Assembly (NCBI RefSeq): GCF_030758755.1
Contig: NZ_CP132387.1
Location: 1 to 64,000, forward strand
Length of the DNA: 64,000 bases
Source of the DNA: Bartonella apihabitans
GTDB lineage: Bacteria; Pseudomonadota; Alphaproteobacteria; Rhizobiales; Rhizobiaceae
Direction of reading: 5' to 3'
In this document: piece by piece, positions 1-64,000 of the stretch
Position numbering within the stretch: position 1 is the stretch's first letter
Layout of the letters: every line of letters begins with the position of its first letter
Program-made: the position numbers and the translations under genes
Notes under the pieces: generated by a model
The model's database searches: none
Seen by the model: the letters and a program-made list of their open reading frames with translations, nothing else
Told to the model about the DNA's origin: nothing

Positions 1-1500
1 ATGTCAAATTTGAATGGGATTGTTTCTGGTGAAACCAAAGTAAATGATGATGTCCATCATTTGGTTGCACAAGATGAAGGGGACGAACTTTTTGCACGTG
101 TTATGGCGCAGCTGAAAGTTCATGTCGGTAATGAGGCTTATACGAGCTGGTTCGGTCGTCTGCAACTCGATGAATTCAGCCGGAGCCAAGTACGACTTTC
201 TGTTCCGACAGCTTTTTTACGTTCATGGATTACCAACCATTATTCGACCATTCTGACCGAGCTATGGCGTCAGGAATGCCCGACGCTGTTGCGGGTTGAC
301 GTTGTTGTGCGCGGAATGAATCGTGTGGTTAAACACCATGCTCCACGAAAAGAAGAAGAGACGCATGTTCAAAGCCAGCAGGAAAACATGGTTGTGTCCT
401 CTTCTCATGGCCGCACAGAACGTTTTTCCGGAGAAGCCCAGCAGAGTGTTTTTGGTTCACCGCTTGATTCGCGCTATACCTTCGATACCTTTGTTGAAGG
501 CCCGTCCAATCGTGTGGCTCTTGCTGCAGCCCGTTCGATTGCCGAAAGCCACAAAAGTGCTTTGCGCTTCAACCCGCTTTTCATCCATGCAGCCGTAGGC
601 TTGGGAAAAACCCATCTTTTGCAAGCAATTGCTGCTGCCGCTTTGCAGCGTCCAACGCCCGTACGTGTCATCTATTTGACAGCCGAATATTTTATGTGGC
701 GTTTTGCAACGGCGATCCGCGATAACAACGCTTTGTCATTTAAAGAACAATTGCGAGATATCGACCTCCTTATTATTGACGATATGCAATTTTTACAGGG
801 CAAATCGATTCAACATGAATTCTGTCATTTGCTCAATATGTTGCTTGATAGTGCAAAACAGGTTGTCGTGGCAGCCGATAGGGCTCCAGCCGAGCTCGAA
901 TCATTGGATGTCAGAGTGCGTTCGCGTTTGCAGGGTGGTGTTTCGCTCGAAATTGAGTCGCCTGATTATGACATGCGGCTCGAAATGTTGCGCAAGCGCT
1001 TGAAAGCAGCCCAACATGATGATCCTTCTATTTCAATCCCCGACGAGGTTTTGTCTCATATTGCAAGAACAGTTTCCGGTTCGGGGCGTGATCTTGAAGG
1101 GGCGTTCAACCAGCTTCTGTTCCGTCAATCTTTTGAGCCGGATCTATCGCTCAATCGTATTGATGAATTGTTGGACCATTTGACGCGCTCCGGCGAACCC
1201 AAGCGGATTCGTATCGAAGAAATCCAGCGTGTTGTGGCCCGTCATTATAATGTTTCCAAGCAGGATTTGTTGTCGAATCGCCGTACGCGGACAATTGTTA
1301 AACCGCGTCAGGTTGCGATGTATCTTGCAAAAATGATGACACCACGCTCGCTTCCGGAAATTGGCCGTCGCTTTGGTGGACGTGATCACACAACTGTCCT
1401 CCATGCAGTGCGCAAGATTGAAGATATGGTCGGTGCCGATCAGCAATTGGCCAAAGAATTGGAGCTCTTGAAGCGCCTGATTGATGAACAATCAGCTTGA
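1..1500 (+). CDS. dnaA: Chromosomal replication initiator DnaA
   Basis: DnaA is the AAA+ ATPase that binds DnaA boxes at oriC, opens the duplex and loads the replicative helicase. The 499-residue protein has the full layout: domain I (about residues 28-95), a Gln/Ser-rich linker, the AAA+ core with Walker [10 protein letters not shown] (K203) and Walker B LLIIDD (D260-D261), and the domain IV DNA-binding signature DHTTVLHA (462-469). The P-loop reads HAAVGLGKT where many bacteria have GGVGLGKT; I believe related rhizobia vary here too. The ATG is base 1 of the window, so no upstream ribosome site is visible. dnaN and recF follow on the same strand. Confidence 0.98.
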
Positions 1501-1697
1501 ACAGGCCTTCGGGAGAACAAGTCTCGATAGACTCTGTCAGAGAGTAGTATCTTGTATTTTATGCAAGAATATTGCCAATCTGGTTTTTATCTGTTTTTCT
1601 TGTCGGGTGATTCCTTGGCTTAAAAGGAATCACTACATCTTGTGTTATTCAGTTAGAAATCTTTTTAATTGGCAGAACAATTTAGAGAGTGTCCAAT

Positions 1698-2816
1698 ATG
1701 CGCATTACAGTCGATCGTAGCCATCTGTTAAAATCTCTCGGCCGTGTTCATCGCGTCGTCGAACGGCGCAATACGATTCCTATTCTGTCCAATGTGCTTA
1801 TCAATACAGTTAATTCCGGTGTCGAATTGCAGGCAACCGATCTTGATCTCGAGGTCACTGAAACAACATCTGCAAATATCGAACAAGCAGGTTCGACAAC
1901 TGTTCCTGCTCACCTCCTTTACGAAATCGTGCGCAAACTTCCCGAAGGTGGCGAGATTATGCTTTCGGTTTCCGATGACGGCAATGCTATGCAAGTCGTT
2001 TCCGGACGCTCGAACTTCCGTTTGCAATGCTTGCCTAAAGAGGACTTTCCGGAACTTAATGCCGGAGATTTCAGCCATAGTTTTAGTTTATCGGCTGCGG
2101 CTTTAAAACGGTTAATCGACTGCACACAATTTGCCATTTCCACCGAGGAAACTCGTTATTATCTCAATGGTATCTATTTTCACGTCATTGACGATAAAGG
2201 CCTGAAAATACGTACAGTTGCAACCGATGGTCACCGTTTGGCCGAAGCGGAAACCGACGCACCGTCAGGTTCTGAAGGAATGCCCGGTGTTATTATTCCC
2301 CGTAAAGCTGTAGGCGAATTGCAGAAATTGTTGGGAGAGGAAGCCGAAAGCGAAATAAAAATAGAGGTTTCCGAAACAAAAATACGTTTCACGATTGCTT
2401 CTGTCGTGCTGACATCGAAATTGATAGACGGGACATTTCCCGATTATCAACGTGTTATCCCCTTGGGCAATGACAAAAAGCTGACAATCAACCGTCAAAG
2501 TTTTGCTGCGGCAGTCGACCGTGTATCGACCATTTCCAGTGATCGCGGGCGTGCTGTTAAATTGACAATCGAAAATGGTCAATTGACACTCACGGTCAAT
2601 AATCCGGATTCAGGAAGTGCAGAAGACCAGATTGTTGCCGATTATGAAGGTGAACCGCTGGAAATTGGTTTCAATTCCAAATATCTTCTTGATATTATGG
2701 CACAACTCAACGGTGAAAACGCGGTATTCATGCTCGCCGATGCAGGTGCACCAACGCTTATTCGCGATAGTGACGATGCTGACGCTCTTTACGTTTTAAT
2801 GCCAATGCGTGTTTAG
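1698..2816 (+). CDS. dnaN: DNA polymerase III beta sliding clamp
   Basis: The beta clamp is the ring that tethers the replicative polymerase and repair enzymes to DNA. The 372-residue protein starts MRITVDRSHLLKSL, the usual N-terminus, and ends with the family-typical YVLMPMRV. The reading frame is open from a GTG at 1689, but the ATG at 1698 gives the family N-terminus, so I chose it. A 197-bp spacer separates it from dnaA. recF overlaps or abuts its stop, so the two are probably co-transcribed. The gene is intact and of normal length. Confidence 0.97.
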   Translation: MRITVDRSHLLKSLGRVHRVVERRNTIPILSNVLINTVNSGVELQATDLDLEVTETTSANIEQAGSTTVPAHLLYEIVRKLPEGGEIMLSVSDDGNAMQVVSGRSNFRLQCLPKEDFPELNAGDFSHSFSLSAAALKRLIDCTQFAISTEETRYYLNGIYFHVIDDKGLKIRTVATDGHRLAEAETDAPSGSEGMPGVIIPRKAVGELQKLLGEEAESEIKIEVSETKIRFTIASVVLTSKLIDGTFPDYQRVIPLGNDKKLTINRQSFAAAVDRVSTISSDRGRAVKLTIENGQLTLTVNNPDSGSAEDQIVADYEGEPLEIGFNSKYLLDIMAQLNGENAVFMLADAGAPTLIRDSDDADALYVLMPMRV

Positions 2817-2823
2817 AGAACGA

Positions 2824-4107
2824 ATGGTAGATGACTCTGGCAGAAGCGCTGCAAAGGTTTTTATCCGGCAGCTTAAGCTGACCAATTACCGTAATTATCG
2901 AAGTTTTTCTGCCGATTTTTCCGACCGGATTGTAATCTTTACCGGACATAACGGTGCGGGTAAAACCAATCTTCTTGAAGCCTTGTCATTTCTTTCGCCA
3001 GGGCGAGGTTTGCGTCGGGCGCCTTACGATAGTGTCATTCGTGCCGGTCAGCCATCCGGTGCGGCGGAACAAATATCACCGGAAGATCAACGTTCGACGG
3101 GCTTATTGCAGTCTGAACAGAGACTTCAAAAAGAGGCTGGCGGATTGGAAAATGCACCAACCTGTGATGATGCGACACCTGTCCAAAAAGGGGCGGACGG
3201 ATTTGTTATTTTTGCCCAATTGCATTCGGCTCTTTATGGAAATGTCAATATCGGTACGGCGAGTGACGCTGCCTCGAATGGTCGCAAAGTGCGAATTAAC
3301 GGGGAAAGTGTTGCTTCTGACAGACTCACCGAATATTGCAGGGTGAGCTGGCTTGTTCCATCCATGGACGGTTTATTTACCGGTTCTGCAAGTGACCGAA
3401 GGCGTTTTCTCGATCGCATGGTTCTGGCAATTGATCCCGCGCACGCTCGCCGCGTGTCGGATTTTGAAAAAGCAATGAGAGCCAGAAATCGGCTTTTAGT
3501 CGATGGGAATCGCGACGAATACTGGTTCAATGCATTGGAAACGCAAATGGCAGAACTCGCGGTTGCCATTGCGGCAGCGCGTATGGATGTCGTAAGACTC
3601 ATCACAAATATTGATAATTTCGATGCAGAAAACACATTTCCGGTACCACTGCTTGATCTTGAGGGAACTATTGAACATTCCTTGACGAGGCAATCGGCTG
3701 TAGATGTCGAAGAAGACTATAAACAACGCCTTCACGATAAGCGGGAGCTTGATCGCACGGCCGGACGAACGCTTGAAGGGCCGCATAGAAGCGACCTGCT
3801 GGTCTTTTACGCCAAAAAGAATATGCCGGCGGCGCAGTGCTCGACGGGTGAACAAAAAGCCTTATTAACGGGACTCGTTCTTTCACACGCCCGATTGACA
3901 GCAGAAATTTCGGGCATGACACCGATTCTTCTGCTTGACGAGATGGCCGCCCATCTTGACCAGAAAAGGCGGGCAATATTATTTGATAGCCTTGATAAGC
4001 TTGGTGGCCAAACTTTTATGACCGGCACCGATAGCGAGCTTTTTTCGGCATTGAAAGGCCGTGCGGAATTTTTCGAGATATCCGGTGGACAGTTTACCAA
4101 AATTTAA
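2824..4107 (+). CDS. recF: DNA replication and repair protein RecF, with an enlarged N-terminal insertion
   Basis: RecF is an SMC-like ATPase that helps RecO and RecR load RecA at gaps. Visible motifs are Walker A GHNGAGKTNLLE, the ABC signature STGEQKALLTG and Walker B PILLLDEMAAHLD. I chose the ATG at 2824; the frame is also open from a GTG at 2809 inside the end of dnaN. The 427-residue length exceeds the roughly 360-390 usual for RecF. The excess lies at about residues 70-120, a polar stretch rich in Gln, Glu and Ser that splits the region between Walker A and the conserved RVRING-like segment. All core motifs remain, so it is probably functional. Confidence 0.93.
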   Translation: MVDDSGRSAAKVFIRQLKLTNYRNYRSFSADFSDRIVIFTGHNGAGKTNLLEALSFLSPGRGLRRAPYDSVIRAGQPSGAAEQISPEDQRSTGLLQSEQRLQKEAGGLENAPTCDDATPVQKGADGFVIFAQLHSALYGNVNIGTASDAASNGRKVRINGESVASDRLTEYCRVSWLVPSMDGLFTGSASDRRRFLDRMVLAIDPAHARRVSDFEKAMRARNRLLVDGNRDEYWFNALETQMAELAVAIAAARMDVVRLITNIDNFDAENTFPVPLLDLEGTIEHSLTRQSAVDVEEDYKQRLHDKRELDRTAGRTLEGPHRSDLLVFYAKKNMPAAQCSTGEQKALLTGLVLSHARLTAEISGMTPILLLDEMAAHLDQKRRAILFDSLDKLGGQTFMTGTDSELFSALKGRAEFFEISGGQFTKI

Positions 4108-4161
4108 GAAAATATCGCAGACGTTAAGTAAACTCGTTCGAATATAGAGGGGATACTGACC

Positions 4162-4599
4162 ATGGCAAAAAAGATTACAGTACTCAATGGACCAAATCTG
4201 AACTTTTTAGGACAACGCGAACCGGCAATTTACGGTCATGAAACATTGAAAGACATTGAAAATATGATGCGGGAATGCGCTCGTTCCCACGGGTTTGATG
4301 TCGATTTTTTACAGAGCAATTGCGAAGGCGAATTGGTTGGCTTTATTCAGGCAGCAATCGGAAAAAGCGTCGCAATCATCATTAATCCGGCAGCCTATAG
4401 CCATACTTCAATTGCCATACTCGACGCATTGAAAATGTTTGAAGGGCTGGTTGTCGAAGTTCATTTGTCGAACATCCACAAAAGAGAAGCCTATCGCCAC
4501 CATTCTTTTGTATCGGAAAGAGCCGACGCGGTTATTGCAGGTTGTGGAAGTGATGGTTACCGGTTCGCTGTTGAATATATCGTTCAGCACGATTTGTGA
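4162..4599 (+). CDS. aroQ: Type II 3-dehydroquinate dehydratase
   Basis: This small dodecameric enzyme converts 3-dehydroquinate to 3-dehydroshikimate in the shikimate pathway. The 145-residue length is normal. Family motifs are LNGPNLNFLGQREPAIYG (which includes the lid-loop Arg and the catalytic Tyr), INPAAYSHTS, and EVHLSNIHKREAYRHHS with the catalytic His. A strong ribosome site (GAGGGG) precedes the ATG. In many rhizobia aroQ is followed by accB-accC; here the cyo operon follows after a 270-bp structured spacer, so the neighbourhood differs. Confidence 0.96.
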   Translation: MAKKITVLNGPNLNFLGQREPAIYGHETLKDIENMMRECARSHGFDVDFLQSNCEGELVGFIQAAIGKSVAIIINPAAYSHTSIAILDALKMFEGLVVEVHLSNIHKREAYRHHSFVSERADAVIAGCGSDGYRFAVEYIVQHDL

Positions 4600-4677
4600 A
4601 TCAAAAATCGTCGGAAAAACCGCGCAATATTGACGCAGGGGGGACAAAATACTTGCGAATTTCCACCCAAAGAGTAA

Positions 4678-4720
4678 GACGTTGCCTAGATGATGCCACA
4701 ATTGTCTTTGTGGCAACGTC
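4678..4720 (+). promoter_or_regulatory. Nested inverted repeats in the cyo leader region
   Basis: Two perfect inverted repeats share one arm. The outer pair is GACGTTGCC (4678-4686) with GGCAACGTC (4712-4720). The inner pair is TGCCACAA (4694-4701) with TTGTGGCA (4708-4715). Because the 3' arm TTGTGGCAACGTC can pair with either 5' arm, the two foldings exclude each other. It could be a regulator operator or a leader switch for the oxidase operon. The function is inferred only from structure and position. Confidence 0.45.
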
Positions 4721-4786
4721 AGTCCAAGTCGGGCTTCTATGTCTTTTTGGGACAAATATTCTGCCTGACGGGGAAAGTTGGAGAAG

Positions 4787-4806
4787 CGGAAAAGTCCGCT
4801 TTTCCG
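4787..4806 (+). promoter_or_regulatory. Hairpin upstream of cyoA
   Basis: CGGAAAAG (4787-4794) and CTTTTCCG (4799-4806) form a perfect 8-bp stem with a four-base TCCG loop, 63 bases before the cyoA start. No T-run follows, so it does not look like a simple terminator. It may be part of the cyo 5' leader. No promoter could be assigned with confidence. Confidence 0.4.
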
Positions 4807-4869
4807 TGACGAATTAATTGAAATACCCTCGTGCAATAATATGCAATGCATATAAAGAGGCAGGTAGGA

Positions 4870-5850
4870 ATGAAGAACTTTGGTAAACTAACAGGGCTGC
4901 TGGGCGTCTTAACATCCGCTTTGCTCTTGTCGGGTTGTGAATTCGATGTTCTCGATCCGGCGGGCTATGTGGCGCGCCACGAGCTAATATTGATTACTAC
5001 ATGCGTTATCGTAATGGCTTGTATTGTCGTTCCCGTGATGATCGCTGTTGTCGCTTTCGCAATTAAATATCGTGCTACCAACACCCAAGCAGAATATCTG
5101 CCGGATTGGGGGCACTCCAAAAAAGTGGAAACCTTCATGTGGGGGATTCCGATTCTTGTTATTATTATTTTGGGTAGCTTGACAGCTTATTTCACTTATA
5201 AGCTGGAACCCTCAAAGCCGCTTGATAAGGCTGTTGCGGGAGCACAAGAACCACTCCAGATCGATGCTGTAGCACTCGATTGGAAATGGTTGTTTATCTA
5301 TCCGCAATATGGCGTAGCTTCGATCAACGAGATCTATGCACCCGAGAACCGTCAGGTTCTCATACAGTTGACTTCGGAAAATTCGGTTAACGCTTTCTGG
5401 GTTCCGCGTCTTGGTACAGTATTGTATGCAATGCCGCAAATGAATGCGAAGTTGCACCTTATTGCTGACCGTCAAGGTGTATTCAAGGGTTCTTCCGCCA
5501 ATTACAGTGGCGACGGTTTCTCCGAGATGCACTTCAAGTGGAATTCTGTTGCTCAGGCAGATTTTGATAACTGGATTGCCAAAGCTCGTGAAAGCAAGGA
5601 AACGCTTGATCGCGCTGGATATCGTCAGCTTTCCTATTCGCCGAAAATGGGCGATGTTGCCGGTAAGCAAAAAGACGCTGAGGTTCGCTATTTCTCGCAA
5701 GTCGAAAAAGGTCTATACTATCGCATCGTGAACCGCTGCGTAGATAAAAACACTACTTGTAACGAAGATCAGATGAAACTTGCTGCAGCGAAATCTCTGT
5801 GGGGTGAACTCTGCTCCGTATTTGATCCCGGTGTGGTTCAGAAGAAATAA
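4870..5850 (+). CDS. cyoA: Cytochrome bo3 ubiquinol oxidase subunit II (lipoprotein)
   Basis: CyoA is subunit II of the proton-pumping quinol oxidase. The start at 4870 is preceded by AGGTAGGA and gives a lipoprotein signal peptide with lipobox LLSGC (Cys about residue 23); an in-frame ATG at 4846 would put extra residues before it. Two membrane helices follow (about residues 37-65 and 90-115), then a periplasmic cupredoxin-like domain. The cytochrome c oxidase copper-A ligand pattern is absent, as expected for a quinol oxidase. The C-terminal tail is Cys-containing (CVDKNTTC). It is the first gene of cyoABCD. Confidence 0.96.
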   Translation: MKNFGKLTGLLGVLTSALLLSGCEFDVLDPAGYVARHELILITTCVIVMACIVVPVMIAVVAFAIKYRATNTQAEYLPDWGHSKKVETFMWGIPILVIIILGSLTAYFTYKLEPSKPLDKAVAGAQEPLQIDAVALDWKWLFIYPQYGVASINEIYAPENRQVLIQLTSENSVNAFWVPRLGTVLYAMPQMNAKLHLIADRQGVFKGSSANYSGDGFSEMHFKWNSVAQADFDNWIAKARESKETLDRAGYRQLSYSPKMGDVAGKQKDAEVRYFSQVEKGLYYRIVNRCVDKNTTCNEDQMKLAAAKSLWGELCSVFDPGVVQKK

Positions 5851-5930
5851 AATTATCGAGGAAGGGGCATCTACCTTCTCGAAAGGTAACGTCCCCTCCA
5901 AACCGAAATTCATTTAATATGGGTTGAAAA

Positions 5931-7949
5931 ATGTTTGGAAGACTTACAGACCCTGTAGCCGGAGCGTTTCACGCGCTAACGAATGAGCCGATCGTCCTTT
6001 ACACCTGCCTAGTTGTAGTTGCATTGGCCGTCGTTATTCTTGCCGCTATTACGCTGCTTGGCTGGTGGGGAATATTGTGGCGCAATTGGATCACATCTGT
6101 TGATCACAAGCGCGTCGGCATTATGTATATTGTCCTCGCAATTGTCATGCTTGTCCGTGGCTTTGCAGATGCTATCATGATGCGTACACACCAAGCGTTC
6201 GCGCTTGGATCAGAGACTGCGGGTTATTTACCGCCTGATCACTTTGACCAGATTTTCTCGGCACACGGCACAATCATGATTTTCTTCATGGCAACGCCGC
6301 TATTGTTCGGTATTTTGAACTATGTTCTGCCGCTGCAACTCGGTGCTCGCGATGTGGCCTTTCCATTTGCCAACAACCTTGGCTTCTGGATTACATGCGC
6401 CGGTGCGATTCTGATCAACATTTCACTTGGTATCGGTAACTTTGGCCGCGGTGGCTGGTTGATGTATCCACCTTTCTCGGAATTGCTGAATAGCCCGGAC
6501 ACAGGTGTTGACTATTATCTGTGGTCACTGCAGCTATCCGGTATTGCGACGACAATGGGTGCTGTCAACTTTGTTGCCACTATCGTCAAATGTCGTGCTC
6601 CCGGAATGACAATGTGGAAAATGCCGGTATTCTGCTGGTGCGCATTGGTTTCGAACGTTCTTATCCTTATCATTTATCCGCCGTTAACAGTTGCTTATGC
6701 ACTGCTCGCCGGTGATCGTTACCTTGATATGAACTTCTTCACCAATACAGCCGGTGGTAACCCGATGGTCTGGATCAACTACGTTTGGATTTTCGGTCAC
6801 CCGGAAGTTTACGTTCTGGTTGTTCCTGCATTCGGTATTATTTCCGAAATCGTTCCGACATTCTCGTCAAAACGCCTTTTCGGTTACACCTCGATGGTTT
6901 GGGCCGTCCTTGTTATCTTGATCCTCTCGATCATCGTTTGGGGACACCACTTCTTCACAATGGGTGGCGGCGAAGCCGTTAATACCTTCTTCGGTACTGC
7001 AACCATGATTATTGCTATTCCGACCGGTGTTAAGGTCTTCAACTGGCTCTTCACAATGTATAAAGGACGCATCCGTTTCGAACCTCCGATGTTGTGGTGC
7101 ATGGGTATGATGTTCACCTTTGTTGGTGGCGGTCTTACCGGTGTTCTGCTTTCGATCGTTCCTTCGGACTGGCAGTTCCACAACTCCTTGTTCCTGGTTG
7201 CCCACTTCCACCACACAATTCTTGGTGGTGTTGTGTTCGCTTACCTCGGTGCATTGGCGTTCTGGTTCCCGAAAGCTTTCGGTGTCAAGCCGAACCGCGC
7301 ATTGGGTATTGCTTCGTTCTGGTGCTGGTTCATCGGCTTCTACGTAGCATTCTTCCCGATCTACGCAGTTGGTTTGATGGGTGCAACACGTCGTTTGCAG
7401 CACTATGTCGAACCAAGCTGGCAGCCTTTGTTCATGACAGCAGCTGTTGGTGCGTTTATCATCCTTCTTGGTATCCTGTGCTTTGTTCTGCAGGTATTGA
7501 TCGCCATCTGGTATGGCATCAAGCATAAAGGCAAATTGCCGATCACACAGAACGATCCGTGGGGCGATGCCCGTACTCTGGAATGGTCAATCTCTTGCCC
7601 GCCTCCTGCTTACAACTTTGCTACAGTCCCTGTCGTTCAAGCGGATGATGCCTATTGGGATATGAAACAACGCGGTGAGCATCGTAAGACTTCGGGCTTC
7701 GAGAAGATCCATATGCCTTCCAACACGATTGCAGGCTTTATTTCCGGCATGTTGATGTTGGTACTTGGCTTCTCTCTCGTATGGCACATCTGGTGGCTGG
7801 CTGTAATTACGTTCGTTGGCTTCATTTTGACCATTCTGCTTCATTCGCTGAATGGAAACCATGCAGGCTATTACATCTCGGCTGAGGAAGTACAGAAGAC
7901 TGAAGATGAATTCAGCGCTGTTCTTAAAGCACAAGGAGTAAAAGCATGA
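5931..7949 (+). CDS. cyoB: Cytochrome bo3 ubiquinol oxidase subunit I
   Basis: CyoB is the catalytic subunit, carrying the low-spin heme and the heme-copper centre. It is 672 residues long, like the E. coli protein, with about 15 predicted membrane helices. Key residues are visible: FSAHGTIMIFF (heme ligand His), FGHPEVYVL (CuB His and the cross-linked Tyr), VWGHHFFTMG (two CuB His) and LVAHFHHTILGG (heme ligand His residues). It begins 80 bp after cyoA, and its stop overlaps the cyoC start by 4 bp, so translation is probably coupled. Confidence 0.98.
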   Translation: MFGRLTDPVAGAFHALTNEPIVLYTCLVVVALAVVILAAITLLGWWGILWRNWITSVDHKRVGIMYIVLAIVMLVRGFADAIMMRTHQAFALGSETAGYLPPDHFDQIFSAHGTIMIFFMATPLLFGILNYVLPLQLGARDVAFPFANNLGFWITCAGAILINISLGIGNFGRGGWLMYPPFSELLNSPDTGVDYYLWSLQLSGIATTMGAVNFVATIVKCRAPGMTMWKMPVFCWCALVSNVLILIIYPPLTVAYALLAGDRYLDMNFFTNTAGGNPMVWINYVWIFGHPEVYVLVVPAFGIISEIVPTFSSKRLFGYTSMVWAVLVILILSIIVWGHHFFTMGGGEAVNTFFGTATMIIAIPTGVKVFNWLFTMYKGRIRFEPPMLWCMGMMFTFVGGGLTGVLLSIVPSDWQFHNSLFLVAHFHHTILGGVVFAYLGALAFWFPKAFGVKPNRALGIASFWCWFIGFYVAFFPIYAVGLMGATRRLQHYVEPSWQPLFMTAAVGAFIILLGILCFVLQVLIAIWYGIKHKGKLPITQNDPWGDARTLEWSISCPPPAYNFATVPVVQADDAYWDMKQRGEHRKTSGFEKIHMPSNTIAGFISGMLMLVLGFSLVWHIWWLAVITFVGFILTILLHSLNGNHAGYYISAEEVQKTEDEFSAVLKAQGVKA

Positions 7950-8635
7950 GCGCTACAGCAGTAACAACCGCTCACGCGGAAAACCACCACGACGGTAGTT
8001 CGACAATGGTCTTCGGGTTCTGGGTTTATATCCTTTCCGACCTGATCCTGTTTGCAACTCTGTTCGCAACATTTGCAGTGTTCGCCTCCGCTTACGGCGG
8101 CGGCCCTGCAGGCAAAGACTTCATCGAGCTGCCTTATGTGCTTTGTGAAACAGCTTTGCTGCTGTTCTCGTCAATCACCTACGGCATGGCAATGGTGCAG
8201 GTTCGTAATGGTAATCTCGGCGGGGTAAAAACCTGGCTCGTTATTACCTTCATTCTCGGCCTCGCATTCATTGGAATGGAATTGAATGAATTCCATAAGC
8301 TGCTCGGGGGCGTAATGGAGAACGGCGAATTGAAGTCCGTTTTCTTCTTCGATCCGAATGCTTATGCAGGTGTTGATCCCGAGACCGGTGTTCGCGTATT
8401 CGGTAAAGAAGTTCTGTCGGCTTATTGGTCGTCATTCTTCATGCTGGTTGGCACACACGGTATTCACGTTACGACCGGCTTGATCTGGATGGTATTGATG
8501 TTTTTCCATCTTGGCCGTCACGGTTTGGATAAAGATAACAAGACTCGCTTGTCCTGTCTTTCTATCTTCTGGCACTTCCTTGACATTATCTGGGTTGGTG
8601 TCTTCACAGCCGTCTATCTTTTGGGAGCACTATAA
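7946..8635 (+). CDS. cyoC: Cytochrome bo3 ubiquinol oxidase subunit III
   Basis: Subunit III of the quinol oxidase is a 229-residue membrane protein with five predicted helices. The C-terminal region GTHGIHVTTGLIWM and the final segment FLDIIWVGVFTAVYLLGAL are typical of heme-copper oxidase subunit III. It overlaps cyoB by 4 bp and shares one base with cyoD, so the three genes are tightly packed. The N-terminus has a short His-rich polar stretch before the first helix. It is intact and of normal length. Confidence 0.96.
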   Translation: MSATAVTTAHAENHHDGSSTMVFGFWVYILSDLILFATLFATFAVFASAYGGGPAGKDFIELPYVLCETALLLFSSITYGMAMVQVRNGNLGGVKTWLVITFILGLAFIGMELNEFHKLLGGVMENGELKSVFFFDPNAYAGVDPETGVRVFGKEVLSAYWSSFFMLVGTHGIHVTTGLIWMVLMFFHLGRHGLDKDNKTRLSCLSIFWHFLDIIWVGVFTAVYLLGAL

Positions 8636-9069
8636 TGAGCGAACATGAAGAAGCACACGGTGTAACAACCGGCAAATACATGGTGGGATTCATTCTGGCT
8701 GTTATATTGACCCTCGCTTCATTCATTCCTGTTATGCAAGGAATGCTTGATAACTGGGCAGTCAGCACCAAGGTTATTTACCTCATTGGCATGGCTCTCA
8801 TTCAGATATTCGTCCAGATCGTTTTCTTCCTCCACCTCAACCAAGGTCCGGATGCGAAGTGGATGGTCGGTTCAATGTGGTTTGGTGCGCTCTGCGTATT
8901 CATCGTTCTCGGTGGTACATGGTGGGCAATTTCTCACCTGAACTACAACATGATGGGCGGTTCGGGCCGTATTGTTCAGCCTGATATTATCGATCAGGTT
9001 CCGGGTGGTAGTCCGGTAGCACCTTCAACAGAAGCTGCTCCTGCTACACCGGCAGCACCTGCTCAATAA
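8635..9069 (+). CDS. cyoD: Cytochrome bo3 ubiquinol oxidase subunit IV
   Basis: The small fourth subunit assists assembly of the bo3 oxidase. The 144-residue protein has three membrane helices and the family motif FVQIVFFLHLNQ. It ends in a low-complexity Ala/Pro/Thr tail (about residues 127-144) that makes it longer than the roughly 110 residues of E. coli CyoD. The start shares a base with the cyoC stop. A strong terminator follows 30 bp later, so the operon ends here and the heme O synthase gene cyoE is not part of it. Confidence 0.95.
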   Translation: MSEHEEAHGVTTGKYMVGFILAVILTLASFIPVMQGMLDNWAVSTKVIYLIGMALIQIFVQIVFFLHLNQGPDAKWMVGSMWFGALCVFIVLGGTWWAISHLNYNMMGGSGRIVQPDIIDQVPGGSPVAPSTEAAPATPAAPAQ

Positions 9070-9098
9070 TACGATTATGTAACAATTAAACAGTTGAA

Positions 9099-9126
9099 AG
9101 CCCCGCTACCAAGCGGGGCTTTTTTT
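9099..9126 (+). terminator. Rho-independent terminator of the cyo operon
   Basis: A perfect 9-bp stem AGCCCCGCT / AGCGGGGCT with an ACCA loop is followed directly by a T-run. It lies 30 bp after the cyoD stop. Confidence 0.95.
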
Positions 9127-10275
9127 CGTGTTTTTAGTAAACTGCGGGGAATGGCCGGAAGTTCAGCCAAAGGCTAATACACATGGCCATAAGCCGGATT
9201 TTCACCCGGAATTACAATTCCGGATAGAGAGTCGCCTGAAGACCGTGCAACTATTCGGCCGCACCCCTTAACGCCACTGCTAAAATTCACTGCAAATAGA
9301 CTAATTGACATTGAATAAAATGCCGGAACGCCATGCACGATGATGGACGGAAAAGCCCACCATTACGGAGTGTCCGGAAAAGTTCGCCATGCATAGACTA
9401 TCCGGAAATGTGCGGTTCTGCTCCGATAAATTAGCTCTCTCTTCCGGGAAGAGAAATAATCTGGTTGAACATGAGCGCGTTTCAAAGATTTTCCTGTTCA
9501 GCCATCTCTGCCCAAATGTTTAAAGAGATAGCTGCTAAAAATGCGATCTGACAACCTAAAGTCCTTCACCCGCCTAACTTGACCTCACCGTCGCGCTGCT
9601 ATCGATGAAGAAGGTATTTCTTTCGACGGCGAAGATGATGTCGAGCTTAAGATAAACAGCGGTAAACAGGTTTGGCATAGCTAGAATCTGCTTATTCTAG
9701 TGAGGAACAACAGCAAAAACTATCGTCTTCTGAGATAACGGACATCGGTGTTTGGGGAGACAAAATTTATAACCGTCAAACTCACTCTATTTATTCAAGC
9801 TGTTTCAGGCGGCCGATAAGAGAGCAATATTATTCGCGAACGGGCAAGAGCAGCACCTTTGCCACTTCCCACCGGTTTCCTCTATTATGCTACCAATGCT
9901 GAAAAATATCATTTTAAAGCAATATGGATTTGTGAAATTTTTAGCTAAAGGTTTTTTTACGTCACCGCGCGGGATAATTGAAAATATCAGTCATTCACTG
10001 ATTTTTCGAACTGCTTAAACCGCCAATTTTTATTGTAGAATTCAAATGAGTGGTTTTCGGTCTTGCAAAAACGCTTCAAAATAAACGGGCGTGTTATCGA
10101 TCAAGGTTCATAAGCATTTGTCAGAACGAGAGGGTATCATGTCCAGAAAATTCGACAGTTTTTCACGCAATGAATGACTATTAATTGAGTAAAAACACAA
10201 CAATTTCAATATGCGGTTCTGATTCAAATTGCGGGAAAAGGGACGTTATCAGTTAAGACCTCGAATAAAAAGTTA
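9127..10275. other. Gene-poor segment with short protein-like open fragments
   Basis: About 1.15 kb without a supported gene. Two plus-strand fragments look protein-like but have no convincing start. The first, 9583-9684, encodes an acidic stretch containing EEGISFDGEDDVELK and ending VWHS. The second, 9820-9948, contains PLPLPTGFLYYATNAEKYHF. A 12-codon frame at 10140-10178 (MSRKFDSFSRNE) follows a GAGAGGG ribosome-site-like stretch. Small inverted repeats occur at 9206-9223 and 9681-9700. The best reading is decayed genes of unknown origin. No transposase, integrase or tRNA was recognised. Confidence 0.5.
9681..9700. repeat. Perfect 7-bp inverted repeat
   Basis: CTAGAAT (9681-9687) and ATTCTAG (9694-9700) are separated by six bases, at the very end of the acidic open fragment. 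It resembles a dyad operator or a small hairpin. No gene is close enough to suggest a target. Confidence 0.4.
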
Positions 10276-10294
10276 TCAATCAAGCCCCCAAATC

Positions 10295-10324
10295 AAAAAG
10301 GAAGCAACAGCGGTTGCTTCCTTT
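10295..10324 (-). terminator. Terminator of dps
   Basis: A perfect 12-bp stem (arms 10297-10308 and 10313-10324, core GGAAGCAAC/GTTGCTTCC) with a four-base loop lies about 40 bases past the dps stop. Read on the minus strand it runs into a T-run (10299-10295). Confidence 0.9.
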
Positions 10325-10363
10325 AAATCCCGATTTTCCATTCTTTTGGCAGAATAGATTGAA

Positions 10364-10852
10364 TTAAGCTTCCTGAACATGTGATTCAAGGAACCACAAG
10401 CTCTTATCAAGTTCACGCGAAGCTGCGGTAAAGATATCGGCAGTATCTGCATCCCCTGCGTCATCTGCTTCATCAATTGCTTTACGCATATCGTTGGCGG
10501 CATCGCCATAACGTTCGATCAAGGCCAAGAGATGATCATGCACTTTATAAATGTCTGTCGGGTAAGCTTTCAGCTTGGACGTACCGGCAACTGCTTGAAC
10601 GGTACCCAAAGCAGTTCCACCCAGTTGTGCAACGCGTTCGGCAATAATATCGACATGTTCGTCAATTGCATCTCTAAAGCCGTCCAACATTTCGTGGACA
10701 CCAATAAAGTTTGAGCCCTTCAAATTCCAGTGGGCCTGTTTTGTAACGAGTGCCAAATCGATAAGCGTTGCGAGGTTTTTGTTCAACAACGCAATGGCAG
10801 TTGTTTTTGTGTTTGAAGGCATATCGTTACGAGTTTTGTGTGTTTTAATCAT
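10364..10852 (-). CDS. dps: Dps-family starvation/oxidative-stress DNA-binding ferritin
   Basis: Dps forms a 12-subunit shell that oxidises and stores iron with hydrogen peroxide and can coat DNA. The 162-residue protein has the ferroxidase signature [20 protein letters not shown] (H41, H53, D57) followed by [15 protein letters not shown]. The N-terminus is short and basic ([10 protein letters not shown]), as in DNA-binding members. The ATG at 10852 has a GGAG ribosome site six bases upstream. It is a single-gene unit, with its own terminator, isolated inside a gene-poor region. Irr or peroxide control is plausible in this group, but I found no clear box. Confidence 0.96.
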
Positions 10853-11728
10853 AATAATCTCCGCTTGAATTAAATCGCGTATCTATATAACGCACCAAAC
10901 GCCTGAAAGTTCCGCTTGGAATTTCTACCAGTGTCAAGCTGTCCCAGTGGTAGTGCGGTGATGCTTTTACAGAATACACCTTATAAAAAATAATCCAACA
11001 ACAAATGGATGCAATAAATCAATTAATTTTGAAAATATTATACCATTATAGATTGTATAACATAAAGTTATGGAAATTTTATAAAAATTATCATGAATTT
11101 ATATTTTTTAATTATTTTAATTCTAAAAAATTTATCGGACGATGAAATCGGATATAGCTATTATATATCTGATATATTATAATATATATGAAACGCTTTT
11201 AATAAATTATATATAATTATTGCGTAACCGAAAAGCAAGATATCGCTGATAACCCATAAAAATAATAGAGAGATTTATTATTTGGAATAACCGGATATGA
11301 TAAAATATTATTTTAGAATTTAAACATAAAGCAAATTTTATATATAAACAATAACGATATAAAACTGAAAATTATAAATATTAAAAAAATTGAAATTTAT
11401 TTTTATAACACATTAAAGATCAATACTAAAATTTATATAAAATTTGTCACGTTTTATAAACTATAATTTTTGTTAAAACCGCTATTGAAATTATTTATTG
11501 CATATGTCTTTGTCTGATTTTTTCCAGAACGAAAATACATACTCTTCGAAAATGAAAATTGTAAAAATCCTTTCCGGTAATTTTATCAATTTTTGCCATT
11601 TTTCGTTCCCGTTTTGAAAAAATGGATTTTTGATCATTTTGATCTATAAGCCAAGAAAAGTTCAAAACCTATTGATTTACGGTTATCGGTTCTTTCGTTT
11701 CCGTGAACAATAGTCTAATAGACAGCAA
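10853..11728. other. Very A/T-rich non-coding tract between dps and tsaB
   Basis: This 876-bp stretch holds no supported gene. From about 10985 to 11480 it is extremely A/T-rich (well above four fifths by eye), with runs such as ATATATAATTAT, in sharp contrast to its surroundings. It must contain the dps promoter at its left end and the tsaB promoter at its right. No DnaA-box cluster was found. It could be a decayed foreign insert, a xenogeneic-silencer or curved-DNA tract, or an AT-rich chromosomal landmark. Confidence 0.6.
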
Positions 11729-12397
11729 ATGATTACGCTTGCCATAGATACAGCTTCTTTAAATTGCGCCGTTGCATTGATGCAAGACGGCAGGATTGTT
11801 GCGCGCGTAAGCGAAAAAATTGGTAAAGGGCACGCCGAAAAGTTGATCGGGCAAATCAATGAGGCGTGCGGAATAGCAAAAATAGAGCTGTCATCTATCG
11901 ACCGTATTGCCGTCAATATCGGTCCGGGGTCTTTTACAGGGGTGCGCATTGGTGTGGCAACGGCAAGAGGCCTCGCTCTGGCACTTGAAAAGCCTGCAAT
12001 TGGTGTAAGTTCACTTGAAGCAATCGGCTTTGAAGCGCATGGACATTTTCCAAAAAGCCATATTATTGCTTTGATAGATGCCGGTCGCGACATGGTCTAT
12101 CGGCAAGATTTCGATGAAAATTTGCAACCCCTTGCTCCGGCTACAGTGCAAGATCGTGAAGAAGTCGGTGCGACACTTGATGACAAGGCAATTCTTGCAG
12201 GTCCTTTTTCGAAAGCTATCGCGCATTTGGCAGGCTTTAAGGACAGTTCTGTTTGTTTTCTCGATGCGCCGGATGTGGCAAGTTTTGCAAAATTGTCGCA
12301 AAACAAAGCGTCCGACGGTTCACTGAAACCGCTTTATTTGCGCGAGGCAGATGCAAAGCCGCAAACGAGTTTTTCCGTGCCAAGGAAAAAGGAATGA
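11729..12397 (+). CDS. tsaB: tRNA threonylcarbamoyladenosine biosynthesis protein TsaB
   Basis: TsaB is the inactive ASKHA-fold partner of TsaD that helps transfer threonylcarbamoyl to A37 of ANN-decoding tRNAs. The 222-residue protein begins MITLAIDTASLNCAVAL, carries NIGPGSFTGVRIGVATARGL and has no additional domain. Its stop overlaps the rimI start (ATGA), a tsaB-rimI pairing common in alphaproteobacteria. The last third is less conserved, as is usual in the family. It appears intact. Confidence 0.93.
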   Translation: MITLAIDTASLNCAVALMQDGRIVARVSEKIGKGHAEKLIGQINEACGIAKIELSSIDRIAVNIGPGSFTGVRIGVATARGLALALEKPAIGVSSLEAIGFEAHGHFPKSHIIALIDAGRDMVYRQDFDENLQPLAPATVQDREEVGATLDDKAILAGPFSKAIAHLAGFKDSSVCFLDAPDVASFAKLSQNKASDGSLKPLYLREADAKPQTSFSVPRKKE

Positions 12398-12885
12398 GGT
12401 CAGGACTTTTTTCAAAACCGGAATATATTGTCACTTCGATTACATCAGATGATAGTGATATTTTGCATGATATACACAAACAGTCATTTTATCATGCGTG
12501 GGATGAAACAGTTTTTGCGTCCTTTTTGGCTGATCCGCAAATTTCAGGTTTTATTGTGAGCCCCGAGGGCAAGCCCGGAAAGGTTTTGGGGTTCGTTCTC
12601 TGTCGGCTGGTTATCGACGAGGCAGAAATTATCACTATCGCAGTCCATCCCCGATTTCGCCAAAAAGGCTTGGGAAAAAAGCTTTTGGATGCAGTTTTTC
12701 GCTATCTCTATCAACAGCGGGCGAAAGTGCTTTTTCTGGAAGTCGATGCAAACAATAGCTCGGCACTTGCACTCTATAAAGGTTTCGGTTTCTATGAAGT
12801 CGGTCGTAGACCCGGTTATTATAAAACAGACAAAGGTCATAGTGATGCCTTGATCATGCGTAGAACCATTCAGCAAAAAGATTGA
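12394..12885 (+). CDS. rimI: Ribosomal protein S18-alanine N-acetyltransferase (GNAT)
   Basis: RimI acetylates the N-terminal Ala of ribosomal protein S18. The 163-residue protein carries the acetyl-CoA loop FRQKGLGKKLL and the RimI-like C-terminal half LEVDANNSSALALYKGFGFYEVGRR with YY following. I chose the ATG at 12394, overlapping the tsaB stop, over the longer open frame from 12253, which would lie inside tsaB. The GNAT family is certain; the RimI assignment rests on the tsaB linkage and on motif order. Confidence 0.88.
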   Translation: MRSGLFSKPEYIVTSITSDDSDILHDIHKQSFYHAWDETVFASFLADPQISGFIVSPEGKPGKVLGFVLCRLVIDEAEIITIAVHPRFRQKGLGKKLLDAVFRYLYQQRAKVLFLEVDANNSSALALYKGFGFYEVGRRPGYYKTDKGHSDALIMRRTIQQKD

Positions 12886-12916
12886 GATTTACCAGAAAAC
12901 CGGATAAAAATATCCT

Positions 12917-14280
12917 ATGAGCGAAGCAAACAAAAAAATCGGCAATAGCCGCAAGGTCTTTATCAAGACTTATGGCTGTCAGATGAATGTCTATGATAGT
13001 GAACGCATGGGCGACAGTCTTGACAGCGAGGGGTATGTGGCAACAGAAACTCCGGACGATGCTGATCTTATATTGCTCAATACATGTCATATCCGTGAAA
13101 AAGCGGCTGAAAAACTTTATTCCGATCTCGGACGCTTAAGAGTTATGCGCGAAGAAAGGGATCCTTCGCGGCCATTAACAATAGGTGTCACAGGTTGTGT
13201 TGCCCAAGCCGAGGGGCCGAAATTTTGCGCCGTGCACCAACAGTCGATTTGGTTGTGGGGCCGCAAACCTATCACCGGTTGCCTGAATTGTTGCGCAAGG
13301 TTCATGAAGGACAAAAGGTTGTTGAAACCGAATATGCAGTCGAAGATAAATTTGCCCATCTTCCACACCATAATCGGCGGGCTGTCCAGAAGCGGGGGGT
13401 TACAGCATTTTTGACGGTTCAGGAAGGCTGTGACAAATTTTGTACATTCTGCGTGGTTCCCTATACGCGCGGGTCGGAAGTTTCCCGTCCGTTAGAACAG
13501 ATCATGAGCGAGGCACGTGAACTTGTCGACGCGGGGGTAAAAGAAATTACCTTGCTTGGGCAAAATGTCAACGCCTGGCATGGCGTTTCGGCAGACGGAG
13601 ATGTTTTGCGTCTCGGAGACCTTCTTTATCAGCTTGCCAAAATCGATGGGCTTAAACGTCTCCGCTATACAACAAGCCACCCGAGGGATATGGACGACAG
13701 TCTTATTGCTGCTCACAAAAATCTCGGAATGCTAATGCCTTATCTTCATCTTCCGGTTCAATCCGGCTCTGACCGGATCCTTAAAGCGATGAATCGTCAG
13801 CATAAAGCGGATGATTATCTGCATCTTATTGACCGCATTCGTAAAGCACGTCCCGATATTGCATTTTCAGGTGATTTTATTGTCGGCTTTCCGGGAGAAA
13901 CCGACGAAGATTTCGAAGCAACAATGAAGCTTGTTCAAGAAGTAGCATATAGTTCAGCCTATTCATTCAAATATTCGCCACGTCCGGGGACACCTGGCGC
14001 AACAATGAAAGGCCATATAGAGGAGAAAGTAAAAGACGAACGCCTCCAGCGCTTGCAAGCCCTTATTCTCGAACAACAACATCAATTTTTGCAATCGAAA
14101 ATCGGTAAGCGGATTGAAGTCCTCGTTGAAAAAGCTGGTCGCCATGAAGGGCAGATGGTCGGTCGCTCGCCGTGGTTGTTGCCTGTTGCTGTTTCAACAA
14201 ATGCAAAAATTGGCGAGATTATCGCGGTTGATGTAACAGACGCATCATCCAACAGTCTCCTCGGCCGTGCAGTAAATTGA
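12917..14280 (+). pseudogene. miaB: miaB, tRNA-2-methylthio-N6-dimethylallyladenosine synthase, broken by a one-base frameshift
   Basis: MiaB is a radical-SAM enzyme that adds a methylthio group to isopentenyl-A37 of tRNA. The first frame (12917 to about 13216) has the N-terminal methylthiotransferase domain with the cluster cysteines of [17 protein letters not shown] and VTGCVAQ. The second frame resumes at [20 protein letters not shown] and continues through the radical-SAM motif CDKFCTFC and the TRAM domain to 14280. Adding one G to the GGGG at 13213-13216 joins the halves into a normal 454-residue protein with no other damage. It is either a real null or a base-calling error in a homopolymer. 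Confidence 0.93.
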
Positions 14281-14410
14281 ATATTTTTTCAAGTTCGATC
14301 GAATTTCATGGCGGATTCATCGGCGGATTAAGTAACGTGAATAAAGCAGGTTTCCTTTTCACTATAATTTTATATATTCTTATCCAAATATGTTTTTTCA
14401 GGAGACAAGG

Positions 14411-15547
14411 TTGAAGAATTCAACCGAAACAAAAAAGACGGTCAAGACAGGTAAAAACGGGCCAATGAAAGAGTCCGATAAAAGTGGTGTCGACGATGCT
14501 TCTGTTAAAAAAGGAGCATCCGATACAGATCATATTGTTCTGGTTTTCGAGGATAACCAGCAGGCAAATATCGTTTTTGGCCAATTTGACGAGAACCTCG
14601 CCCGCATCGAACAAAAACTGGGTCTGGATATCCGTGCACAGGGAAATGAAGTATCAATCCGGGGAGACAAACAGGATATCGAAATTGCCCGCCGGTCTCT
14701 CGACCAGCTTTATGAACTTGCAAAAACCGGCTTGCAACCGGGTTTGTCGGATGTGGATGGTGCAATAGCAATTGCTTCTTCGATGAACGAGCAAGCCGAT
14801 CGGGAAAAGTCTGAAAATAGTTCCCCGAAAGTGACACCAGCCCATATATCAACGCGCAAAAAAACAATTTATGCACGGACACCAATGCAGGATGCCTATA
14901 TGCGGGCGTTACAACGTGCCGAACTTGTTTTCGGCGTTGGTCCGGCGGGTACCGGAAAAACCTATCTTGCAGTGGCACACGCGGCAATGTTGCTCGAACG
15001 TGGACTTGTGGAGCGTATCATCTTGTCGCGTCCTGCCGTTGAAGCTGGCGAAAGATTGGGCTTTTTGCCCGGTGATATGAAGGAAAAAGTCGATCCTTAT
15101 CTGCGTCCTCTTTATGATGCACTTTATGACATGATGCCGGCCGAAAAAATCGAACGTGCCATGGCGGCCGATATTATCGAAATCGCTCCGCTTGCTTTTA
15201 TGCGTGGTCGTACACTTGCCCACTCTGCCGTTATTCTCGACGAGGCACAAAATACAACATCGATGCAGATGAAAATGTTTTTGACCCGTCTTGGAGAAGG
15301 GTCACGTATGATCGTGACAGGAGACCCTAGCCAGATCGATTTGCCTTTCGGACAAAAATCGGGTCTTACCGAAGCGATGCGCATCCTTGGCACTATTGAT
15401 GATATTGTGACAGTGCATTTTACCGAGGCAGATGTTGTACGCCATCCATTGGTAACAGCTATTGTTACTGCATATGATCAAGACGCCCGTTTGAACGCGA
15501 AAAATCGAGCTCAAGATAATAATAAAGCAAAGAACTTGGAAAAATGA
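14411..15547 (+). CDS. PhoH-like ATPase (PhoH/YbeZ)
   Basis: PhoH is a P-loop ATPase linked to RNA metabolism and almost always encoded beside ybeY. The protein has an N-terminal KH-like region and a PhoH core with Walker A GVGPAGTGKTYLA, RPAVEAGERLGFLPGD, Walker B SAVILDEAQNTT and VTGDPSQIDLP. I placed the start at the TTG at 14411 (378 residues) because a good AGGAGA site lies just before it. An ATG at 14390 lies upstream of that site and has none of its own. It overlaps ybeY by 4 bp, as expected for the miaB-phoH-ybeY-corC-lnt order. Confidence 0.92.
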   Translation: MKNSTETKKTVKTGKNGPMKESDKSGVDDASVKKGASDTDHIVLVFEDNQQANIVFGQFDENLARIEQKLGLDIRAQGNEVSIRGDKQDIEIARRSLDQLYELAKTGLQPGLSDVDGAIAIASSMNEQADREKSENSSPKVTPAHISTRKKTIYARTPMQDAYMRALQRAELVFGVGPAGTGKTYLAVAHAAMLLERGLVERIILSRPAVEAGERLGFLPGDMKEKVDPYLRPLYDALYDMMPAEKIERAMAADIIEIAPLAFMRGRTLAHSAVILDEAQNTTSMQMKMFLTRLGEGSRMIVTGDPSQIDLPFGQKSGLTEAMRILGTIDDIVTVHFTEADVVRHPLVTAIVTAYDQDARLNAKNRAQDNNKAKNLEK

Positions 15548-16014
15548 CAGTGCATTATGACATGGCAATCAATGCTGACGGCTGGCAAAACGAGGAGACT
15601 TTAAGACGGCTCGTTGACAGCGTGTTGCAAGCAACATTGCGGGAGCTCGGCTTTAACAATATTGATAGCGAACTGAGCCTTGTTTTTACCAATGATGCCG
15701 ATATCCGCGAAATAAACGCGAAATGGCGCCACATTGACAAGCCCACCAATGTTTTGTCATTTCCGGCTTTTGCTCTTCAACCCGGGCAAGAGCCCGGAGA
15801 GGTTTTGGGTGATATTGTCATTGCACGTGAAACGGTTGAACGTGAGGCTGCGGAGGAAGATAAGAGCTTTGATGATCATCTGAGCCATCTTGTTGTTCAC
15901 GGTCTCCTTCATTTGATGGGGTATGATCACCAGAATGACGACGAAGCAGAGCAGATGGAAACCTTGGAGAGAAAAATTTTAGCCTCTCTTGGTATTTCGG
16001 ATCCTTATCTATGA
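15544..16014 (+). CDS. ybeY: Endoribonuclease YbeY
   Basis: YbeY is a zinc-dependent RNase needed for 16S rRNA 3'-end maturation and ribosome quality control. The 156-residue protein has the full metal site HGLLHLMGYDH (H119, H123, H129). Also present are the substrate-side motif KPTNVLSFP and the LGDIVIA segment. The start overlaps the phoH stop. The length and motifs are normal. Confidence 0.95.
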   Translation: MTVHYDMAINADGWQNEETLRRLVDSVLQATLRELGFNNIDSELSLVFTNDADIREINAKWRHIDKPTNVLSFPAFALQPGQEPGEVLGDIVIARETVEREAAEEDKSFDDHLSHLVVHGLLHLMGYDHQNDDEAEQMETLERKILASLGISDPYL

Positions 16015-16133
16015 TTAAATAAAGCCAAGTGTTGCTATTATGCGTCTATACATATATTAGAGAAATATATGTCCTAGATTAATAACAAGAAAACTGACAC
16101 AATTTACTTCGCATATTGTAATTTTAAGAAGCC

Positions 16134-17140
16134 ATGACGGAAAAAACAGATAGTTCAATTGACGAAGAGTCCGGTAGGTCATCAACAGGGCAAAACTCTT
16201 CACGGTCGCAATCAGGTGAAAAGAAGTCTTTATTTGCCAATCTCTTTTCTTTTTTGCGCTCGCGTAACAATTCGACTTTGCGTGAAGATCTGACAGATGC
16301 CCTTTCCGAGGGGGAAGGCGAAACAAACGCTCTTTTTTCACCTGAAGAGCGCCTTATGCTGAATAATATTTTGCGTCTTCGGGAAACGCGCGTCGAAGAT
16401 GTTATGATTCCCCGTTCCGAAATCGAAGCGCTTGATATTTCGACAACTTTGGCTGAAGCACTGATAGAATTTGAAAAATGGGCCATTCGCGTATGCCGGT
16501 CTATTCGGAAAGCCTTGATGATCCTCGCGGGATGCTGCATATCCGTGATGTCTTGAATTACATCACAAGGAAAGCGCAAAACGGGGAAAAAGAAGGGGTT
16601 CTCAATTTTTCCAAAATCGATTTTTCACAAGCTGTTGGTAATCTTGAATTGATACGAAGCGTTCTTTTTGTTCCGGGATCCATGTTGGCCGGACAATTGT
16701 TGACGCGTATGCAGGCAACGCGAACACAAATGGCGTTGATTATCGATGAATATGGAGGAACAGACGGTCTCGCTTCTATGGAAGATATTGTCGAACTGGT
16801 TGTAGGGGATATCGAAGACGAACACGACGATGTCGACATGTCGATTATCAAAGAAGCAGAAAATAGGTGGCTTGTTGATGCAAGCGCTGATCTTGACGAG
16901 GTCGGAAAAGCTTTGGGGCCAGGGTTCAAAATTGGCGAACATGGAGACGACGTTGATACAATTGGCGGGCTCATCGTTTCGACTTTAGACCGGATACCGG
17001 CGAAAGGTGAAGTTATAGAAGCCGTTCCCGGTTACCAGTTCCGTATTCTGGAGGCCGATAAACGCCGCATTAAACGGATCAGGATTCAGCCGTTACAAAA
17101 TTACCCGAAACAGGAAGGAACGGCTGTTCCATCCGATTGA
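16134..17140 (+). pseudogene. corC/tlyC-type CBS-domain protein, broken by a one-base frameshift
   Basis: CorC/TlyC proteins (two CBS domains plus a CorC_HlyC domain) are linked to Mg/Co efflux and membrane stress. Frame one (16134 to about 16478) has a polar N-terminus and the first CBS segment (VEDVMIPRSEIEALD). Frame two resumes at GHSRMPVYSESLDDPRGM and carries the second CBS segment, then the CorC_HlyC domain (ALIIDEYGGTDGL, DTIGGLIVSTLDRIPAKGE). One added base within 16474-16482 (AAAAA-T-GGG) restores a 335-residue protein. The position between ybeY and lnt is the standard one, supporting the assignment. Confidence 0.9.
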
Positions 17141-17270
17141 GAAACGCTTGTTTTCAGCCTTCTTTTCTGGAAGTGGCTAACATTCAATAGAAGTTTACGA
17201 ATAAACGCTTCAAAGTATTTTTTATTTTGTGTCGAAATTTAGGGATGGAAAGATAAGAGGGGGAGCAGGA

Positions 17271-18893
17271 ATGCGTATTTTGGCAACAGCCACCTCTTAT
17301 ATGAAGACATTACGAGGACTGAGACGACAGGTCCTGAGCTTTGTGTGTGGCGGAGTTACCGCTTTTGCGTTAGCGCCCTTTTATCTGTTTCCTCTGGCTT
17401 TTTTTACTTTTCCGGTACTTGTCTTATTGCTTGATAATATCGCTTGCGAGACTTGTCTGAAGCAGCGTTTCAAGCTTGCCTTTTTCACGTCTTTCAGCTT
17501 TGCCTTCGGTTATTTTGTTTTCGGTCTTTGGTGGCTTTCGAGCGCCATGCTTGTTGACCCGGTCAGTTTCGGTTGGGCTATCCCGTTAGCAATATTCGGT
17601 TTACCATTCTATCTTGCACTTTATTGGGGATTTGCCGGTGGTATTGCCATTGTCTTTTGGCGTGAAGGACTGTCGCGTATATTCGCTTTGGCGCTTGCTC
17701 TGGGGGTGGCGGAGCTCTTGCGTTCCATTATGTTTACCGGTTTTCCATGGAACGCAATCGGTTACACAATAATGCCTACACCACTTTTTATGCAGTCCGA
17801 TGCAGTGGTGGGTTTATATGCGATGAACGCACTTGTCGTGCTTCTTTATTCGCTGCCAGCCACTCTGTTTGACAAAAGCGGGCAATGGCTTGCACTTGGC
17901 ATTGGCCTTGTTCTTTTTTGCACCCACACAGGATTTGGTATTGTCCGCCTCCATAACGCGCCTCCCATAGAAAGTTATGAGAACGCCGATCGATGGGTAA
18001 GATTGGTGCAACCGTCCATCAAACAGGATGAAAAACTTGATAACGAAGTGCGCTATAGAATGTTTGATGCACATATGCAACTGAGCGAACGACCGCTTGC
18101 AGATGGTGCGCATGAACCCGCCTATATTGTATGGCCGGAAACTGCAGTGCCCTATATTCTGAACTATGTTCCGGAAGCGAAAATGCGTATTGCATCACTG
18201 CTTCGGCCCGATCAATGGGCAATTGTCGGAGCGGTACGCAGCAGTGGCCTGCCGAATGATGAAAATAATAAATATTTTAATACGATATCCGTCATTGATA
18301 GTAACGGTGTTGTTCTTGCGTCCTCGGACAAGGTGCATCTCGTTCCATTCGGTGAATATTTGCCTTTCCAACAAGTGTTCGACCGGATAGGTCTTCACGC
18401 CTTGGCTGTAATGGCCGGCGGCTATAGCAATAGTCCGGTAAGGAGAACTGTGACACTGCCTGATGGATTTGTTTATCTGCCGATGATCTGTTACGAGGTC
18501 ATATTCCCGAACGGTATGGGATATGAAGGCGATAAACCGCAAGCAATTTTGAATGTTACCAATGATGCGTGGTTTGGCGTTACTCCCGGTCCTTATCAAC
18601 ATTTCGATCAGGCACGTTTACGCGCTGTTGAATTGGGAATTCCTCTCATTCGTGCAGCTAATAACGGCTTATCGGCAGTCGTTGATCCTTATGGGCGAAT
18701 CGTCAGCTCATTGGAGCAGAATGCAGTCGGTGTGATTGATGCGCCAATTCCTGCGGCGGTTGTTCCGATATGGAACAAAGGTCCAAATTTTGTTCACGCT
18801 TTTGTAGCCTTTCTTGTTATACTGACATTTAGTATAATGTTCGGTCATGTAAAAAACGGTCGTTCGATTGACAAGTTAGAACCAATGGGATGA
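17271..18893 (+). CDS. lnt: Apolipoprotein N-acyltransferase
   Basis: Lnt transfers the third acyl chain onto the N-terminal Cys of lipoproteins in the inner membrane. The N-terminal half has about six to seven helices, followed by a nitrilase-fold domain with the triad Glu290 (WPETAVPY), Lys354 (SDKVHLVPFGEYLP) and Cys407 (MICYEVIFP). A last helix sits near the C-terminus. I start at 17271, where GGAGCAGGA precedes ATG; the frame is open from a GTG at 17229. It has 540 residues and is intact. The CyoA lipoprotein in this window would be one substrate. Confidence 0.95.
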   Translation: MRILATATSYMKTLRGLRRQVLSFVCGGVTAFALAPFYLFPLAFFTFPVLVLLLDNIACETCLKQRFKLAFFTSFSFAFGYFVFGLWWLSSAMLVDPVSFGWAIPLAIFGLPFYLALYWGFAGGIAIVFWREGLSRIFALALALGVAELLRSIMFTGFPWNAIGYTIMPTPLFMQSDAVVGLYAMNALVVLLYSLPATLFDKSGQWLALGIGLVLFCTHTGFGIVRLHNAPPIESYENADRWVRLVQPSIKQDEKLDNEVRYRMFDAHMQLSERPLADGAHEPAYIVWPETAVPYILNYVPEAKMRIASLLRPDQWAIVGAVRSSGLPNDENNKYFNTISVIDSNGVVLASSDKVHLVPFGEYLPFQQVFDRIGLHALAVMAGGYSNSPVRRTVTLPDGFVYLPMICYEVIFPNGMGYEGDKPQAILNVTNDAWFGVTPGPYQHFDQARLRAVELGIPLIRAANNGLSAVVDPYGRIVSSLEQNAVGVIDAPIPAAVVPIWNKGPNFVHAFVAFLVILTFSIMFGHVKNGRSIDKLEPMG

Positions 18894-19012
18894 TATGAGG
18901 AAGAAATGTGGTTCAGCGGGGACCGATATTAAAACCCATGAACAACAAATAATCATATAAATCGGTTTGAATTTATGAAGTTGGATCAATATTGACGCGA
19001 GAAAGTTGAATT

Positions 19013-19426
19013 ATGGCCTCACTCAAAAAAACACCCGCCCCGACAGACGTATATGTGGGTAGCCGTATAAGATTGCGGCGCAATATGCTTGGGCTCAGTC
19101 AGGAAAAGTTGGGCGAACAATTGGGGATCACCTTCCAGCAAATACAGAAATATGAAAAAGGTACCAACCGCGTTGGTGCGAGCCGTCTTCAGGCTATTTC
19201 CGAAATTCTGGACGTACCGGTATCCTATTTTTTTGAAGAGGCTCCCGGTTCCCGTTCGGCAGAAGGGTTTCGCGAAGACGATAATAATTTTATGGACTTT
19301 TGTTCAAGTAACGAAGGTATTCAGCTTCTTCGTGCGTTTACCAATATAAAAGATCCGAAAGTTCGTCGTAAGATTATCGATTTGGCAAAGGCTCTATCCG
19401 AAGACGAAACTCTTAATCAGCTTTAA
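19013..19426 (+). CDS. Xre-family helix-turn-helix regulator next to metK
   Basis: A 137-residue DNA-binding protein with an HTH_3 domain at about residues 17-72 (RIRLRRNMLGLSQEKLGEQL, FQQIQKYEKGTNRVGASRL) and an alpha-helical C-terminus. It resembles the small Xre regulators conserved in this spot, between lnt and metK, across Hyphomicrobiales. The target is unknown to me. The conserved link to metK suggests, without proving, a role in methionine/SAM metabolism or in its own operon. Confidence 0.9.
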   Translation: MASLKKTPAPTDVYVGSRIRLRRNMLGLSQEKLGEQLGITFQQIQKYEKGTNRVGASRLQAISEILDVPVSYFFEEAPGSRSAEGFREDDNNFMDFCSSNEGIQLLRAFTNIKDPKVRRKIIDLAKALSEDETLNQL

Positions 19427-19651
19427 ATGTTTTTGAAAATTGATTTAGGAAACGTAGAATCGTTTTTGTTTTTAAATTTTATTATTGATTTTGCTTGCTG
19501 CTTTTTTCTCCATTTTGCTGGATAAAAGCTTGATCAGACACTGAATGATGTCGGGATATTGTGTGTCGAGTGCGTTTATCACATTTATTTCGTTCTCTTG
19601 ACCAAAACGGCATTGACGCAATTCAACAAGCTTGGCAAATAAAGCAACTGT

Positions 19652-19689
19652 CGTTTTTCTTTCCGGAGAGTCCGGAACGAAAGTAAACG
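19652..19689 (+). promoter_or_regulatory. Structured leader directly upstream of metK
   Basis: Several nested pairings lie just before the metK ribosome site. A perfect TTCCGGA/TCCGGAA hairpin (19661-19667 with 19671-19677) competes with a longer fold of CGTTT/AAACG (19652-19656 with 19685-19689) plus CTTTC/GAAAG (19659-19663 with 19679-19683). The ribosome site AGAGGGG starts about 12 bases later and can itself pair (GGG with CCC) up to the GTG. A SAM-responsive leader would fit a metK gene, but the sequence does not match a riboswitch class I can name. Confidence 0.4.
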
Positions 19690-19712
19690 TCGTCTTTCTA
19701 GAGGGGTTTCCC

Positions 19713-20978
19713 GTGTCTCATCAGAATTATCTTTTTACCAGCGAATCGGTATCGGAAGGTCATCCCGACAAAGTTTGTGACCGCATTTCAGATGAAATTG
19801 TTGATATGATCTACAAAGAAGCAGCCAAATCGGGTGTTGACCCGTGGTCCGTCCGGGTTGCTTGTGAAACTTTGGCTACGACCAATCGCGTTGTTATCGC
19901 CGGTGAGGTTCGTGTGCCCGATACACTTTTGAAAAAAGATAAAAATGGCAAACTTGTTCATGACAAAAAAGGAAATCCGGTTATCAATCCGTCGCGTTTC
20001 CGTTCGGCCGCACGTCGCGCCATCCGTGCTATCGGTTATGAACAGGAAGGTTTCCACTGGAAGACAGTGAAGATCGATGTTTTGTTACATTCCCAATCCG
20101 CCGATATTGCTCAAGGCGTGGATAATGCTTCCGACCGTCAGGGCGAAGAAGGTGCGGGAGATCAGGGGATCATGTTCGGTTATGCCTGCCGCGAAACACC
20201 AGATCTGATGCCGGCACCAATCTATTATGCCCATAAAATTCTCGAGACGCTTTCGATTGCGCGCCATCTTGATGAAGGCGAAGCAAGCAAGCTTGGACCG
20301 GATGCTAAAAGTCAGGTTACAGTCCGTTATGAAAACGATAAACCTGTGGAAGTCGTCTCCATTGTTCTTTCAACCCAGCACACTGATCCCGCATGGGATT
20401 CAAAGAAGGTGCGCTCGGTTGTCGAGCCTTACATCCGCCAGGCATTGAGCGATATAAAAATCGCCGATAATTGTAACTGGTACATCAACCCGACAGGAAA
20501 ATTCGTTATTGGCGGGCCTGACGGAGATGCGGGCCTTACAGGCCGTAAAATTATTGTCGATACTTATGGTGGTGCTGCTCCTCATGGCGGTGGTGCATTC
20601 TCCGGTAAAGATACCACAAAAGTAGATCGTTCCGCCGCTTATGCAGCCCGCTATCTTGCCAAAAATGTTGTTGCCGCAGGGCTTGCCGATCGCTGCACAA
20701 TCCAGCTTTCATATGCAATCGGTGTGGCTCAACCTCTTTCGATCTATGTCAATTTGCATGGCACAGGTAAAGTTGATGAAAGTGCTGTCGAGGCAGCTAT
20801 TCGCAATGTTATGGATTTGTCGCCGTCGGGAATTCGCAAACATCTCGAGCTTAACAAGGCAATTTACGCAAAAACATCGGCTTACGGGCATTTTGGCCGC
20901 AAACCCGGACGCGATGGTTCGTTCTCGTGGGAGCGGACAAATCTCGTCAAAGCGCTGAAAGACGCGATCAAGGCGTAA
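19713..20978 (+). CDS. metK: S-adenosylmethionine synthetase
   Basis: MetK makes S-adenosylmethionine from methionine and ATP. The start is a GTG at 19713 behind AGAGGGG, giving the usual start into [19 protein letters not shown]; upstream in-frame codons are not family-like. Signature motifs are [12 protein letters not shown] and GGGAFSGKD. The 421-residue protein carries a short Lys/Asn-rich insert (about residues 70-90, [14 protein letters not shown]), as in other rhizobial MetK. The stop overlaps the trmB start (TAATG), so the methyl-donor enzyme and a SAM-dependent tRNA methylase are translationally coupled. Confidence 0.97.
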
Positions 20979-21697
20979 TGAGCGAGCATAAAGAAAGGGC
21001 AAGTGAAGCTTTTTTCGGGCGTCGCCGTGGCAAGACATTGCGTGCGGGTCAGACCAGACGCGAAGAAACTTTACTTCCCCTTCTTAAAGTGGATTTGAAC
21101 AAGCCTGCACCTGAAAGACTTGCCGACTTATTCGCTAGGTCCGGTGATACAAAAAACGGTTGCGAAAATATACGCATTGAAATCGGTTTTGGTGGCGGAG
21201 AACATCTTGTTCATGAAATGGACAGATTTCCACAAACAGGCTTTATCGGTGTGGAGCCATTCATCAATGGAATGGCCAAAATGCTTGCAGCCTTGGAAGG
21301 GCATGAGCAGAGGCTGCAACACATCCGGCTTTATGACGATGATGCGACCAGATTGCTCGACTGGCTACCGGAATCATCAATTGCCGGAATAGATCTTTTT
21401 TATCCGGATCCGTGGCCCAAAAAGAAACATTGGAAGCGCCGCTTTGTGAATTTGAAAAATTTGAACCGCTTTGCACGTGTTTTAAAACCGGGGGCGAAAT
21501 TCCGGTTTGCTTCCGATATTGATACTTATGTGAATTGGACATTGTTTTATTGCATGCACCATCCGGATTTTTATTGGGCAGCCAATGGTTCGAAGGACTG
21601 GAAAACACCTTTTGAAGCCTGGCCGGGAACGCGCTATGAAGAAAAAGCATTGCGGGAAGGGCGCACCCCCGCTTATCTCACATTTGTCAGAAAATAG
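20978..21697 (+). CDS. trmB: tRNA (guanine-N7)-methyltransferase
   Basis: TrmB methylates G46 in the tRNA variable loop using SAM. The 239-residue protein has the SAM-binding segment [28 protein letters not shown] and the TrmB signature [17 protein letters not shown]. The C-terminus ends with the typical [20 protein letters not shown]. It starts one base inside the metK stop codon and uses that enzyme's product. Confidence 0.95.
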
Positions 21698-21766
21698 CGG
21701 CTACTTTAGAGGATTGTTATCGGACAGGTTTTTCCAGAATTGTTTTGGCATGCCGTAATGTTGTAC

Positions 21767-21794
21767 TTGAAAAAACAATTATCGAGTGTATAGT
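21767..21794 (+). promoter_or_regulatory. Candidate sigma-70 promoter for the rimP-nusA-infB operon
   Basis: TTGAAA (21767-21772), a 16-bp spacer and TATAGT (21789-21794) match a housekeeping promoter. It lies about 100 bp before rimP. Transcription should start near 21801, shortly before a terminator-like hairpin. Confidence 0.6.
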
Positions 21795-21820
21795 ATAGAA
21801 AATTCTTGATCATTTGATGA

Positions 21821-21850
21821 AGAGTGGGTTTTCCGAGCCCGCTCTTTTTT
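21821..21850 (+). terminator. Terminator-like hairpin in the rimP leader (possible attenuator)
   Basis: Stem AGAGTGGG (21821-21828) pairs with CCCGCTCT (21838-21845, one G-T pair), and a run of T follows to 21850. It lies after the candidate promoter and 40 bp before rimP, and more than 120 bp beyond the trmB stop. It would cut the rimP transcript at about 50 nt unless read through. The same hairpin could instead end trmB transcription. Confidence 0.7.
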
Positions 21851-21890
21851 GTTACCAAAATGATCTGTTTGATATTTGGAATAGATAGGC

Positions 21891-22583
21891 ATGAGCGAGA
21901 GCGGACAGGCAGTTGATTTGGACGAACCGCGCCTTTTTGAAGAAAAAGGCGTTGAGGCACGCGTGGTTGCAATTGTTGCACCGGTGCTAAAACCTCTTGG
22001 CTATCGGATTGTCAGAGTGCGGTTGTCAGGTCTCAACGGTCTTACTTTGCAAATCATGGCCGAGCGGGGTGATGGTACAATGACCATCAAGGATTGTGAG
22101 GAAGTGAGCAGCATTGTCTCACCTATTCTTGATGTGGAAGACATCATCGAACGGAAATATCATCTTGAAATTTCTTCACCCGGAATTGATCGTCCCTTGG
22201 TCAGAAAATCCGATTTTTCGCGTTGGCAAGGTCATATTGCAAAAATCGAAACGTCAATAATGATTGATGGGCGAAAGAAATTTCGCGGGACAATTAGCGA
22301 TGTTGATGACGATGGATTCGTTATCAATACCGACAAGGCAGCCTATGGCGAAGCTTTGGCCGTGCAACTTCCGTTTACCGATATTGCCGATGCGCATCTG
22401 GTTTTGACCGACGATCTGATCCGTGATGCACTGGCAAAAGACAAGGCATTGCGCCAGCAGCTTATTCCGGATGATGACCTCGGGTCCGATAAGGATTCTG
22501 AAAAAGCGGATAATTCGGGCAAGGCACAAAAGAATTTGAAGGGCGGGGACAATCGAAAAAAGTCCAAGCCGGAAAAGAAATAA
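21891..22583 (+). CDS. rimP: Ribosome maturation factor RimP
   Basis: RimP assists late 30S subunit assembly and is usually encoded just before nusA. The 230-residue protein has the N-terminal RimP domain ([21 protein letters not shown] region) and the C-terminal SH3-like domain. It then carries a Lys/Asp-rich disordered tail (about 195-230) that makes it longer than E. coli RimP. It is the first gene of rimP-nusA-ylxR-infB-rbfA-truB. Confidence 0.94.
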
Positions 22584-22625
22584 TTTAATCGATGCCGTGA
22601 AGCGGCACTAAAAAGGAGAGAATCA

Positions 22626-24269
22626 ATGGCTATAAGCGCTAATAGGCTTGAACTTCTGCAAATTGCAGATGCCGTAGCCCGCGAAAAGTCGATTGACCGT
22701 GAAATCGTTATTTCTGCCATGGCTGATGCCATCCAGAAAGCTGCCCGGTCACGCTATGGTCAGGAAACCAATATCCGTGCAGATATCAATTCCAAAACTG
22801 GCGAAATCAAGTTGCAGCGTTTGCTGGAAGTGGTCGACACGGTTGACGATTACGCAACACAGATTTCTCTGGAAGATGCAAAAAAACGCAAACCCGATGC
22901 AGAAATTGGTGACTTTCTGTCGGATCCGCTACCGCCAATGGAATTCGGGCGCATTGCTGCCCAGTCGGCCAAGCAGGTCATCGTCCAGAAAGTGCGCGAG
23001 GCAGAACGCGATCACCAATATGAAGAATATAAGGACAAGGTTGGCGAGATCGTTTCCGGCACCGTTAAACGCGTAGAATATGGCAATGTCATTGTCGATC
23101 TGGGGCGTGGTGAGGCAATTGTCCGCCGTGACGAACTCATCCCGCGCGAGTCGTTCCGTTATGGCGATCGTATTCGCGCCTATGTCTATGATGTCCGGCG
23201 TGAACAACGCGGGCCGCAAATTTTCCTTTCGCGTACCCATCCGCAATTTATGGCCAAACTTTTCACCATGGAAGTTCCGGAAATTTATGACGGCATTATC
23301 GAGATCAAGTCGGTTGCCCGTGATCCCGGTTCTCGTGCGAAGATTGCTGTCGTCTCTCGCGATGGCTCGATTGATCCGGTTGGCGCCTGCGTTGGTATGC
23401 GTGGTAGCCGCGTTCAGGCTGTTGTCAACGAGCTTCAGGGCGAGAAGATTGATATTATTCCCTGGTCTCCCGATGCAGCAACATTTATCGTCAATGCATT
23501 GCAGCCGGCAGAAGTTGCCAAAGTGGTTCTTGACGAAGATGCAGAACGTATCGAAGTTGTTGTGCCTGATGACCAGCTCAGCCTTGCAATCGGGCGGCGT
23601 GGTCAAAATGTCCGGCTTGCTTCGCAGTTGACGGGCTGGGATATCGATATTCTCACTGAACAGGAAGAATCCGAAAATCGTCAGAAAGAGTTTGCAAAAC
23701 GCAGCAAATTGTTCATGGAAGCTCTGGATGTTGACGAGATGGTCGCACAGGTTCTTGCTTCCGAAGGCTTTGCCTCTATCGAAGAAATTGCCTATGTCGA
23801 TCCGGACGAAATCAGCTCGATCGAAGGCTTTGACGAAGAAACCGCTTCCGAAATTCAGCAGCGTGCCAAAGATTATATCGACAAGCAGGAAGCCGAACTC
23901 GACAAGAAACGTAAAAAACTCGGTGTTTCCGATGAATTGCGTGAATTGCCGGGCATGACAACCGCGATGATGGTTGCCGTCGGTGAGGATGGCGTCAAGA
24001 CAATCGAAGACTTTGCCGGTTATGCGGTTGATGATCTTGCCGGTTGGCGCGAACGTAAGGATGGTGAAACACAGAATTTTGCCGGTGTTTTGACACCATT
24101 TGATATCAGCCGCGCCGATGCCGAGGCTATGGTTGTTGCTGCCCGCCTGAAAGCTGGCTGGATGACAGAAGAAGATATTCATCACGATCAGGAACAGGCA
24201 GAAGAAGAACAGGCAGAAACACCGCTAGACGCCGAAAAAACTGCAGAAACAGAAACGCCGGCTGAATAG
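22626..24269 (+). CDS. nusA: Transcription termination/antitermination factor NusA
   Basis: NusA binds RNA polymerase and modulates pausing, termination and antitermination. Its 547 residues show the N-terminal polymerase-binding domain, an S1 domain (VGEIVSGTVKRVEYGNVIVDL), and KH domains with VGACVGMRGSRVQAVVNELQ and SLAIGRRGQNVRLASQL. Two helix-hairpin repeat regions and an acidic Glu-rich tail follow. An AAAGGAGAG site precedes the ATG. It may act on the terminator-like hairpin in its own operon leader, which is inference. Confidence 0.97.
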   Translation: MAISANRLELLQIADAVAREKSIDREIVISAMADAIQKAARSRYGQETNIRADINSKTGEIKLQRLLEVVDTVDDYATQISLEDAKKRKPDAEIGDFLSDPLPPMEFGRIAAQSAKQVIVQKVREAERDHQYEEYKDKVGEIVSGTVKRVEYGNVIVDLGRGEAIVRRDELIPRESFRYGDRIRAYVYDVRREQRGPQIFLSRTHPQFMAKLFTMEVPEIYDGIIEIKSVARDPGSRAKIAVVSRDGSIDPVGACVGMRGSRVQAVVNELQGEKIDIIPWSPDAATFIVNALQPAEVAKVVLDEDAERIEVVVPDDQLSLAIGRRGQNVRLASQLTGWDIDILTEQEESENRQKEFAKRSKLFMEALDVDEMVAQVLASEGFASIEEIAYVDPDEISSIEGFDEETASEIQQRAKDYIDKQEAELDKKRKKLGVSDELRELPGMTTAMMVAVGEDGVKTIEDFAGYAVDDLAGWRERKDGETQNFAGVLTPFDISRADAEAMVVAARLKAGWMTEEDIHHDQEQAEEEQAETPLDAEKTAETETPAE

Positions 24270-24286
24270 GAAAGACGGGCTGATTG

Positions 24287-24877
24287 ATGAATGACCGTAC
24301 ATGTATCCTGACAAGAAAAAGTGGTGAGGCGCAAGAGCTTATCCGCTTTGTTGCCGGACCGGACGGTCATCTTGTGCCCGATATAAAAGCCAACTTGCCG
24401 GGGCGGGGAGCATGGATTTCCGCCTCCCGATCTGTCCTTGAAGACGCAATCAGGCGCAAGGCTTTTACACATAGCCTGAAGACTGATATTATCGTGGATC
24501 AGGGGCTTGTCGAACTTGTAGACAGACTGCTGGTTAAGGCGGCACTCGGTCGTCTTGCTTTGGCTCGAAAGGCCGGTGCAGTTGTGACCGGTGCGACCAA
24601 GGTCGAACAGGCAATACGTTCAGGTGAAGCATGTCTTGTTTTACACTCGAAAGAAGCCGCTTTTGATGGTAAACGCAAGATCGAACAGGCAATCTACTCG
24701 GTCAAACGACCGGATAAACCAGACATTCCGGTTGTAACTTTATTCAACAGTGATGAAATGGGTGTGGCTTTTGGTGATAATCCTGTGGTACATGCTGCAT
24801 TATTGAATTCGAAGCTTGCACAGGGATTCATGAAAACGGTGCAAAAACTTGTCGCCTACCGCGATGGTAAGCACTAG
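24287..24877 (+). CDS. RNA-binding protein: YlxR (DUF448) domain plus L7Ae-like domain
   Basis: The 196-residue protein combines an N-terminal YlxR domain (TCILTRKSGE, RFVAGPDG, GRGAWISAS) with a C-terminal ribosomal L7Ae-like region (about 85-190, GRLALARKAGAVVTGATKVEQAI). This fusion is common in alphaproteobacteria between nusA and infB. The ATG at 24287 was chosen over the adjacent TTG at 24284. Its role in transcription/translation coupling is suggested by position and family only. Confidence 0.9.
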   Translation: MNDRTCILTRKSGEAQELIRFVAGPDGHLVPDIKANLPGRGAWISASRSVLEDAIRRKAFTHSLKTDIIVDQGLVELVDRLLVKAALGRLALARKAGAVVTGATKVEQAIRSGEACLVLHSKEAAFDGKRKIEQAIYSVKRPDKPDIPVVTLFNSDEMGVAFGDNPVVHAALLNSKLAQGFMKTVQKLVAYRDGKH

Positions 24878-24916
24878 GCCGGAAAAGAAGACGGTAGAAG
24901 CCGTGAAGGAAACGGA

Positions 24917-27550
24917 ATGACGGAAAACAATAACGACAAGAAAACAGCCAAGAAAACGCTGACCTTAAAACGCCCCGGGGTTGAAACCAGCACAGTCAAG
25001 CAGAATTTCAGCCATGGTCGCACAAAGGCGGTCGTTGTCGAAACGAAACGGCGAAAAATCACCCGTCCGGATGAAAAGGTGGAAGTCAAGCACGTTGTGA
25101 CCAAGCCGCGCGTTGCCCAGACAACAAGGCCGCATATTGAAACGCCGCCGAAAGTTTCCGCTCAACACCCTCATAGCAACCTTTCATCGGCTGAAATGGA
25201 AGCACGTATGCGGGCGTTAGAGGAAGCACGGCTTCACGCTGAAGAAGAGCATAAGCGCGAAGAAGAAGAACATAAACGCGCCGCAGAAGAAGCGAAACGT
25301 CGTCAGGCAGAAGAAGCCAAACGTGCCAAAGAGCGCGAAGAACTGTTGCGCAAACAGGCTGAAGAAGACGCCAAAGCCCGCGCTGCCCACGAGGCTGAAA
25401 AGGCTGAAGGGCACAAGCCCGAAGTTAAAAAGCACGAAGTTCATAAGGTCAAAGAAGGTTATCGTCCAAAGACCGATAAACAGGCAGCCAATCGCCCGAT
25501 TGAACTTGATATTGCGCCCGTTACCAAACAACGCGCAGCCGCTCCTGTCACAAAACGCAATATAGTCGATGATGACGAGGATGATCGTCGTTCACGTCGT
25601 GGCGGTGGTAATAAATCCGAAGTGCGCGCTCCCAAAGCAGTGAAAGGCGGCGATGAACGTCGCCGCAGCAAACTGACATTGAATAGTGCACTTGACGAGG
25701 AAGGCAATTCGCGCGGCCGCTCGATGGCGGCTATGCGTCGGCGTCAGGAAAAATTCAAACGCTCGCAAATTCAGGAACCGCGTGAAAAGATTTCTCGCGA
25801 GGTAACAATTCCTGAAACCATTACCATTCAGGAACTCGCCCAACGTATGACCGAACGCTCTGTCGACGTCATCAAATATCTGATGAAACAGGGGCAGATG
25901 TTGAAACCCGGTGATGTCATTGATGCCGATATGGCGCAATTGATTGCCGAAGAATTCGGCCACACGGTAAAACGCGTTGCAGAATCGGATGTTGAAGAAG
26001 GTCTCTTCAATGTTCCGGATGATCCGGCAAAATTGAAACCGCGTCCACCGGTCGTTACCATTATGGGGCACGTTGACCATGGCAAGACATCGCTTCTTGA
26101 TGCCATCCGCCACGCCAATGTTGTTGCCGGTGAAGCGGGTGGTATCACCCAGCATATCGGTGCCTATCAGGTGGAACAAAAGGGGCAGAAGATAACATTT
26201 ATCGATACACCGGGACACGCTGCCTTTACGGCGATGCGTGCCCGTGGTGCGCAGGTGACCGATATTGCGGTTCTGGTTGTTGCAGCCGACGACAGTGTCA
26301 TGCCGCAAACGATTGAATCCATTCACCATGCAAAAGCTGCCGGTGTACCGATTATTGTTGCCATCAACAAGATTGATAAACCGGCTGCCGATCCGCAAAA
26401 GGTCAGAACCGAGCTGTTGCAACATGAAGTGTTTGTCGAAAGCATGGGTGGTGACACACTGGAAGTCGAGGTTTCGGCTAAAACCGGCAAGAATATCGAC
26501 AAGCTTCTTGAAGCAATTCTGTTGCAGGCGGAAATTCTCGACTTGAAAGCCGATCCTGATCGTACTGCCGAAGGTGTTGTTATCGAAGCGCAGCTTGATC
26601 GCGGTCGCGGTGCTGTTGCAACGGTTCTCATCCAGAAGGGTACATTGCATCCTTCCGATATTATCGTTGCCGGTAACGAGTGGGGTCGTGTTCGTGCCCT
26701 TATCAATGATCGTGGTGCCCATATCAAAGCGGCAACCCCGTCAATGCCGGTCGAAGTTCTCGGTATGCAAGGCACACCGCAGGCCGGTGACCGTTTTGCA
26801 GTTGTTGCCAATGAAGCGCAGGCCCGCGAGATTGCCGAATATCGTCAACGTCTTGCCCGCGAGAAGGCGGTTGCACGGCAGGCGGGCTCGCGTGGTTCGC
26901 TTGAACAGATGATGAACCGGATGCAGACAAGCGGCATGAAAGAATTTCCGCTGGTCATCAAAGGGGATGTTCAGGGTTCTGTAGAAGCCATTACCTCAGC
27001 TCTTGAAAAACTCGGTAATGACGAAGTACGCGCCCATATTGTCCATGCCGCTCCCGGTGGTATTACGGAAAGTGATGTATCATTGGCTGCGGCATCCAAT
27101 GCCGCCATTATCGGCTTCAATGTTCGTGCCAATAGTCAGGCACGTGATGCAGCCGAAGCCCAAGGCATCGAAATTCGTTACTACAATATCATTTATGATC
27201 TTGTTGACGATGTGAAGGCAGCAATGTCGGGCATGTTGACGCCTGAACGGCGCGAAACATTCCTTGGCAATGCCGAGATTATCGAAGTCTTCAACATTTC
27301 CAAAGTCGGAAAGGTTGCAGGTTGCCGTGTTACCGAAGGCAAGATGGAGCGCGGCGAGGGTGTACGCCTTATCCGTGATCATGTTGTTGTCCATGAAGGC
27401 AAGCTCAAGACCTTGAAACGCTTCAAAGACGAGGTTGCCGAAGTTCCTGCCGGTCAGGAATGCGGTATGGCCTTCGAGAATTACGATGATATTCGTGTTG
27501 GAGATATTATCGAAGCGTTCCGCGTTGAAACCATTAAACGCTCGCTCTAA
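24917..27550 (+). CDS. infB: Translation initiation factor IF-2
   Basis: IF-2 is the GTPase that brings initiator tRNA to the 30S subunit and promotes subunit joining. The 877-residue protein has a long charged N-terminal region (about 90-180) of Glu/Ala/Lys/Arg repeats that is probably helical. The IF2_N domain, the G domain ([27 protein letters not shown]) and domains II-IV follow to the C-terminus. The ribosome site AAGGAAACGGA lies immediately before ATG. It is intact, so the reading frame is sound across 2.6 kb. Confidence 0.98.
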
Positions 27551-27560
27551 TTCAACACAT

Positions 27561-27593
27561 GTTTGGCCATATTATTGAATGATATGGCCAAAC
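27561..27593 (+). repeat. Perfect 12-bp hairpin between infB and rbfA
   Basis: GTTTGGCCATAT (27561-27572) and ATATGGCCAAAC (27582-27593) form an uninterrupted stem with a nine-base loop, 11 bases after the infB stop. No T-run follows, so it is not a classical terminator. It could be a processing site or mRNA stabiliser between infB and rbfA. Confidence 0.7.
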
Positions 27594-27735
27594 GGAAAAT
27601 CCCGTCTGATGAACGAAAGTCGCGCCGGTTTTCAAGCGGTGGTTGACCGCTTTATTCTGTTGCGAATTGATCGTTTTGAAAGATTTCGGAATATCAATCA
27701 ACAAATATGTGCCTGAAAAATCAAAGGTAATAGTT

Positions 27736-28133
27736 ATGAAACATGCTGGTCCATCCCAAAGGCAATTGCGTGTCGGTGAACAGGTTCGCCATGCTCTTGC
27801 TTCCATATTCCAGCGGGGAGTTATTCTGGATCCGGTACTTGATGGTGTGGTGCTCAGTGCAACCGAGGTGAGAATGTCGCCGGATTTACGCGTTGCAACC
27901 TGTTTTGTTGCGCCCCTTGCCGATGCAGATCCGGAAGAGGTGGTAAAAGCGCTCAATCATCATGCGAGATTTATTCGTGGCGAATTGGTGCCGAGTTGCG
28001 GCAGTTGAGATATATGCCGGAATTCCGTTTCAAGGTGGATACGAGTTTTGACAATTTTGCAAAAATCGATGCCTTGTTGCACTCGCCGGAAGTGGCTCGC
28101 GATCTTCATCACGATGACGAGGAAAAGGAATAG
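27736..28133 (+). pseudogene. rbfA: rbfA, ribosome-binding factor A, broken by a one-base frameshift
   Basis: RbfA is a small KH-like factor for 30S maturation. Frame one starts at ATG 27736 behind AAAGGTAATAG and runs [20 protein letters not shown] to FIRGELVP, then hits a premature stop near 28008. The remaining C-terminal part ([22 protein letters not shown], ending DDEEKE) continues in the next frame to the TAG at 28131. One added base near 27990-27995 restores a 132-residue protein of normal size. truB begins six bases later, the standard order. Confidence 0.9.
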
Positions 28134-28139
28134 AATTTT

Positions 28140-29102
28140 ATGGCGCGTCAGCGAAAGAAAAAGGGCCGTCCGGTTTCGGGTTGGGTGATTCTCGATAAGC
28201 CTGAGGGTATGGGGTCGACCGAGGCCGTTTCAAAAATCAAATGGCTGTTTCAGGCTGAAAAAGCCGGTCACGCCGGAACACTTGACCCGCTTGCTTCGGG
28301 CATGTTGCCAATTGCCTTGGGAGAAGCCACAAAAACTGTTCCCTATGTTGTCGATGGTACGAAAGTTTATCGCTTTACCGTTTCCTGGGGGGAAGAACAC
28401 AATACCGATGATATGGAAGGCGTGGTGACAAAAACGTCAAACAAGCGCCCAAGCAAAGAAGAAATATTAGCGATTTTGCCCCATTACATTGGCACAATTC
28501 TTCAAACCCCGCCGCAATTTTCCGCCATCAAGATTGATGGCAACCGTGCTTATGATCTGGCGCGGGAAGGTGAAAAAATTGAAATTCCGGCACGTGAAGT
28601 TGAAATCGATAGCCTTGAACTCGTTGACATAACTCAGGAAGGCCATGCGATTTTCGAGGTTGAATGCGGTAAAGGGACTTATGTGCGTGCTCTTGCCCGC
28701 GACATGGGAAGAGAACTCGGGTGCTATGGCTATATTGCCAATTTGCGTCGTATCGAAGTTTCGCCTTTTGTCGAAGATGATTTTGTGAGCCTTGAAGATT
28801 TGGAGGAAGCCGCGCCGGAAAGAGGCGAGGCCGACGAGAATGGCATTTTTCCGCCACGTGATTTTTCCGCACTTGACGAACTTCTGATAGAAACCGGTGC
28901 GGCACTCGAATTTCTGCCGCAATATCCGTTAAGCGACGAGCAGGCTTATCGTGTGCGAATGGGAAACCCTATTTTAATGCGTGGACGAGATGCCCCCGTT
29001 GACGAAGATGAGGTTTGTGCGACGTATAAGGGTAAATTATTGGCAATTGGCATGATCGAAAAAGGCCAGTTCAAGCCCAAGCGCGTTTTCACAATCGGCT
29101 GA
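28140..29102 (+). CDS. truB: tRNA pseudouridine-55 synthase
   Basis: TruB makes pseudouridine 55 in the T-loop of tRNAs. The 320-residue protein has the catalytic motif [13 protein letters not shown] (Asp49), [15 protein letters not shown] and the thumb-side motif [14 protein letters not shown], and it ends with a PUA-like domain. It starts six bases after rbfA. It is intact and of normal length. Confidence 0.96.
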
Positions 29103-29345
29103 TTCGAGGATAAAATCAAAAGCCTGAAGAACGGTGTTTCCTTTGTTTTATTCAATGAGGTTTTATCGATAAGCTGGCTTTTCCAAGCGAAGTTAACCGA
29201 TTTTGTCTGGGGCGGTGAATAGCGATTATCCTGCTCGTTGCAAGTCGTACACTCGAGTTTGTCATAACTTCAGATAGTTCGGTTATATGTCACTTGAGCC
29301 GCTTATTGTGAAGCGCGGTTACCTATTTTTTTGCCGGATATCAGC

Positions 29346-30977
29346 CTAGTGGAGATGGTGGGCGGAATGCTTGACTTGTATCTGGTCAGCTTCCGGCACA
29401 GTGTGACGTTCAATCATCCGGTGCACTCTCAAGCCTTCGGGAATTTGGCTAAGCTGGCGTAATTTTTCTGTCACGTCGGCATCGGCTTTGGTGCGGCGGC
29501 GATTGTGCCGCAAATAATCAACCCATGTCGGCATATGATAGGTTTCAACCCAGCGGTTGGGATGTTCGAGATCGCGCAACAGGGTCCATTGTCTGGCTCC
29601 GTCACGCAACCGGATACGCCGCCTCAACGACATCGTTTTAAGAAATTCTGCAAGATCTTCGTCTTTAATCTCGTAATCGATCAGAACCATAATCGGGCCG
29701 CTTCTTGCCTGAAGATCAAGATGCAATTCCGGTTCGCGAAATTGGTCAAGTGGATCCAGATTGATGCTCGGTATTTCAAAGATAGTAAATTTCAGTCCCA
29801 TCAATGCACCCACAATAAGGAATGCAGCGCATATATAGAGAGAAATGACAGGCGAATAATTGTCAGCCAGACTTCCCCATAACCAGCTTCCGACGGCCAT
29901 ACCGCCAAAAGACGATGTCTGATAGAGAGCCAAAGCGCGTGAAACAACCCAGCGCGGCGTTGATAATTGCACCGAAACATTAAAGAGCGAAAGTGCCAGA
30001 ACCCAGCACATACCGGCCGGAAAAAGCACAATATGGGCAATGATTGACGAGTCACTCAAAGCGAGCAACAGGCAAGACAAGGCGTAACCGACAAATGAAC
30101 CGGCAACGATAGCTTCCGAGGAAAAGCGCCTTCTCACCCAGGAATTGATAATGCCGGCAGCAATCGCACCTACTCCGAAAGAACCGAGCAATGTCCCGTA
30201 AATGAGCGCCCCGCCATCAAGTTTTTCGTGGGCAATAATGGGAAGAAGTGCCAGAACCGATATGGCGCCAAGACCGAACATGAACGCCCGTGTCATGATG
30301 TTTAGAAGATGCGGCGACATAAAAACATAGCGTAATCCATCAGACATTGCTGCAACGAGTTTTTCACGTGGCAAACCGTTATTCACATAATCGGGTTTCC
30401 AGAAAAACAGTGCACCAAGAAGCGGAATATAGCTGAAGGCATTGACGACAAAAGCGGCCGCGCCGCCAAAGGCGGCAACAATTGCACCGCCGGTTGCAGG
30501 CCCGACGCTGCGCATCAAATTGAAGCCCACGCTATTTAAAGTAACTGCTGCGGAAATATCTTCGCGTGGCACAATGTCCCCCACAGTTGCCTGCCAAGGG
30601 GGATTATAAAGCGCGGAGCCACAGCCGATCAGAAACGTAAAGGCCAGCAAAAGCCAAGGCGTCAGCAGACCGAAACAGGTGAGAACGGCAAGGAGAACCG
30701 AAACAGCCATCATCAACAATTGCGCGGTAATCATGATCTGTCGACGGTTGAAATTATCGGCAAGGGCACCGGCGAGAAGCGAAAAAATCACAACCGGTAA
30801 AGTGTTGGCACCCTGAACAAGCCCCACCATGGAATGGGAAGTGCTGATTAATGTCATAATCCAGCCGGCACCGACTGTCTGGATAAGCCCGCCAAGATTG
30901 GATACAAGTGTCGCCGCCCACAGGCTTCGAAAAGCATGGCTTTTGAATGGCGCAAGTGTCGAGCTTTTTTGTTGCAT
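29346..30977 (-). CDS. MFS transporter with a C-terminal monooxygenase-like (ABM) domain
   Basis: A 543-residue major facilitator protein of the MFS_3/EntS-like group. About 11-12 membrane helices occupy residues 15-395, with the loop-2 motif GALADNFNRRQIM. A soluble C-terminal part (about 420-543; WTLLRDLEHPNRWVETYHMP) resembles the small dimeric alpha/beta-barrel ABM fold often fused to these exporters. The ATG at 30977 follows a GGAAC site; the frame is open from a GTG at 31079. The substrate is unknown. The gene sits on the opposite strand between truB and rpsO, interrupting a block that is often contiguous. Confidence 0.85.
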   Translation of the reverse strand: MQQKSSTLAPFKSHAFRSLWAATLVSNLGGLIQTVGAGWIMTLISTSHSMVGLVQGANTLPVVIFSLLAGALADNFNRRQIMITAQLLMMAVSVLLAVLTCFGLLTPWLLLAFTFLIGCGSALYNPPWQATVGDIVPREDISAAVTLNSVGFNLMRSVGPATGGAIVAAFGGAAAFVVNAFSYIPLLGALFFWKPDYVNNGLPREKLVAAMSDGLRYVFMSPHLLNIMTRAFMFGLGAISVLALLPIIAHEKLDGGALIYGTLLGSFGVGAIAAGIINSWVRRRFSSEAIVAGSFVGYALSCLLLALSDSSIIAHIVLFPAGMCWVLALSLFNVSVQLSTPRWVVSRALALYQTSSFGGMAVGSWLWGSLADNYSPVISLYICAAFLIVGALMGLKFTIFEIPSINLDPLDQFREPELHLDLQARSGPIMVLIDYEIKDEDLAEFLKTMSLRRRIRLRDGARQWTLLRDLEHPNRWVETYHMPTWVDYLRHNRRRTKADADVTEKLRQLSQIPEGLRVHRMIERHTVPEADQIQVKHSAHHLH

Positions 30978-31498
30978 CGGGTTCCGGAACAAAGCTATTG
31001 TTCGTTTCAATCTAGGCGACAGCTGTAAAAGCCGCAAGCCTGATATGGGGCGTTGCCCGACTGCACTGTGAAAATCCACACATCTATTTCAGATAATATA
31101 TCTGTTTTTTATAATATTCGTTGATGGGGGCGGTTAAAAAGAAAAGTAGAAACCGGTGAATTTAAATGTTTGATTTTTATCAACATAATTGAATTATATT
31201 TTCTATATATGTCATTACGGATAGAAATTTTTTAAAAGAATTGGAAAGAAATATCGTTTCATTACCTATTCTTGTGTTTTTAATGTTTATTGGCAAAAAA
31301 ACGGCTGATAAAGAAAAGCTCAAGAAAAATAGTCGAAAACTTTATCAAGCGAATAGCGGGGCTGGTAATTAACGTATAATTCCTATATATGAAGCGGACG
31401 TGCAGGTGTTTTTTGCATCTGTCGTTTCATCGACCCTAGCTGGACGACATCCCGGCCGGGGCGTCTTCAATGTCCCATTTTTTTGAAAGGATGATACG
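30978..31498. promoter_or_regulatory. rpsO upstream region with a perfect -10 box and a structured leader
   Basis: No gene is supported in these 521 bp. On the plus strand a perfect TATAAT occurs at 31375-31380 without a good -35 partner. The following leader contains GACG (31443-31446) pairing with CGTC (31462-31465) around a G/C-rich CCCGGCCGGG core. rpsO ribosome site AAAGGATG lies further on. Leader RNA bound by S15 is known from several bacterial groups, including alphaproteobacteria, so autoregulation is plausible but unproven here. Confidence 0.45.
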
Positions 31499-31768
31499 AT
31501 GTCGATTACTGCTGAACGTAAACAGGCTTTGATCAAAGAATATGCAACCAAGGAAGGCGATACAGGTTCGCCGGAAGTACAGGTTGCTATTTTGTCTGAA
31601 CGTATTGCCAATTTGACCGAGCACTTCAAATCCCACAAGAAGGATAACCATTCCCGCCGTGGTCTTTTGAAACTTGTTTCCCAACGTCGTCGTCTTCTCG
31701 ATTACCTGAACGGTGTCGATGAAAAACGTTACCAATCGTTGATTTCCAAGCTCGGCTTGCGTCGCTAA
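31499..31768 (+). CDS. rpsO: Ribosomal protein S15
   Basis: S15 is a primary-binding protein of the 30S platform and can repress its own translation. The 89-residue protein has the standard all-helical sequence, including [33 protein letters not shown] and [16 protein letters not shown], and ends GLRR. A GAAAGGATG site precedes ATG. Its own terminator follows, and pnp begins 207 bp after the stop. Confidence 0.98.
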
Positions 31769-31774
31769 ACAATC

Positions 31775-31806
31775 AAGGCGGGAAATCATAAGGTTTCCCG
31801 CCTTTC
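31775..31806 (+). terminator. Terminator or processing hairpin after rpsO
   Basis: A perfect 11-bp stem AAGGCGGGAAA (31775-31785) / TTTCCCGCCTT (31794-31804) with an eight-base loop lies just after the rpsO stop. The T-run is short. Partial read-through into pnp is expected in this gene pair. Confidence 0.75.
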
Positions 31807-31975
31807 AATTTCTACAACTTGAAAAAGTCGCAGAAATCGAGGAACCGTCATGGGGCAGGATTGCCAGCCGCATCGGAAAAACATCGGATGCGCCTCGTTG
31901 TCTTGCCCATGACATGACTAAAGAACTGGACCGTTGAAAGGAATTTGTCCTCTCACGGTTAATCAAGGACAAGAA

Positions 31976-34228
31976 ATGTTTTTTAACACTCACAAAGTAG
32001 AGATTGACTGGGCAGGTCGCCCGCTAACTCTTGAAACAGGAAAAATTGCCCGTCAGGCTGATGGTGCAGTTATGGCAACCTATGGCGAAACAATCGTTCT
32101 CGCCACTGTAGTTTCCGAAAAGGAACCCAAGCCCGGACAGGATTTTTTCCCGCTCACTGTCAATTATCAGGAAAAGACTTATGCAGCCGGTAAAATACCG
32201 GGAGGCTATTTCAAGCGTGAAGGTCGTCCGAGCGAAGGCGAAACATTGATTTCACGTTTGATCGACCGCCCGATCCGCCCGCTTTTTGCAGAAGGCTACA
32301 AAAACGAAACTCAGGTCATTATCACAGTTTTGCAGCATGACCTTGAAAACAACCCCGACATTTTGTCGATGGTTGCAGCTTCTGCAGCTTTGACCCTTTC
32401 GGGCGTTCCGTTCATGGGGCCGATTGGTGGCGCACGTGTTGGCTATATCAACGGCAAATATGTGTTGAACCCGAATATTGATGAAATGCCGGAATCGAAG
32501 CTTGATCTCGTCGTTGCCGGCACATCCGACGCGGTTTTGATGGTTGAATCGGAAGCGCAGGAACTGAGCGAAGATGTGATGCTCGGTGCTGTTGTTTTCG
32601 GTCATAACGGCTTCAAGCCGGTTATTGACGCAATTATCAAACTTGCTGAAGTTGCCGCCAAGGAGCCGCGCGAATTTGCTCCGGAAGATTTGAGTGCTTT
32701 GGAAAAGAAGATGCTCAAATTTGCCGAAAAGGATTTGCGCAAGGCCTATCAACTCACTGACAAACAAGAGCGCTATGCTGCTGTTGATGCCGTCAAAGCC
32801 AAGGTTGACGCAAAATTCATGCCGGAAGGCGAAGAAGAACCTGAATATAATGCGGAAGAAATCGCAACTGTCTTCAAACATTTGCAGGCAAAAATCGTCC
32901 GCTGGAATATTCTTGATAACGGCAGCCGTATTGATGGCCGCGATTTGAAAACAGTCCGCCCGATCTATACAGAAGTCGGCATTTTGCCGCGCACACACGG
33001 TTCGGCATTGTTTACCCGCGGTGAAACACAGGCCGTCGTTGTTGCAACTTTGGGAACCGGTGAAGACGAACAATATATCGATTCACTCACCGGAATGTAC
33101 AAGGAAACCTTCCTTCTCCATTACAACTTCCCGCCGTTTTCGGTTGGTGAAACCGGCCGTATCGGTTCTCCGGGACGCCGTGAAATCGGCCATGGAAAGC
33201 TCGCATGGCGTGCAATCCATCCGATGCTTCCTTCACAGGAAAGTTTCCCTTACACAATCCGCGCCGTTTCGGAAATTACCGAATCCAACGGGTCGTCATC
33301 CATGGCAACCGTTTGCGGTACATCCCTTGCATTGATGGATGCCGGTGTTCCGCTGCAACATCCTGTTGCCGGTATTGCTATGGGTCTCATCAAGGAAGGT
33401 GACCGTTATGCGATCCTTTCCGATATTCTTGGTGATGAAGATCATCTTGGCGATATGGATTTCAAGGTTGCCGGTACAGAAAATGGTGTCACTGCCTTGC
33501 AGATGGATATCAAGATCAACGGCATTACCGAAGACATTATGAAGGTGGCGCTCGGACAGGCCAAAGAAGGTCGTATCCATATTCTGGGTGAAATGGCCAA
33601 AGCTTTGACCGGAGCACGTTCCGAATTGGGTGAATATGCTCCACGTATCGAGATGATGACTATTCCTGTCGATAAAATCCGCGACGTTATCGGTTCCGGC
33701 GGCAAGGTTATCCGCGAGATTACCGAGCAGACCGGTGCCAAGATCAATATCGAGGATGACGGCACGATCAAGATCGCATCTTCCGATGCCAAAACAATCG
33801 AAGCTGCAAAACGCTGGATCCATTCCATCGTCGACGAGCCGGAAGTTGGCCAGATCTATCAAGGTACTGTTGTGAAGACAGCCGATTTTGGCGCTTTCGT
33901 CAATTTCTTCGGTCCTCGTGACGGTCTCGTTCACATTTCCCAATTGGCTCCCGAACGCGTCAACAAGACGACAGATGTTGTCAAGGAAGGTCAGAAAGTT
34001 TGGGTCAAGCTCATGGGATTTGACGAACGTGGAAAAGTCCGCCTGTCGATGAAAGTTGTCGATCAGGAAACAGGGCAGGAAATTCCGCGTGAAGAAGCCC
34101 CGAAGTCTGAAGATGCCGACCATGCCGAAAAACATGGAAAGCATGAAAAGGGCGAAAAGGATGAAAAATCCGATAAGCCTGAAAAGAAACATCGTCGTAA
34201 AAAGAATGCTGATAAAGACAAAGAATAG
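31976..34228 (+). CDS. pnp: Polyribonucleotide nucleotidyltransferase (PNPase)
   Basis: PNPase degrades RNA 3' to 5' using phosphate and is part of degradosomes. The 750-residue protein has two RNase PH-like domains ([48 protein letters not shown]), a KH domain ([16 protein letters not shown]) and an S1 domain ([21 protein letters not shown]). It ends in a highly charged Lys/Glu/His tail (about 700-750). The start at 31976 follows AAGGACAAGAA; an earlier TTG-initiated extension is unlikely. Its terminator follows. Confidence 0.97.
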
Positions 34229-34253
34229 TCTTTGAAACAACATTGAATGGAAA

Positions 34254-34282
34254 AAGCCGCTCATGACGAGCGGCTTTTTTTT
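34254..34282 (+). terminator. Rho-independent terminator of pnp
   Basis: Stem AAGCCGCTC (34254-34262) / GAGCGGCTT (34268-34276) with a five-base loop is followed by a run of eight T, 26 bp after the pnp stop. Confidence 0.95.
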
Positions 34283-34635
34283 GGCAATAGAAAACAAATG
34301 AAATCAAGGTAAAACTGGAGAAATCAAGGGAATTAAAATGAGGCCTGTTTTCTTTAGATGACCGGTTTCAAATGAAAGAAATTGGCCTGAAAGTCCGGTT
34401 ATTTTTTCAAAAACGGTTCATTCAAAAGCGATCCTTGCATAAAAGACGTTTTTTGATACGAAACATCTTCAAAGGATTCGGGGCAGAAAGCGAATGCCTA
34501 TTGCCGCAAATCTTGGAGCCCGAACATTGTTCCGGCTTCGTTTTCAATTTTAAAATTGCGCCTTCCTCAGCATAACGATAAAGGAACAACAATGCGGGCT
34601 TGTTAAAAAGCCTCCTTCAAAAAAGCGAGTTCAAA
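34283..34635. other. Intergenic region without a supported gene
   Basis: Between the pnp terminator and the rsmC-like gene. A 67-codon open frame at 34372-34575 is unusually basic at its start and lacks a ribosome site, so I do not call it. No clear promoter was found. Confidence 0.5.
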
Positions 34636-35636
34636 ATGTCGGTTTTTCTGCCCTTTTACCAGAATGCTCTCGACCATCCACATCCGGAAAGTTTGTGGTG
34701 CGCATTCGGTTTGACAGAAAAACCGGAAAAGGATTGGTTGAAATCACTCGAAATTATCCAGCCCTGGCGGGCGGATTTTTTAACGCTTCAACAAGCGGGC
34801 TTTAAATGCTTGCCCGAATTGCCCGATAACGCAAAGAAATTTTCCGGTGGCCTTCTGGAGCTTAACAAGCACAAAAAACTCAACCAGAACCGTTTTCTCA
34901 CGCTTTTGCGCGTTGTAAAAGCCGGTGGCACAATTATTGTCAGTGGCGATAAATTGTCTGGCACCAATCCTTCATGAAATGGGTAAAGTCTATTGTTCCG
35001 GTTTTGGGGAAGCTTTCAAAAGCGCATGGCATTGTTTTCTGGTTGACTGTACCAGAGGATATTCAGGAAAAAGAGCTGGAAAGGCTTCAACAGCTTCCGC
35101 AAAGCTTTGAAAATGCCTTCACAACACAGGCAGGCATGTTTTCAAATGGTCGCATTGACCAAGGTTCGCAAATGTTGGTCAAACATATGGAGAGAGTTGT
35201 GTTCGGCAAAACGGCCGATTTTGGTGCCGGTTGGGGATATCTTTCCTATGAAGCGATAAAACAGGCTAAAAAGCTTACAGAGCTTGATCTTTATGAGGCC
35301 GATTACAATTCACTGGAAGCGGCGAAAACACATATAGGCAGCCTTCATGCTTCACTTCCAGTCGATTATTTATGGCAGGATATCACAAGCGAGCCGATAG
35401 ATCGGATTTATGATACAATTCTGTCAAATCCGCCATTTCATGAAGGGCGCGCGGCAGATGTCTCATTGGGACAAAAATTCATAAGTGTGGCAGCGCAAAG
35501 GTTAAAACCCGGTGGTTGTTTTCTCATGGTGGCAAACAGGCAGTTGCCCTATGAAACGACTTTGCAAAAACTTTTCCGGAAAGTACTGCTTCTTGAAGAG
35601 CAGAACGGCTTCAAAGTGATTGAAGCGCGTAAATGA
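34636..35636 (+). pseudogene. RsmC-like 16S rRNA guanine-N2 methyltransferase, broken by a one-base frameshift
   Basis: A two-domain class I SAM methyltransferase of the RsmC/RlmG type. Frame one (34636 to about 34966) encodes a degenerate N-terminal methyltransferase-like domain, FYQNALDHPHPESLWCAFG through VVKAGGTIIVSGDKLSG. Frame two continues FMKWVKSIVPVLGKLSKAHG and holds the catalytic domain with TADFGAGWGYLSYEAI, the NPPF catalytic motif (SNPPFHEGR) and LKPGGCFLMVANRQLPYE. Adding one A to the AA at 34965-34966 joins them into 333 residues. G1207 of 16S rRNA is the likely family target; substrate is inferred. Confidence 0.87.
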
Positions 35637-35766
35637 CGTCTATCAAAAAGCTATAAAGAGACAGGTAAAAAATCTTTGTAAACGTGTTTGACTATTAGTC
35701 AGAATTATCCTGACTGCCGATTTTGGTGACGACAAGGAAAAAGCGAATGCAACCAATCGCCCCAAA

Positions 35767-35796
35767 ATAAAACGCGGCGAAAATTATTCGCCGCGT
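35767..35796 (-). terminator. Terminator overlapping the end of fabI
   Basis: Stem ACGCGGCGAA (35772-35781) / TTCGCCGCGT (35787-35796) is followed, on the minus strand, by TTTATTTT. The 5' arm as transcribed is the last three sense codons of fabI and the loop contains its TAA. Confidence 0.85.
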
Positions 35797-36602
35797 GATT
35801 CGTCACTGTCTTTCAGTTCTTCCAGTATCGGCATGGACATAATATTATAGCCGCAATCGACATAATGAATGTCGCCGGTAACACCGGAAGCCAAGTCGGA
35901 TAACAGATAGAGTGCCGATTTGCCGATTTCCTCAATATCAACTGTGCGACGCAAAGGTGAATTGCGCTTCTGGTAAGAGAAAATTGCTCGTGCTGCCCCA
36001 ATACCATTGCCGGCAAGTGTGCGAACGGGCCCCGCCGAAATTGCATTGACGCGGATATTCTGCGGTCCGAAATCAGCTGCCAAATAGCGCACCATGGCTT
36101 CAAGTGCGGCTTTCGCAACGCCCATGACGTTGTAATTCGGGACAACATGCTGGGACGCGCCATAGGTCAATGTCAGCAATGCGCCACCGTTGGGCATTAG
36201 TCTTCCTGCACGTTGGGCAATTTCTGTAAAGGAAAATGCAGAAATAACCATTGTGCGACTGAAGTTTTCCCGTGTTGTCACATCGACATAGCGTCCTTTA
36301 AGCTGCGATTTGTCCGAGAAACCGATCGCATGAACGACAAAGTCGAGTGTGCCCCATTCTTTTTCCAGTCGATTGAAAACAGCATCGACCGAATCGATAT
36401 TTTCAACATCGCATTCAAGCAAAAGCTTGGATCCGAGTTTTTCTGCCAAGGGGTGGACACGCTTTCCAAATGCATCTCCTTGATAGGTAAAAGCCAGTTC
36501 AGCCCCCGCTTTTGCGAGCTGACATGCTATTCCCCAGGCGATTGAATGGTCGTTCGCGACGCCCATTATGAGGCCGCGCTTGCCCTTCATCAAACCTTCC
36601 AT
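35784..36602 (-). CDS. fabI: Enoyl-[acyl-carrier-protein] reductase (NADH), FabI
   Basis: FabI performs the last reduction of each fatty-acid elongation cycle and is the triclosan-target type of enoyl reductase. The protein is an SDR fold with GVANDHSIAWGIA for cofactor binding and the active-site residues Tyr147, Tyr157 and Lys164 (NYNVMGVAK). The second of two adjacent ATGs (36602) has the better spacing from GGAG and gives 272 residues. It follows fabA and fabB in the unsaturated fatty-acid operon; its stop codon lies within the terminator hairpin. Confidence 0.95.
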   Translation of the reverse strand: MEGLMKGKRGLIMGVANDHSIAWGIACQLAKAGAELAFTYQGDAFGKRVHPLAEKLGSKLLLECDVENIDSVDAVFNRLEKEWGTLDFVVHAIGFSDKSQLKGRYVDVTTRENFSRTMVISAFSFTEIAQRAGRLMPNGGALLTLTYGASQHVVPNYNVMGVAKAALEAMVRYLAADFGPQNIRVNAISAGPVRTLAGNGIGAARAIFSYQKRNSPLRRTVDIEEIGKSALYLLSDLASGVTGDIHYVDCGYNIMSMPILEELKDSDESRGE

Positions 36603-36649
36603 CATATTCTCCGTAAGCCTGTGGCACTCTCGTAGTGAAAGTGTCCGGT

Positions 36650-37870
36650 TTATTCGTAACGCTGGAAAACCAGCGTTGCATTGGTTCCGCCAAAGCCGAA
36701 AGTATTTGACAGGACTGTGTTCAGTTTTTGGTTATCAAGACGTTTGCGTACAATCGGCATATCCGCAAACGCCGGATCAAGCTCATCAATATGAGCACTT
36801 TCGCAGATGAAATTATTTTTCATCATAAGAAGGGAATAAATTGCTTCCTGCACACCGGCGGCTCCAAGCGAATGACCGGTTAGCGATTTTGTTGCCGAAA
36901 TCGGCGGGCACGAATCACCCGAGCCGAAAATCTTGCGGATCGCTTCTATTTCCGGTGGATCGCCAACAGGTGTGGATGTGGCATGGGGATTGATGTAGTC
37001 AATTTTATTTTTGACAGTCGATAAAGCCATGCGCATGCAGCGCTCGGCTCCTTCACCGGAGGGAGCGACCATATCGTAACCATCGGATGTTGCGCCATAT
37101 CCGACAATCTCGGCATAGATTTTTGCACCACGTGCTTTGGCAACTTCCAGCTCTTCAAGCACCAGAACGCCGGCGCCTCCGGCAATGACAAAGCCGTCAC
37201 GGCCGACATCATAGGCACGTGAAGCACTTTCAGGCGTTGCATTGCGTTTACTCGACATCGCCCCCATCGCATCAAAGAGCACCGACAATGTCCAATCAAG
37301 ATCCTCGCAACCACCGGCAAAAACGCGATCCTGTTTGCCAAACTGGATAAGCTCATAGGCATTACCAATGCAATGGTTGGATGTCGCGCAGGCCGATGAA
37401 ATCGAATAGTTCACGCCTTTTATCTTGAAAAAAGTCGCCAATGTTGCCGAAGCAGTCGAACTCATAGCTTTTGGCACAGCAAAAGGACCAACGCGTTTGG
37501 GACCTTTTTGGCGGGCTATGTCGGCCGAGTCTACGATTGTCCGCGTTGAAGGTTCGCCGGAGCCCATAATAATACCGGTTTTCGGATTGGAAACTTCGTC
37601 GGATGACAGCCCTGCATCGGCAATTGCCTGATCCATAGCGATATGGTTCCAGGCGGTTCCCCGCCCGTGAAAACGCATGGCACGCCGGTCAACCAGTGCC
37701 TCAATGTCAATCTGCGGCATGCCGTAGACCTGACTGCGGAACCCCAGATCAGCATATTCTTGCGAAAAACTGATACCGGATTTCGCTTCGCGTAAACTAT
37801 TCAGGACAGCTTCAGGGTTATTCCCGATTGATGAGACAATTCCCATACCGGTTACAACTACTCGACGCAT
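36650..37870 (-). CDS. fabB: 3-oxoacyl-[acyl-carrier-protein] synthase I
   Basis: FabB elongates cis-3-decenoyl-ACP made by FabA, the committed chain-extension step toward unsaturated fatty acids. The 406-residue thiolase-fold protein shows the Cys-His-His triad: Cys161 ([12 protein letters not shown]), His296 ([11 protein letters not shown]) and His333 ([12 protein letters not shown]). The ribosome site AAGGAG precedes ATG 37870. It lies 61 bp after fabA and 47 bp before fabI on the same strand. Confidence 0.97.
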
Positions 37871-37931
37871 CAGTATCTCCTTGGGTTCATATAGAACTGG
37901 CCACTATCGCCCTTTCTATTTGAAAGAATAC

Positions 37932-38441
37932 TCACTCTTCCTTGAATAAGGCTACACGCAAATCGGCTGCCTTATAAATTATTTCACCATCAGCTTTGAC
38001 AAAGCCATCGGCAATACCGAGAACGAGCCGGCCGCGCATGACACGCTTGAAATCAATTCCATATTCGACAAGTTTTGTCTTCGGGGTAACCATTCCGGAA
38101 AATTTCACTTCTCCTGTTGATATTGCACGTCCCTTGCCGGGTTCGCCCAGCCAACCGAGGAAAAAACCGGTGAGTTGCCATAAAGCATCAAGCCCCAAAC
38201 AGCCAGGCATAACCGGATCACCAATAAAATGACAGGCAAAAAACCATAAATCCGGAGTGATATCGAATTCGGCACGAATCAAACCTTTGTCGTGTTCACC
38301 GCCATTTTCACTGATTTCGGTAATACGGTTGAACATCAACATTGGCGGAGCCGGCAATTGTGCATTGCCTTTTCCGAACATTTCACCGCGTGCGCAGCTT
38401 AAAAGCTCTTCATACGTGTAGCTAGACTTTTGTTCAGCCAT
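37932..38441 (-). CDS. fabA: 3-hydroxydecanoyl-[acyl-carrier-protein] dehydratase/isomerase
   Basis: FabA dehydrates 3-hydroxydecanoyl-ACP and isomerises the trans-2 bond to cis-3, creating unsaturated fatty acids. The 169-residue hotdog-fold protein has the active-site region [19 protein letters not shown] with His71 and Asp85. The ATG at 38441 sits five bases after GGAG, so I prefer it over the longer frame from 38462. It is the first gene of fabA-fabB-fabI and is divergent from irr. Confidence 0.96.
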
Positions 38442-38650
38442 TGTTACTCCATCCGTCAGCACTTTATAACTCTTAGCGCTTTTTTACGACATACTCTTAG
38501 AGCATATTCAACAATGTTGAAACCGCTTTTCGACAGTTTTTGATGACAAATCGTGATCTCGGTCAATTTTATTTGCGATATTGATGTTAATAATCCGGTA
38601 GAAGCGGGGAAAAACACGTTTTAAAAGGTGATGACAACATTCAAGTATAC

Positions 38651-38679
38651 TTGATTGCAAATGCTTTTCAGTATATACA
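38651..38679 (+). promoter_or_regulatory. Candidate irr promoter
   Basis: TTGATT (38651-38656), a 17-bp spacer and TATACA (38674-38679) form a good housekeeping promoter. It lies where a longer irr open frame would begin, which argues that the true start is the GTG at 38726. Confidence 0.6.
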
Positions 38680-38725
38680 ATTTAACCGGAATTGGTGGGA
38701 AACATCAAACAACGCGGAAAAAATA

Positions 38726-39151
38726 GTGATTTATCATTCGCTGGTAGAATTGGAAAAACGCTTACGCGAAAAAGGATTGCGGCCAACAAGGCAACGCATG
38801 GCTTTGGCTGATCTATTATTCTCCAAAGGAAACCGGCATATTGCCGCTGAAGAATTGCATGAGGAAGCGGTCAAAGCTTCGATTCCGGTTTCTCTGGCAA
38901 CAGTCTACAATACGCTTCATCAGTTTACCGAGGCAGGGCTTTTGCGGATTATTGCCGTTGAAGGTTCGAAAACCTGGTTCGACACCAATACATCCGATCA
39001 CCATCACTTCTTTCTGGAAGGCGAGAACGAGATTGTGGATATTCCTTCGGGTCCTGAAGGCAAACCGATTGTCGGCAATTTGCCCGAACCACCGGAAGGC
39101 ATGGAGATTTCCCATGTCGATCTTATCGTAAGATTGCGCCAGAAAGATTAA
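38726..39151 (+). CDS. irr: Iron response regulator Irr (Fur family)
   Basis: Irr is the heme-sensing Fur-family regulator that controls heme and iron genes in Hyphomicrobiales. The winged helix contains LREKGLRPTRQRMALADLLF and SLATVYNTLHQFTEAGLL. The family-specific His-rich motif NTSDHHHFFLEGENEIVDIP replaces the usual Fur metal sites. The open frame extends to a TTG at 38651, but that codon is the -35 box of a good promoter, so I place the start at GTG 38726 (141 residues). No N-terminal heme-regulatory Cys-Pro is present. It is divergent from fabA. Confidence 0.9.
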   Translation: MIYHSLVELEKRLREKGLRPTRQRMALADLLFSKGNRHIAAEELHEEAVKASIPVSLATVYNTLHQFTEAGLLRIIAVEGSKTWFDTNTSDHHHFFLEGENEIVDIPSGPEGKPIVGNLPEPPEGMEISHVDLIVRLRQKD

Positions 39152-39469
39152 GCCGGATAGACGGTTGAAGACTATCGTTTCAAAATATATTTAAGACAGA
39201 AATTCTGGTGACATGAACCGGAACTTTCGGAGTGCCATAAGCATATTCAGGGAGCGCTTCCAGCATCAAGCAGTGCCGGTTTTGTTAGAGGCGAACGATA
39301 GCGGTTTTCACTGTTTTCTTGAAGGTTCATATCCTGTACGGCCTCATAGTCGAGGATGTCAGCGAGATGAGGATTATTATATTCTTGAATTCATAGTCAT
39401 TTTTTAAAATTTTATTTTGTTGAATTAAAACCGGAAAGACCGGCTTTATAAAGGCTGTGCGACTATTTT
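39152..39469. other. Convergent intergenic region after irr and the CDF gene
   Basis: No supported gene lies here. A 64-codon open frame at 39213-39407 has no ribosome site and no recognisable features. On the minus strand a weak terminator (AGCCGG/CCGGTT, 39429-39445, then TTTTAATT) could end the dnaX-to-CDF transcript. Confidence 0.5.
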
Positions 39470-40446
39470 CTATTCTTCATCGCTATCATTATTGTCTTCG
39501 TGGTTTGCTTCAATTTTTTCCCGTCTTCTCGCCCAGATTCCGGCTGTTTGCGGCTTTACGAAAAATCCGACGACTTCCGGTCTTGCGATCGCCAGATTCT
39601 TTTCAATACGCAGCACACATTCTTCTATCTTTGGTGCAGTCAGTTTGTCCTCGAATTCGAGACTGACATTCACAACCACCTGATTGGCGCCATTTGCTGG
39701 GTGATAATTCCGTTGACTTTCTGCACATCGGGGTCGGCTGATACAATGTTGAAAATTGCTTTTTGCACTTCGGGAAGAGCAGCCTCGCCAAGCAGCAATC
39801 CCTTACATTCACGTGCAAGAAAAATTGCCGTGACGGCAAGGATGACGGAAATTCCGAGCGAAGCGATGCCATCAAAAATAAAATTGCCGGTAAGAATCGA
39901 AGCAGTAATACCGCTTAAAGCAATCGCAATACCCAAAAGGGCTGCACTATCTTCGAAAAGAATGGAAAAAACAGTCGGGTCTTTGGAACGGTGAACAGCA
40001 GCGAGATAGCCGAGTTTACCTTTTGTGCGGCGGAAATGTCTCAAAGCCAAAAGCCAGGACGTTCCTTCAAAAAACACCGATAGCCCCAAAACAATGTAGT
40101 TGACGGTTACATTGCGAATTTCCGCTGGGTTGAGAACGTGCAAAACGCCTTCAAAAAAGGATACGCCGGCACCTAGAGCAAAGACCAGCAAGGCAACAAT
40201 AAAACTCCAGAAATAAAGCTCCCGTCCGTGGCCGAAAGGATGCACCCGATCGGGGGGAATGGATGCACGTTTCAAACCATGGAGTAATAACAATTCATTG
40301 CCGGTGTCGACAATCGAATGCACACCCTCTGACAACATTGCCGAAGAACCGGTAAATGATGCCGCAACAAATTTGGTAAGCGCAATGAGGAGATTACCTG
40401 CAAGGGCCGCATAGATGACTGTTTTGGAACCGGAATGTGATGCCAT
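39470..40446 (-). pseudogene. Cation diffusion facilitator (CDF) metal transporter, broken by a one-base frameshift
   Basis: CDF proteins export divalent metals such as Zn, Fe, Co or Mn. Frame one (40446 to about 39685) has the transmembrane domain with the first metal-site region SEGVHSIVDTGNELLLL and HPFGHGRELYFWSF, and a later helix IFDGIASLG. After VNGIITQQMAP it runs into a stop. The C-terminal cytoplasmic domain (VSLEFEDKLTAPKIEECV) continues in another frame to 39470. Adding one base at 39684-39685 (TT on the plus strand) restores 325 residues. The start directly follows the mltB stop (TAAATG). Confidence 0.88.
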
Positions 40447-41691
40447 TTAGCGAATATCCGCAATTAAAGAACGACTCGGAAAACAGGTCTGTTTCTGTCC
40501 GTGTTTTTGCTGCCATAAGCCAATGGAACGGCGGGTTTTGAAGCCTGCAAAACCATCGGCTTTGCCGATATCATATCCTTGCGATTGCAATTTGGTTTGT
40601 AAGTTCAAAACGTCCGATTGATAAAGCTCGTCGATTTTCTGCCATGGCTCGATAAAGCCACCTTTTCCTTCAATCCCGTCCGAGACTGTAGCGATAAAAA
40701 GCGCATAAAGGTCGCTCATATTATAGGATTTCAACACATAGAAATTGTCGGTTACAAGAAAGGCTGGTCCCAGACGCCCCTCGGGCATCAGGAGATAGAG
40801 CGGGCGGCTTTTATCAAGCGCGGGGACGTTTTTATCGGATTGCGGTAACACGCCGAGCTTTTGCCATTCACTTAACATTTTGCCTTGATCTGGCCCTTCC
40901 AGAAAACAGCCGACAGTTTCGGGAACTTTGACTTCATAGCCCCAACCGGCATTCGCTTTGTAACCGTTAAGCTTCAAGTAGTTTGCTATAGAAGCGAGAG
41001 TATCGGGTGTTGATGTCCAGATATTCCGGTGGCCATCGCCATCAAAATCGACAGCATATTTCAAATAGGACGTTGGCATGAATTGCGGTTGGCCTAATGC
41101 ACCAGCCCACGAACTTTTCATGGAAGCCGCATCCATGTAATGGTCCTGTACAATCGTCAAAGCAGCGATAAGCTCGGTTTTGAACATGTCTTTTCGTGTG
41201 CTCATAAATGCTTTGGTCGCGAGAACTTCAAAAGCATTATAGGGAATTTTGACATTACCATAATTGGTTTCCCGTCCCCATATGGCAAGTGCAACCGAGG
41301 CAGGAACACCATATTGTTTTTCTATTTTTTTTAAACTCCCACGGTTTTCAGATAATTGCGTTTTGCCGTCACTCACAAGGCGGGCAAGTGTTTTTGCCGA
41401 GAAATAATTGGCCGGTGCGCTGAATTCTGCCTGATGTTGGCGCCTTTGCGCTTTCGGTTTTTCTCCCGGAATCACAAGATCGGGTAATGCGAGATTGGGC
41501 GTGACTGTGGAAAGGGCTTCAGAAAATGTTCCGGCCGAAATTCCGGATTTGAGAGCCTCTTTATAAAAGTCCTTGTTGAGCCAATTGGTAAATTGCCCGT
41601 TGACCGCATCACGATCAATGGCGGAGGCATTTGCCACCAAAGCGGCAAAGAGAAGGATAAATGCTGTAAAAAAACGGAGCGTTTTCAACAT
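40447..41691 (-). CDS. Lytic murein transglycosylase, MltB-like with peptidoglycan-binding domain
   Basis: Lytic transglycosylases cleave glycan strands of peptidoglycan, leaving 1,6-anhydro ends. The 414-residue protein has a signal peptide (cleavage near residue 24, ANASA) and an SLT_2 catalytic domain with Glu141 in IWGRETNYG, plus SSWAGALGQPQFMPTSYL and DFDGDGHRNIW. A C-terminal PG_binding_1 domain contains LQTKLQSQGYDIGKADGFAG. It starts 3 bp after recR and its stop touches the CDF start. Confidence 0.92.
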   Translation of the reverse strand: MLKTLRFFTAFILLFAALVANASAIDRDAVNGQFTNWLNKDFYKEALKSGISAGTFSEALSTVTPNLALPDLVIPGEKPKAQRRQHQAEFSAPANYFSAKTLARLVSDGKTQLSENRGSLKKIEKQYGVPASVALAIWGRETNYGNVKIPYNAFEVLATKAFMSTRKDMFKTELIAALTIVQDHYMDAASMKSSWAGALGQPQFMPTSYLKYAVDFDGDGHRNIWTSTPDTLASIANYLKLNGYKANAGWGYEVKVPETVGCFLEGPDQGKMLSEWQKLGVLPQSDKNVPALDKSRPLYLLMPEGRLGPAFLVTDNFYVLKSYNMSDLYALFIATVSDGIEGKGGFIEPWQKIDELYQSDVLNLQTKLQSQGYDIGKADGFAGFKTRRSIGLWQQKHGQKQTCFPSRSLIADIR

Positions 41692-41694
41692 TCT

Positions 41695-42299
41695 TCAAAG
41701 ACTCGTCCTTGCTCGTAACGCAGCAGCCAAAGTGCCATCATCAAGATAATCAAGTTCACCGCCAACCGGAACACCATGTGCCAGACGCGTAATTTTCACC
41801 GGATAGGGGTGAAGCTGGTCAGTGAGATAATGGGCTGTTGTCTGGCCTTCAATTGTCGCATTGACCGCAAGTATCACTTCCTTGACATTGCCTTCAGCCA
41901 CACGGTTGACAAGGCTTGCTATGTTGAGATCATCCGGCCCAATGCCATCAAGAGGTGAAAGGTCCCGCCCAGAACATGATATTTGACCTGCATGGTACCC
42001 GCCCGTTCCAGCGCCCACAAATCGGAAACATCTTCGACAACAATGATTGTGGATTGATCGCGCCTCGGGTCCGTGCACACCGAGCACGGGTCGGACGTAT
42101 CGACATTACCGCAGACCGAACAGATGCGTATTTTTTCGGCAGCATCCTGCATGGCAAGGCCTAGCGGCTTCAATAAAGCTTCTTTTTTCTTGATCAGGAA
42201 AAGTGCAGCCCGTCTTGCCGAACGTGGCCCAAGACCGGGGACACGTGCAAGAAGTTGGATGAGCTTTTCTATTTCAGGACCCGCAAGATGTTTTGACAT
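41695..42299 (-). pseudogene. recR: recR, recombination mediator, broken by a one-base frameshift
   Basis: RecR forms the DNA-clamping ring of the RecFOR pathway. Frame one (42299 to about 41962) carries the helix-hairpin-helix ([17 protein letters not shown]), the zinc finger CSVCGN...CSVC and the start of the Toprim domain, to YHVLGGT. Frame two continues [21 protein letters not shown] to 41695. Adding one base at 41961-41962 (GG on the plus strand) gives 201 residues, the usual length. recF at the other end of the window is intact. The ebfC-recR-mltB order supports the call. Confidence 0.92.
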
Positions 42300-42739
42300 G
42301 GATGAACTCTTTTAAAAATATATATGCAAACTTCCGGAAAATACCAGTTGTTGGGTGAAACGGGTAAATCGGGCTCTTTTCTGACAGAAAGAGCGGGACG
42401 GAATGGCTTAAAACAAGGAACGTTTAATTAAAATGATTGCTTCAAGCAATTCTTCTTCACGCCATTTCTTGCTTACGTTTTGACAGCATGATTATCTACT
42501 TTAATTCCCCCCTTTGTGACAAAAAGCAAAAGCATTCTTATGCAAGATGCACTCATTCACAGATCAAGCCGCAAGACATGAAGTACAGGGTTGTAACGGA
42601 AAAATTGAAGTCTTGCGGCTATATTTGACAGGCTGGTTACCGGTTATGATTGTTTCACCGAAAACAAAAGTCATTGTGCTTTTAAAAAAACGAAGCTTTT
42701 AATCTCTCCATCAATCGGCGATAACCGGCGCGCATATGA
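42300..42739. other. Intergenic region between ebfC and recR with an 11-bp inverted repeat
   Basis: This 440-bp gap is unusual because ebfC and recR are normally adjacent. It contains AGCCGCAAGAC (42567-42577) and GTCTTGCGGCT (42610-42620), perfect 11-bp arms around a 32-base loop. An open frame at 42437-42628 has no ribosome site. Possibilities are a small structured RNA or the residue of a small element. No transposase was recognised. Confidence 0.5.
42567..42620. repeat. Perfect 11-bp inverted repeat (possible small RNA hairpin)
   Basis: Arms AGCCGCAAGAC and GTCTTGCGGCT match without mismatches. Inside the 32-base loop no further long pairing is obvious. No T-run follows on either strand, so it is not a clear terminator. 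Confidence 0.5.
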
Positions 42740-43063
42740 TCAGAATGGCAGTTTGAAACCGGGAGGGATTGGTAGGCCGGAAGTAATTTCTTTGGTTTTT
42801 TCAGCCATTGTGTTTTCAATTTTTGCTTTGGCTTCATTATGGGCAGCCATAATCAGGTCTTCGAGAATTTCAACTTCATCAGCTTTTACCAATGAAGGAT
42901 CAATCTTGATTGCAGAAATGGTTCCCTGACCGGTCAAAGTCACGCTGACCAGACCACCGCCGGATGTTCCCGTTTCCTGAATATTTGCCATTTCATCCTG
43001 CATGGCCTGCATTTTTGCCTGCATTTCTTTGGCTTTTTTCATCATGCCCATCATGTCACGCAT
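42740..43063 (-). CDS. YbaB/EbfC nucleoid-associated protein
   Basis: EbfC/YbaB is a small dimeric DNA-binding protein that is usually encoded between dnaX and recR. The 107-residue protein has a Met/Lys/Gln-rich first helix ([19 protein letters not shown]) and the conserved [17 protein letters not shown] and ending [12 protein letters not shown]. It follows dnaX after 5 bp, so the two are co-transcribed. Its function in recombination or nucleoid structure is known only in outline for the family. Confidence 0.95.
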
Positions 43064-43068
43064 GGGAT

Positions 43069-45048
43069 TTACTCTCCTTGGTCATTTTCGTCGTCTTCAC
43101 CAGTCATATCGTCATTATTGGTCAAATCAAGGCCATCGTCGGATTTGTTGACACGCACATCGACAATTTTTGAACCGGGGAAATATCTCAAAATCTTGGC
43201 AATATCGGGGTCGGCTTCGGCATCGGATAGAAGTGCCTGATGGGCTTTTTCGTCCTCTTCACGCAAAGTCAATCCGCCGCCCTCGTTGACGACAGTCACA
43301 GTCCAGCGTTCGCCTGTCCATTCTCTGAGCATTTTTGCCATATCATGGGCAAAAAAGCGTGGCATACCTTCGGCCGGTTCGAATTCGATACGGCCTTGGC
43401 GGAACGAGACGGGACGCACAAATTCCTTGATCAGAAGTTTGAACTGCATCTCGTTATGCTTGTCGGCAAGATCGACAACATCCTGCAAGGAATGAAGAAT
43501 AACCTTGTTTACTGCCGGTTCGCTGTCCTCTTCCGCTGTTTCGTTATTTTTTTGAAGGGTTTGCAAAACCTGTTCGTCCGGCTCTAAAGCGGCCGAAGAA
43601 GTGCTCACCAATTGCATGGTTGGTGCTTTTTGCGGGGAAGGGCCTTGAAAATTTTTCTGTTCCGTCCGCGCATTGTTTAAAGCGCTATTGTCACTCTCTG
43701 CACGGGCAGATTCATGACTTTCCGTTGAATAAGCATTGCCATTGCCGGTCGAATTATCCGCCGACGCATTTTTGGGTGCGGGCTTTTGTTCAGGATTGTT
43801 TTTTCCTGAATCGCCATTCACACCATGCGAATCATCCGTGCTTTGTGCCCCTTCGGAATTTTGTGGAAGTTTGATGGCACTCTTTCCCTCGCCAAGGGCT
43901 TTCAGTGCCTCGTCAAGCGTTGGCAAGTCGGCAGCATGTGTGAGCCGGATAAGAAGCATTTCGGCAGCATCAATCGGACTTGCAGCCGAATCAACCTCTT
44001 GTGTGCCTTTAAGAAGCATTTGCCAGGTGCTTGAGAGAACGCGCACGGACAGTTTTTTGGAAAAATCAAGCCCGCGTTCCCGCTCTTCTTCGACAAGCGA
44101 AATATCATCGGCAATTTCGGGCGTAAAACGCAGTCTCGTCACCAGATGATTGAAATCGGCAAGCTCGTTCAAAATGACAAGCGGATCAGCACCACCGTCA
44201 TATTGATCACGAAATTCTTTTAAGGCGCCGGCAACATCGCCTTTCATAATCATTTCGAAAAGGTCGATAATGCGCGTGCGGTCGGCAAGCCCCAACATGG
44301 TACGCACAGAAGCCGCATCGACTTTGCCGCCACCATGGGCAATTGCCTGATCAAGGATTGAAAGCGCATCGCGAACCGAACCTTCTCCGGCACGGGCAAT
44401 CATCGCAAGAGCACTGTCTTCGGCCTCGATTTTTTCAAGATCGGAGATTTTTCTCAAATGAGCTGCCAGAACATTCGAATCAACGCGCCGCAAATTATAG
44501 CGTTGACAACGCGACAAGACAGTCACCGGAACTTTGCGGATTTCTGTTGTGGCAAAAATAAATTTTACATGTGGCGGTGGTTCTTCCAGCGTTTTTAACA
44601 GACCATTGAAGGCCTGTGTCGAAAGCATGTGGACTTCGTCGATAATGTAGACTTTGAAACGGGCGGCAACCGGACGATAACGCACCTGTTCGATGATTTC
44701 TCTTATGTCATCAATGCCGGTATGGGATGCCGCATCCATTTCGATCACGTCGACGTGCCGGCCTTCCATGATCGCTTTACAATGCTCGCCAAGCTTATCC
44801 ATATGGATTGTCGGTTTATCGATTGTGTCGGTCTTGTAATTGAGTGCACGCGCAAGAATGCGGGCTGTCGTGGTTTTTCCTACACCACGAACGCCTGTCA
44901 ACATCCATGCTTGCGGTATCCGTCCACTATCGAATGCGTTTGTAAGTGTGCGCACCATCGGCTCCTGACCGATAAGGTCGGAAAAATTTTGCGGCCGATA
45001 TTTTCGGGCGAGAACGCGATAACCTGTCTCTGCCTCAGTGCTTTCCAT
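43069..45048 (-). CDS. dnaX: DNA polymerase III subunits gamma/tau
   Basis: DnaX is the clamp-loader ATPase that organises the replisome. It has Walker [14 protein letters not shown], the DEVHMLS Walker B region, [18 protein letters not shown] (sensor) and SRCQRYNL (Arg finger). A polar Asn/Ser/Glu-rich linker (about 390-510) precedes the tau C-terminal domain. The zinc cysteine module near residue 60-80, usual in gamma/tau, is reduced here: [21 protein letters not shown] keeps few cysteines. The start at 45048 follows GGAAGAACAC (659 residues). I saw no certain gamma frameshift site. Confidence 0.95.
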
Positions 45049-45240
45049 GTGTTCTTCCAGTTTCCGAAATGTGATTTTCCTGAATGTGAACTTTGACGGC
45101 GTCTGCGTCAACCAATTGTGTTGAATATAGGATTTCAGAAGGGAATTTTCGACAGTTCAGGCAATTTTTCACAATGCTATTGCCCGAATTTTCCAATAAA
45201 CAAGACGTGACCTGAATAAGATGTGATTGGTATAATGAGT

Positions 45241-45337
45241 GGGAGGCTGGCACTGTGACCCGTGCCGAAGCTCGTTAGGGCTGCTTCCTTCCGGGCCTGA
45301 CCCGGTTGGCGAGTGGCTCGTCCACCACCAACCTCCC
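45241..45337 (-). ncRNA. ffs: 4.5S RNA (bacterial small signal recognition particle RNA)
   Basis: The minus strand contains the near-invariant SRP RNA domain IV core GTCAGGCCCGGAAGGAAGC (about 45281-45302), which binds Ffh. The ends pair (GGGAGGTTGG with CCAGCCTCCC), giving a hairpin of about 97 nt. A candidate promoter on the same strand (TTGCTT, 17 bp, GATATC) ends just upstream. It lies between HIT (divergent) and dnaX, a common location in alphaproteobacteria. The exact ends are approximate. Confidence 0.96.
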
Positions 45338-45389
45338 GGCGTTGATATCGCTAATTTGAAACAAAAAAGCAAGTCGTGAAACGAAAAAC

Positions 45390-45815
45390 ATGGAGATAAA
45401 TACGTTGCAACAGCCATTTAAACTTGATCCACGTTTGGAAAAAGACAGTTTTTTTATTGTCGAGCTTGCCTTGTCCGATGTCCGGCTCATGAATGATTCC
45501 CGTTGGCCGTGGCTCATCGTCGTGCCGCGTATTGCCGGAGCGGAAGAAATACATCATCTTTCCGTTGATGATGAACAGGTTCTTGTTGCCGAAATGAACG
45601 AGGTTGCTGTAGCGCTTGAAGCCATCACCGGATGCGATAAAGTCAATACCGCTGCTATCGGCAATATCGTACGACAACTCCATGTGCATATTATTGCGCG
45701 CAACGAAGGCGATATAAATTGGCCGAAAACGGTCTGGGGATACGGAGAACCCGTTCCCTATAGCGATGAAGCCGCTCGCAAGCTTATTCGTAAGCTGCAA
45801 CTGAGGCTCGATTGA
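45390..45815 (+). CDS. HIT-family hydrolase
   Basis: HIT proteins hydrolyse or transfer nucleotide phosphoramidates and related dinucleotides. The 141-residue protein has the motif RQLHVHIIARNEGD, where the first of the three histidine positions is Gln, as in a known HIT subgroup. WPWLIVVPR and WGYGEPVPY are also typical of that group. ATG 45390 has no ribosome site; a TTG at 45405 lies nine bases after GGAG and may be the real start. nudC follows 18 bp later, suggesting a nucleotide-cleanup pair. Confidence 0.88.
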   Translation: MEINTLQQPFKLDPRLEKDSFFIVELALSDVRLMNDSRWPWLIVVPRIAGAEEIHHLSVDDEQVLVAEMNEVAVALEAITGCDKVNTAAIGNIVRQLHVHIIARNEGDINWPKTVWGYGEPVPYSDEAARKLIRKLQLRLD

Positions 45816-45833
45816 ATTAAGGCTGGATTGAAT

Positions 45834-46748
45834 ATGACATCTTCTGCAATTGCATTTATCGGAAACCCTATCAACCGTCAGCTTGAAAAGCGCACGGATA
45901 CAATCGTGGCCGACCAGAGAAACCATCATGCGCGTTTTATTGTGCTCAACGGTTTTTCGATCGTCTATCGGAATGTTAAAGGGATAGCCGATCTCTATCT
46001 TGATGAAAAATCATTAGATCTCTTCAAGCCGCAATGGGAAGAAGCCTGCCTGCTTGGTTGGGAAGATGAAAATCCGGTTATTGCTTTGCCGGTTGAAGAA
46101 TTTGCCGGTCAGCCCCCGTCACCATTCAATCAGGTGGGGTTGAGGGAAGCATATAGCCGCGCACTTTTCAGCCAGACACAATCAGGTGTTCTCGCACAAG
46201 CCTATTCATTGCTCATGTGGCACAAAAATAACCGCTTTTGTTCGCGTTGTGGCAAGCCCAGCCGGATTGCGGCAGGCGGTGCAAAGCGCATCTGCACGGC
46301 TTGCGGAACCGAGCATTTTCCACGAACAGATCCGGTTGCTATCATGCTTGTGCATTTTGGAGACAAGTGCCTGCTTGCCCGCACACCGAGCTTTGAAAAG
46401 GGGCGTTATTCCTGTCTTGCCGGTTTTGTCGAACAGGGCGAGACATTGGAAATGGCAGTGCGTCGGGAAACACGCGAGGAAATGGGAATACCGGTCGGCA
46501 AGGTGGTTTATATTGCGTCCCAACCTTGGCCATTTCCGCATTCTTTGATGCTCGGTTGTCATGCCGAAGCGCTCGACGACAAAATTACCATCGGCTATGA
46601 CGAGATGGAAGACGGGCGCTGGTTTACCCGTCAGGAAGTAGCACTCATGATGGCCGGTCGCCATGAACAAGGCCTGCATTTGCCACCCCGCGCAGCAATT
46701 GCCAATTTTCTGATAAGGGAATGGCTGGAAAAGAAGTTTATCGACTAG
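45834..46748 (+). CDS. nudC: NAD+ / NADH (RNA-cap) diphosphatase NudC
   Basis: NudC cleaves NADH and removes NAD caps from RNA. The 304-residue protein has an N-terminal domain, a zinc ribbon (CSRCGKPSRIAAGG, RICTACG), the Nudix box GFVEQGETLEMAVRRETREE followed by MG, and the NudC-specific SQPWPFPHSLMLG. The ATG at 45834 was preferred to the TTG at 45828. It is adjacent to the HIT gene on the same strand. Confidence 0.95.
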   Translation: MTSSAIAFIGNPINRQLEKRTDTIVADQRNHHARFIVLNGFSIVYRNVKGIADLYLDEKSLDLFKPQWEEACLLGWEDENPVIALPVEEFAGQPPSPFNQVGLREAYSRALFSQTQSGVLAQAYSLLMWHKNNRFCSRCGKPSRIAAGGAKRICTACGTEHFPRTDPVAIMLVHFGDKCLLARTPSFEKGRYSCLAGFVEQGETLEMAVRRETREEMGIPVGKVVYIASQPWPFPHSLMLGCHAEALDDKITIGYDEMEDGRWFTRQEVALMMAGRHEQGLHLPPRAAIANFLIREWLEKKFID

Positions 46749-47129
46749 GCTATGACTTTTGGCGGTGGTTTTTGTGAATTTTGAAAAGCACCGCTATATA
46801 AATGAACGAAGTGCCCCGAAATTATCCGTTTGTGGTTTTTTGTTTGAAACAGCTTGCCTCATCCGTTCGGAGCCTAGTGCTCCGACCGTGAGGAAAATAA
46901 AAACACGACTTTTGTTGATCTCAAGCCTTGAGAGCGGCTATTTCTCTACCCCTCATCATTATGGAGGAAAATTCTCACCCGATTGTCTTCAATCTATCAA
47001 CATGATTGCTTGCCAAAAGCAGGATAAAAGTTCGGGTGAAAATTCACACTCGAAACGCACAAATAACAATCGGCAAATTTCTCCCGATTTCTTTGATTTG
47101 TGAGTACCGTCCGGTTCAGCCGGTAATCC
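46749..47129. other. Intergenic region between convergent nudC and pheA
   Basis: No supported gene. An 8-bp inverted repeat TCACCCGA (46975-46982) / TCGGGTGA (47032-47039) has a long spacer. No clear terminator for either flanking gene was found. Confidence 0.5.
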
Positions 47130-47990
47130 TCATCCATAGATTTTTGTGTCGCGGACAGGACTTGCCGGATAGACACCGACTATTCTGACCTTGGTCGAGA
47201 AGAAGCCCAGTTCTTCCAATGCAAGGCGCACCATTGGCTCATCGGGATGGCCTTCAATATCGGCAAAAAATTGTGTTGCATTGAATGTGCCGCCAACCTG
47301 ATAGCTTTCAAGCTTGGTCATGTTCACGCCATTGGTCGCAAAACCTCCCATGGCTTTATAAAGTGCTGCCGGAACGTTGCGAACACGGAAAAGAAAACTG
47401 GTCACGACCTTTTCGCCGTTTTCGGGTTTTGGTGCGCGTTTTTCTTCCCGCGAGAGGATAACAAAACGCGTTACATTATTTTCCGAGTCTTCGACATTTT
47501 CTTCAATAATATCCAGGCCGTAAAGTTTGGCGGCAAGTTTTGGTGCAAGGGCTGCCTGAGTGCGGTCACCTGCCTGTTTGATGAATTTTGCAGCACCTGC
47601 CGTATCGGATGAAACGACAGCCTGCCAATGATTGTCGCGGATAATTTTGCGGCATTGTCCCAGTGCATGGATGTGGCTATGAACCGATTTTATTTCTTCA
47701 CGTTTGACACCCGGCAGCACCATCAATTCAAAATGGATCGGTAAAAAATATTCGCCGATGATGAAAAGTTTTGTTTGCGGCAACAAATGGTGAATATCGG
47801 CAACACGTCCGGCAAGCGTATTTTCAATCGGAATCATGCCAAGGTCGGCTTCTCCGCTCTCGACCGCGTGCAAAGCATCTTCAAATGTTGTACAGGGCAA
47901 TGGCTCCATTTCGGGAAACATATTGCGACATGCTGTGTCGGAATTGGCGCCGTAATCACCTTGGAACGCTATTTTATTGGTTTTTGTCAT
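47130..47990 (-). CDS. pheA: Prephenate dehydratase
   Basis: This enzyme converts prephenate to phenylpyruvate for phenylalanine synthesis. The 286-residue monofunctional protein begins [16 protein letters not shown] and has the catalytic TRF motif within [14 protein letters not shown]-terminal ACT domain (about 200-280, [14 protein letters not shown]) is probably the Phe feedback site. No chorismate mutase domain is fused. Its start overlaps the kdsB stop (ATGA). Confidence 0.95.
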
Positions 47991-48727
47991 TTTCCCGCCC
48001 TGATCATTTCTCTTGCGTGTTCGAGATCTTCAATTGTATCAACCCCTAAAGGCACAGTTTCGATAATTTCGGCATCAATACGCATGCCTGCTTCAAGTGC
48101 ACGCAATTGTTCAAGGCTTTCCCGCTTTTCAAGATAGGAAGGCTGTAGCGAGACAAAACGTTGAAGTGCTTTACGTTTATAGGCATAAAGGCCGATATGG
48201 TGGTAAAGCGGGCCATTGCCATAAGGCGCTGTGGCACGGGTAAAATAAAGGGCACGCAATCTGGTTTTTCCGATCGGCGAACCGACAATTTTCACCACAT
48301 TCGGATTGGTTTTTTCCTCTTCAACCGAAATTTCAGCGCCCAAAGTGGCAATATCCGTTTCAGGGTTTTCAAGTGGCTCCAATGCTGCGGCAATTTCATG
48401 CGGCGCAATTGTCGGCAAATCACCTTGCACATTGACAATGACATCAAAACGGTTATCCGGATCAAGAAGCGTTAATGCTTCATAGATACGGTCGGAACCC
48501 GATTGGTGGTCAGGACGTGTCATGACAGCTTCCATTCCATGCGCCTTGACAGCATTGGCAACGTCTTCATGGTCGGTTGCAACAACCACCCTGCCGAGAT
48601 TTGCCTTATTGGCGCGTTCGGCAACATGAACAATCATCGGCTTTCCGGCAATATCGGCCAGAGGCTTTCCGGGAAGTCGTGTTGAAGACATGCGGGCAGG
48701 AATAAGTATAAGAGTAGAAAAAGCCAT
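47987..48727 (-). CDS. kdsB: 3-deoxy-manno-octulosonate cytidylyltransferase
   Basis: KdsB activates KDO as CMP-KDO for lipopolysaccharide inner-core synthesis, so the organism makes KDO-containing LPS. The protein has the nucleotidyltransferase start [20 protein letters not shown] and the family motifs [22 protein letters not shown] and GVDTIEDL. Three ATGs are in series (48733, 48730, 48727); the third has the best spacing from AGGAC and gives 246 residues. It is followed by pheA with a 4-bp overlap. Confidence 0.95.
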
Positions 48728-48845
48728 CATCATTGTCCTGAAGATTATTATCCCAGTTTATTCTATCCGATTTATAGATGTTGCGTTGATGACGCAAAAG
48801 ACTTAAATTTTCAACATCTATAAAATTTAAGCGACCGAATTTTTT

Positions 48846-49391
48846 ATGAAGGTATCCACTGTCAACGACCTTATTGCCGCCTGTCTTCTCTGGGCTGTTT
48901 TTATTTTTGCAATCGTTTATGGCAGTGACCTTGTTTATGACCACCAGCAACCGGCAAAAATTGTTTATTCAATCAACGGTGAAGAAGCACCGGTTACCGA
49001 AAAAGTAGAACCGAAACAACAAATATCACTGGCGACGAGGCTTCAACAGGCCGATATAGAAAATGGCCGCAAAGTATTCGGCCAATGTGGATTGTGCCAT
49101 ACGCCTGCAAAAAATGGCCCTGCGCGTGTCGGCCCCCCTTTATATGGAATAGTGGGAAGACCATTTGCTTCCGTTTCCGAATACACCTATTCGCGCGCTA
49201 TGCGGGCAGAAAATGGCAAGACATGGGACTTTGCAACACTTGATGCCTATCTTGCTTCTCCACGCAAATATATTCCCGGAACGGCCATGGCTTTCAACGG
49301 TGTGAAAGATGAAAAGGATAGAGCCGATCTTATTCTTTATTTGCGCAGTCTTTCCGATGAGCCGGTTGAATTGCCACATTTAACCCCTTAA
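48846..49391 (+). CDS. Membrane-anchored c-type cytochrome (CycM-like)
   Basis: A 181-residue protein with one N-terminal membrane helix (about 8-28) acting as an uncleaved anchor, a linker, and a class I cytochrome c domain. Heme attachment is CGLCH (Cys81, Cys84, His85) and the distal ligand is probably Met148 in IPGTAMAF. It resembles CycM/c552-type carriers that feed cytochrome c oxidases in rhizobia. Presence of this carrier implies a cytochrome c branch beside the bo3 quinol oxidase. It is divergent from kdsB. Confidence 0.92.
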   Translation: MKVSTVNDLIAACLLWAVFIFAIVYGSDLVYDHQQPAKIVYSINGEEAPVTEKVEPKQQISLATRLQQADIENGRKVFGQCGLCHTPAKNGPARVGPPLYGIVGRPFASVSEYTYSRAMRAENGKTWDFATLDAYLASPRKYIPGTAMAFNGVKDEKDRADLILYLRSLSDEPVELPHLTP

Positions 49392-49450
49392 GAATAACAA
49401 TCAATAAAAGCTGTTTTCTATTGGCTATCTTGAAATCGATTGGGGATTTG

Positions 49451-51274
49451 ATGAAACTCGGATTGGCTTTTTGTCTCTTTTTCGCCCTTAACAGTATAGC
49501 TATCGCCGATCCCGAGTGGCGCACGAGCCTGTCTCTCGGGGTTGAACCCAAATATGGCGACAATTTTACCCATTATGATTATGTCAATGTGAATGCGCCC
49601 AAAGGCGGCACTTTTAACGATAGCCGCACCGGCACATTCAACAGTTTCAACCCCTATATTGTTACAGGTACACCTGCTGCTGGTTTTTCTTCCCGCGGCG
49701 GCGGGGAACAATATGATACACTGATGGCACCTTCGACCGAAGAAACGTCGGTCAACTATCCTCTTATCGCCGAGGCCGCACAATATCCGGATGATTTTTC
49801 GTGGGTAAAATTCCGCTTGAACAAAAAAGCCCGATGGCATGACGGTCGCCCCATTACTGCCGAGGATGTGGTGTGGAGCTTCAATGTTTTGAAAAGCAAT
49901 TCGCCATTTTTCAACAATTATTATCATTCGGTCAAAAAAGCCGAAAAAACCGGTGAAAATGAAGTCACTTTTCTATTTGAAGAAAAAGGCAATCGCGAAC
50001 TCCCTTATGTGATGGGGCAAATGCCGGTTTTACCTCAACATTGGTGGGAAGGAACCGATGAAACGGGTAAAAAACGGGATATTAATGCACCAACTCTCGA
50101 AATACCTTTGGGGTCAGGGCCTTACGAGGTTGAAAGTTTTATAGCCGGAAAATCGATCACGTGGAAAAGGGTTAAAAACTATTGGGCAGCCGATCTTCCG
50201 GTCAATCGTGGGCGGTTCAATTTTGATAAAGAGCATTATAGCTATTTTCTTGATCCGAACGCTGCATGGGAAGCTTTCAAAAAGGGTAATCTCGTCGACT
50301 GGAATTTGGAAAACCGTATCCAGCGCTGGAACCAGAGCTATGATTTTCCGGCGGTCAAAAACGGGCAAGTTATCAGGCGCAGTTTCGCTTTTCACGGCTC
50401 GGGACGTATGCAAGGATTCTTTATCAATACCCGCCGCCCGCAATTTGCCGACCGGCGCGTGCGTCAGGCACTTAGCCTCGCTTTTGACTTCGAGTCTCTC
50501 AATAAATCGATGTTTTTTAATGATTATCATCGGATTTCAAGCTATTTCGACGGGCTTGATCTCGCGGCAAAAGGTTTGCCGCAGGGAAAGGAACTTGAAA
50601 TTCTTGAAACGGTCAAAGATGAAGTGCCGGCCGAAGTCTTTACCACACCCTTTTCCAACCCCGTTTATGACAAGCCCGATTCATCAAGGCGCTATCTCAC
50701 AGAAGCCATGCGTTTGTTGAATGAAGCCGGTTGGCATCTGGAGCAGAACCGGCTTGTCAATAAAAAAGGTGAAGTTTTCACATTGGAAGTGATGCTGAGT
50801 GATATGGCATTCGAGCGCGCAACCGCACCTTTTATAGCCAATCTTCAACGTTTGGGTATCGATGCATCCATGCGCGTCGTTGATACTTCACAATATCAAA
50901 ACCGCGAAGCGAATTTCGATTTCGATCTTGTCATCAAGGTCATCGGACAAAGCGATTCACCCGGCAATGAACAATTGGAATACTGGGGCTCGAAAGCCGC
51001 TGATCGGCCGGGAAGCTATAATGTCGCGGGGATAAAAAATCCGGCCGTCGACAAACTTATCGAACGCGTCATCTATGCAAAAGATCGTGAGGAACTCGTT
51101 GCCGCTACCCGTGCTCTCGATCGGGTTTTGTTGTGGAATTATTACGTTATCCCGCAATGGTATGCCGAACATCTTAATATTGCCTATTGGGACAAATTCG
51201 GTATCCCCGAACCGCAACCGGAAGCAAGCGGCGTTGATATTCCCTCATGGTGGGTGAAGAAAGACAAAAACTAG
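49451..51274 (+). CDS. yejA: Peptide ABC transporter, substrate-binding protein (YejA-like)
   Basis: A periplasmic SBP_bac_5 protein of 607 residues. The signal peptide (about 1-19, ending SIAIA) precedes mature DPEWRTS. The motif RWHDGRPITAEDVVWSFN and the C-terminal WGS and WYAEHLNIAYWDKFG segments are family-typical. The ATG at 49451 follows a GGGGA site; the frame is open from a TTG at 49421. YejABEF takes up peptides, including microcin C-like ones, and is linked to antimicrobial-peptide tolerance in Brucella. Confidence 0.93.
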   Translation: MKLGLAFCLFFALNSIAIADPEWRTSLSLGVEPKYGDNFTHYDYVNVNAPKGGTFNDSRTGTFNSFNPYIVTGTPAAGFSSRGGGEQYDTLMAPSTEETSVNYPLIAEAAQYPDDFSWVKFRLNKKARWHDGRPITAEDVVWSFNVLKSNSPFFNNYYHSVKKAEKTGENEVTFLFEEKGNRELPYVMGQMPVLPQHWWEGTDETGKKRDINAPTLEIPLGSGPYEVESFIAGKSITWKRVKNYWAADLPVNRGRFNFDKEHYSYFLDPNAAWEAFKKGNLVDWNLENRIQRWNQSYDFPAVKNGQVIRRSFAFHGSGRMQGFFINTRRPQFADRRVRQALSLAFDFESLNKSMFFNDYHRISSYFDGLDLAAKGLPQGKELEILETVKDEVPAEVFTTPFSNPVYDKPDSSRRYLTEAMRLLNEAGWHLEQNRLVNKKGEVFTLEVMLSDMAFERATAPFIANLQRLGIDASMRVVDTSQYQNREANFDFDLVIKVIGQSDSPGNEQLEYWGSKAADRPGSYNVAGIKNPAVDKLIERVIYAKDREELVAATRALDRVLLWNYYVIPQWYAEHLNIAYWDKFGIPEPQPEASGVDIPSWWVKKDKN

Positions 51275-51442
51275 AGCTGCGGTGGACTGGAACGCCCAAG
51301 AACCGGAATTGCTGAAAAATCAGCCGTTTGTCATTTGTTTACCATAAATGCTCCAGAATAGCGGTTAAATTAATGTGTCCGGTTTGATTTGCATGTTGCG
51401 GGCGTAACAAAACTCATACCGGAAAAAGGATGAAAGAGAGAT

Positions 51443-52549
51443 ATGGCGGCCTATATAGCGCGGCGTTTGCTGCTGATTATACCGACATTGATCGGCATTT
51501 TGACGGTGACATTTGTCATTGTGCAATTCACTCCCGGTGGTCCTATCGAGAATATTATTGCACAATTGCAAGGGACCGGTGGCGATGCCATGGGGCGGGT
51601 TGCCGGCGGTGGTGGTGACCTCGGGCTTTCATCAGAGGTAACGTTACAGGGTAGCGACGCGAGTGCAAAATATCGTGGTGCACGCGGCCTTGATCCGGAA
51701 TTTATAGCGAAACTCGAAAAGCAGTTCGGTTTTGATAAACCGCCGCTTGAACGTTATTTCACAATGTTGTGGAATTATATCCGGTTCGATTTCGGGGATT
51801 CCTATACGCAAGGTCGTTCTGTCGTCGATCTTATCAAAGGTGCTTTGCCGGTTTCGATTTCGTTAGGGATATGGCAATTGTTGATTTCTTACGCAATTTC
51901 CATTCCTCTCGGTATCCGGAAGGCCGTCAAGGATGGCTCCACATTCGACATATGGACAAGTGCCGTTATCATTATCGGCTATGCAATACCGAGTTTCCTG
52001 TTCGGAATTCTGTTAATGGTACTTTTTGCCGGAGGGTCATTTTTCGACTGGTTTCCATTAAGCCATTTGACATCGGAAAATTTTGATGAATTGTCGCTTG
52101 GCGGCAAAATTCTGGATTATTTCCACCACCTTGCTTTGCCACTCACAGCTATGGTTATTTCGGCTTTCGCCACCACAACATTGCTGACCAAAAACTGTTT
52201 TCTGGAAGAAATCAGAAAGCAATATGTGGTCACGGCACGGGCAAAAGGTTTAAGCGAACACGCGGTTCTTTACGGACATGTCTTCCGCAACGCCATGCTG
52301 GTTGTCATTGCGAGTTTTCCGGCAGCTTTCATCGCTTCATTTTTCACCGGTTCACTGCTTATCGAAATGCTATATTCGTTAAACGGAATGGGGCTTTTAA
52401 GCTATACATCCATTGTCAATCGTGATTATCCGGTTGTGTTCGGTTCGCTCTATATTTTCTCGTTGATCGGTCTTGTTGTGAGCCTTATTTCCGATCTTAC
52501 CTATATGCTTGTCGATCCGCGTATCGATTTCGAGAAGAGGGACGTTTGA
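51443..52549 (+). CDS. yejB: Peptide ABC transporter permease (YejB-like)
   Basis: A 368-residue inner-membrane permease with six predicted helices. It has the EAA-type loop [21 protein letters not shown] and the usual start [21 protein letters not shown]. An approximately 50-residue Gly-rich periplasmic insert (about 48-85) follows helix 1, as in YejB. The stop overlaps the yejE start by one base. It pairs with YejE to form the channel. Confidence 0.94.
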
Positions 52550-53708
52550 TGAACGAGCAAACTTCCGGGCAGACAATCGACGTGGCAAAGCCGGCAAAAC
52601 CCCGCCGCAACAAAAGGCCGTTTTTGTCGCCGCTTAATGAACGGCGCTGGAGAAACTTCAAGAAAAACCGTCGCGGCTGGTGGTCGTTGTGGATTTTCCT
52701 TATTCTTTGCCTGTTTTCTTTGGCGCCAATTTTATCGCAAATGACCGGCCAATTATCGCATCCTATAAGGGCGAACTGCTCTTTCCGGTACTTTTCGATT
52801 ATCCCGATTCCAAGTTTGGCGGTGTCCTTGCAACGGTTGATTTCCGGGAAGATTATATCAAGAAAGAAATCAACGAACATGGCTGGGCGATATGGCCGCC
52901 GGTGCATTATTCCTATGATACAACAGTCGGCAACAAGCCTGTTGCGCTGGCTCCGCCATTCTGGCTCCAGAGTAAAGACGAACGGTGCAAGAATTACGCT
53001 CTCGGTGCAAAGGATCCCGAATGCACAATCGGAAACTGGAACTGGCTTGGTACAGATGACCAGACACGTGATGTTTTTGCGCGTGTGCTTTACGGCTTTC
53101 GTGTTTCCATATTGTTTACCGTTATCTTGACGGCGGTTTCTTCGATTATCGGTATTGCTGCCGGTGCAGTGCAGGGATATTTTGGCGGTTGGGTCGATCT
53201 CATTTTTCAACGTTTTATCGAAATCTGGTCTTCGGTTCCCGCGCTTTATCTCATCATTATTATGGCGGCAGTTCTCGCCCAGGGCTTCTGGGTTCTGTTG
53301 GGAATTATGTTGCTGTTCCAGTGGGTGGCGCTGGTTGGCGTCGTGCGTGCAGAATTTTTGCGGGCTAGAAATTTTGAATATGTCAATGCAGCAAGGGCGC
53401 TGGGTGTGCCGAATATCACGATTATGATACGCCATCTTCTGCCCAATGCCATGGTTGCAGCACTTACCTATTTGCCGTTTTTATTGACAGCCGGTATCTC
53501 GACTTTGACCGCGCTTGACTATCTCGGTTTCGGTTTGCCTCCGGGGTCGGCCTCGCTTGGAGAACTCATGCGGCAGGCAGCGACCAATCTCAATGCTCCG
53601 TGGATTGGCATTACCGGCTTTGTTGCTATTGCGGTCATGTTGTCGCTTCTGGCTTTTATCGGTGAAGCCGCCCGTGATGCTTTCGATCCGAGGAAGACAT
53701 TCCAATGA
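52549..53708 (+). pseudogene. yejE: Peptide ABC transporter permease yejE, broken by a one-base frameshift
   Basis: YejE is the second permease of the importer. Frame one (52549 to about 52723) has a basic N-terminus (RRNKRPFLSPLNERRWRNF) and most of helix 1. The rest, from GANFIANDRPIIASYKGELL through the EAA loop RNFEYVNAARALGVPN to the C-terminus, is in the next frame, ending at 53708. Adding one G to the GG at 52722-52723 restores 386 residues. Without correction the Yej importer would lack a permease, while its three partner genes are intact. Confidence 0.92.
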
Positions 53709-55330
53709 CAGCTTTGCTCAGTGTTCGCGATCTTTCAGTGATGTTTCGTCAGGATGGCAAGGAAACACTTGCCGTCGATCACGTCTCGTTTGACATCAAT
53801 TCCGGTGAAACACTCGCGCTTGTCGGCGAGTTGGGGTCGGGAAAGTCTGTAACCGCACTTTCTATTCTGAAGCTTTTATCCTATCCGATGGCGAGCCACC
53901 CTTCAGGCGAAATCCTTTTTGACAATAAGGATTTGATGAAGCTTGATGAAAAATCTTTGCAGAAAGTTCGCGGTAAAGACATTGCAATGATTTTTCAGGA
54001 ACCGATGACGTCGCTCAATCCGCTTCACACAGTCGAACGGCAGGTAAGCGAGGTGATGAAAGTTCATGAAGGCATGTCGGATAAAGACGCTCGCCAACGC
54101 ACAATCGAGCTTCTCACTCAAGTGGGAATCCGCGAGCCGGAAAAACGCTTGTCGTCATTTCCCCATCAATTATCCGGCGGTCAGCGGCAACGCGTTATGA
54201 TTGCAATGGCACTTGCCAATAATCCGCAACTTCTTATCGCCGACGAGCCGACAACAGCACTTGATGTAACAGTGCAGGCGCAAATTCTCGAACTTCTTGA
54301 AAAGCTCAAGCAAGAGCGTTCGATGTCTATGCTCTTTATTACCCATAATCTCGGTATTGTGAGGAAATTTGCCGACCGCGTTTGTGTCATGACTGGTGGC
54401 AAAATTGTCGAAACAGGAAAAACCGCGAATATTTTTAATCACCCGCAACATGACTATACCAAAAAACTGCTTGCCGCAGAGCCGAAAGGAAACCCGCCGA
54501 AAGCCGATAAAAATGCTCCTGTTGTCATGGAAGGGGAAAAGGTAAGAGTTTGGTTTCCGGTTAAAAAAGGTTTTTTCCGCCGCACGGTCGATTATATCAA
54601 GGCGGTTAATGTTATTGACGTGACCATACGTGAAGGACAGACATTGGGCGTTGTTGGCGAATCCGGTTCGGGAAAAACCACACTGGGTCTCGCGCTCACC
54701 CGTATGATTTCTTCAAAAGGCCATATCCGTTTTAACGGGAAAGATATTGAACATTTTTCCTTCAAACAGATGCGACCTTTGCGCCGTCATATCCAGATTG
54801 TTTTTCAGGATCCGTTCGGCTCGCTGTCGCCAAGAATGTCGGTCGGTGAAATTATCGCCGAGGGGCTGCTCATTCACGAGAAAAACCTGAATTACGAAGA
54901 ACGCGATGAACGTGTTGTCCGCGCTTTAGAAGAAGTCGATCTTGATCCTGAAACGCGCAATCGCTATCCGCATGAGTTTTCCGGTGGTCAACGCCAACGC
55001 ATCGCAATTGCCCGCGCAATGGTTCTCAATCCGCGTTTTGTCATGCTCGATGAACCGACATCGGCTCTTGATATGAGCGTTCAGGCACAGGTGGTCGATT
55101 TGTTGCGTACTCTTCAGCAAAAGCACAATCTTGCCTATCTCTTCATTAGCCATGATCTGAAAGTCGTCAAAGCCTTGGCCAATGATCTTATTGTCATGAG
55201 AAATGGTCAAATGGTTGAACATGAACCGGCAGAAGAAGTGTTTTCATCACCGAAAACCGAATATACCAGAGCTTTGATGAATGCCGCTTTCGATTTAAGT
55301 GTCGATAAAAATGACATTGCCGACACTTGA
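53705..55330 (+). CDS. yejF: Peptide ABC transporter, duplicated ATP-binding protein (YejF-like)
   Basis: A 541-residue protein with two fused ABC ATPase domains. Domain 1 has Walker A VGELGSGKSVTA, signature LSGGQRQRVM and LLIADEPTTALD. Domain 2 has Walker A VGESGSGKTTLG, signature FSGGQRQRIAI and VMLDEPTSALD. In domain 1 the usual GESGSGKS reads GELGSGKS; the invariant P-loop residues are kept. It overlaps yejE by 4 bp and energises the YejABE importer. Confidence 0.95.
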   Translation: MTALLSVRDLSVMFRQDGKETLAVDHVSFDINSGETLALVGELGSGKSVTALSILKLLSYPMASHPSGEILFDNKDLMKLDEKSLQKVRGKDIAMIFQEPMTSLNPLHTVERQVSEVMKVHEGMSDKDARQRTIELLTQVGIREPEKRLSSFPHQLSGGQRQRVMIAMALANNPQLLIADEPTTALDVTVQAQILELLEKLKQERSMSMLFITHNLGIVRKFADRVCVMTGGKIVETGKTANIFNHPQHDYTKKLLAAEPKGNPPKADKNAPVVMEGEKVRVWFPVKKGFFRRTVDYIKAVNVIDVTIREGQTLGVVGESGSGKTTLGLALTRMISSKGHIRFNGKDIEHFSFKQMRPLRRHIQIVFQDPFGSLSPRMSVGEIIAEGLLIHEKNLNYEERDERVVRALEEVDLDPETRNRYPHEFSGGQRQRIAIARAMVLNPRFVMLDEPTSALDMSVQAQVVDLLRTLQQKHNLAYLFISHDLKVVKALANDLIVMRNGQMVEHEPAEEVFSSPKTEYTRALMNAAFDLSVDKNDIADT

Positions 55331-55791
55331 TATTTATCAAGCTTGAATGCAGGCGAGCAAAGCAAAACTGCAATTTCTGCTTATAAAAACTGAAAGGCAG
55401 TTTTTTTGTGCATTTTTAAGTCATCCAGCTTGTTGCTTGGAAAAGTTTTTAGCCGGTCGAGTTTCTGCTTTCATATATTTTGAAATTTCCTTGTATTTTC
55501 TTTGAGTGGAATAAAAATCGTGGCAATAAAAAATCAGCTGAAACGCCGAGGCGATAGTGCATCACTTGGTTGGAATAGGCTCGAAAAATAACAATTAGCA
55601 AAATTATCTTTTTGTTCAAAAATCCGCATATGGGAGGATTTACGGCTTTCAAAATCGGCAATCGTCGGAGGTGTTTTGCCGAAGTTATGAAAGAGCATCA
55701 GAGCCTGTGAGCGAAATAAAGCCTGAAGTCTTGAAAAGTTTTTTATCCGCTCAATGTCTTTTAACTGTGAGACTTTCAGGAGAAAGACATT
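55331..55791. other. Intergenic region after yejF
   Basis: No supported gene in 461 bp. Shortly after yejF, a weak pairing of ACTGC with GCAGT precedes a run of T (about 55368-55408) and could be the yej terminator. Open frames on the minus strand have no ribosome sites. The promoter of the small gene at 55792 should lie near the right end. Confidence 0.45.
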
Positions 55792-56025
55792 ATGACAAAA
55801 GCACATAAAAATGAGCAAAAGTCACCCGGCCATAAAAACAGACCAGAAAATAGACATGAGTGCCGTCACGAGACCATGCCGGATGGTACTGCTTATAAAA
55901 CCAATGAAACGCTTCTCGATGCGGGTAATCTTGAAGATTACAATGGTCCGTTATCGGACTCCGACAGTCCATTATTGGGAAAAAATATCGCTTCCGATAA
56001 TTTGTCGACCGATAAACAGAAATAA
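55792..56025 (+). CDS. Small hydrophilic protein of unknown function
   Basis: A 77-residue protein that I do not recognise. It is very polar, His/Lys/Asn-rich in its first half (HKNEQKSPGHKNRPENRHE) and Asp/Ser/Leu-rich in the second half (GNLEDYNGPLSDSDSPLLGK), with no membrane helix, signal peptide or Cys pair. A strong AGGAGAAAG ribosome site precedes ATG 55792, the main reason to accept it. It stands alone between yejF and the reverse-strand moeB-like gene. It is probably disordered. Confidence 0.6.
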   Translation: MTKAHKNEQKSPGHKNRPENRHECRHETMPDGTAYKTNETLLDAGNLEDYNGPLSDSDSPLLGKNIASDNLSTDKQK

Positions 56026-56163
56026 TCTTTTCTGAATAATTGTCCCGACATTCAAAATGGCCCGACTTTGTTAGAAAGACGGGGCTAGAAAGACAAAGTT
56101 ACAAAGACAGCGCAAAAAACAGGCGCTTCGAGAAGTGTCCTATAAAAAGGGCAAGCAACGCTT

Positions 56164-56931
56164 TTATTTTTGTGTCGAGGCTCTTTTTTTATAGCGGATT
56201 GTTTCGAAACGGGCAGATAACCCGTCGTAAAGGAGCAGCCTTCCGACAAGCGGTTCACCGCAACCGGTGATGATTTTTATGGCTTCCATGGCTTCTAACG
56301 AACCGATAACACCGGGAAGAGCACCGATGACGCCTGCTTCTGCACATGTCGGTACAACACCTTTGGGTGGCGGGGTCGGAAAGAGATCGCGATAGGAGGG
56401 GTGTTCACCTCCAAGATAGGGCATGAGGACAGTTAAAGAGCCGTCAAAACGCCCGATTGCACCGCTGACGAGCGGTTTTTTCAAATTTTCGCAACTATCG
56501 GCGAGAAGATAACGGGTGGTAAAATTATCCGAACCATCAATCACAAGATCGAATTTGCCGATAATTTCGGCAGCATTTTCTTCCGTTAGTCTTAAGGGAT
56601 AAAGGTCGAGTTTGACATGCGGGTTGATCGCTTCGAGCGTTTCGGCAGCACTTTCAGTCTTTTTTTCTCCGATCGCCGAAGTTTTGTGGATAACCTGCCG
56701 TTGCAGGTTTGAAAGCGAAACCACATCATCGTCGATAATGCCGAGAGTTCCGACACCGGCGGCCGCAAGATAGGTTAAAACCGGCGCTCCAAGCCCGCCC
56801 GCACCGACAACCAGCACTTTCGCAGCTTTTAGTTGCTGTTGACCGGCACCACCTATTTCCGGCAAAAGAATGTGGCGTGCATAGCGCTCTATTTCTTCCT
56901 TGTTTAATTTTTCGTCCGGTGCTTGCGTCAT
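56164..56931 (-). CDS. HesA/MoeB/ThiF-family adenylyltransferase
   Basis: This E1-like enzyme adenylates the C-terminus of a sulfur-carrier protein (MoaD or ThiS). The 255-residue protein has the nucleotide loop VVGAGGLGAPVLTYLAAAGVG, RYARHILLPEIG at the start, and DGSDNFTTRYLLAD. The structural zinc cysteines of E. coli MoeB are replaced (PSYRDLFP in place of a CxxC), and the C-terminal CxxC is also missing. The conserved VPTCAEAGVIGALPG remains. No moa or thi genes are adjacent, so MoeB versus ThiF cannot be decided. Confidence 0.88.
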   Translation of the reverse strand: MTQAPDEKLNKEEIERYARHILLPEIGGAGQQQLKAAKVLVVGAGGLGAPVLTYLAAAGVGTLGIIDDDVVSLSNLQRQVIHKTSAIGEKKTESAAETLEAINPHVKLDLYPLRLTEENAAEIIGKFDLVIDGSDNFTTRYLLADSCENLKKPLVSGAIGRFDGSLTVLMPYLGGEHPSYRDLFPTPPPKGVVPTCAEAGVIGALPGVIGSLEAMEAIKIITGCGEPLVGRLLLYDGLSARFETIRYKKRASTQK

Positions 56932-57029
56932 GCCTTAACCCTTGTCATATTTCATCCATATCTAGTAACTTATAGTGCGATTGACCAGCCCGCTTTGATT
57001 ACCCGCTTTGATTATATGAGGCAAATCTT

Positions 57030-57968
57030 ATGAAAATAGCTATCCAGATGGATCATATCTCGACCATCCATATCAAGGGAGATACAACATTTGCTCTGGC
57101 ATTGGAGGCGCAAAGGCGGGGACATGAGCTGTTCCATTACACACCCGACCGGCTTTCCATGTTGAATGGTGAAGTGACCGCCCGTATCGAAGCGTTAAAA
57201 GTGCGGGACGAGGAAAACAATTATTACCAATTGGGTGAGGCAAAGCGCACACCGCTTCAACAAATGGATGTTGTGCTGCTCAGGCAGGATCCACCGTTCG
57301 ATATGAATTATATTACGACCACGCATATTCTTGAACGGATAATGGATAAAACTTTGGTCGTGAATGATCCGAATTGGGTACGTAATAGTCCTGAAAAACT
57401 CTTTGTTACCGAATTTCCCGACCTGATGCCGGAGACGCTCATTACCCGTGATGTTGAAGAGGTCAATGATTTTCGCTCCGAATTCGGCGATATTATTATC
57501 AAACCGCTTTATGGAAATGGCGGGGCAGGGGTTTTCCTGTTGAAAAAGGACGACAAGAATCTCGGCTCGCTCCTTGAAATGTTCAACAAACTTTATCCGG
57601 AAGCTTTTGTCGTGCAACGTTATTTGAAAGATGTGAGTGCCGGCGACAAGCGCATCATATTGATTGACGGTGTGGCTGTAGGGGCAATCAATCGCGTTGC
57701 AGCCTCGACCGATGCCCGTTCCAATATGCATATTGGTGGTCGTGCGGAGAAAACGGAGTTAACCCGCCGCGACCTTGAAATTTGCGAACGGATTGGCTCG
57801 TCTTTGAAGAAACGCGGCCTTGTTCTTGTCGGAATCGATGTCATTGGCGATTACATGACCGAAATTAACGTCACTTCACCAACCGGTATCCGCGAACTGA
57901 AACGTTTTGGTGGTGCTGATGCTGCAAAAATCTTCTGGGATCATGTGGAAAACAAATTAAAAGGTTGA
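57030..57968 (+). CDS. gshB: Glutathione synthetase
   Basis: GshB joins gamma-glutamylcysteine and glycine to make glutathione. The 312-residue ATP-grasp protein begins [21 protein letters not shown], then [23 protein letters not shown] (ATP-grasp loop) and [20 protein letters not shown] at the C-terminus. GAGG precedes the ATG. It lies between the moeB-like gene and the pst operon. It is intact and of usual length. Confidence 0.96.
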
Positions 57969-58109
57969 AAAAGCCAATATAAAGATAGTCAAAAACGGCT
58001 TTAGACTGTATGAGGTATTCGTCAGAAACTGTAACAAGCATTATGAGAGAAATAACAATCCATTGTTAGTCTTGTTAAAAAAAGCTGCCGGTTGTCCAGG
58101 AGTGCGTGG

Positions 58110-59158
58110 ATGAGCAGATTGCTTTCAACAGTTGCGGGTCTCATACTGGTTACCGCCTGTTCTTGCAGCACCGCTAATGCGCGCGATTATATTCAAGTGT
58201 CCGGCTCATCGACAGTTTTACCCTATGCCAAAATCGTTGCGGAAACATTCGGTGAAATTTTTACCAACTATCGTACGCCTGTTATAGAATCAGGTGGTTC
58301 GGTGCTGGAATAAAAGAATTTTGCCGCGGTATCAGTGACAATACCATTGATATTGCCAATGCTTCCCGACCGATGAAAAATACCGAATTGAAAGCCTGTT
58401 TTGATGCTGGTGTCACGGAAGTAGAAGAAGTCCGCATCGGCTATGACGGGATTGTTTTTGCAAGCGATATTCATGGTCCCAACGTCGATTTGACACCGGT
58501 CGATGTTTATAAGGCATTGGCGTCAAAAATCGTTGTTGACGGGAAACTTGTTGCCAACTCTTATAAAAAATGGAACGAGATTGACCCGAAATTACCCGAT
58601 TGGGAAATCAACGCATATATCCCCGGCGAAAAACATGGGACAAGAGAAGTCTTCGAGGAGAAATTGATGGCTGAAGGCTGCAAACAAAGTGGTGCCGCCG
58701 CAAGCATGAAAACTCTCTCAATGGATGACAAGGCAGTCACCGCCGCATGTATAAGCATTCGCAAGGATGGAAGGGCTATTGATATTGATGGCGACTATTC
58801 GGAAACCCTTGCCCGTGTCATGTCGAATAAAACAGGGATTGGCGTTTTCGGGCTGGCATTTTATGAAAATAATGCAGACAAGCTGAAAGTTGCAACCGTT
58901 AATGGTATTACTCCCAATGTTGACACGATTTCGAGCGGAAAGTATCTGGTTTCCCGTCCGCTGTTTTTCTATGTCAAGAAAGCCCATTTGGGGGTCATTC
59001 CGGGTATGAAAGACTATGTCGAATTTTTCTTGTCTGACCAGATGATCGGACCGGATGGTCCGCTTGCAGATTATGGCCTTATTCCCGCTCCTGATAGCGA
59101 ACGGGAAGCGCAAAAGGCCGCTTTCGAGAGTGGAACTGTCATGTCAATTGACAAATGA
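58110..59158 (+). pseudogene. pstS: pstS, phosphate-binding protein, broken by a one-base frameshift
   Basis: PstS is the periplasmic receptor of the high-affinity phosphate importer. Frame one starts at ATG 58110 behind AGGAG, gives a signal peptide (about 1-24) and RDYIQVSGSSTVLPYAK (a phosphate-binding loop), and stops after IESGGSVLE. The rest resumes in another frame at GAGIKEFCRGISDNTIDIAN and runs to 59158. Adding one G to the GG at 58301-58302 rebuilds the phosphate-site motif ESGGSGAG and 349 residues. A partial Pho-box-like repeat may lie near 58019-58042, but it is too weak to call. Confidence 0.93.
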
Positions 59159-59214
59159 AGTGAGCAAACGCGGGAAATTCCCGCGTTATTTTTGAAATAA
59201 AACCGGAAAATGGA

Positions 59215-60699
59215 ATGCCCATATCACTATTAATCTTGGTTATTTTTGCTCTTGGCATAGCCGGGTTCGTCATTTCGGGAAAGCGTGCCGCTTCAATCGA
59301 GAAACAAGGTAAAAAATTGCATTCGCGGCCATATTATTTTGGCTGGTGGACATTTTTGCTGACCGTCGTTCCTGCTTTTCTCGTTCTTATATTGTGGGAA
59401 TTGGGAAGTGCCGTCTATCTTGAAGAACGTGCGTCCTCCGAATTGACTGAAATTATAAAAAGCGGAGAGACGTTAAATCACAGTTTGGCATTAAGCACGG
59501 TTGACAGTCTTACCCGCGCTTTTTCGTCCGCTAAAACCGACATTGCAGAGCTTGATCTTAATCATCCGGCATCCCCGCTCACTTATAAGACAATAAGCGA
59601 TGATATGGCGAAAAAAGGCATCATGCTGCCGAGTGAGGGAGCAGACAGCCTTATTCCGGTTGCCATAGAATGGTATAAAGGGGCAACGAAGTCCCATTTC
59701 TATTGTTTGATTGTTACATTGGTTATTGCAATCGTCGGCCTGTTTTGTGGTATTTTTGGCGTGGGCGAGAAAAAACGCGCCCGCAACAAAGTCGAGAAGA
59801 TGGTGTTTGCCGGTCTCGTGATTGCCTCTATTGTGGCCATTCTTGCAACCATCGGCATTTTCTTTTCAATGCTGTTCCAAACGATCAGTTTTTTCAAAGT
59901 TGTGCCGTTATCGAATTTCTTTTTCGGTACTGTTTGGGACCCGCGTTTCAGCGCAAGCGGTTCGGCCGGTGCTGTCGGGCAATTCGGTTTGCTGCCGCTT
60001 CTCGCCGGTACACTTTATATCGCCTTGGTTTCAATGATTTTTGCGGTTCCGGTGGGGCTTTTTGCGGCTATATACATGTCGGAATATGCTTCCCGCCGTG
60101 TGCGTGCAATTATCAAACCGCTATTGGAGGTTCTCGCCGGTATTCCGACAATTGTTTACGGGTTTTTTGCTCTGGTTACTGTCGGGCCGTTTTTGCGTGA
60201 TCTTTCAATTGCCATTGCTGGCGGACAAGGTTTCATTATGTCGCAAAGCATTTTGACCGCCGGTCTGGTTATGGGAATTATGTTGATACCTTTTGTATCC
60301 TCGCTTTCCGACGATATTATATCGGCAGTACCGCAGGCTTTGCGTGATGGTTCATACGGGCTTGGAGCCACACAGTCGGAGACTATAAAAAAGGTTGTCC
60401 TTCCGGCAGCATTGCCGGGGATTGTAGGTGCAGTGTTGCTGACCGCGTCACGGGCTATCGGCGAGACGATGATTGTCGTTCTTGCAGCCGGTGTTGCCGC
60501 AAATCTGACCCTTAATCCGTTCGAGGCCATGACGACGATGACAGTAAAAATCGTCAATCAGCTCACCGGTGACCTTGAATTCAATTCGCCGCAGACATTG
60601 GTTGCATTTGCCCTCGGTATGACACTCTTTGTACTGACACTTTTGATGAATGTTTTTGCGCTTTATATTGTGCGTAAATATAGGGAACAATATGAATGA
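59215..60699 (+). CDS. pstC: Phosphate ABC transporter permease PstC
   Basis: The 494-residue protein is one half of the phosphate channel. It has an N-terminal extension of about 200 residues with two to three helices and a periplasmic segment. The conventional six-helix permease domain follows, with the EAA-type loop RDGSYGLGATQSETIKKVVLPAA. The extended form is normal for rhizobial PstC. Its stop overlaps the pstA start (ATGA). Confidence 0.95.
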   Translation: MPISLLILVIFALGIAGFVISGKRAASIEKQGKKLHSRPYYFGWWTFLLTVVPAFLVLILWELGSAVYLEERASSELTEIIKSGETLNHSLALSTVDSLTRAFSSAKTDIAELDLNHPASPLTYKTISDDMAKKGIMLPSEGADSLIPVAIEWYKGATKSHFYCLIVTLVIAIVGLFCGIFGVGEKKRARNKVEKMVFAGLVIASIVAILATIGIFFSMLFQTISFFKVVPLSNFFFGTVWDPRFSASGSAGAVGQFGLLPLLAGTLYIALVSMIFAVPVGLFAAIYMSEYASRRVRAIIKPLLEVLAGIPTIVYGFFALVTVGPFLRDLSIAIAGGQGFIMSQSILTAGLVMGIMLIPFVSSLSDDIISAVPQALRDGSYGLGATQSETIKKVVLPAALPGIVGAVLLTASRAIGETMIVVLAAGVAANLTLNPFEAMTTMTVKIVNQLTGDLEFNSPQTLVAFALGMTLFVLTLLMNVFALYIVRKYREQYE

Positions 60700-61987
60700 G
60701 TAACGTTGTTCAAACGCCAAGACGCGACATCGGGTTAAAGCGCCGTTATCGGGCGGAACGGCGTTTCCGTGCCTATGGTCTTTCAGCAATCGGGGTCGGG
60801 CTTTTATTTCTCGTTATTCTTTTGTGGTCGATTATTGCTCAAGGGGTGAGTGCGTTTCAACAGACAACGATGACCTTGCCCGTCTATTTCGATGAACACA
60901 TTATTGACCCGAAAGGCGAAAGGCTCACAAATCCCAAAGTTCTCATTACCGCAAATTATCCGCTGCTTGTGCGCAATACTCTCGCAGACAAGCTCGGCGT
61001 CGATAAGAATAACCATGGCGCAATGCGTGAACTCAACCGCATGATTTCAGGTGGTGTGCGCGTTGAAATACGTAAGCTTCTTATCGAACATCCCGATTAT
61101 ATCGGCCAAACCCGCACGATTGATGTGTTAGCTGCCGCCGATATCGATTCTGCTTTCAAAGGGCAGATCGACCTTTCTGTTCCCGAACAGAATCGTAAGG
61201 TCAGCAATCGCCAGATCGGGTGGATGGAAAAACTCGCTTCCGATGGCACACTTCATAAAGCTTTCAATAAAGGGCTTTTTACTTTCGGGGCTTCGAGCCG
61301 TCCTGAAACGTCAGGACTTGGCGTTGCCATTATCGGTTCGGCCTATATGATGGCAATTGTGTTGATATTGTCTTTGCCGATTGGGGTTGCAACAGCCATT
61401 TATCTTGAAGAATTTGCCCGCCGCAGCAGATTTAATGATATAATAGAGGTCAATATCAATAATCTTGCGGCTGTGCCGTCTATTGTTTTCGGCTTGCTCG
61501 GGCTTTCCATCTTCATCAATTTCCTGCATCTGCCGCGCGCCTCGTCAATTGTTGGCGGGCTGGTATTAACGCTCATGACGCTGCCAACCATTATTATTGC
61601 AACGCGTGCGGCTTTGCGGGCGGTTCCGCCTTCAATACGGGATGCAGCGTTGGGACTTGGAGCATCAAAAACGCAAACCATTTTTGGTCATGTTTTGCCG
61701 CTTGCTTTGCCTGGAATTCTTACCGGTACAATCCTCGGTCTTGCGCGGGCTCTGGGGGAAACAGCGCCACTTTTATTAATCGGCATGGTCGCCTTTGTTG
61801 CAAATTATCCTGCAACCCCGATGGAACCTGCAACAGCCCTGCCGGTGAAATTTACATGTGGGCAAATGAACCGGAACGTGCCTTTAATGAACGTACATTC
61901 GGAGCGATCATCATTTTGATGGCGTTTCTCGCTATCATGAATATAGCCGCAGTATTGCTGCGCCGTAAATTCGAGCGGCGCTGGTAG
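60696..61987 (+). pseudogene. pstA: pstA, phosphate ABC transporter permease, frameshifted near its 3' end
   Basis: PstA pairs with PstC. The frame is open from 60696 and includes a long periplasmic N-terminal region and the EAA-type loop RDAALGLGASKTQTIFGHVLP. Near 61850 it shifts, giving an abnormal C-terminus that stops at 61919. In the next frame the usual end (MWANEPERAF, then LLRRKFERRW) continues to a TAG at 61985. Adding one A to the AAA at 61848-61850 restores 430 residues. Without correction the last helix and the cytoplasmic tail are lost. Confidence 0.9.
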
Positions 61988-62055
61988 AATAAAAGTTGAA
62001 CATATTGATTTAGCGAGCCTGTTCTGGCTCAAGACGAAATAGGATTAGGTCGATA

Positions 62056-62814
62056 ATGAAAATCAAGATGCGTGGTCAGGATGTCAAAGTGTTTTATGGC
62101 GTCAAAGAAGCTTTACATGGTGTCAACCTTGATATTCCCGAACATCAGGTTATGGCACTGATTGGCCCGTCCGGTTGCGGGAAGTCAACGTTTCTGCGCT
62201 GTCTCAATCGTATGAATGATACAATTGACGGGGCAAAAGTCACCGGTCTTATCACTCTTGACGGGCAGGATATTTATGACCCCGACATTGACGTTGTCGA
62301 ATTGCGCGCCCGTGTCGGTATGGTCTTTCAAAAGCCCAATCCTTTCCCGAAGTCCATATACGAGAATGTCGCCTATGGGCCGCGTATTCACGGACTTGCC
62401 AAATCACGCAAGGAACTTGATACGATTGTTGAACAAAGCCTTATCAAGGCCGGTTTGTTCGATGAGGTGAAAGACCGTTTGAACGATGCCGGAACCGGTC
62501 TTTCAGGTGGTCAGCAGCAACGCTTGTGCATTGCACGCGCCATTGCGGTCAGTCCGGAAGTTATCTTGATGGATGAACCCTGTTCTGCACTCGACCCGAT
62601 TGCAACAGCGCGCATTGAAGAATTGATTGATGATTTGCGCGAGAATTTTACAATTGTTATCGTCACCCATTCAATGCAGCAGGCTGCACGCGTTTCGCAA
62701 TATACGGCGATGTTCCATCTGGGAGATCTCGTTGAAGTGGGCGAAACCGAGATGATGTTCACATCGCCAAAAGAGCAACGTACACAAGATTATATTACCG
62801 GTCGTTTCGGTTAA
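62056..62814 (+). CDS. pstB: Phosphate ABC transporter ATP-binding protein PstB
   Basis: PstB powers phosphate import. The 252-residue ATPase has Walker [21 protein letters not shown], signature [16 protein letters not shown] and Walker [14 protein letters not shown], with the PstB-specific [12 protein letters not shown] near the end. It is intact. It lies 68 bp after the corrected pstA end, and phoU follows 17 bp later. Confidence 0.97.
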
Positions 62815-62831
62815 ATTCAGGGAGCACGCTT

Positions 62832-63554
62832 ATGCCAATAAATCATACCGTCCGTTCATTCGATGAGGAGTTGGGCTACCTTGAAGCAAAAATTGCCAAA
62901 ATGGGGACTTTTGCCAGCGAGATGATCGAAGAAGCAGTCAATGCTGTTGTGAATAATGATCTGAATCTGGCTAAAAAAGTCATTTCGGATGATATGTTTC
63001 TTGATGAAACCGAACGCGAAATTGACGAAAAGTCGGTGGCAATTATCGCCAAGCGCCAGCCAATGGCGGTGGATTTGCGCGAAATTATCGGTGCAATGCG
63101 CATTGCTGCCGATTTGGAGCGCGTTGGCGACATGGGCAAAAACATTGCAAAAAGGGCGGCGGCGATTGTTGAAAGCCGGCAACCGGCAAGCTTATATCAT
63201 GGCCTGCAATCATTCGCGACATTGACGCTCAATCAGCTCAAGGAAGTGTTGGACGCCTATGCAAGTCGATCGCTTGAACGGATTGATGCCGTGCGGAACA
63301 GGGACGAAGAGATTGACGCTATGTATACGTCTCTGTTTCGCGAGCTTCTCACTTATATGATGGAAGACCCGCGCAATATTACCGCTTGCACGCATTTGTT
63401 GTTTTGCGCCAAAAATATCGAGCGCATTGGAGATCACGCAACCAATATTGCCGAGACATTGCACTATATCATGACCGGTACATATTTGAGCACCGACCGC
63501 CCGCGCGATGATACGACCTATAAGGTTGGAGCAGACGATAAAACTGCAAAATAG
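62832..63554 (+). CDS. phoU: Phosphate signalling protein PhoU
   Basis: PhoU is a peripheral helical protein that relays Pst transport state to the PhoR/PhoB system and limits phosphate uptake. Its 240 residues carry the two repeated PhoU helical domains, with metal-binding ELVERVGDM-like motifs (ADLERVGDMGKNIAKRA and KNIERIGDHATNIAE). A GGGAG ribosome site precedes ATG. It ends the pst operon here. In many relatives phoB follows, but no phoB is seen in the remaining 446 bp. Confidence 0.97.
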   Translation: MPINHTVRSFDEELGYLEAKIAKMGTFASEMIEEAVNAVVNNDLNLAKKVISDDMFLDETEREIDEKSVAIIAKRQPMAVDLREIIGAMRIAADLERVGDMGKNIAKRAAAIVESRQPASLYHGLQSFATLTLNQLKEVLDAYASRSLERIDAVRNRDEEIDAMYTSLFRELLTYMMEDPRNITACTHLLFCAKNIERIGDHATNIAETLHYIMTGTYLSTDRPRDDTTYKVGADDKTAK

Positions 63555-64000
63555 CGGAAGCTGTGGCAAAAAATATCGATTATTGAAATAGCTTCCAGAA
63601 ATAGATCATATCGGGCGGATGATAGCCACGTTCTATCGTGGCTTCTTCGTATTCGTCGGTTTATTGCCCAGAATTTAGCTCTCTGAATAAGAGTTTAGCT
63701 GTCGGTTCGATTTGCTCATTGAGATTTTTTGTAATCAACCCGCATAGGCTCAGTTTGTTTAACTATTTTCATTTTTCATGAGCCAAGCAACTTATCAAAA
63801 CAGTCTGGCGGATGGGCGTTCTTTTGTTTTGCAAACCAAACCGCAAATAGCGTTTGGAATTATCCGGAGCAGGTAAGCACCGCAATATTCATCAATGAAA
63901 TTTTATTATGTTCGGCTACGGGCTTTTAAGCCGGTTCATAACAGTCGTAATTTGAAAGAAAAATGATCAAAAACAGACTTCCCGGTCATTTTTTGCCCCG
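63555..64000. other. Intergenic region after phoU to the window end
   Basis: No supported gene. A hairpin AGCCACG (63624-63630) / CGTGGCT (63637-63643) with a TTCTAT loop lies about 70 bp after phoU and is followed by TCTTCGT. It may be the pst operon terminator, though the T-run is weak. The rest shows no recognisable gene, tRNA or repeat. Confidence 0.5.

Follow-up and report, generated by a model that had tools for sequence, protein, structure and literature searches.

Gene breaks in a Bartonella apihabitans genome follow restriction-modification motifs and are very probably nanopore basecalling errors

The Bartonella apihabitans genome studied here was published as complete, yet about one in seven of its comparable genes appears broken. 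We find that the breaks gather at the palindromes GGNCC and GGYRCC, and we are highly confident that they arose from systematic misreading of the strain's own methylated restriction-modification (R-M) motifs in nanopore basecalling, kept in a Flye consensus that had no short-read correction. In the living bee-gut bacterium these genes are most probably whole.

The genome was matched to the assembly of strain K-FP28, which was made with ONT R10.4.1, Guppy and Flye at 1433x; short reads were produced in that study for another strain only (PMC10868161). By this match and the published description, it is a native-DNA nanopore assembly without short-read correction. K-FP28 was listed with 206 frameshifted pseudogenes, whereas its 11 sibling strains range over 1-57, the siblings with the most being Serratia marcescens KZ11 and Lactobacillus helsingborgensis K-FP18; the study tabulates these counts without explaining them (PMC10868161). 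A pseudogene reading of K-FP28 would imply symbiont genome decay that, on our account, never happened.

Results

Split genes in the window and beyond it

The window is the whole 64,000-nucleotide stretch of DNA analysed (positions 1 to 64,000 of contig NZ_CP132387.1). An earlier note on it had described nine genes each split by one base, and this was borne out: all nine lie in two frames, and all nine are a single base short of the intact copy in a close relative, G007. They are listed below with their state in G007 and in a second relative, G008, and with the motif near the gap (an exact motif within 4 bases; where the two genomes differ, the genome in which it is read is given in brackets).

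12917..14277, plus strand: miaB; intact in G007 and G008; GGNCC
16134..17137, plus strand: corC-like gene; intact in G007, nearly full length in G008; GGNCC
27643..28130, plus strand: rbfA; intact in G007, open in three named relatives; GGNCC (G007), GGYRCC (own)
34636..35633, plus strand: rsmC-like methyltransferase gene; intact in G007 and G008; GGYRCC
39473..40446, minus strand: CDF (cation efflux) gene; intact in G007; GGNCC (G007), GGYRCC (own)
41698..42299, minus strand: recR; intact in G007 and G008; GGYRCC (G007), GGNCC (own)
52546..53705, plus strand: yejE-like ABC permease gene; intact in G007 and G008; GGYRCC
58092..59155, plus strand: pstS; intact in G007 and G008; no exact motif
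60696..61984, plus strand: pstA; intact in G007 and G008; GGNCC

The names were tested on the G007 copies: miaB scored above the curated NCBIfam equivalog cut-off and the others stand at the level of Pfam domains, the yejE copy falling below its NCBIfam cut-off. In G008, compared at the protein level, seven of the nine genes are open over nearly their full length; its rbfA match contains one stop, although rbfA is open in L035-L037, the three named relatives, and nothing matching the CDF gene was found in the G008 stretch compared.

The sample comprised the window and 20 further stretches, together 464 kb of the genome. Of this, 391 kb could be aligned with G007, with nothing from the stretches L126 and L128 and only 3.7 kb from L131; the DNA comparison is one of an assembled consensus with a single relative at about 92% identity. 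At about 71-74%, G003 and the three named relatives had diverged too far to be compared as DNA, and the named relatives, like G008, were compared as proteins. A scored match was obtained for 349 of the 545 frames of G007, and these divided into 256 intact, 49 split and 44 partial or unclear. Four split genes in which one frame nearly reached the reference length were dropped, leaving 45 split against 256 intact, a set that includes doubtful frames (109 and 110 amino acids) and some divergent genes. Ten of the split frames lie in the window, namely the nine named genes and the doubtful 110-amino-acid frame. The reverse search gave 29 candidates, of which six were left after the same filter; we judge these to be mirror images of gaps in the genome under study, antisense frames or N-terminal extensions. 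Outside the window, names were sought for 33 of the 35 split genes, leaving out the 109-amino-acid frame and a gene spanning two fetched stretches, and several of the 33 had no family at the strict limit.

Gaps cluster at GGNCC and, less strongly, at GGYRCC

One or other motif, in either genome, lies near 36 of the 45 gaps; for control positions within those genes the figure is 160 of 4,500. GGNCC ranked first when 2,880 palindromes were scanned (27 of 45 gaps versus 1.9% of controls), and GGYRCC ranked first among 14 leftover gaps (5 of 14 versus 0.95%). Against our interpretation, nine of the 45 gaps, including those of pstS and ffh, lie more than 4 bases from any exact copy of either motif.

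Changed motif sites point the same way, and errors cluster at the motif in this strain and not in the relative. Of 568 GGNCC sites in G007, 298 are changed in the genome under study, whereas 167 of its own 437 sites are changed in G007. Changes at the control motif GCNGC are balanced (604 of 1,853 versus 574 of 1,823 sites); a second control, CCNGG, is slightly one-sided too (0.386 versus 0.329), which counts against the methylation-error reading. When changed 5-mers were ranked exactly, GGCCC came first and GGACC third. The risk of a gene being split climbs with its count of GGNCC, with no such rise for gene length or for the count of GCNGC, and the count of GGYRCC alone had no effect (logit 0.09, interval -0.49 to 0.41). 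The case for a role of GGNCC in the gaps is strong, and that for GGYRCC weaker. The EcoO109I target with its flanks, RGGNCCY, was considered as the error motif and rejected: one-sided change was seen in all four flank classes, and so GGNCC was kept. This indifference to the flanks, like the lack of an effect of GGYRCC count, weighs against our interpretation.

The genome encodes matching R-M systems

C5 methyltransferases are found at four loci in the genome under study and at none in G007. One of them, chromosomal and fused to a MerR-type helix-turn-helix, adjoins an enzyme of the EcoO109I family (PF14511, above the curated cut-off), and another, on a 5,266-bp contig, adjoins an enzyme of the BanI family (PF24447, a full-length match, E 1.4e-109). 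Each of these two neighbouring enzymes was found in this genome only, among 21 genomes. The other two methyltransferases are prophage-like, with no restriction partner seen in the 3.8-kb stretches, and either may be the GGNCC enzyme. The targets are RG/GNCCY for EcoO109I and G/GYRCC for BanI, according to the portion of PMC7337904 consulted; the portions of PMC4081073 and PMC4824078 consulted do not give the EcoO109I target.

Alternative explanations of the breaks

The earlier note had proposed uncorrected assembly error, a general reading that our results support, and had placed the cause in homopolymers, that is, in the ordinary nanopore habit of dropping bases in runs irrespective of modification. 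Ten of the 45 gaps do lie within runs of at least four of the changed base, and on the G007 side runs of at least four are mildly enriched near the gaps (20 of 45 versus 1,215 of 4,500 controls). The enrichment of GGNCC is, however, far stronger, and it is this motif and, with weaker support, GGYRCC that the errors follow. Where the note saw short runs of G or A at six or more of the nine sites, runs of at least three contain the changed base in just two of the named genes. Its claim that every change is a loss is true of all 10 split frames in the window but not beyond, the 45 gaps being 33 deletions and 12 insertions; counted over the sampled stretches, the gaps are thus neither all deletions nor mostly in long runs. 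Furthermore, sibling strains of the same study have only 1-57 frameshifted pseudogenes, so that the 206 of K-FP28 are not due to the chemistry alone. Ordinary homopolymer error is accordingly very improbable as the cause.

The same note had left room for early genome erosion, in which the breaks would be real pseudogenes of a symbiont. The frames are indeed broken in the deposited sequence, and the nine window genes were, in the judgement of that note, often dispensable. Outside the window, however, the restriction to dispensable genes fails: rpoA is present solely as two pieces, with no intact or other copy found, and for bamA there are two pieces together with a relative that scores lower. 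Nor do nusA, infB, pnp, dnaX and cyoB need selection to have stayed clean, since their G007 orthologues hold five GGNCC sites in total. After the breaks the ratio of nonsynonymous to synonymous change is 0.21, compared with 0.30 before them and 0.25 in intact genes; coding constraint is not relaxed beyond the breaks and is like that of intact genes. Erosion would not predict a palindromic motif at the gaps either, and we give it almost no credence. Equally negligible is programmed frameshifting across many genes, for which nothing speaks beyond the split frames themselves: G007 keeps a single frame in all nine window genes and G008 in seven, the gaps vary in direction and size, and what they have in common is a palindrome, with no shared slippery sequence needed.

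Real mutation at R-M sites, whether through faulty repair after self-restriction or through mutated methylcytosine, predicts the same motif pattern as misreading. The commonest altered forms of GGNCC look as if the inner cytosine had become T, as deamination would give, and the excess change at GGNCC falls largely at third codon positions, more than a codon-blind error alone predicts; a first codon-blind test, in intact genes only, was ambiguous because of this third-position excess. A clear contrast was nevertheless obtained at codon positions 1 and 2, where the inner C of GGTCC is changed at 18 of 171 sites from G007 to the genome under study and at 1 of 151 in the reverse direction, that is, changes at constrained positions are unpurged. 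The indels in rpoA and bamA likewise tell against real mutation, and the indels and multi-base changes that adjoin the motif carry no deamination signature. We consider this explanation extremely unlikely.

Discussion

We infer methylation at GGNCC and GGYRCC, an enzyme responsible for it and a disturbance of the raw signal at these motifs, which together would account for the breaks as basecalling errors. The C5 methyltransferases would methylate the strain's own GGNCC and probably GGYRCC, and the methyl groups would shift the pore current. A basecaller lacking a good model of such sites would then omit, insert or miscall a base close by in the majority of reads, and the same misreading across reads would be fixed in the Flye consensus. 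The depth of 1433x would be no remedy, since the miscall would be common to most reads.

We lean, by a little over even chances, towards a more specific proposal, that the assembly is a readable record of the methylome, in which GGNCC is modified, most likely by the MerR-fused methyltransferase, the partner PF14511 enzyme is independent of flanks (its equivalent of Trp130 being replaced), and the small BanI-type plasmid is active. If true, reading consensus errors in this way could recover methyltransferase specificities from public nanopore-only genomes without raw signal. Artefact and decay can be told apart with one close relative, by a palindrome scan at the gaps, a look for matching R-M genes and attention to genes that cannot be lost.

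As in the EcoO109I system (PF14511; PDB 1wtd), whose target contains GGNCC, a PF14511 enzyme stands here beside a C5 methyltransferase. The Bartonella enzyme matches the EcoO109I sequence only weakly (E 0.00046), and Trp130 of EcoO109I, tied to flank contacts, aligns to a tyrosine; the EcoO109I target includes R/Y flanks, whereas the Bartonella error pattern, an indirect guide to specificity, ignores them. As in the BanI system, whose known target is GGYRCC, a family enzyme adjoins a C5 methyltransferase here, and GGYRCC would be its target, although this motif accounts for fewer gaps than GGNCC. In group B Streptococcus, nanopore sequencing detected 5mC at GGNCC for the R-M system SagCOH1II (PMC13343189), which resembles the Bartonella case in its motif.

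In the literature searched, by titles and openings of abstracts, we met no report of nanopore assembly errors at GGNCC. Strain-specific, modification-linked error in ONT assemblies has, as proposed here, been described in Listeria monocytogenes by Chiou et al. 2023, where consensus was poor in certain strains, untrained modifications were blamed, and the errors were uncured by replicate sequencing and cured by whole-genome amplification (PMC10687267). That case concerned R9.4 and mostly mismatches, whereas ours concerns R10.4.1 and many frame-breaking gaps, with named candidates for both enzyme and motif. Lohde et al. 2024 found Kit 14 errors near methylation sites in Klebsiella outbreak genomes, in strain-specific patterns, as proposed here; the errors were purine/pyrimidine ambiguities with no motif known from the literature, as far as the accessible text goes (PMC11610573), whereas in K-FP28 the gaps lead to two motifs, GGNCC and GGYRCC, and to R-M genes that match them.

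Frame breaks in the window and along the chromosome

The close relative G007, a member of the same genus, is collinear with the whole window (92.8% identity), and its intact genes served as the reference for the query genome, G000. As the earlier note had proposed, miaB, corC, rbfA, the rsmC-like gene, the CDF gene, recR, yejE, pstS and pstA are each split by a one-base loss, all nine being one base short of their G007 counterparts. One unnamed frame is broken as well:

Window 4587-4915, minus strand: 110-amino-acid frame in G007, broken in the query genome within a run of seven

This frame may not be a genuine gene: no Pfam family matches it, and its counterpart in G008, a further relative compared at the protein level, contains stops. 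The part of the window at about 8300-11600 has a low GC content (41% over 8001-12000) and many gaps relative to G007, unlike the remaining window.

The query genome comprises 2,739,485 bases in three contigs (2,702,659, 31,560 and 5,266), the window being bases 1-64000 of the largest, and is most likely Bartonella apihabitans K-FP28, one of 12 bee-gut strains whose nanopore reads (R10.4.1 flow cells, Guppy 'sup' basecalling) were assembled with Flye (PMC10868161). The same paper describes Pilon polishing with short reads for one strain only, other than K-FP28, and gives a depth of 1433x for K-FP28 (Table 1), with 206 of its 246 pseudogenes frameshifted, against 1 to 57 frameshifted in each of 11 siblings. 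Frameshifted pseudogenes are also many in Serratia marcescens KZ11 (57/72) and Lactobacillus helsingborgensis K-FP18 (36/44; same table), which may carry other unmodelled modifications.

We sampled 20 chromosome stretches of 20 kb together with the matching parts of G007. A scored match was obtained for 349 G007 frames, of which 256 were intact in the query genome, 49 split (45 kept after a length filter) and 44 partial or unclear. In the reverse search, for breaks in G007, 6 cases passed this length filter, and we judged none of them a clear break. By simple proportion, about 300 genes per chromosome would be split, a figure of similar magnitude to the 206 annotated.

Sequence motifs at the gaps

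The 45 presumed causal gaps consist of deletions of one base (24), two bases (8) and four bases (1), and of 12 insertions of one or two bases. The claim that all gaps are losses thus holds in the window, where 10 of 10 are one-base deletions, but not genome-wide. Uncorrected homopolymer errors, which the note had suggested, are disfavoured as the cause by these insertions and by the fact that just 10 of the 45 gaps fall within runs of at least four bases.

Instead, when 2,880 palindromes (excluding those of low information) were scanned with 4,500 control positions from the same genes, GGNCC came top at the gap sites (27/45 versus 1.9% of controls; log10 p about -34). Once the genes accounted for by GGNCC were set aside, 14 remained, and for these the top palindrome was GGYRCC (5/14 versus 0.95%; log10 p about -6.8). 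Counting both motifs and both genomes, 36 of the 45 gaps lay near a motif, compared with 160 of the 4,500 controls; at 9 gaps, including that of pstS, neither exact motif was present within 4 bases. The more GGNCC sites a gene held, the higher was its risk of a split (logit 0.40, interval 0.16 to 0.70), and there was no such rise with gene length, GCNGC count or GGYRCC count on its own; GGYRCC is therefore the weaker part of the motif case.

The change at GGNCC is also one-sided: 298 of 568 sites were changed from G007 to the query genome and 167 of 437 in reverse, as compared with 33% versus 31% for GCNGC and 39% versus 33% for CCNGG. Among 5-mers ranked by change from G007 to the query genome, GGCCC came first and GGACC third, while CGCCG and other highly changed 5-mers in that ranking changed about equally in the opposite direction. 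At sites in intact genes the GGNCC excess is concentrated at third codon positions, beyond the expectation for codon-blind error, suggesting that some true site loss may have occurred besides misreading. GANTC numbers 495 in the query genome and 562 in G007 (aligned blocks), with mostly the outer G or C changed.

Essential genes and selection

The split genes, named from intact G007 copies, include rpoA, bamA, ffh and a relA/spoT gene. Loss of rpoA is lethal to the cell, and the query genome holds rpoA in two pieces only. For bamA there are two pieces besides a relative that scores lower; for ffh there is one frame that lacks the start region, and a weaker hit that is probably ftsY. The gaps of rpoA and bamA lie near GGNCC; ffh is the weakest of these three cases, since its gap has no exact motif and lies close to the gene start.

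The ratio of nonsynonymous to synonymous change was 0.21 beyond the breaks, 0.30 before them and 0.25 in intact genes. The inner cytosine of GGTCC, where it falls at the first or second codon position, was changed in 18 of 171 cases from G007 to the query genome and in 1 of 151 in reverse; if real, such changes would be expected to be purged by selection.

Restriction-modification genes and the probable origin of the breaks

A search of 15 genomes found four C5-methyltransferase loci in the query genome and none in G007:

L183 1462-3563 (chromosome contig G000:C3, about 570-572 kb): C5 methyltransferase carrying a MerR-type domain at its N terminus, arranged back to back with an EcoO109I-family (PF14511) enzyme
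L179 1462-3754 (5,266-base contig G000:C1): C5 methyltransferase adjoining a full-length BanI-family restriction enzyme
L189 1009-3320 (G000:C3, about 1.39 Mb): C5 methyltransferase, then a second methyltransferase-like frame
L190 416-2796 (G000:C3, about 1.21 Mb): cassette similar to that in L189

The MerR part of the first methyltransferase could serve self-regulation. Two frames neighbouring this locus (L183 53-820 and 772-1266) have the appearance of a single split gene, perhaps glnE. The cassettes in L189 and L190 appear prophage-like, and their two methyltransferases could contribute. The PF14511 and BanI families were each found only in the query genome, 1 of 21 searched; the contig carrying the BanI-family gene is listed as plasmid 2 in PMC10868161.

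The query genome is a deep nanopore assembly with one-sided GGNCC errors and restriction-modification genes of families with GGNCC-like and GGYRCC targets. Methylated cytosines would disturb the nanopore current, the basecaller would repeat the same mistake in most reads, and the consensus would retain it; nanopore errors of this kind are established (PMC10687267, PMC11610573). We conclude that the nine breaks do not represent real pseudogenes; they are probably traces of methylation, pointing to specific enzymes.

According to PMC7337904, EcoO109I cuts RG/GNCCY and BanI cuts G/GYRCC. GGNCC errors in the query genome are present in all four flank classes. In a weak alignment with the solved EcoO109I, its Lys-Trp 129-130 faces Pro-Tyr in the Bartonella enzyme, and PMC7337904 links Trp130 to the target flanks. 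We infer that the Bartonella system recognises plain GGNCC; group B Streptococcus has a known 5mC system with that target (PMC13343189).
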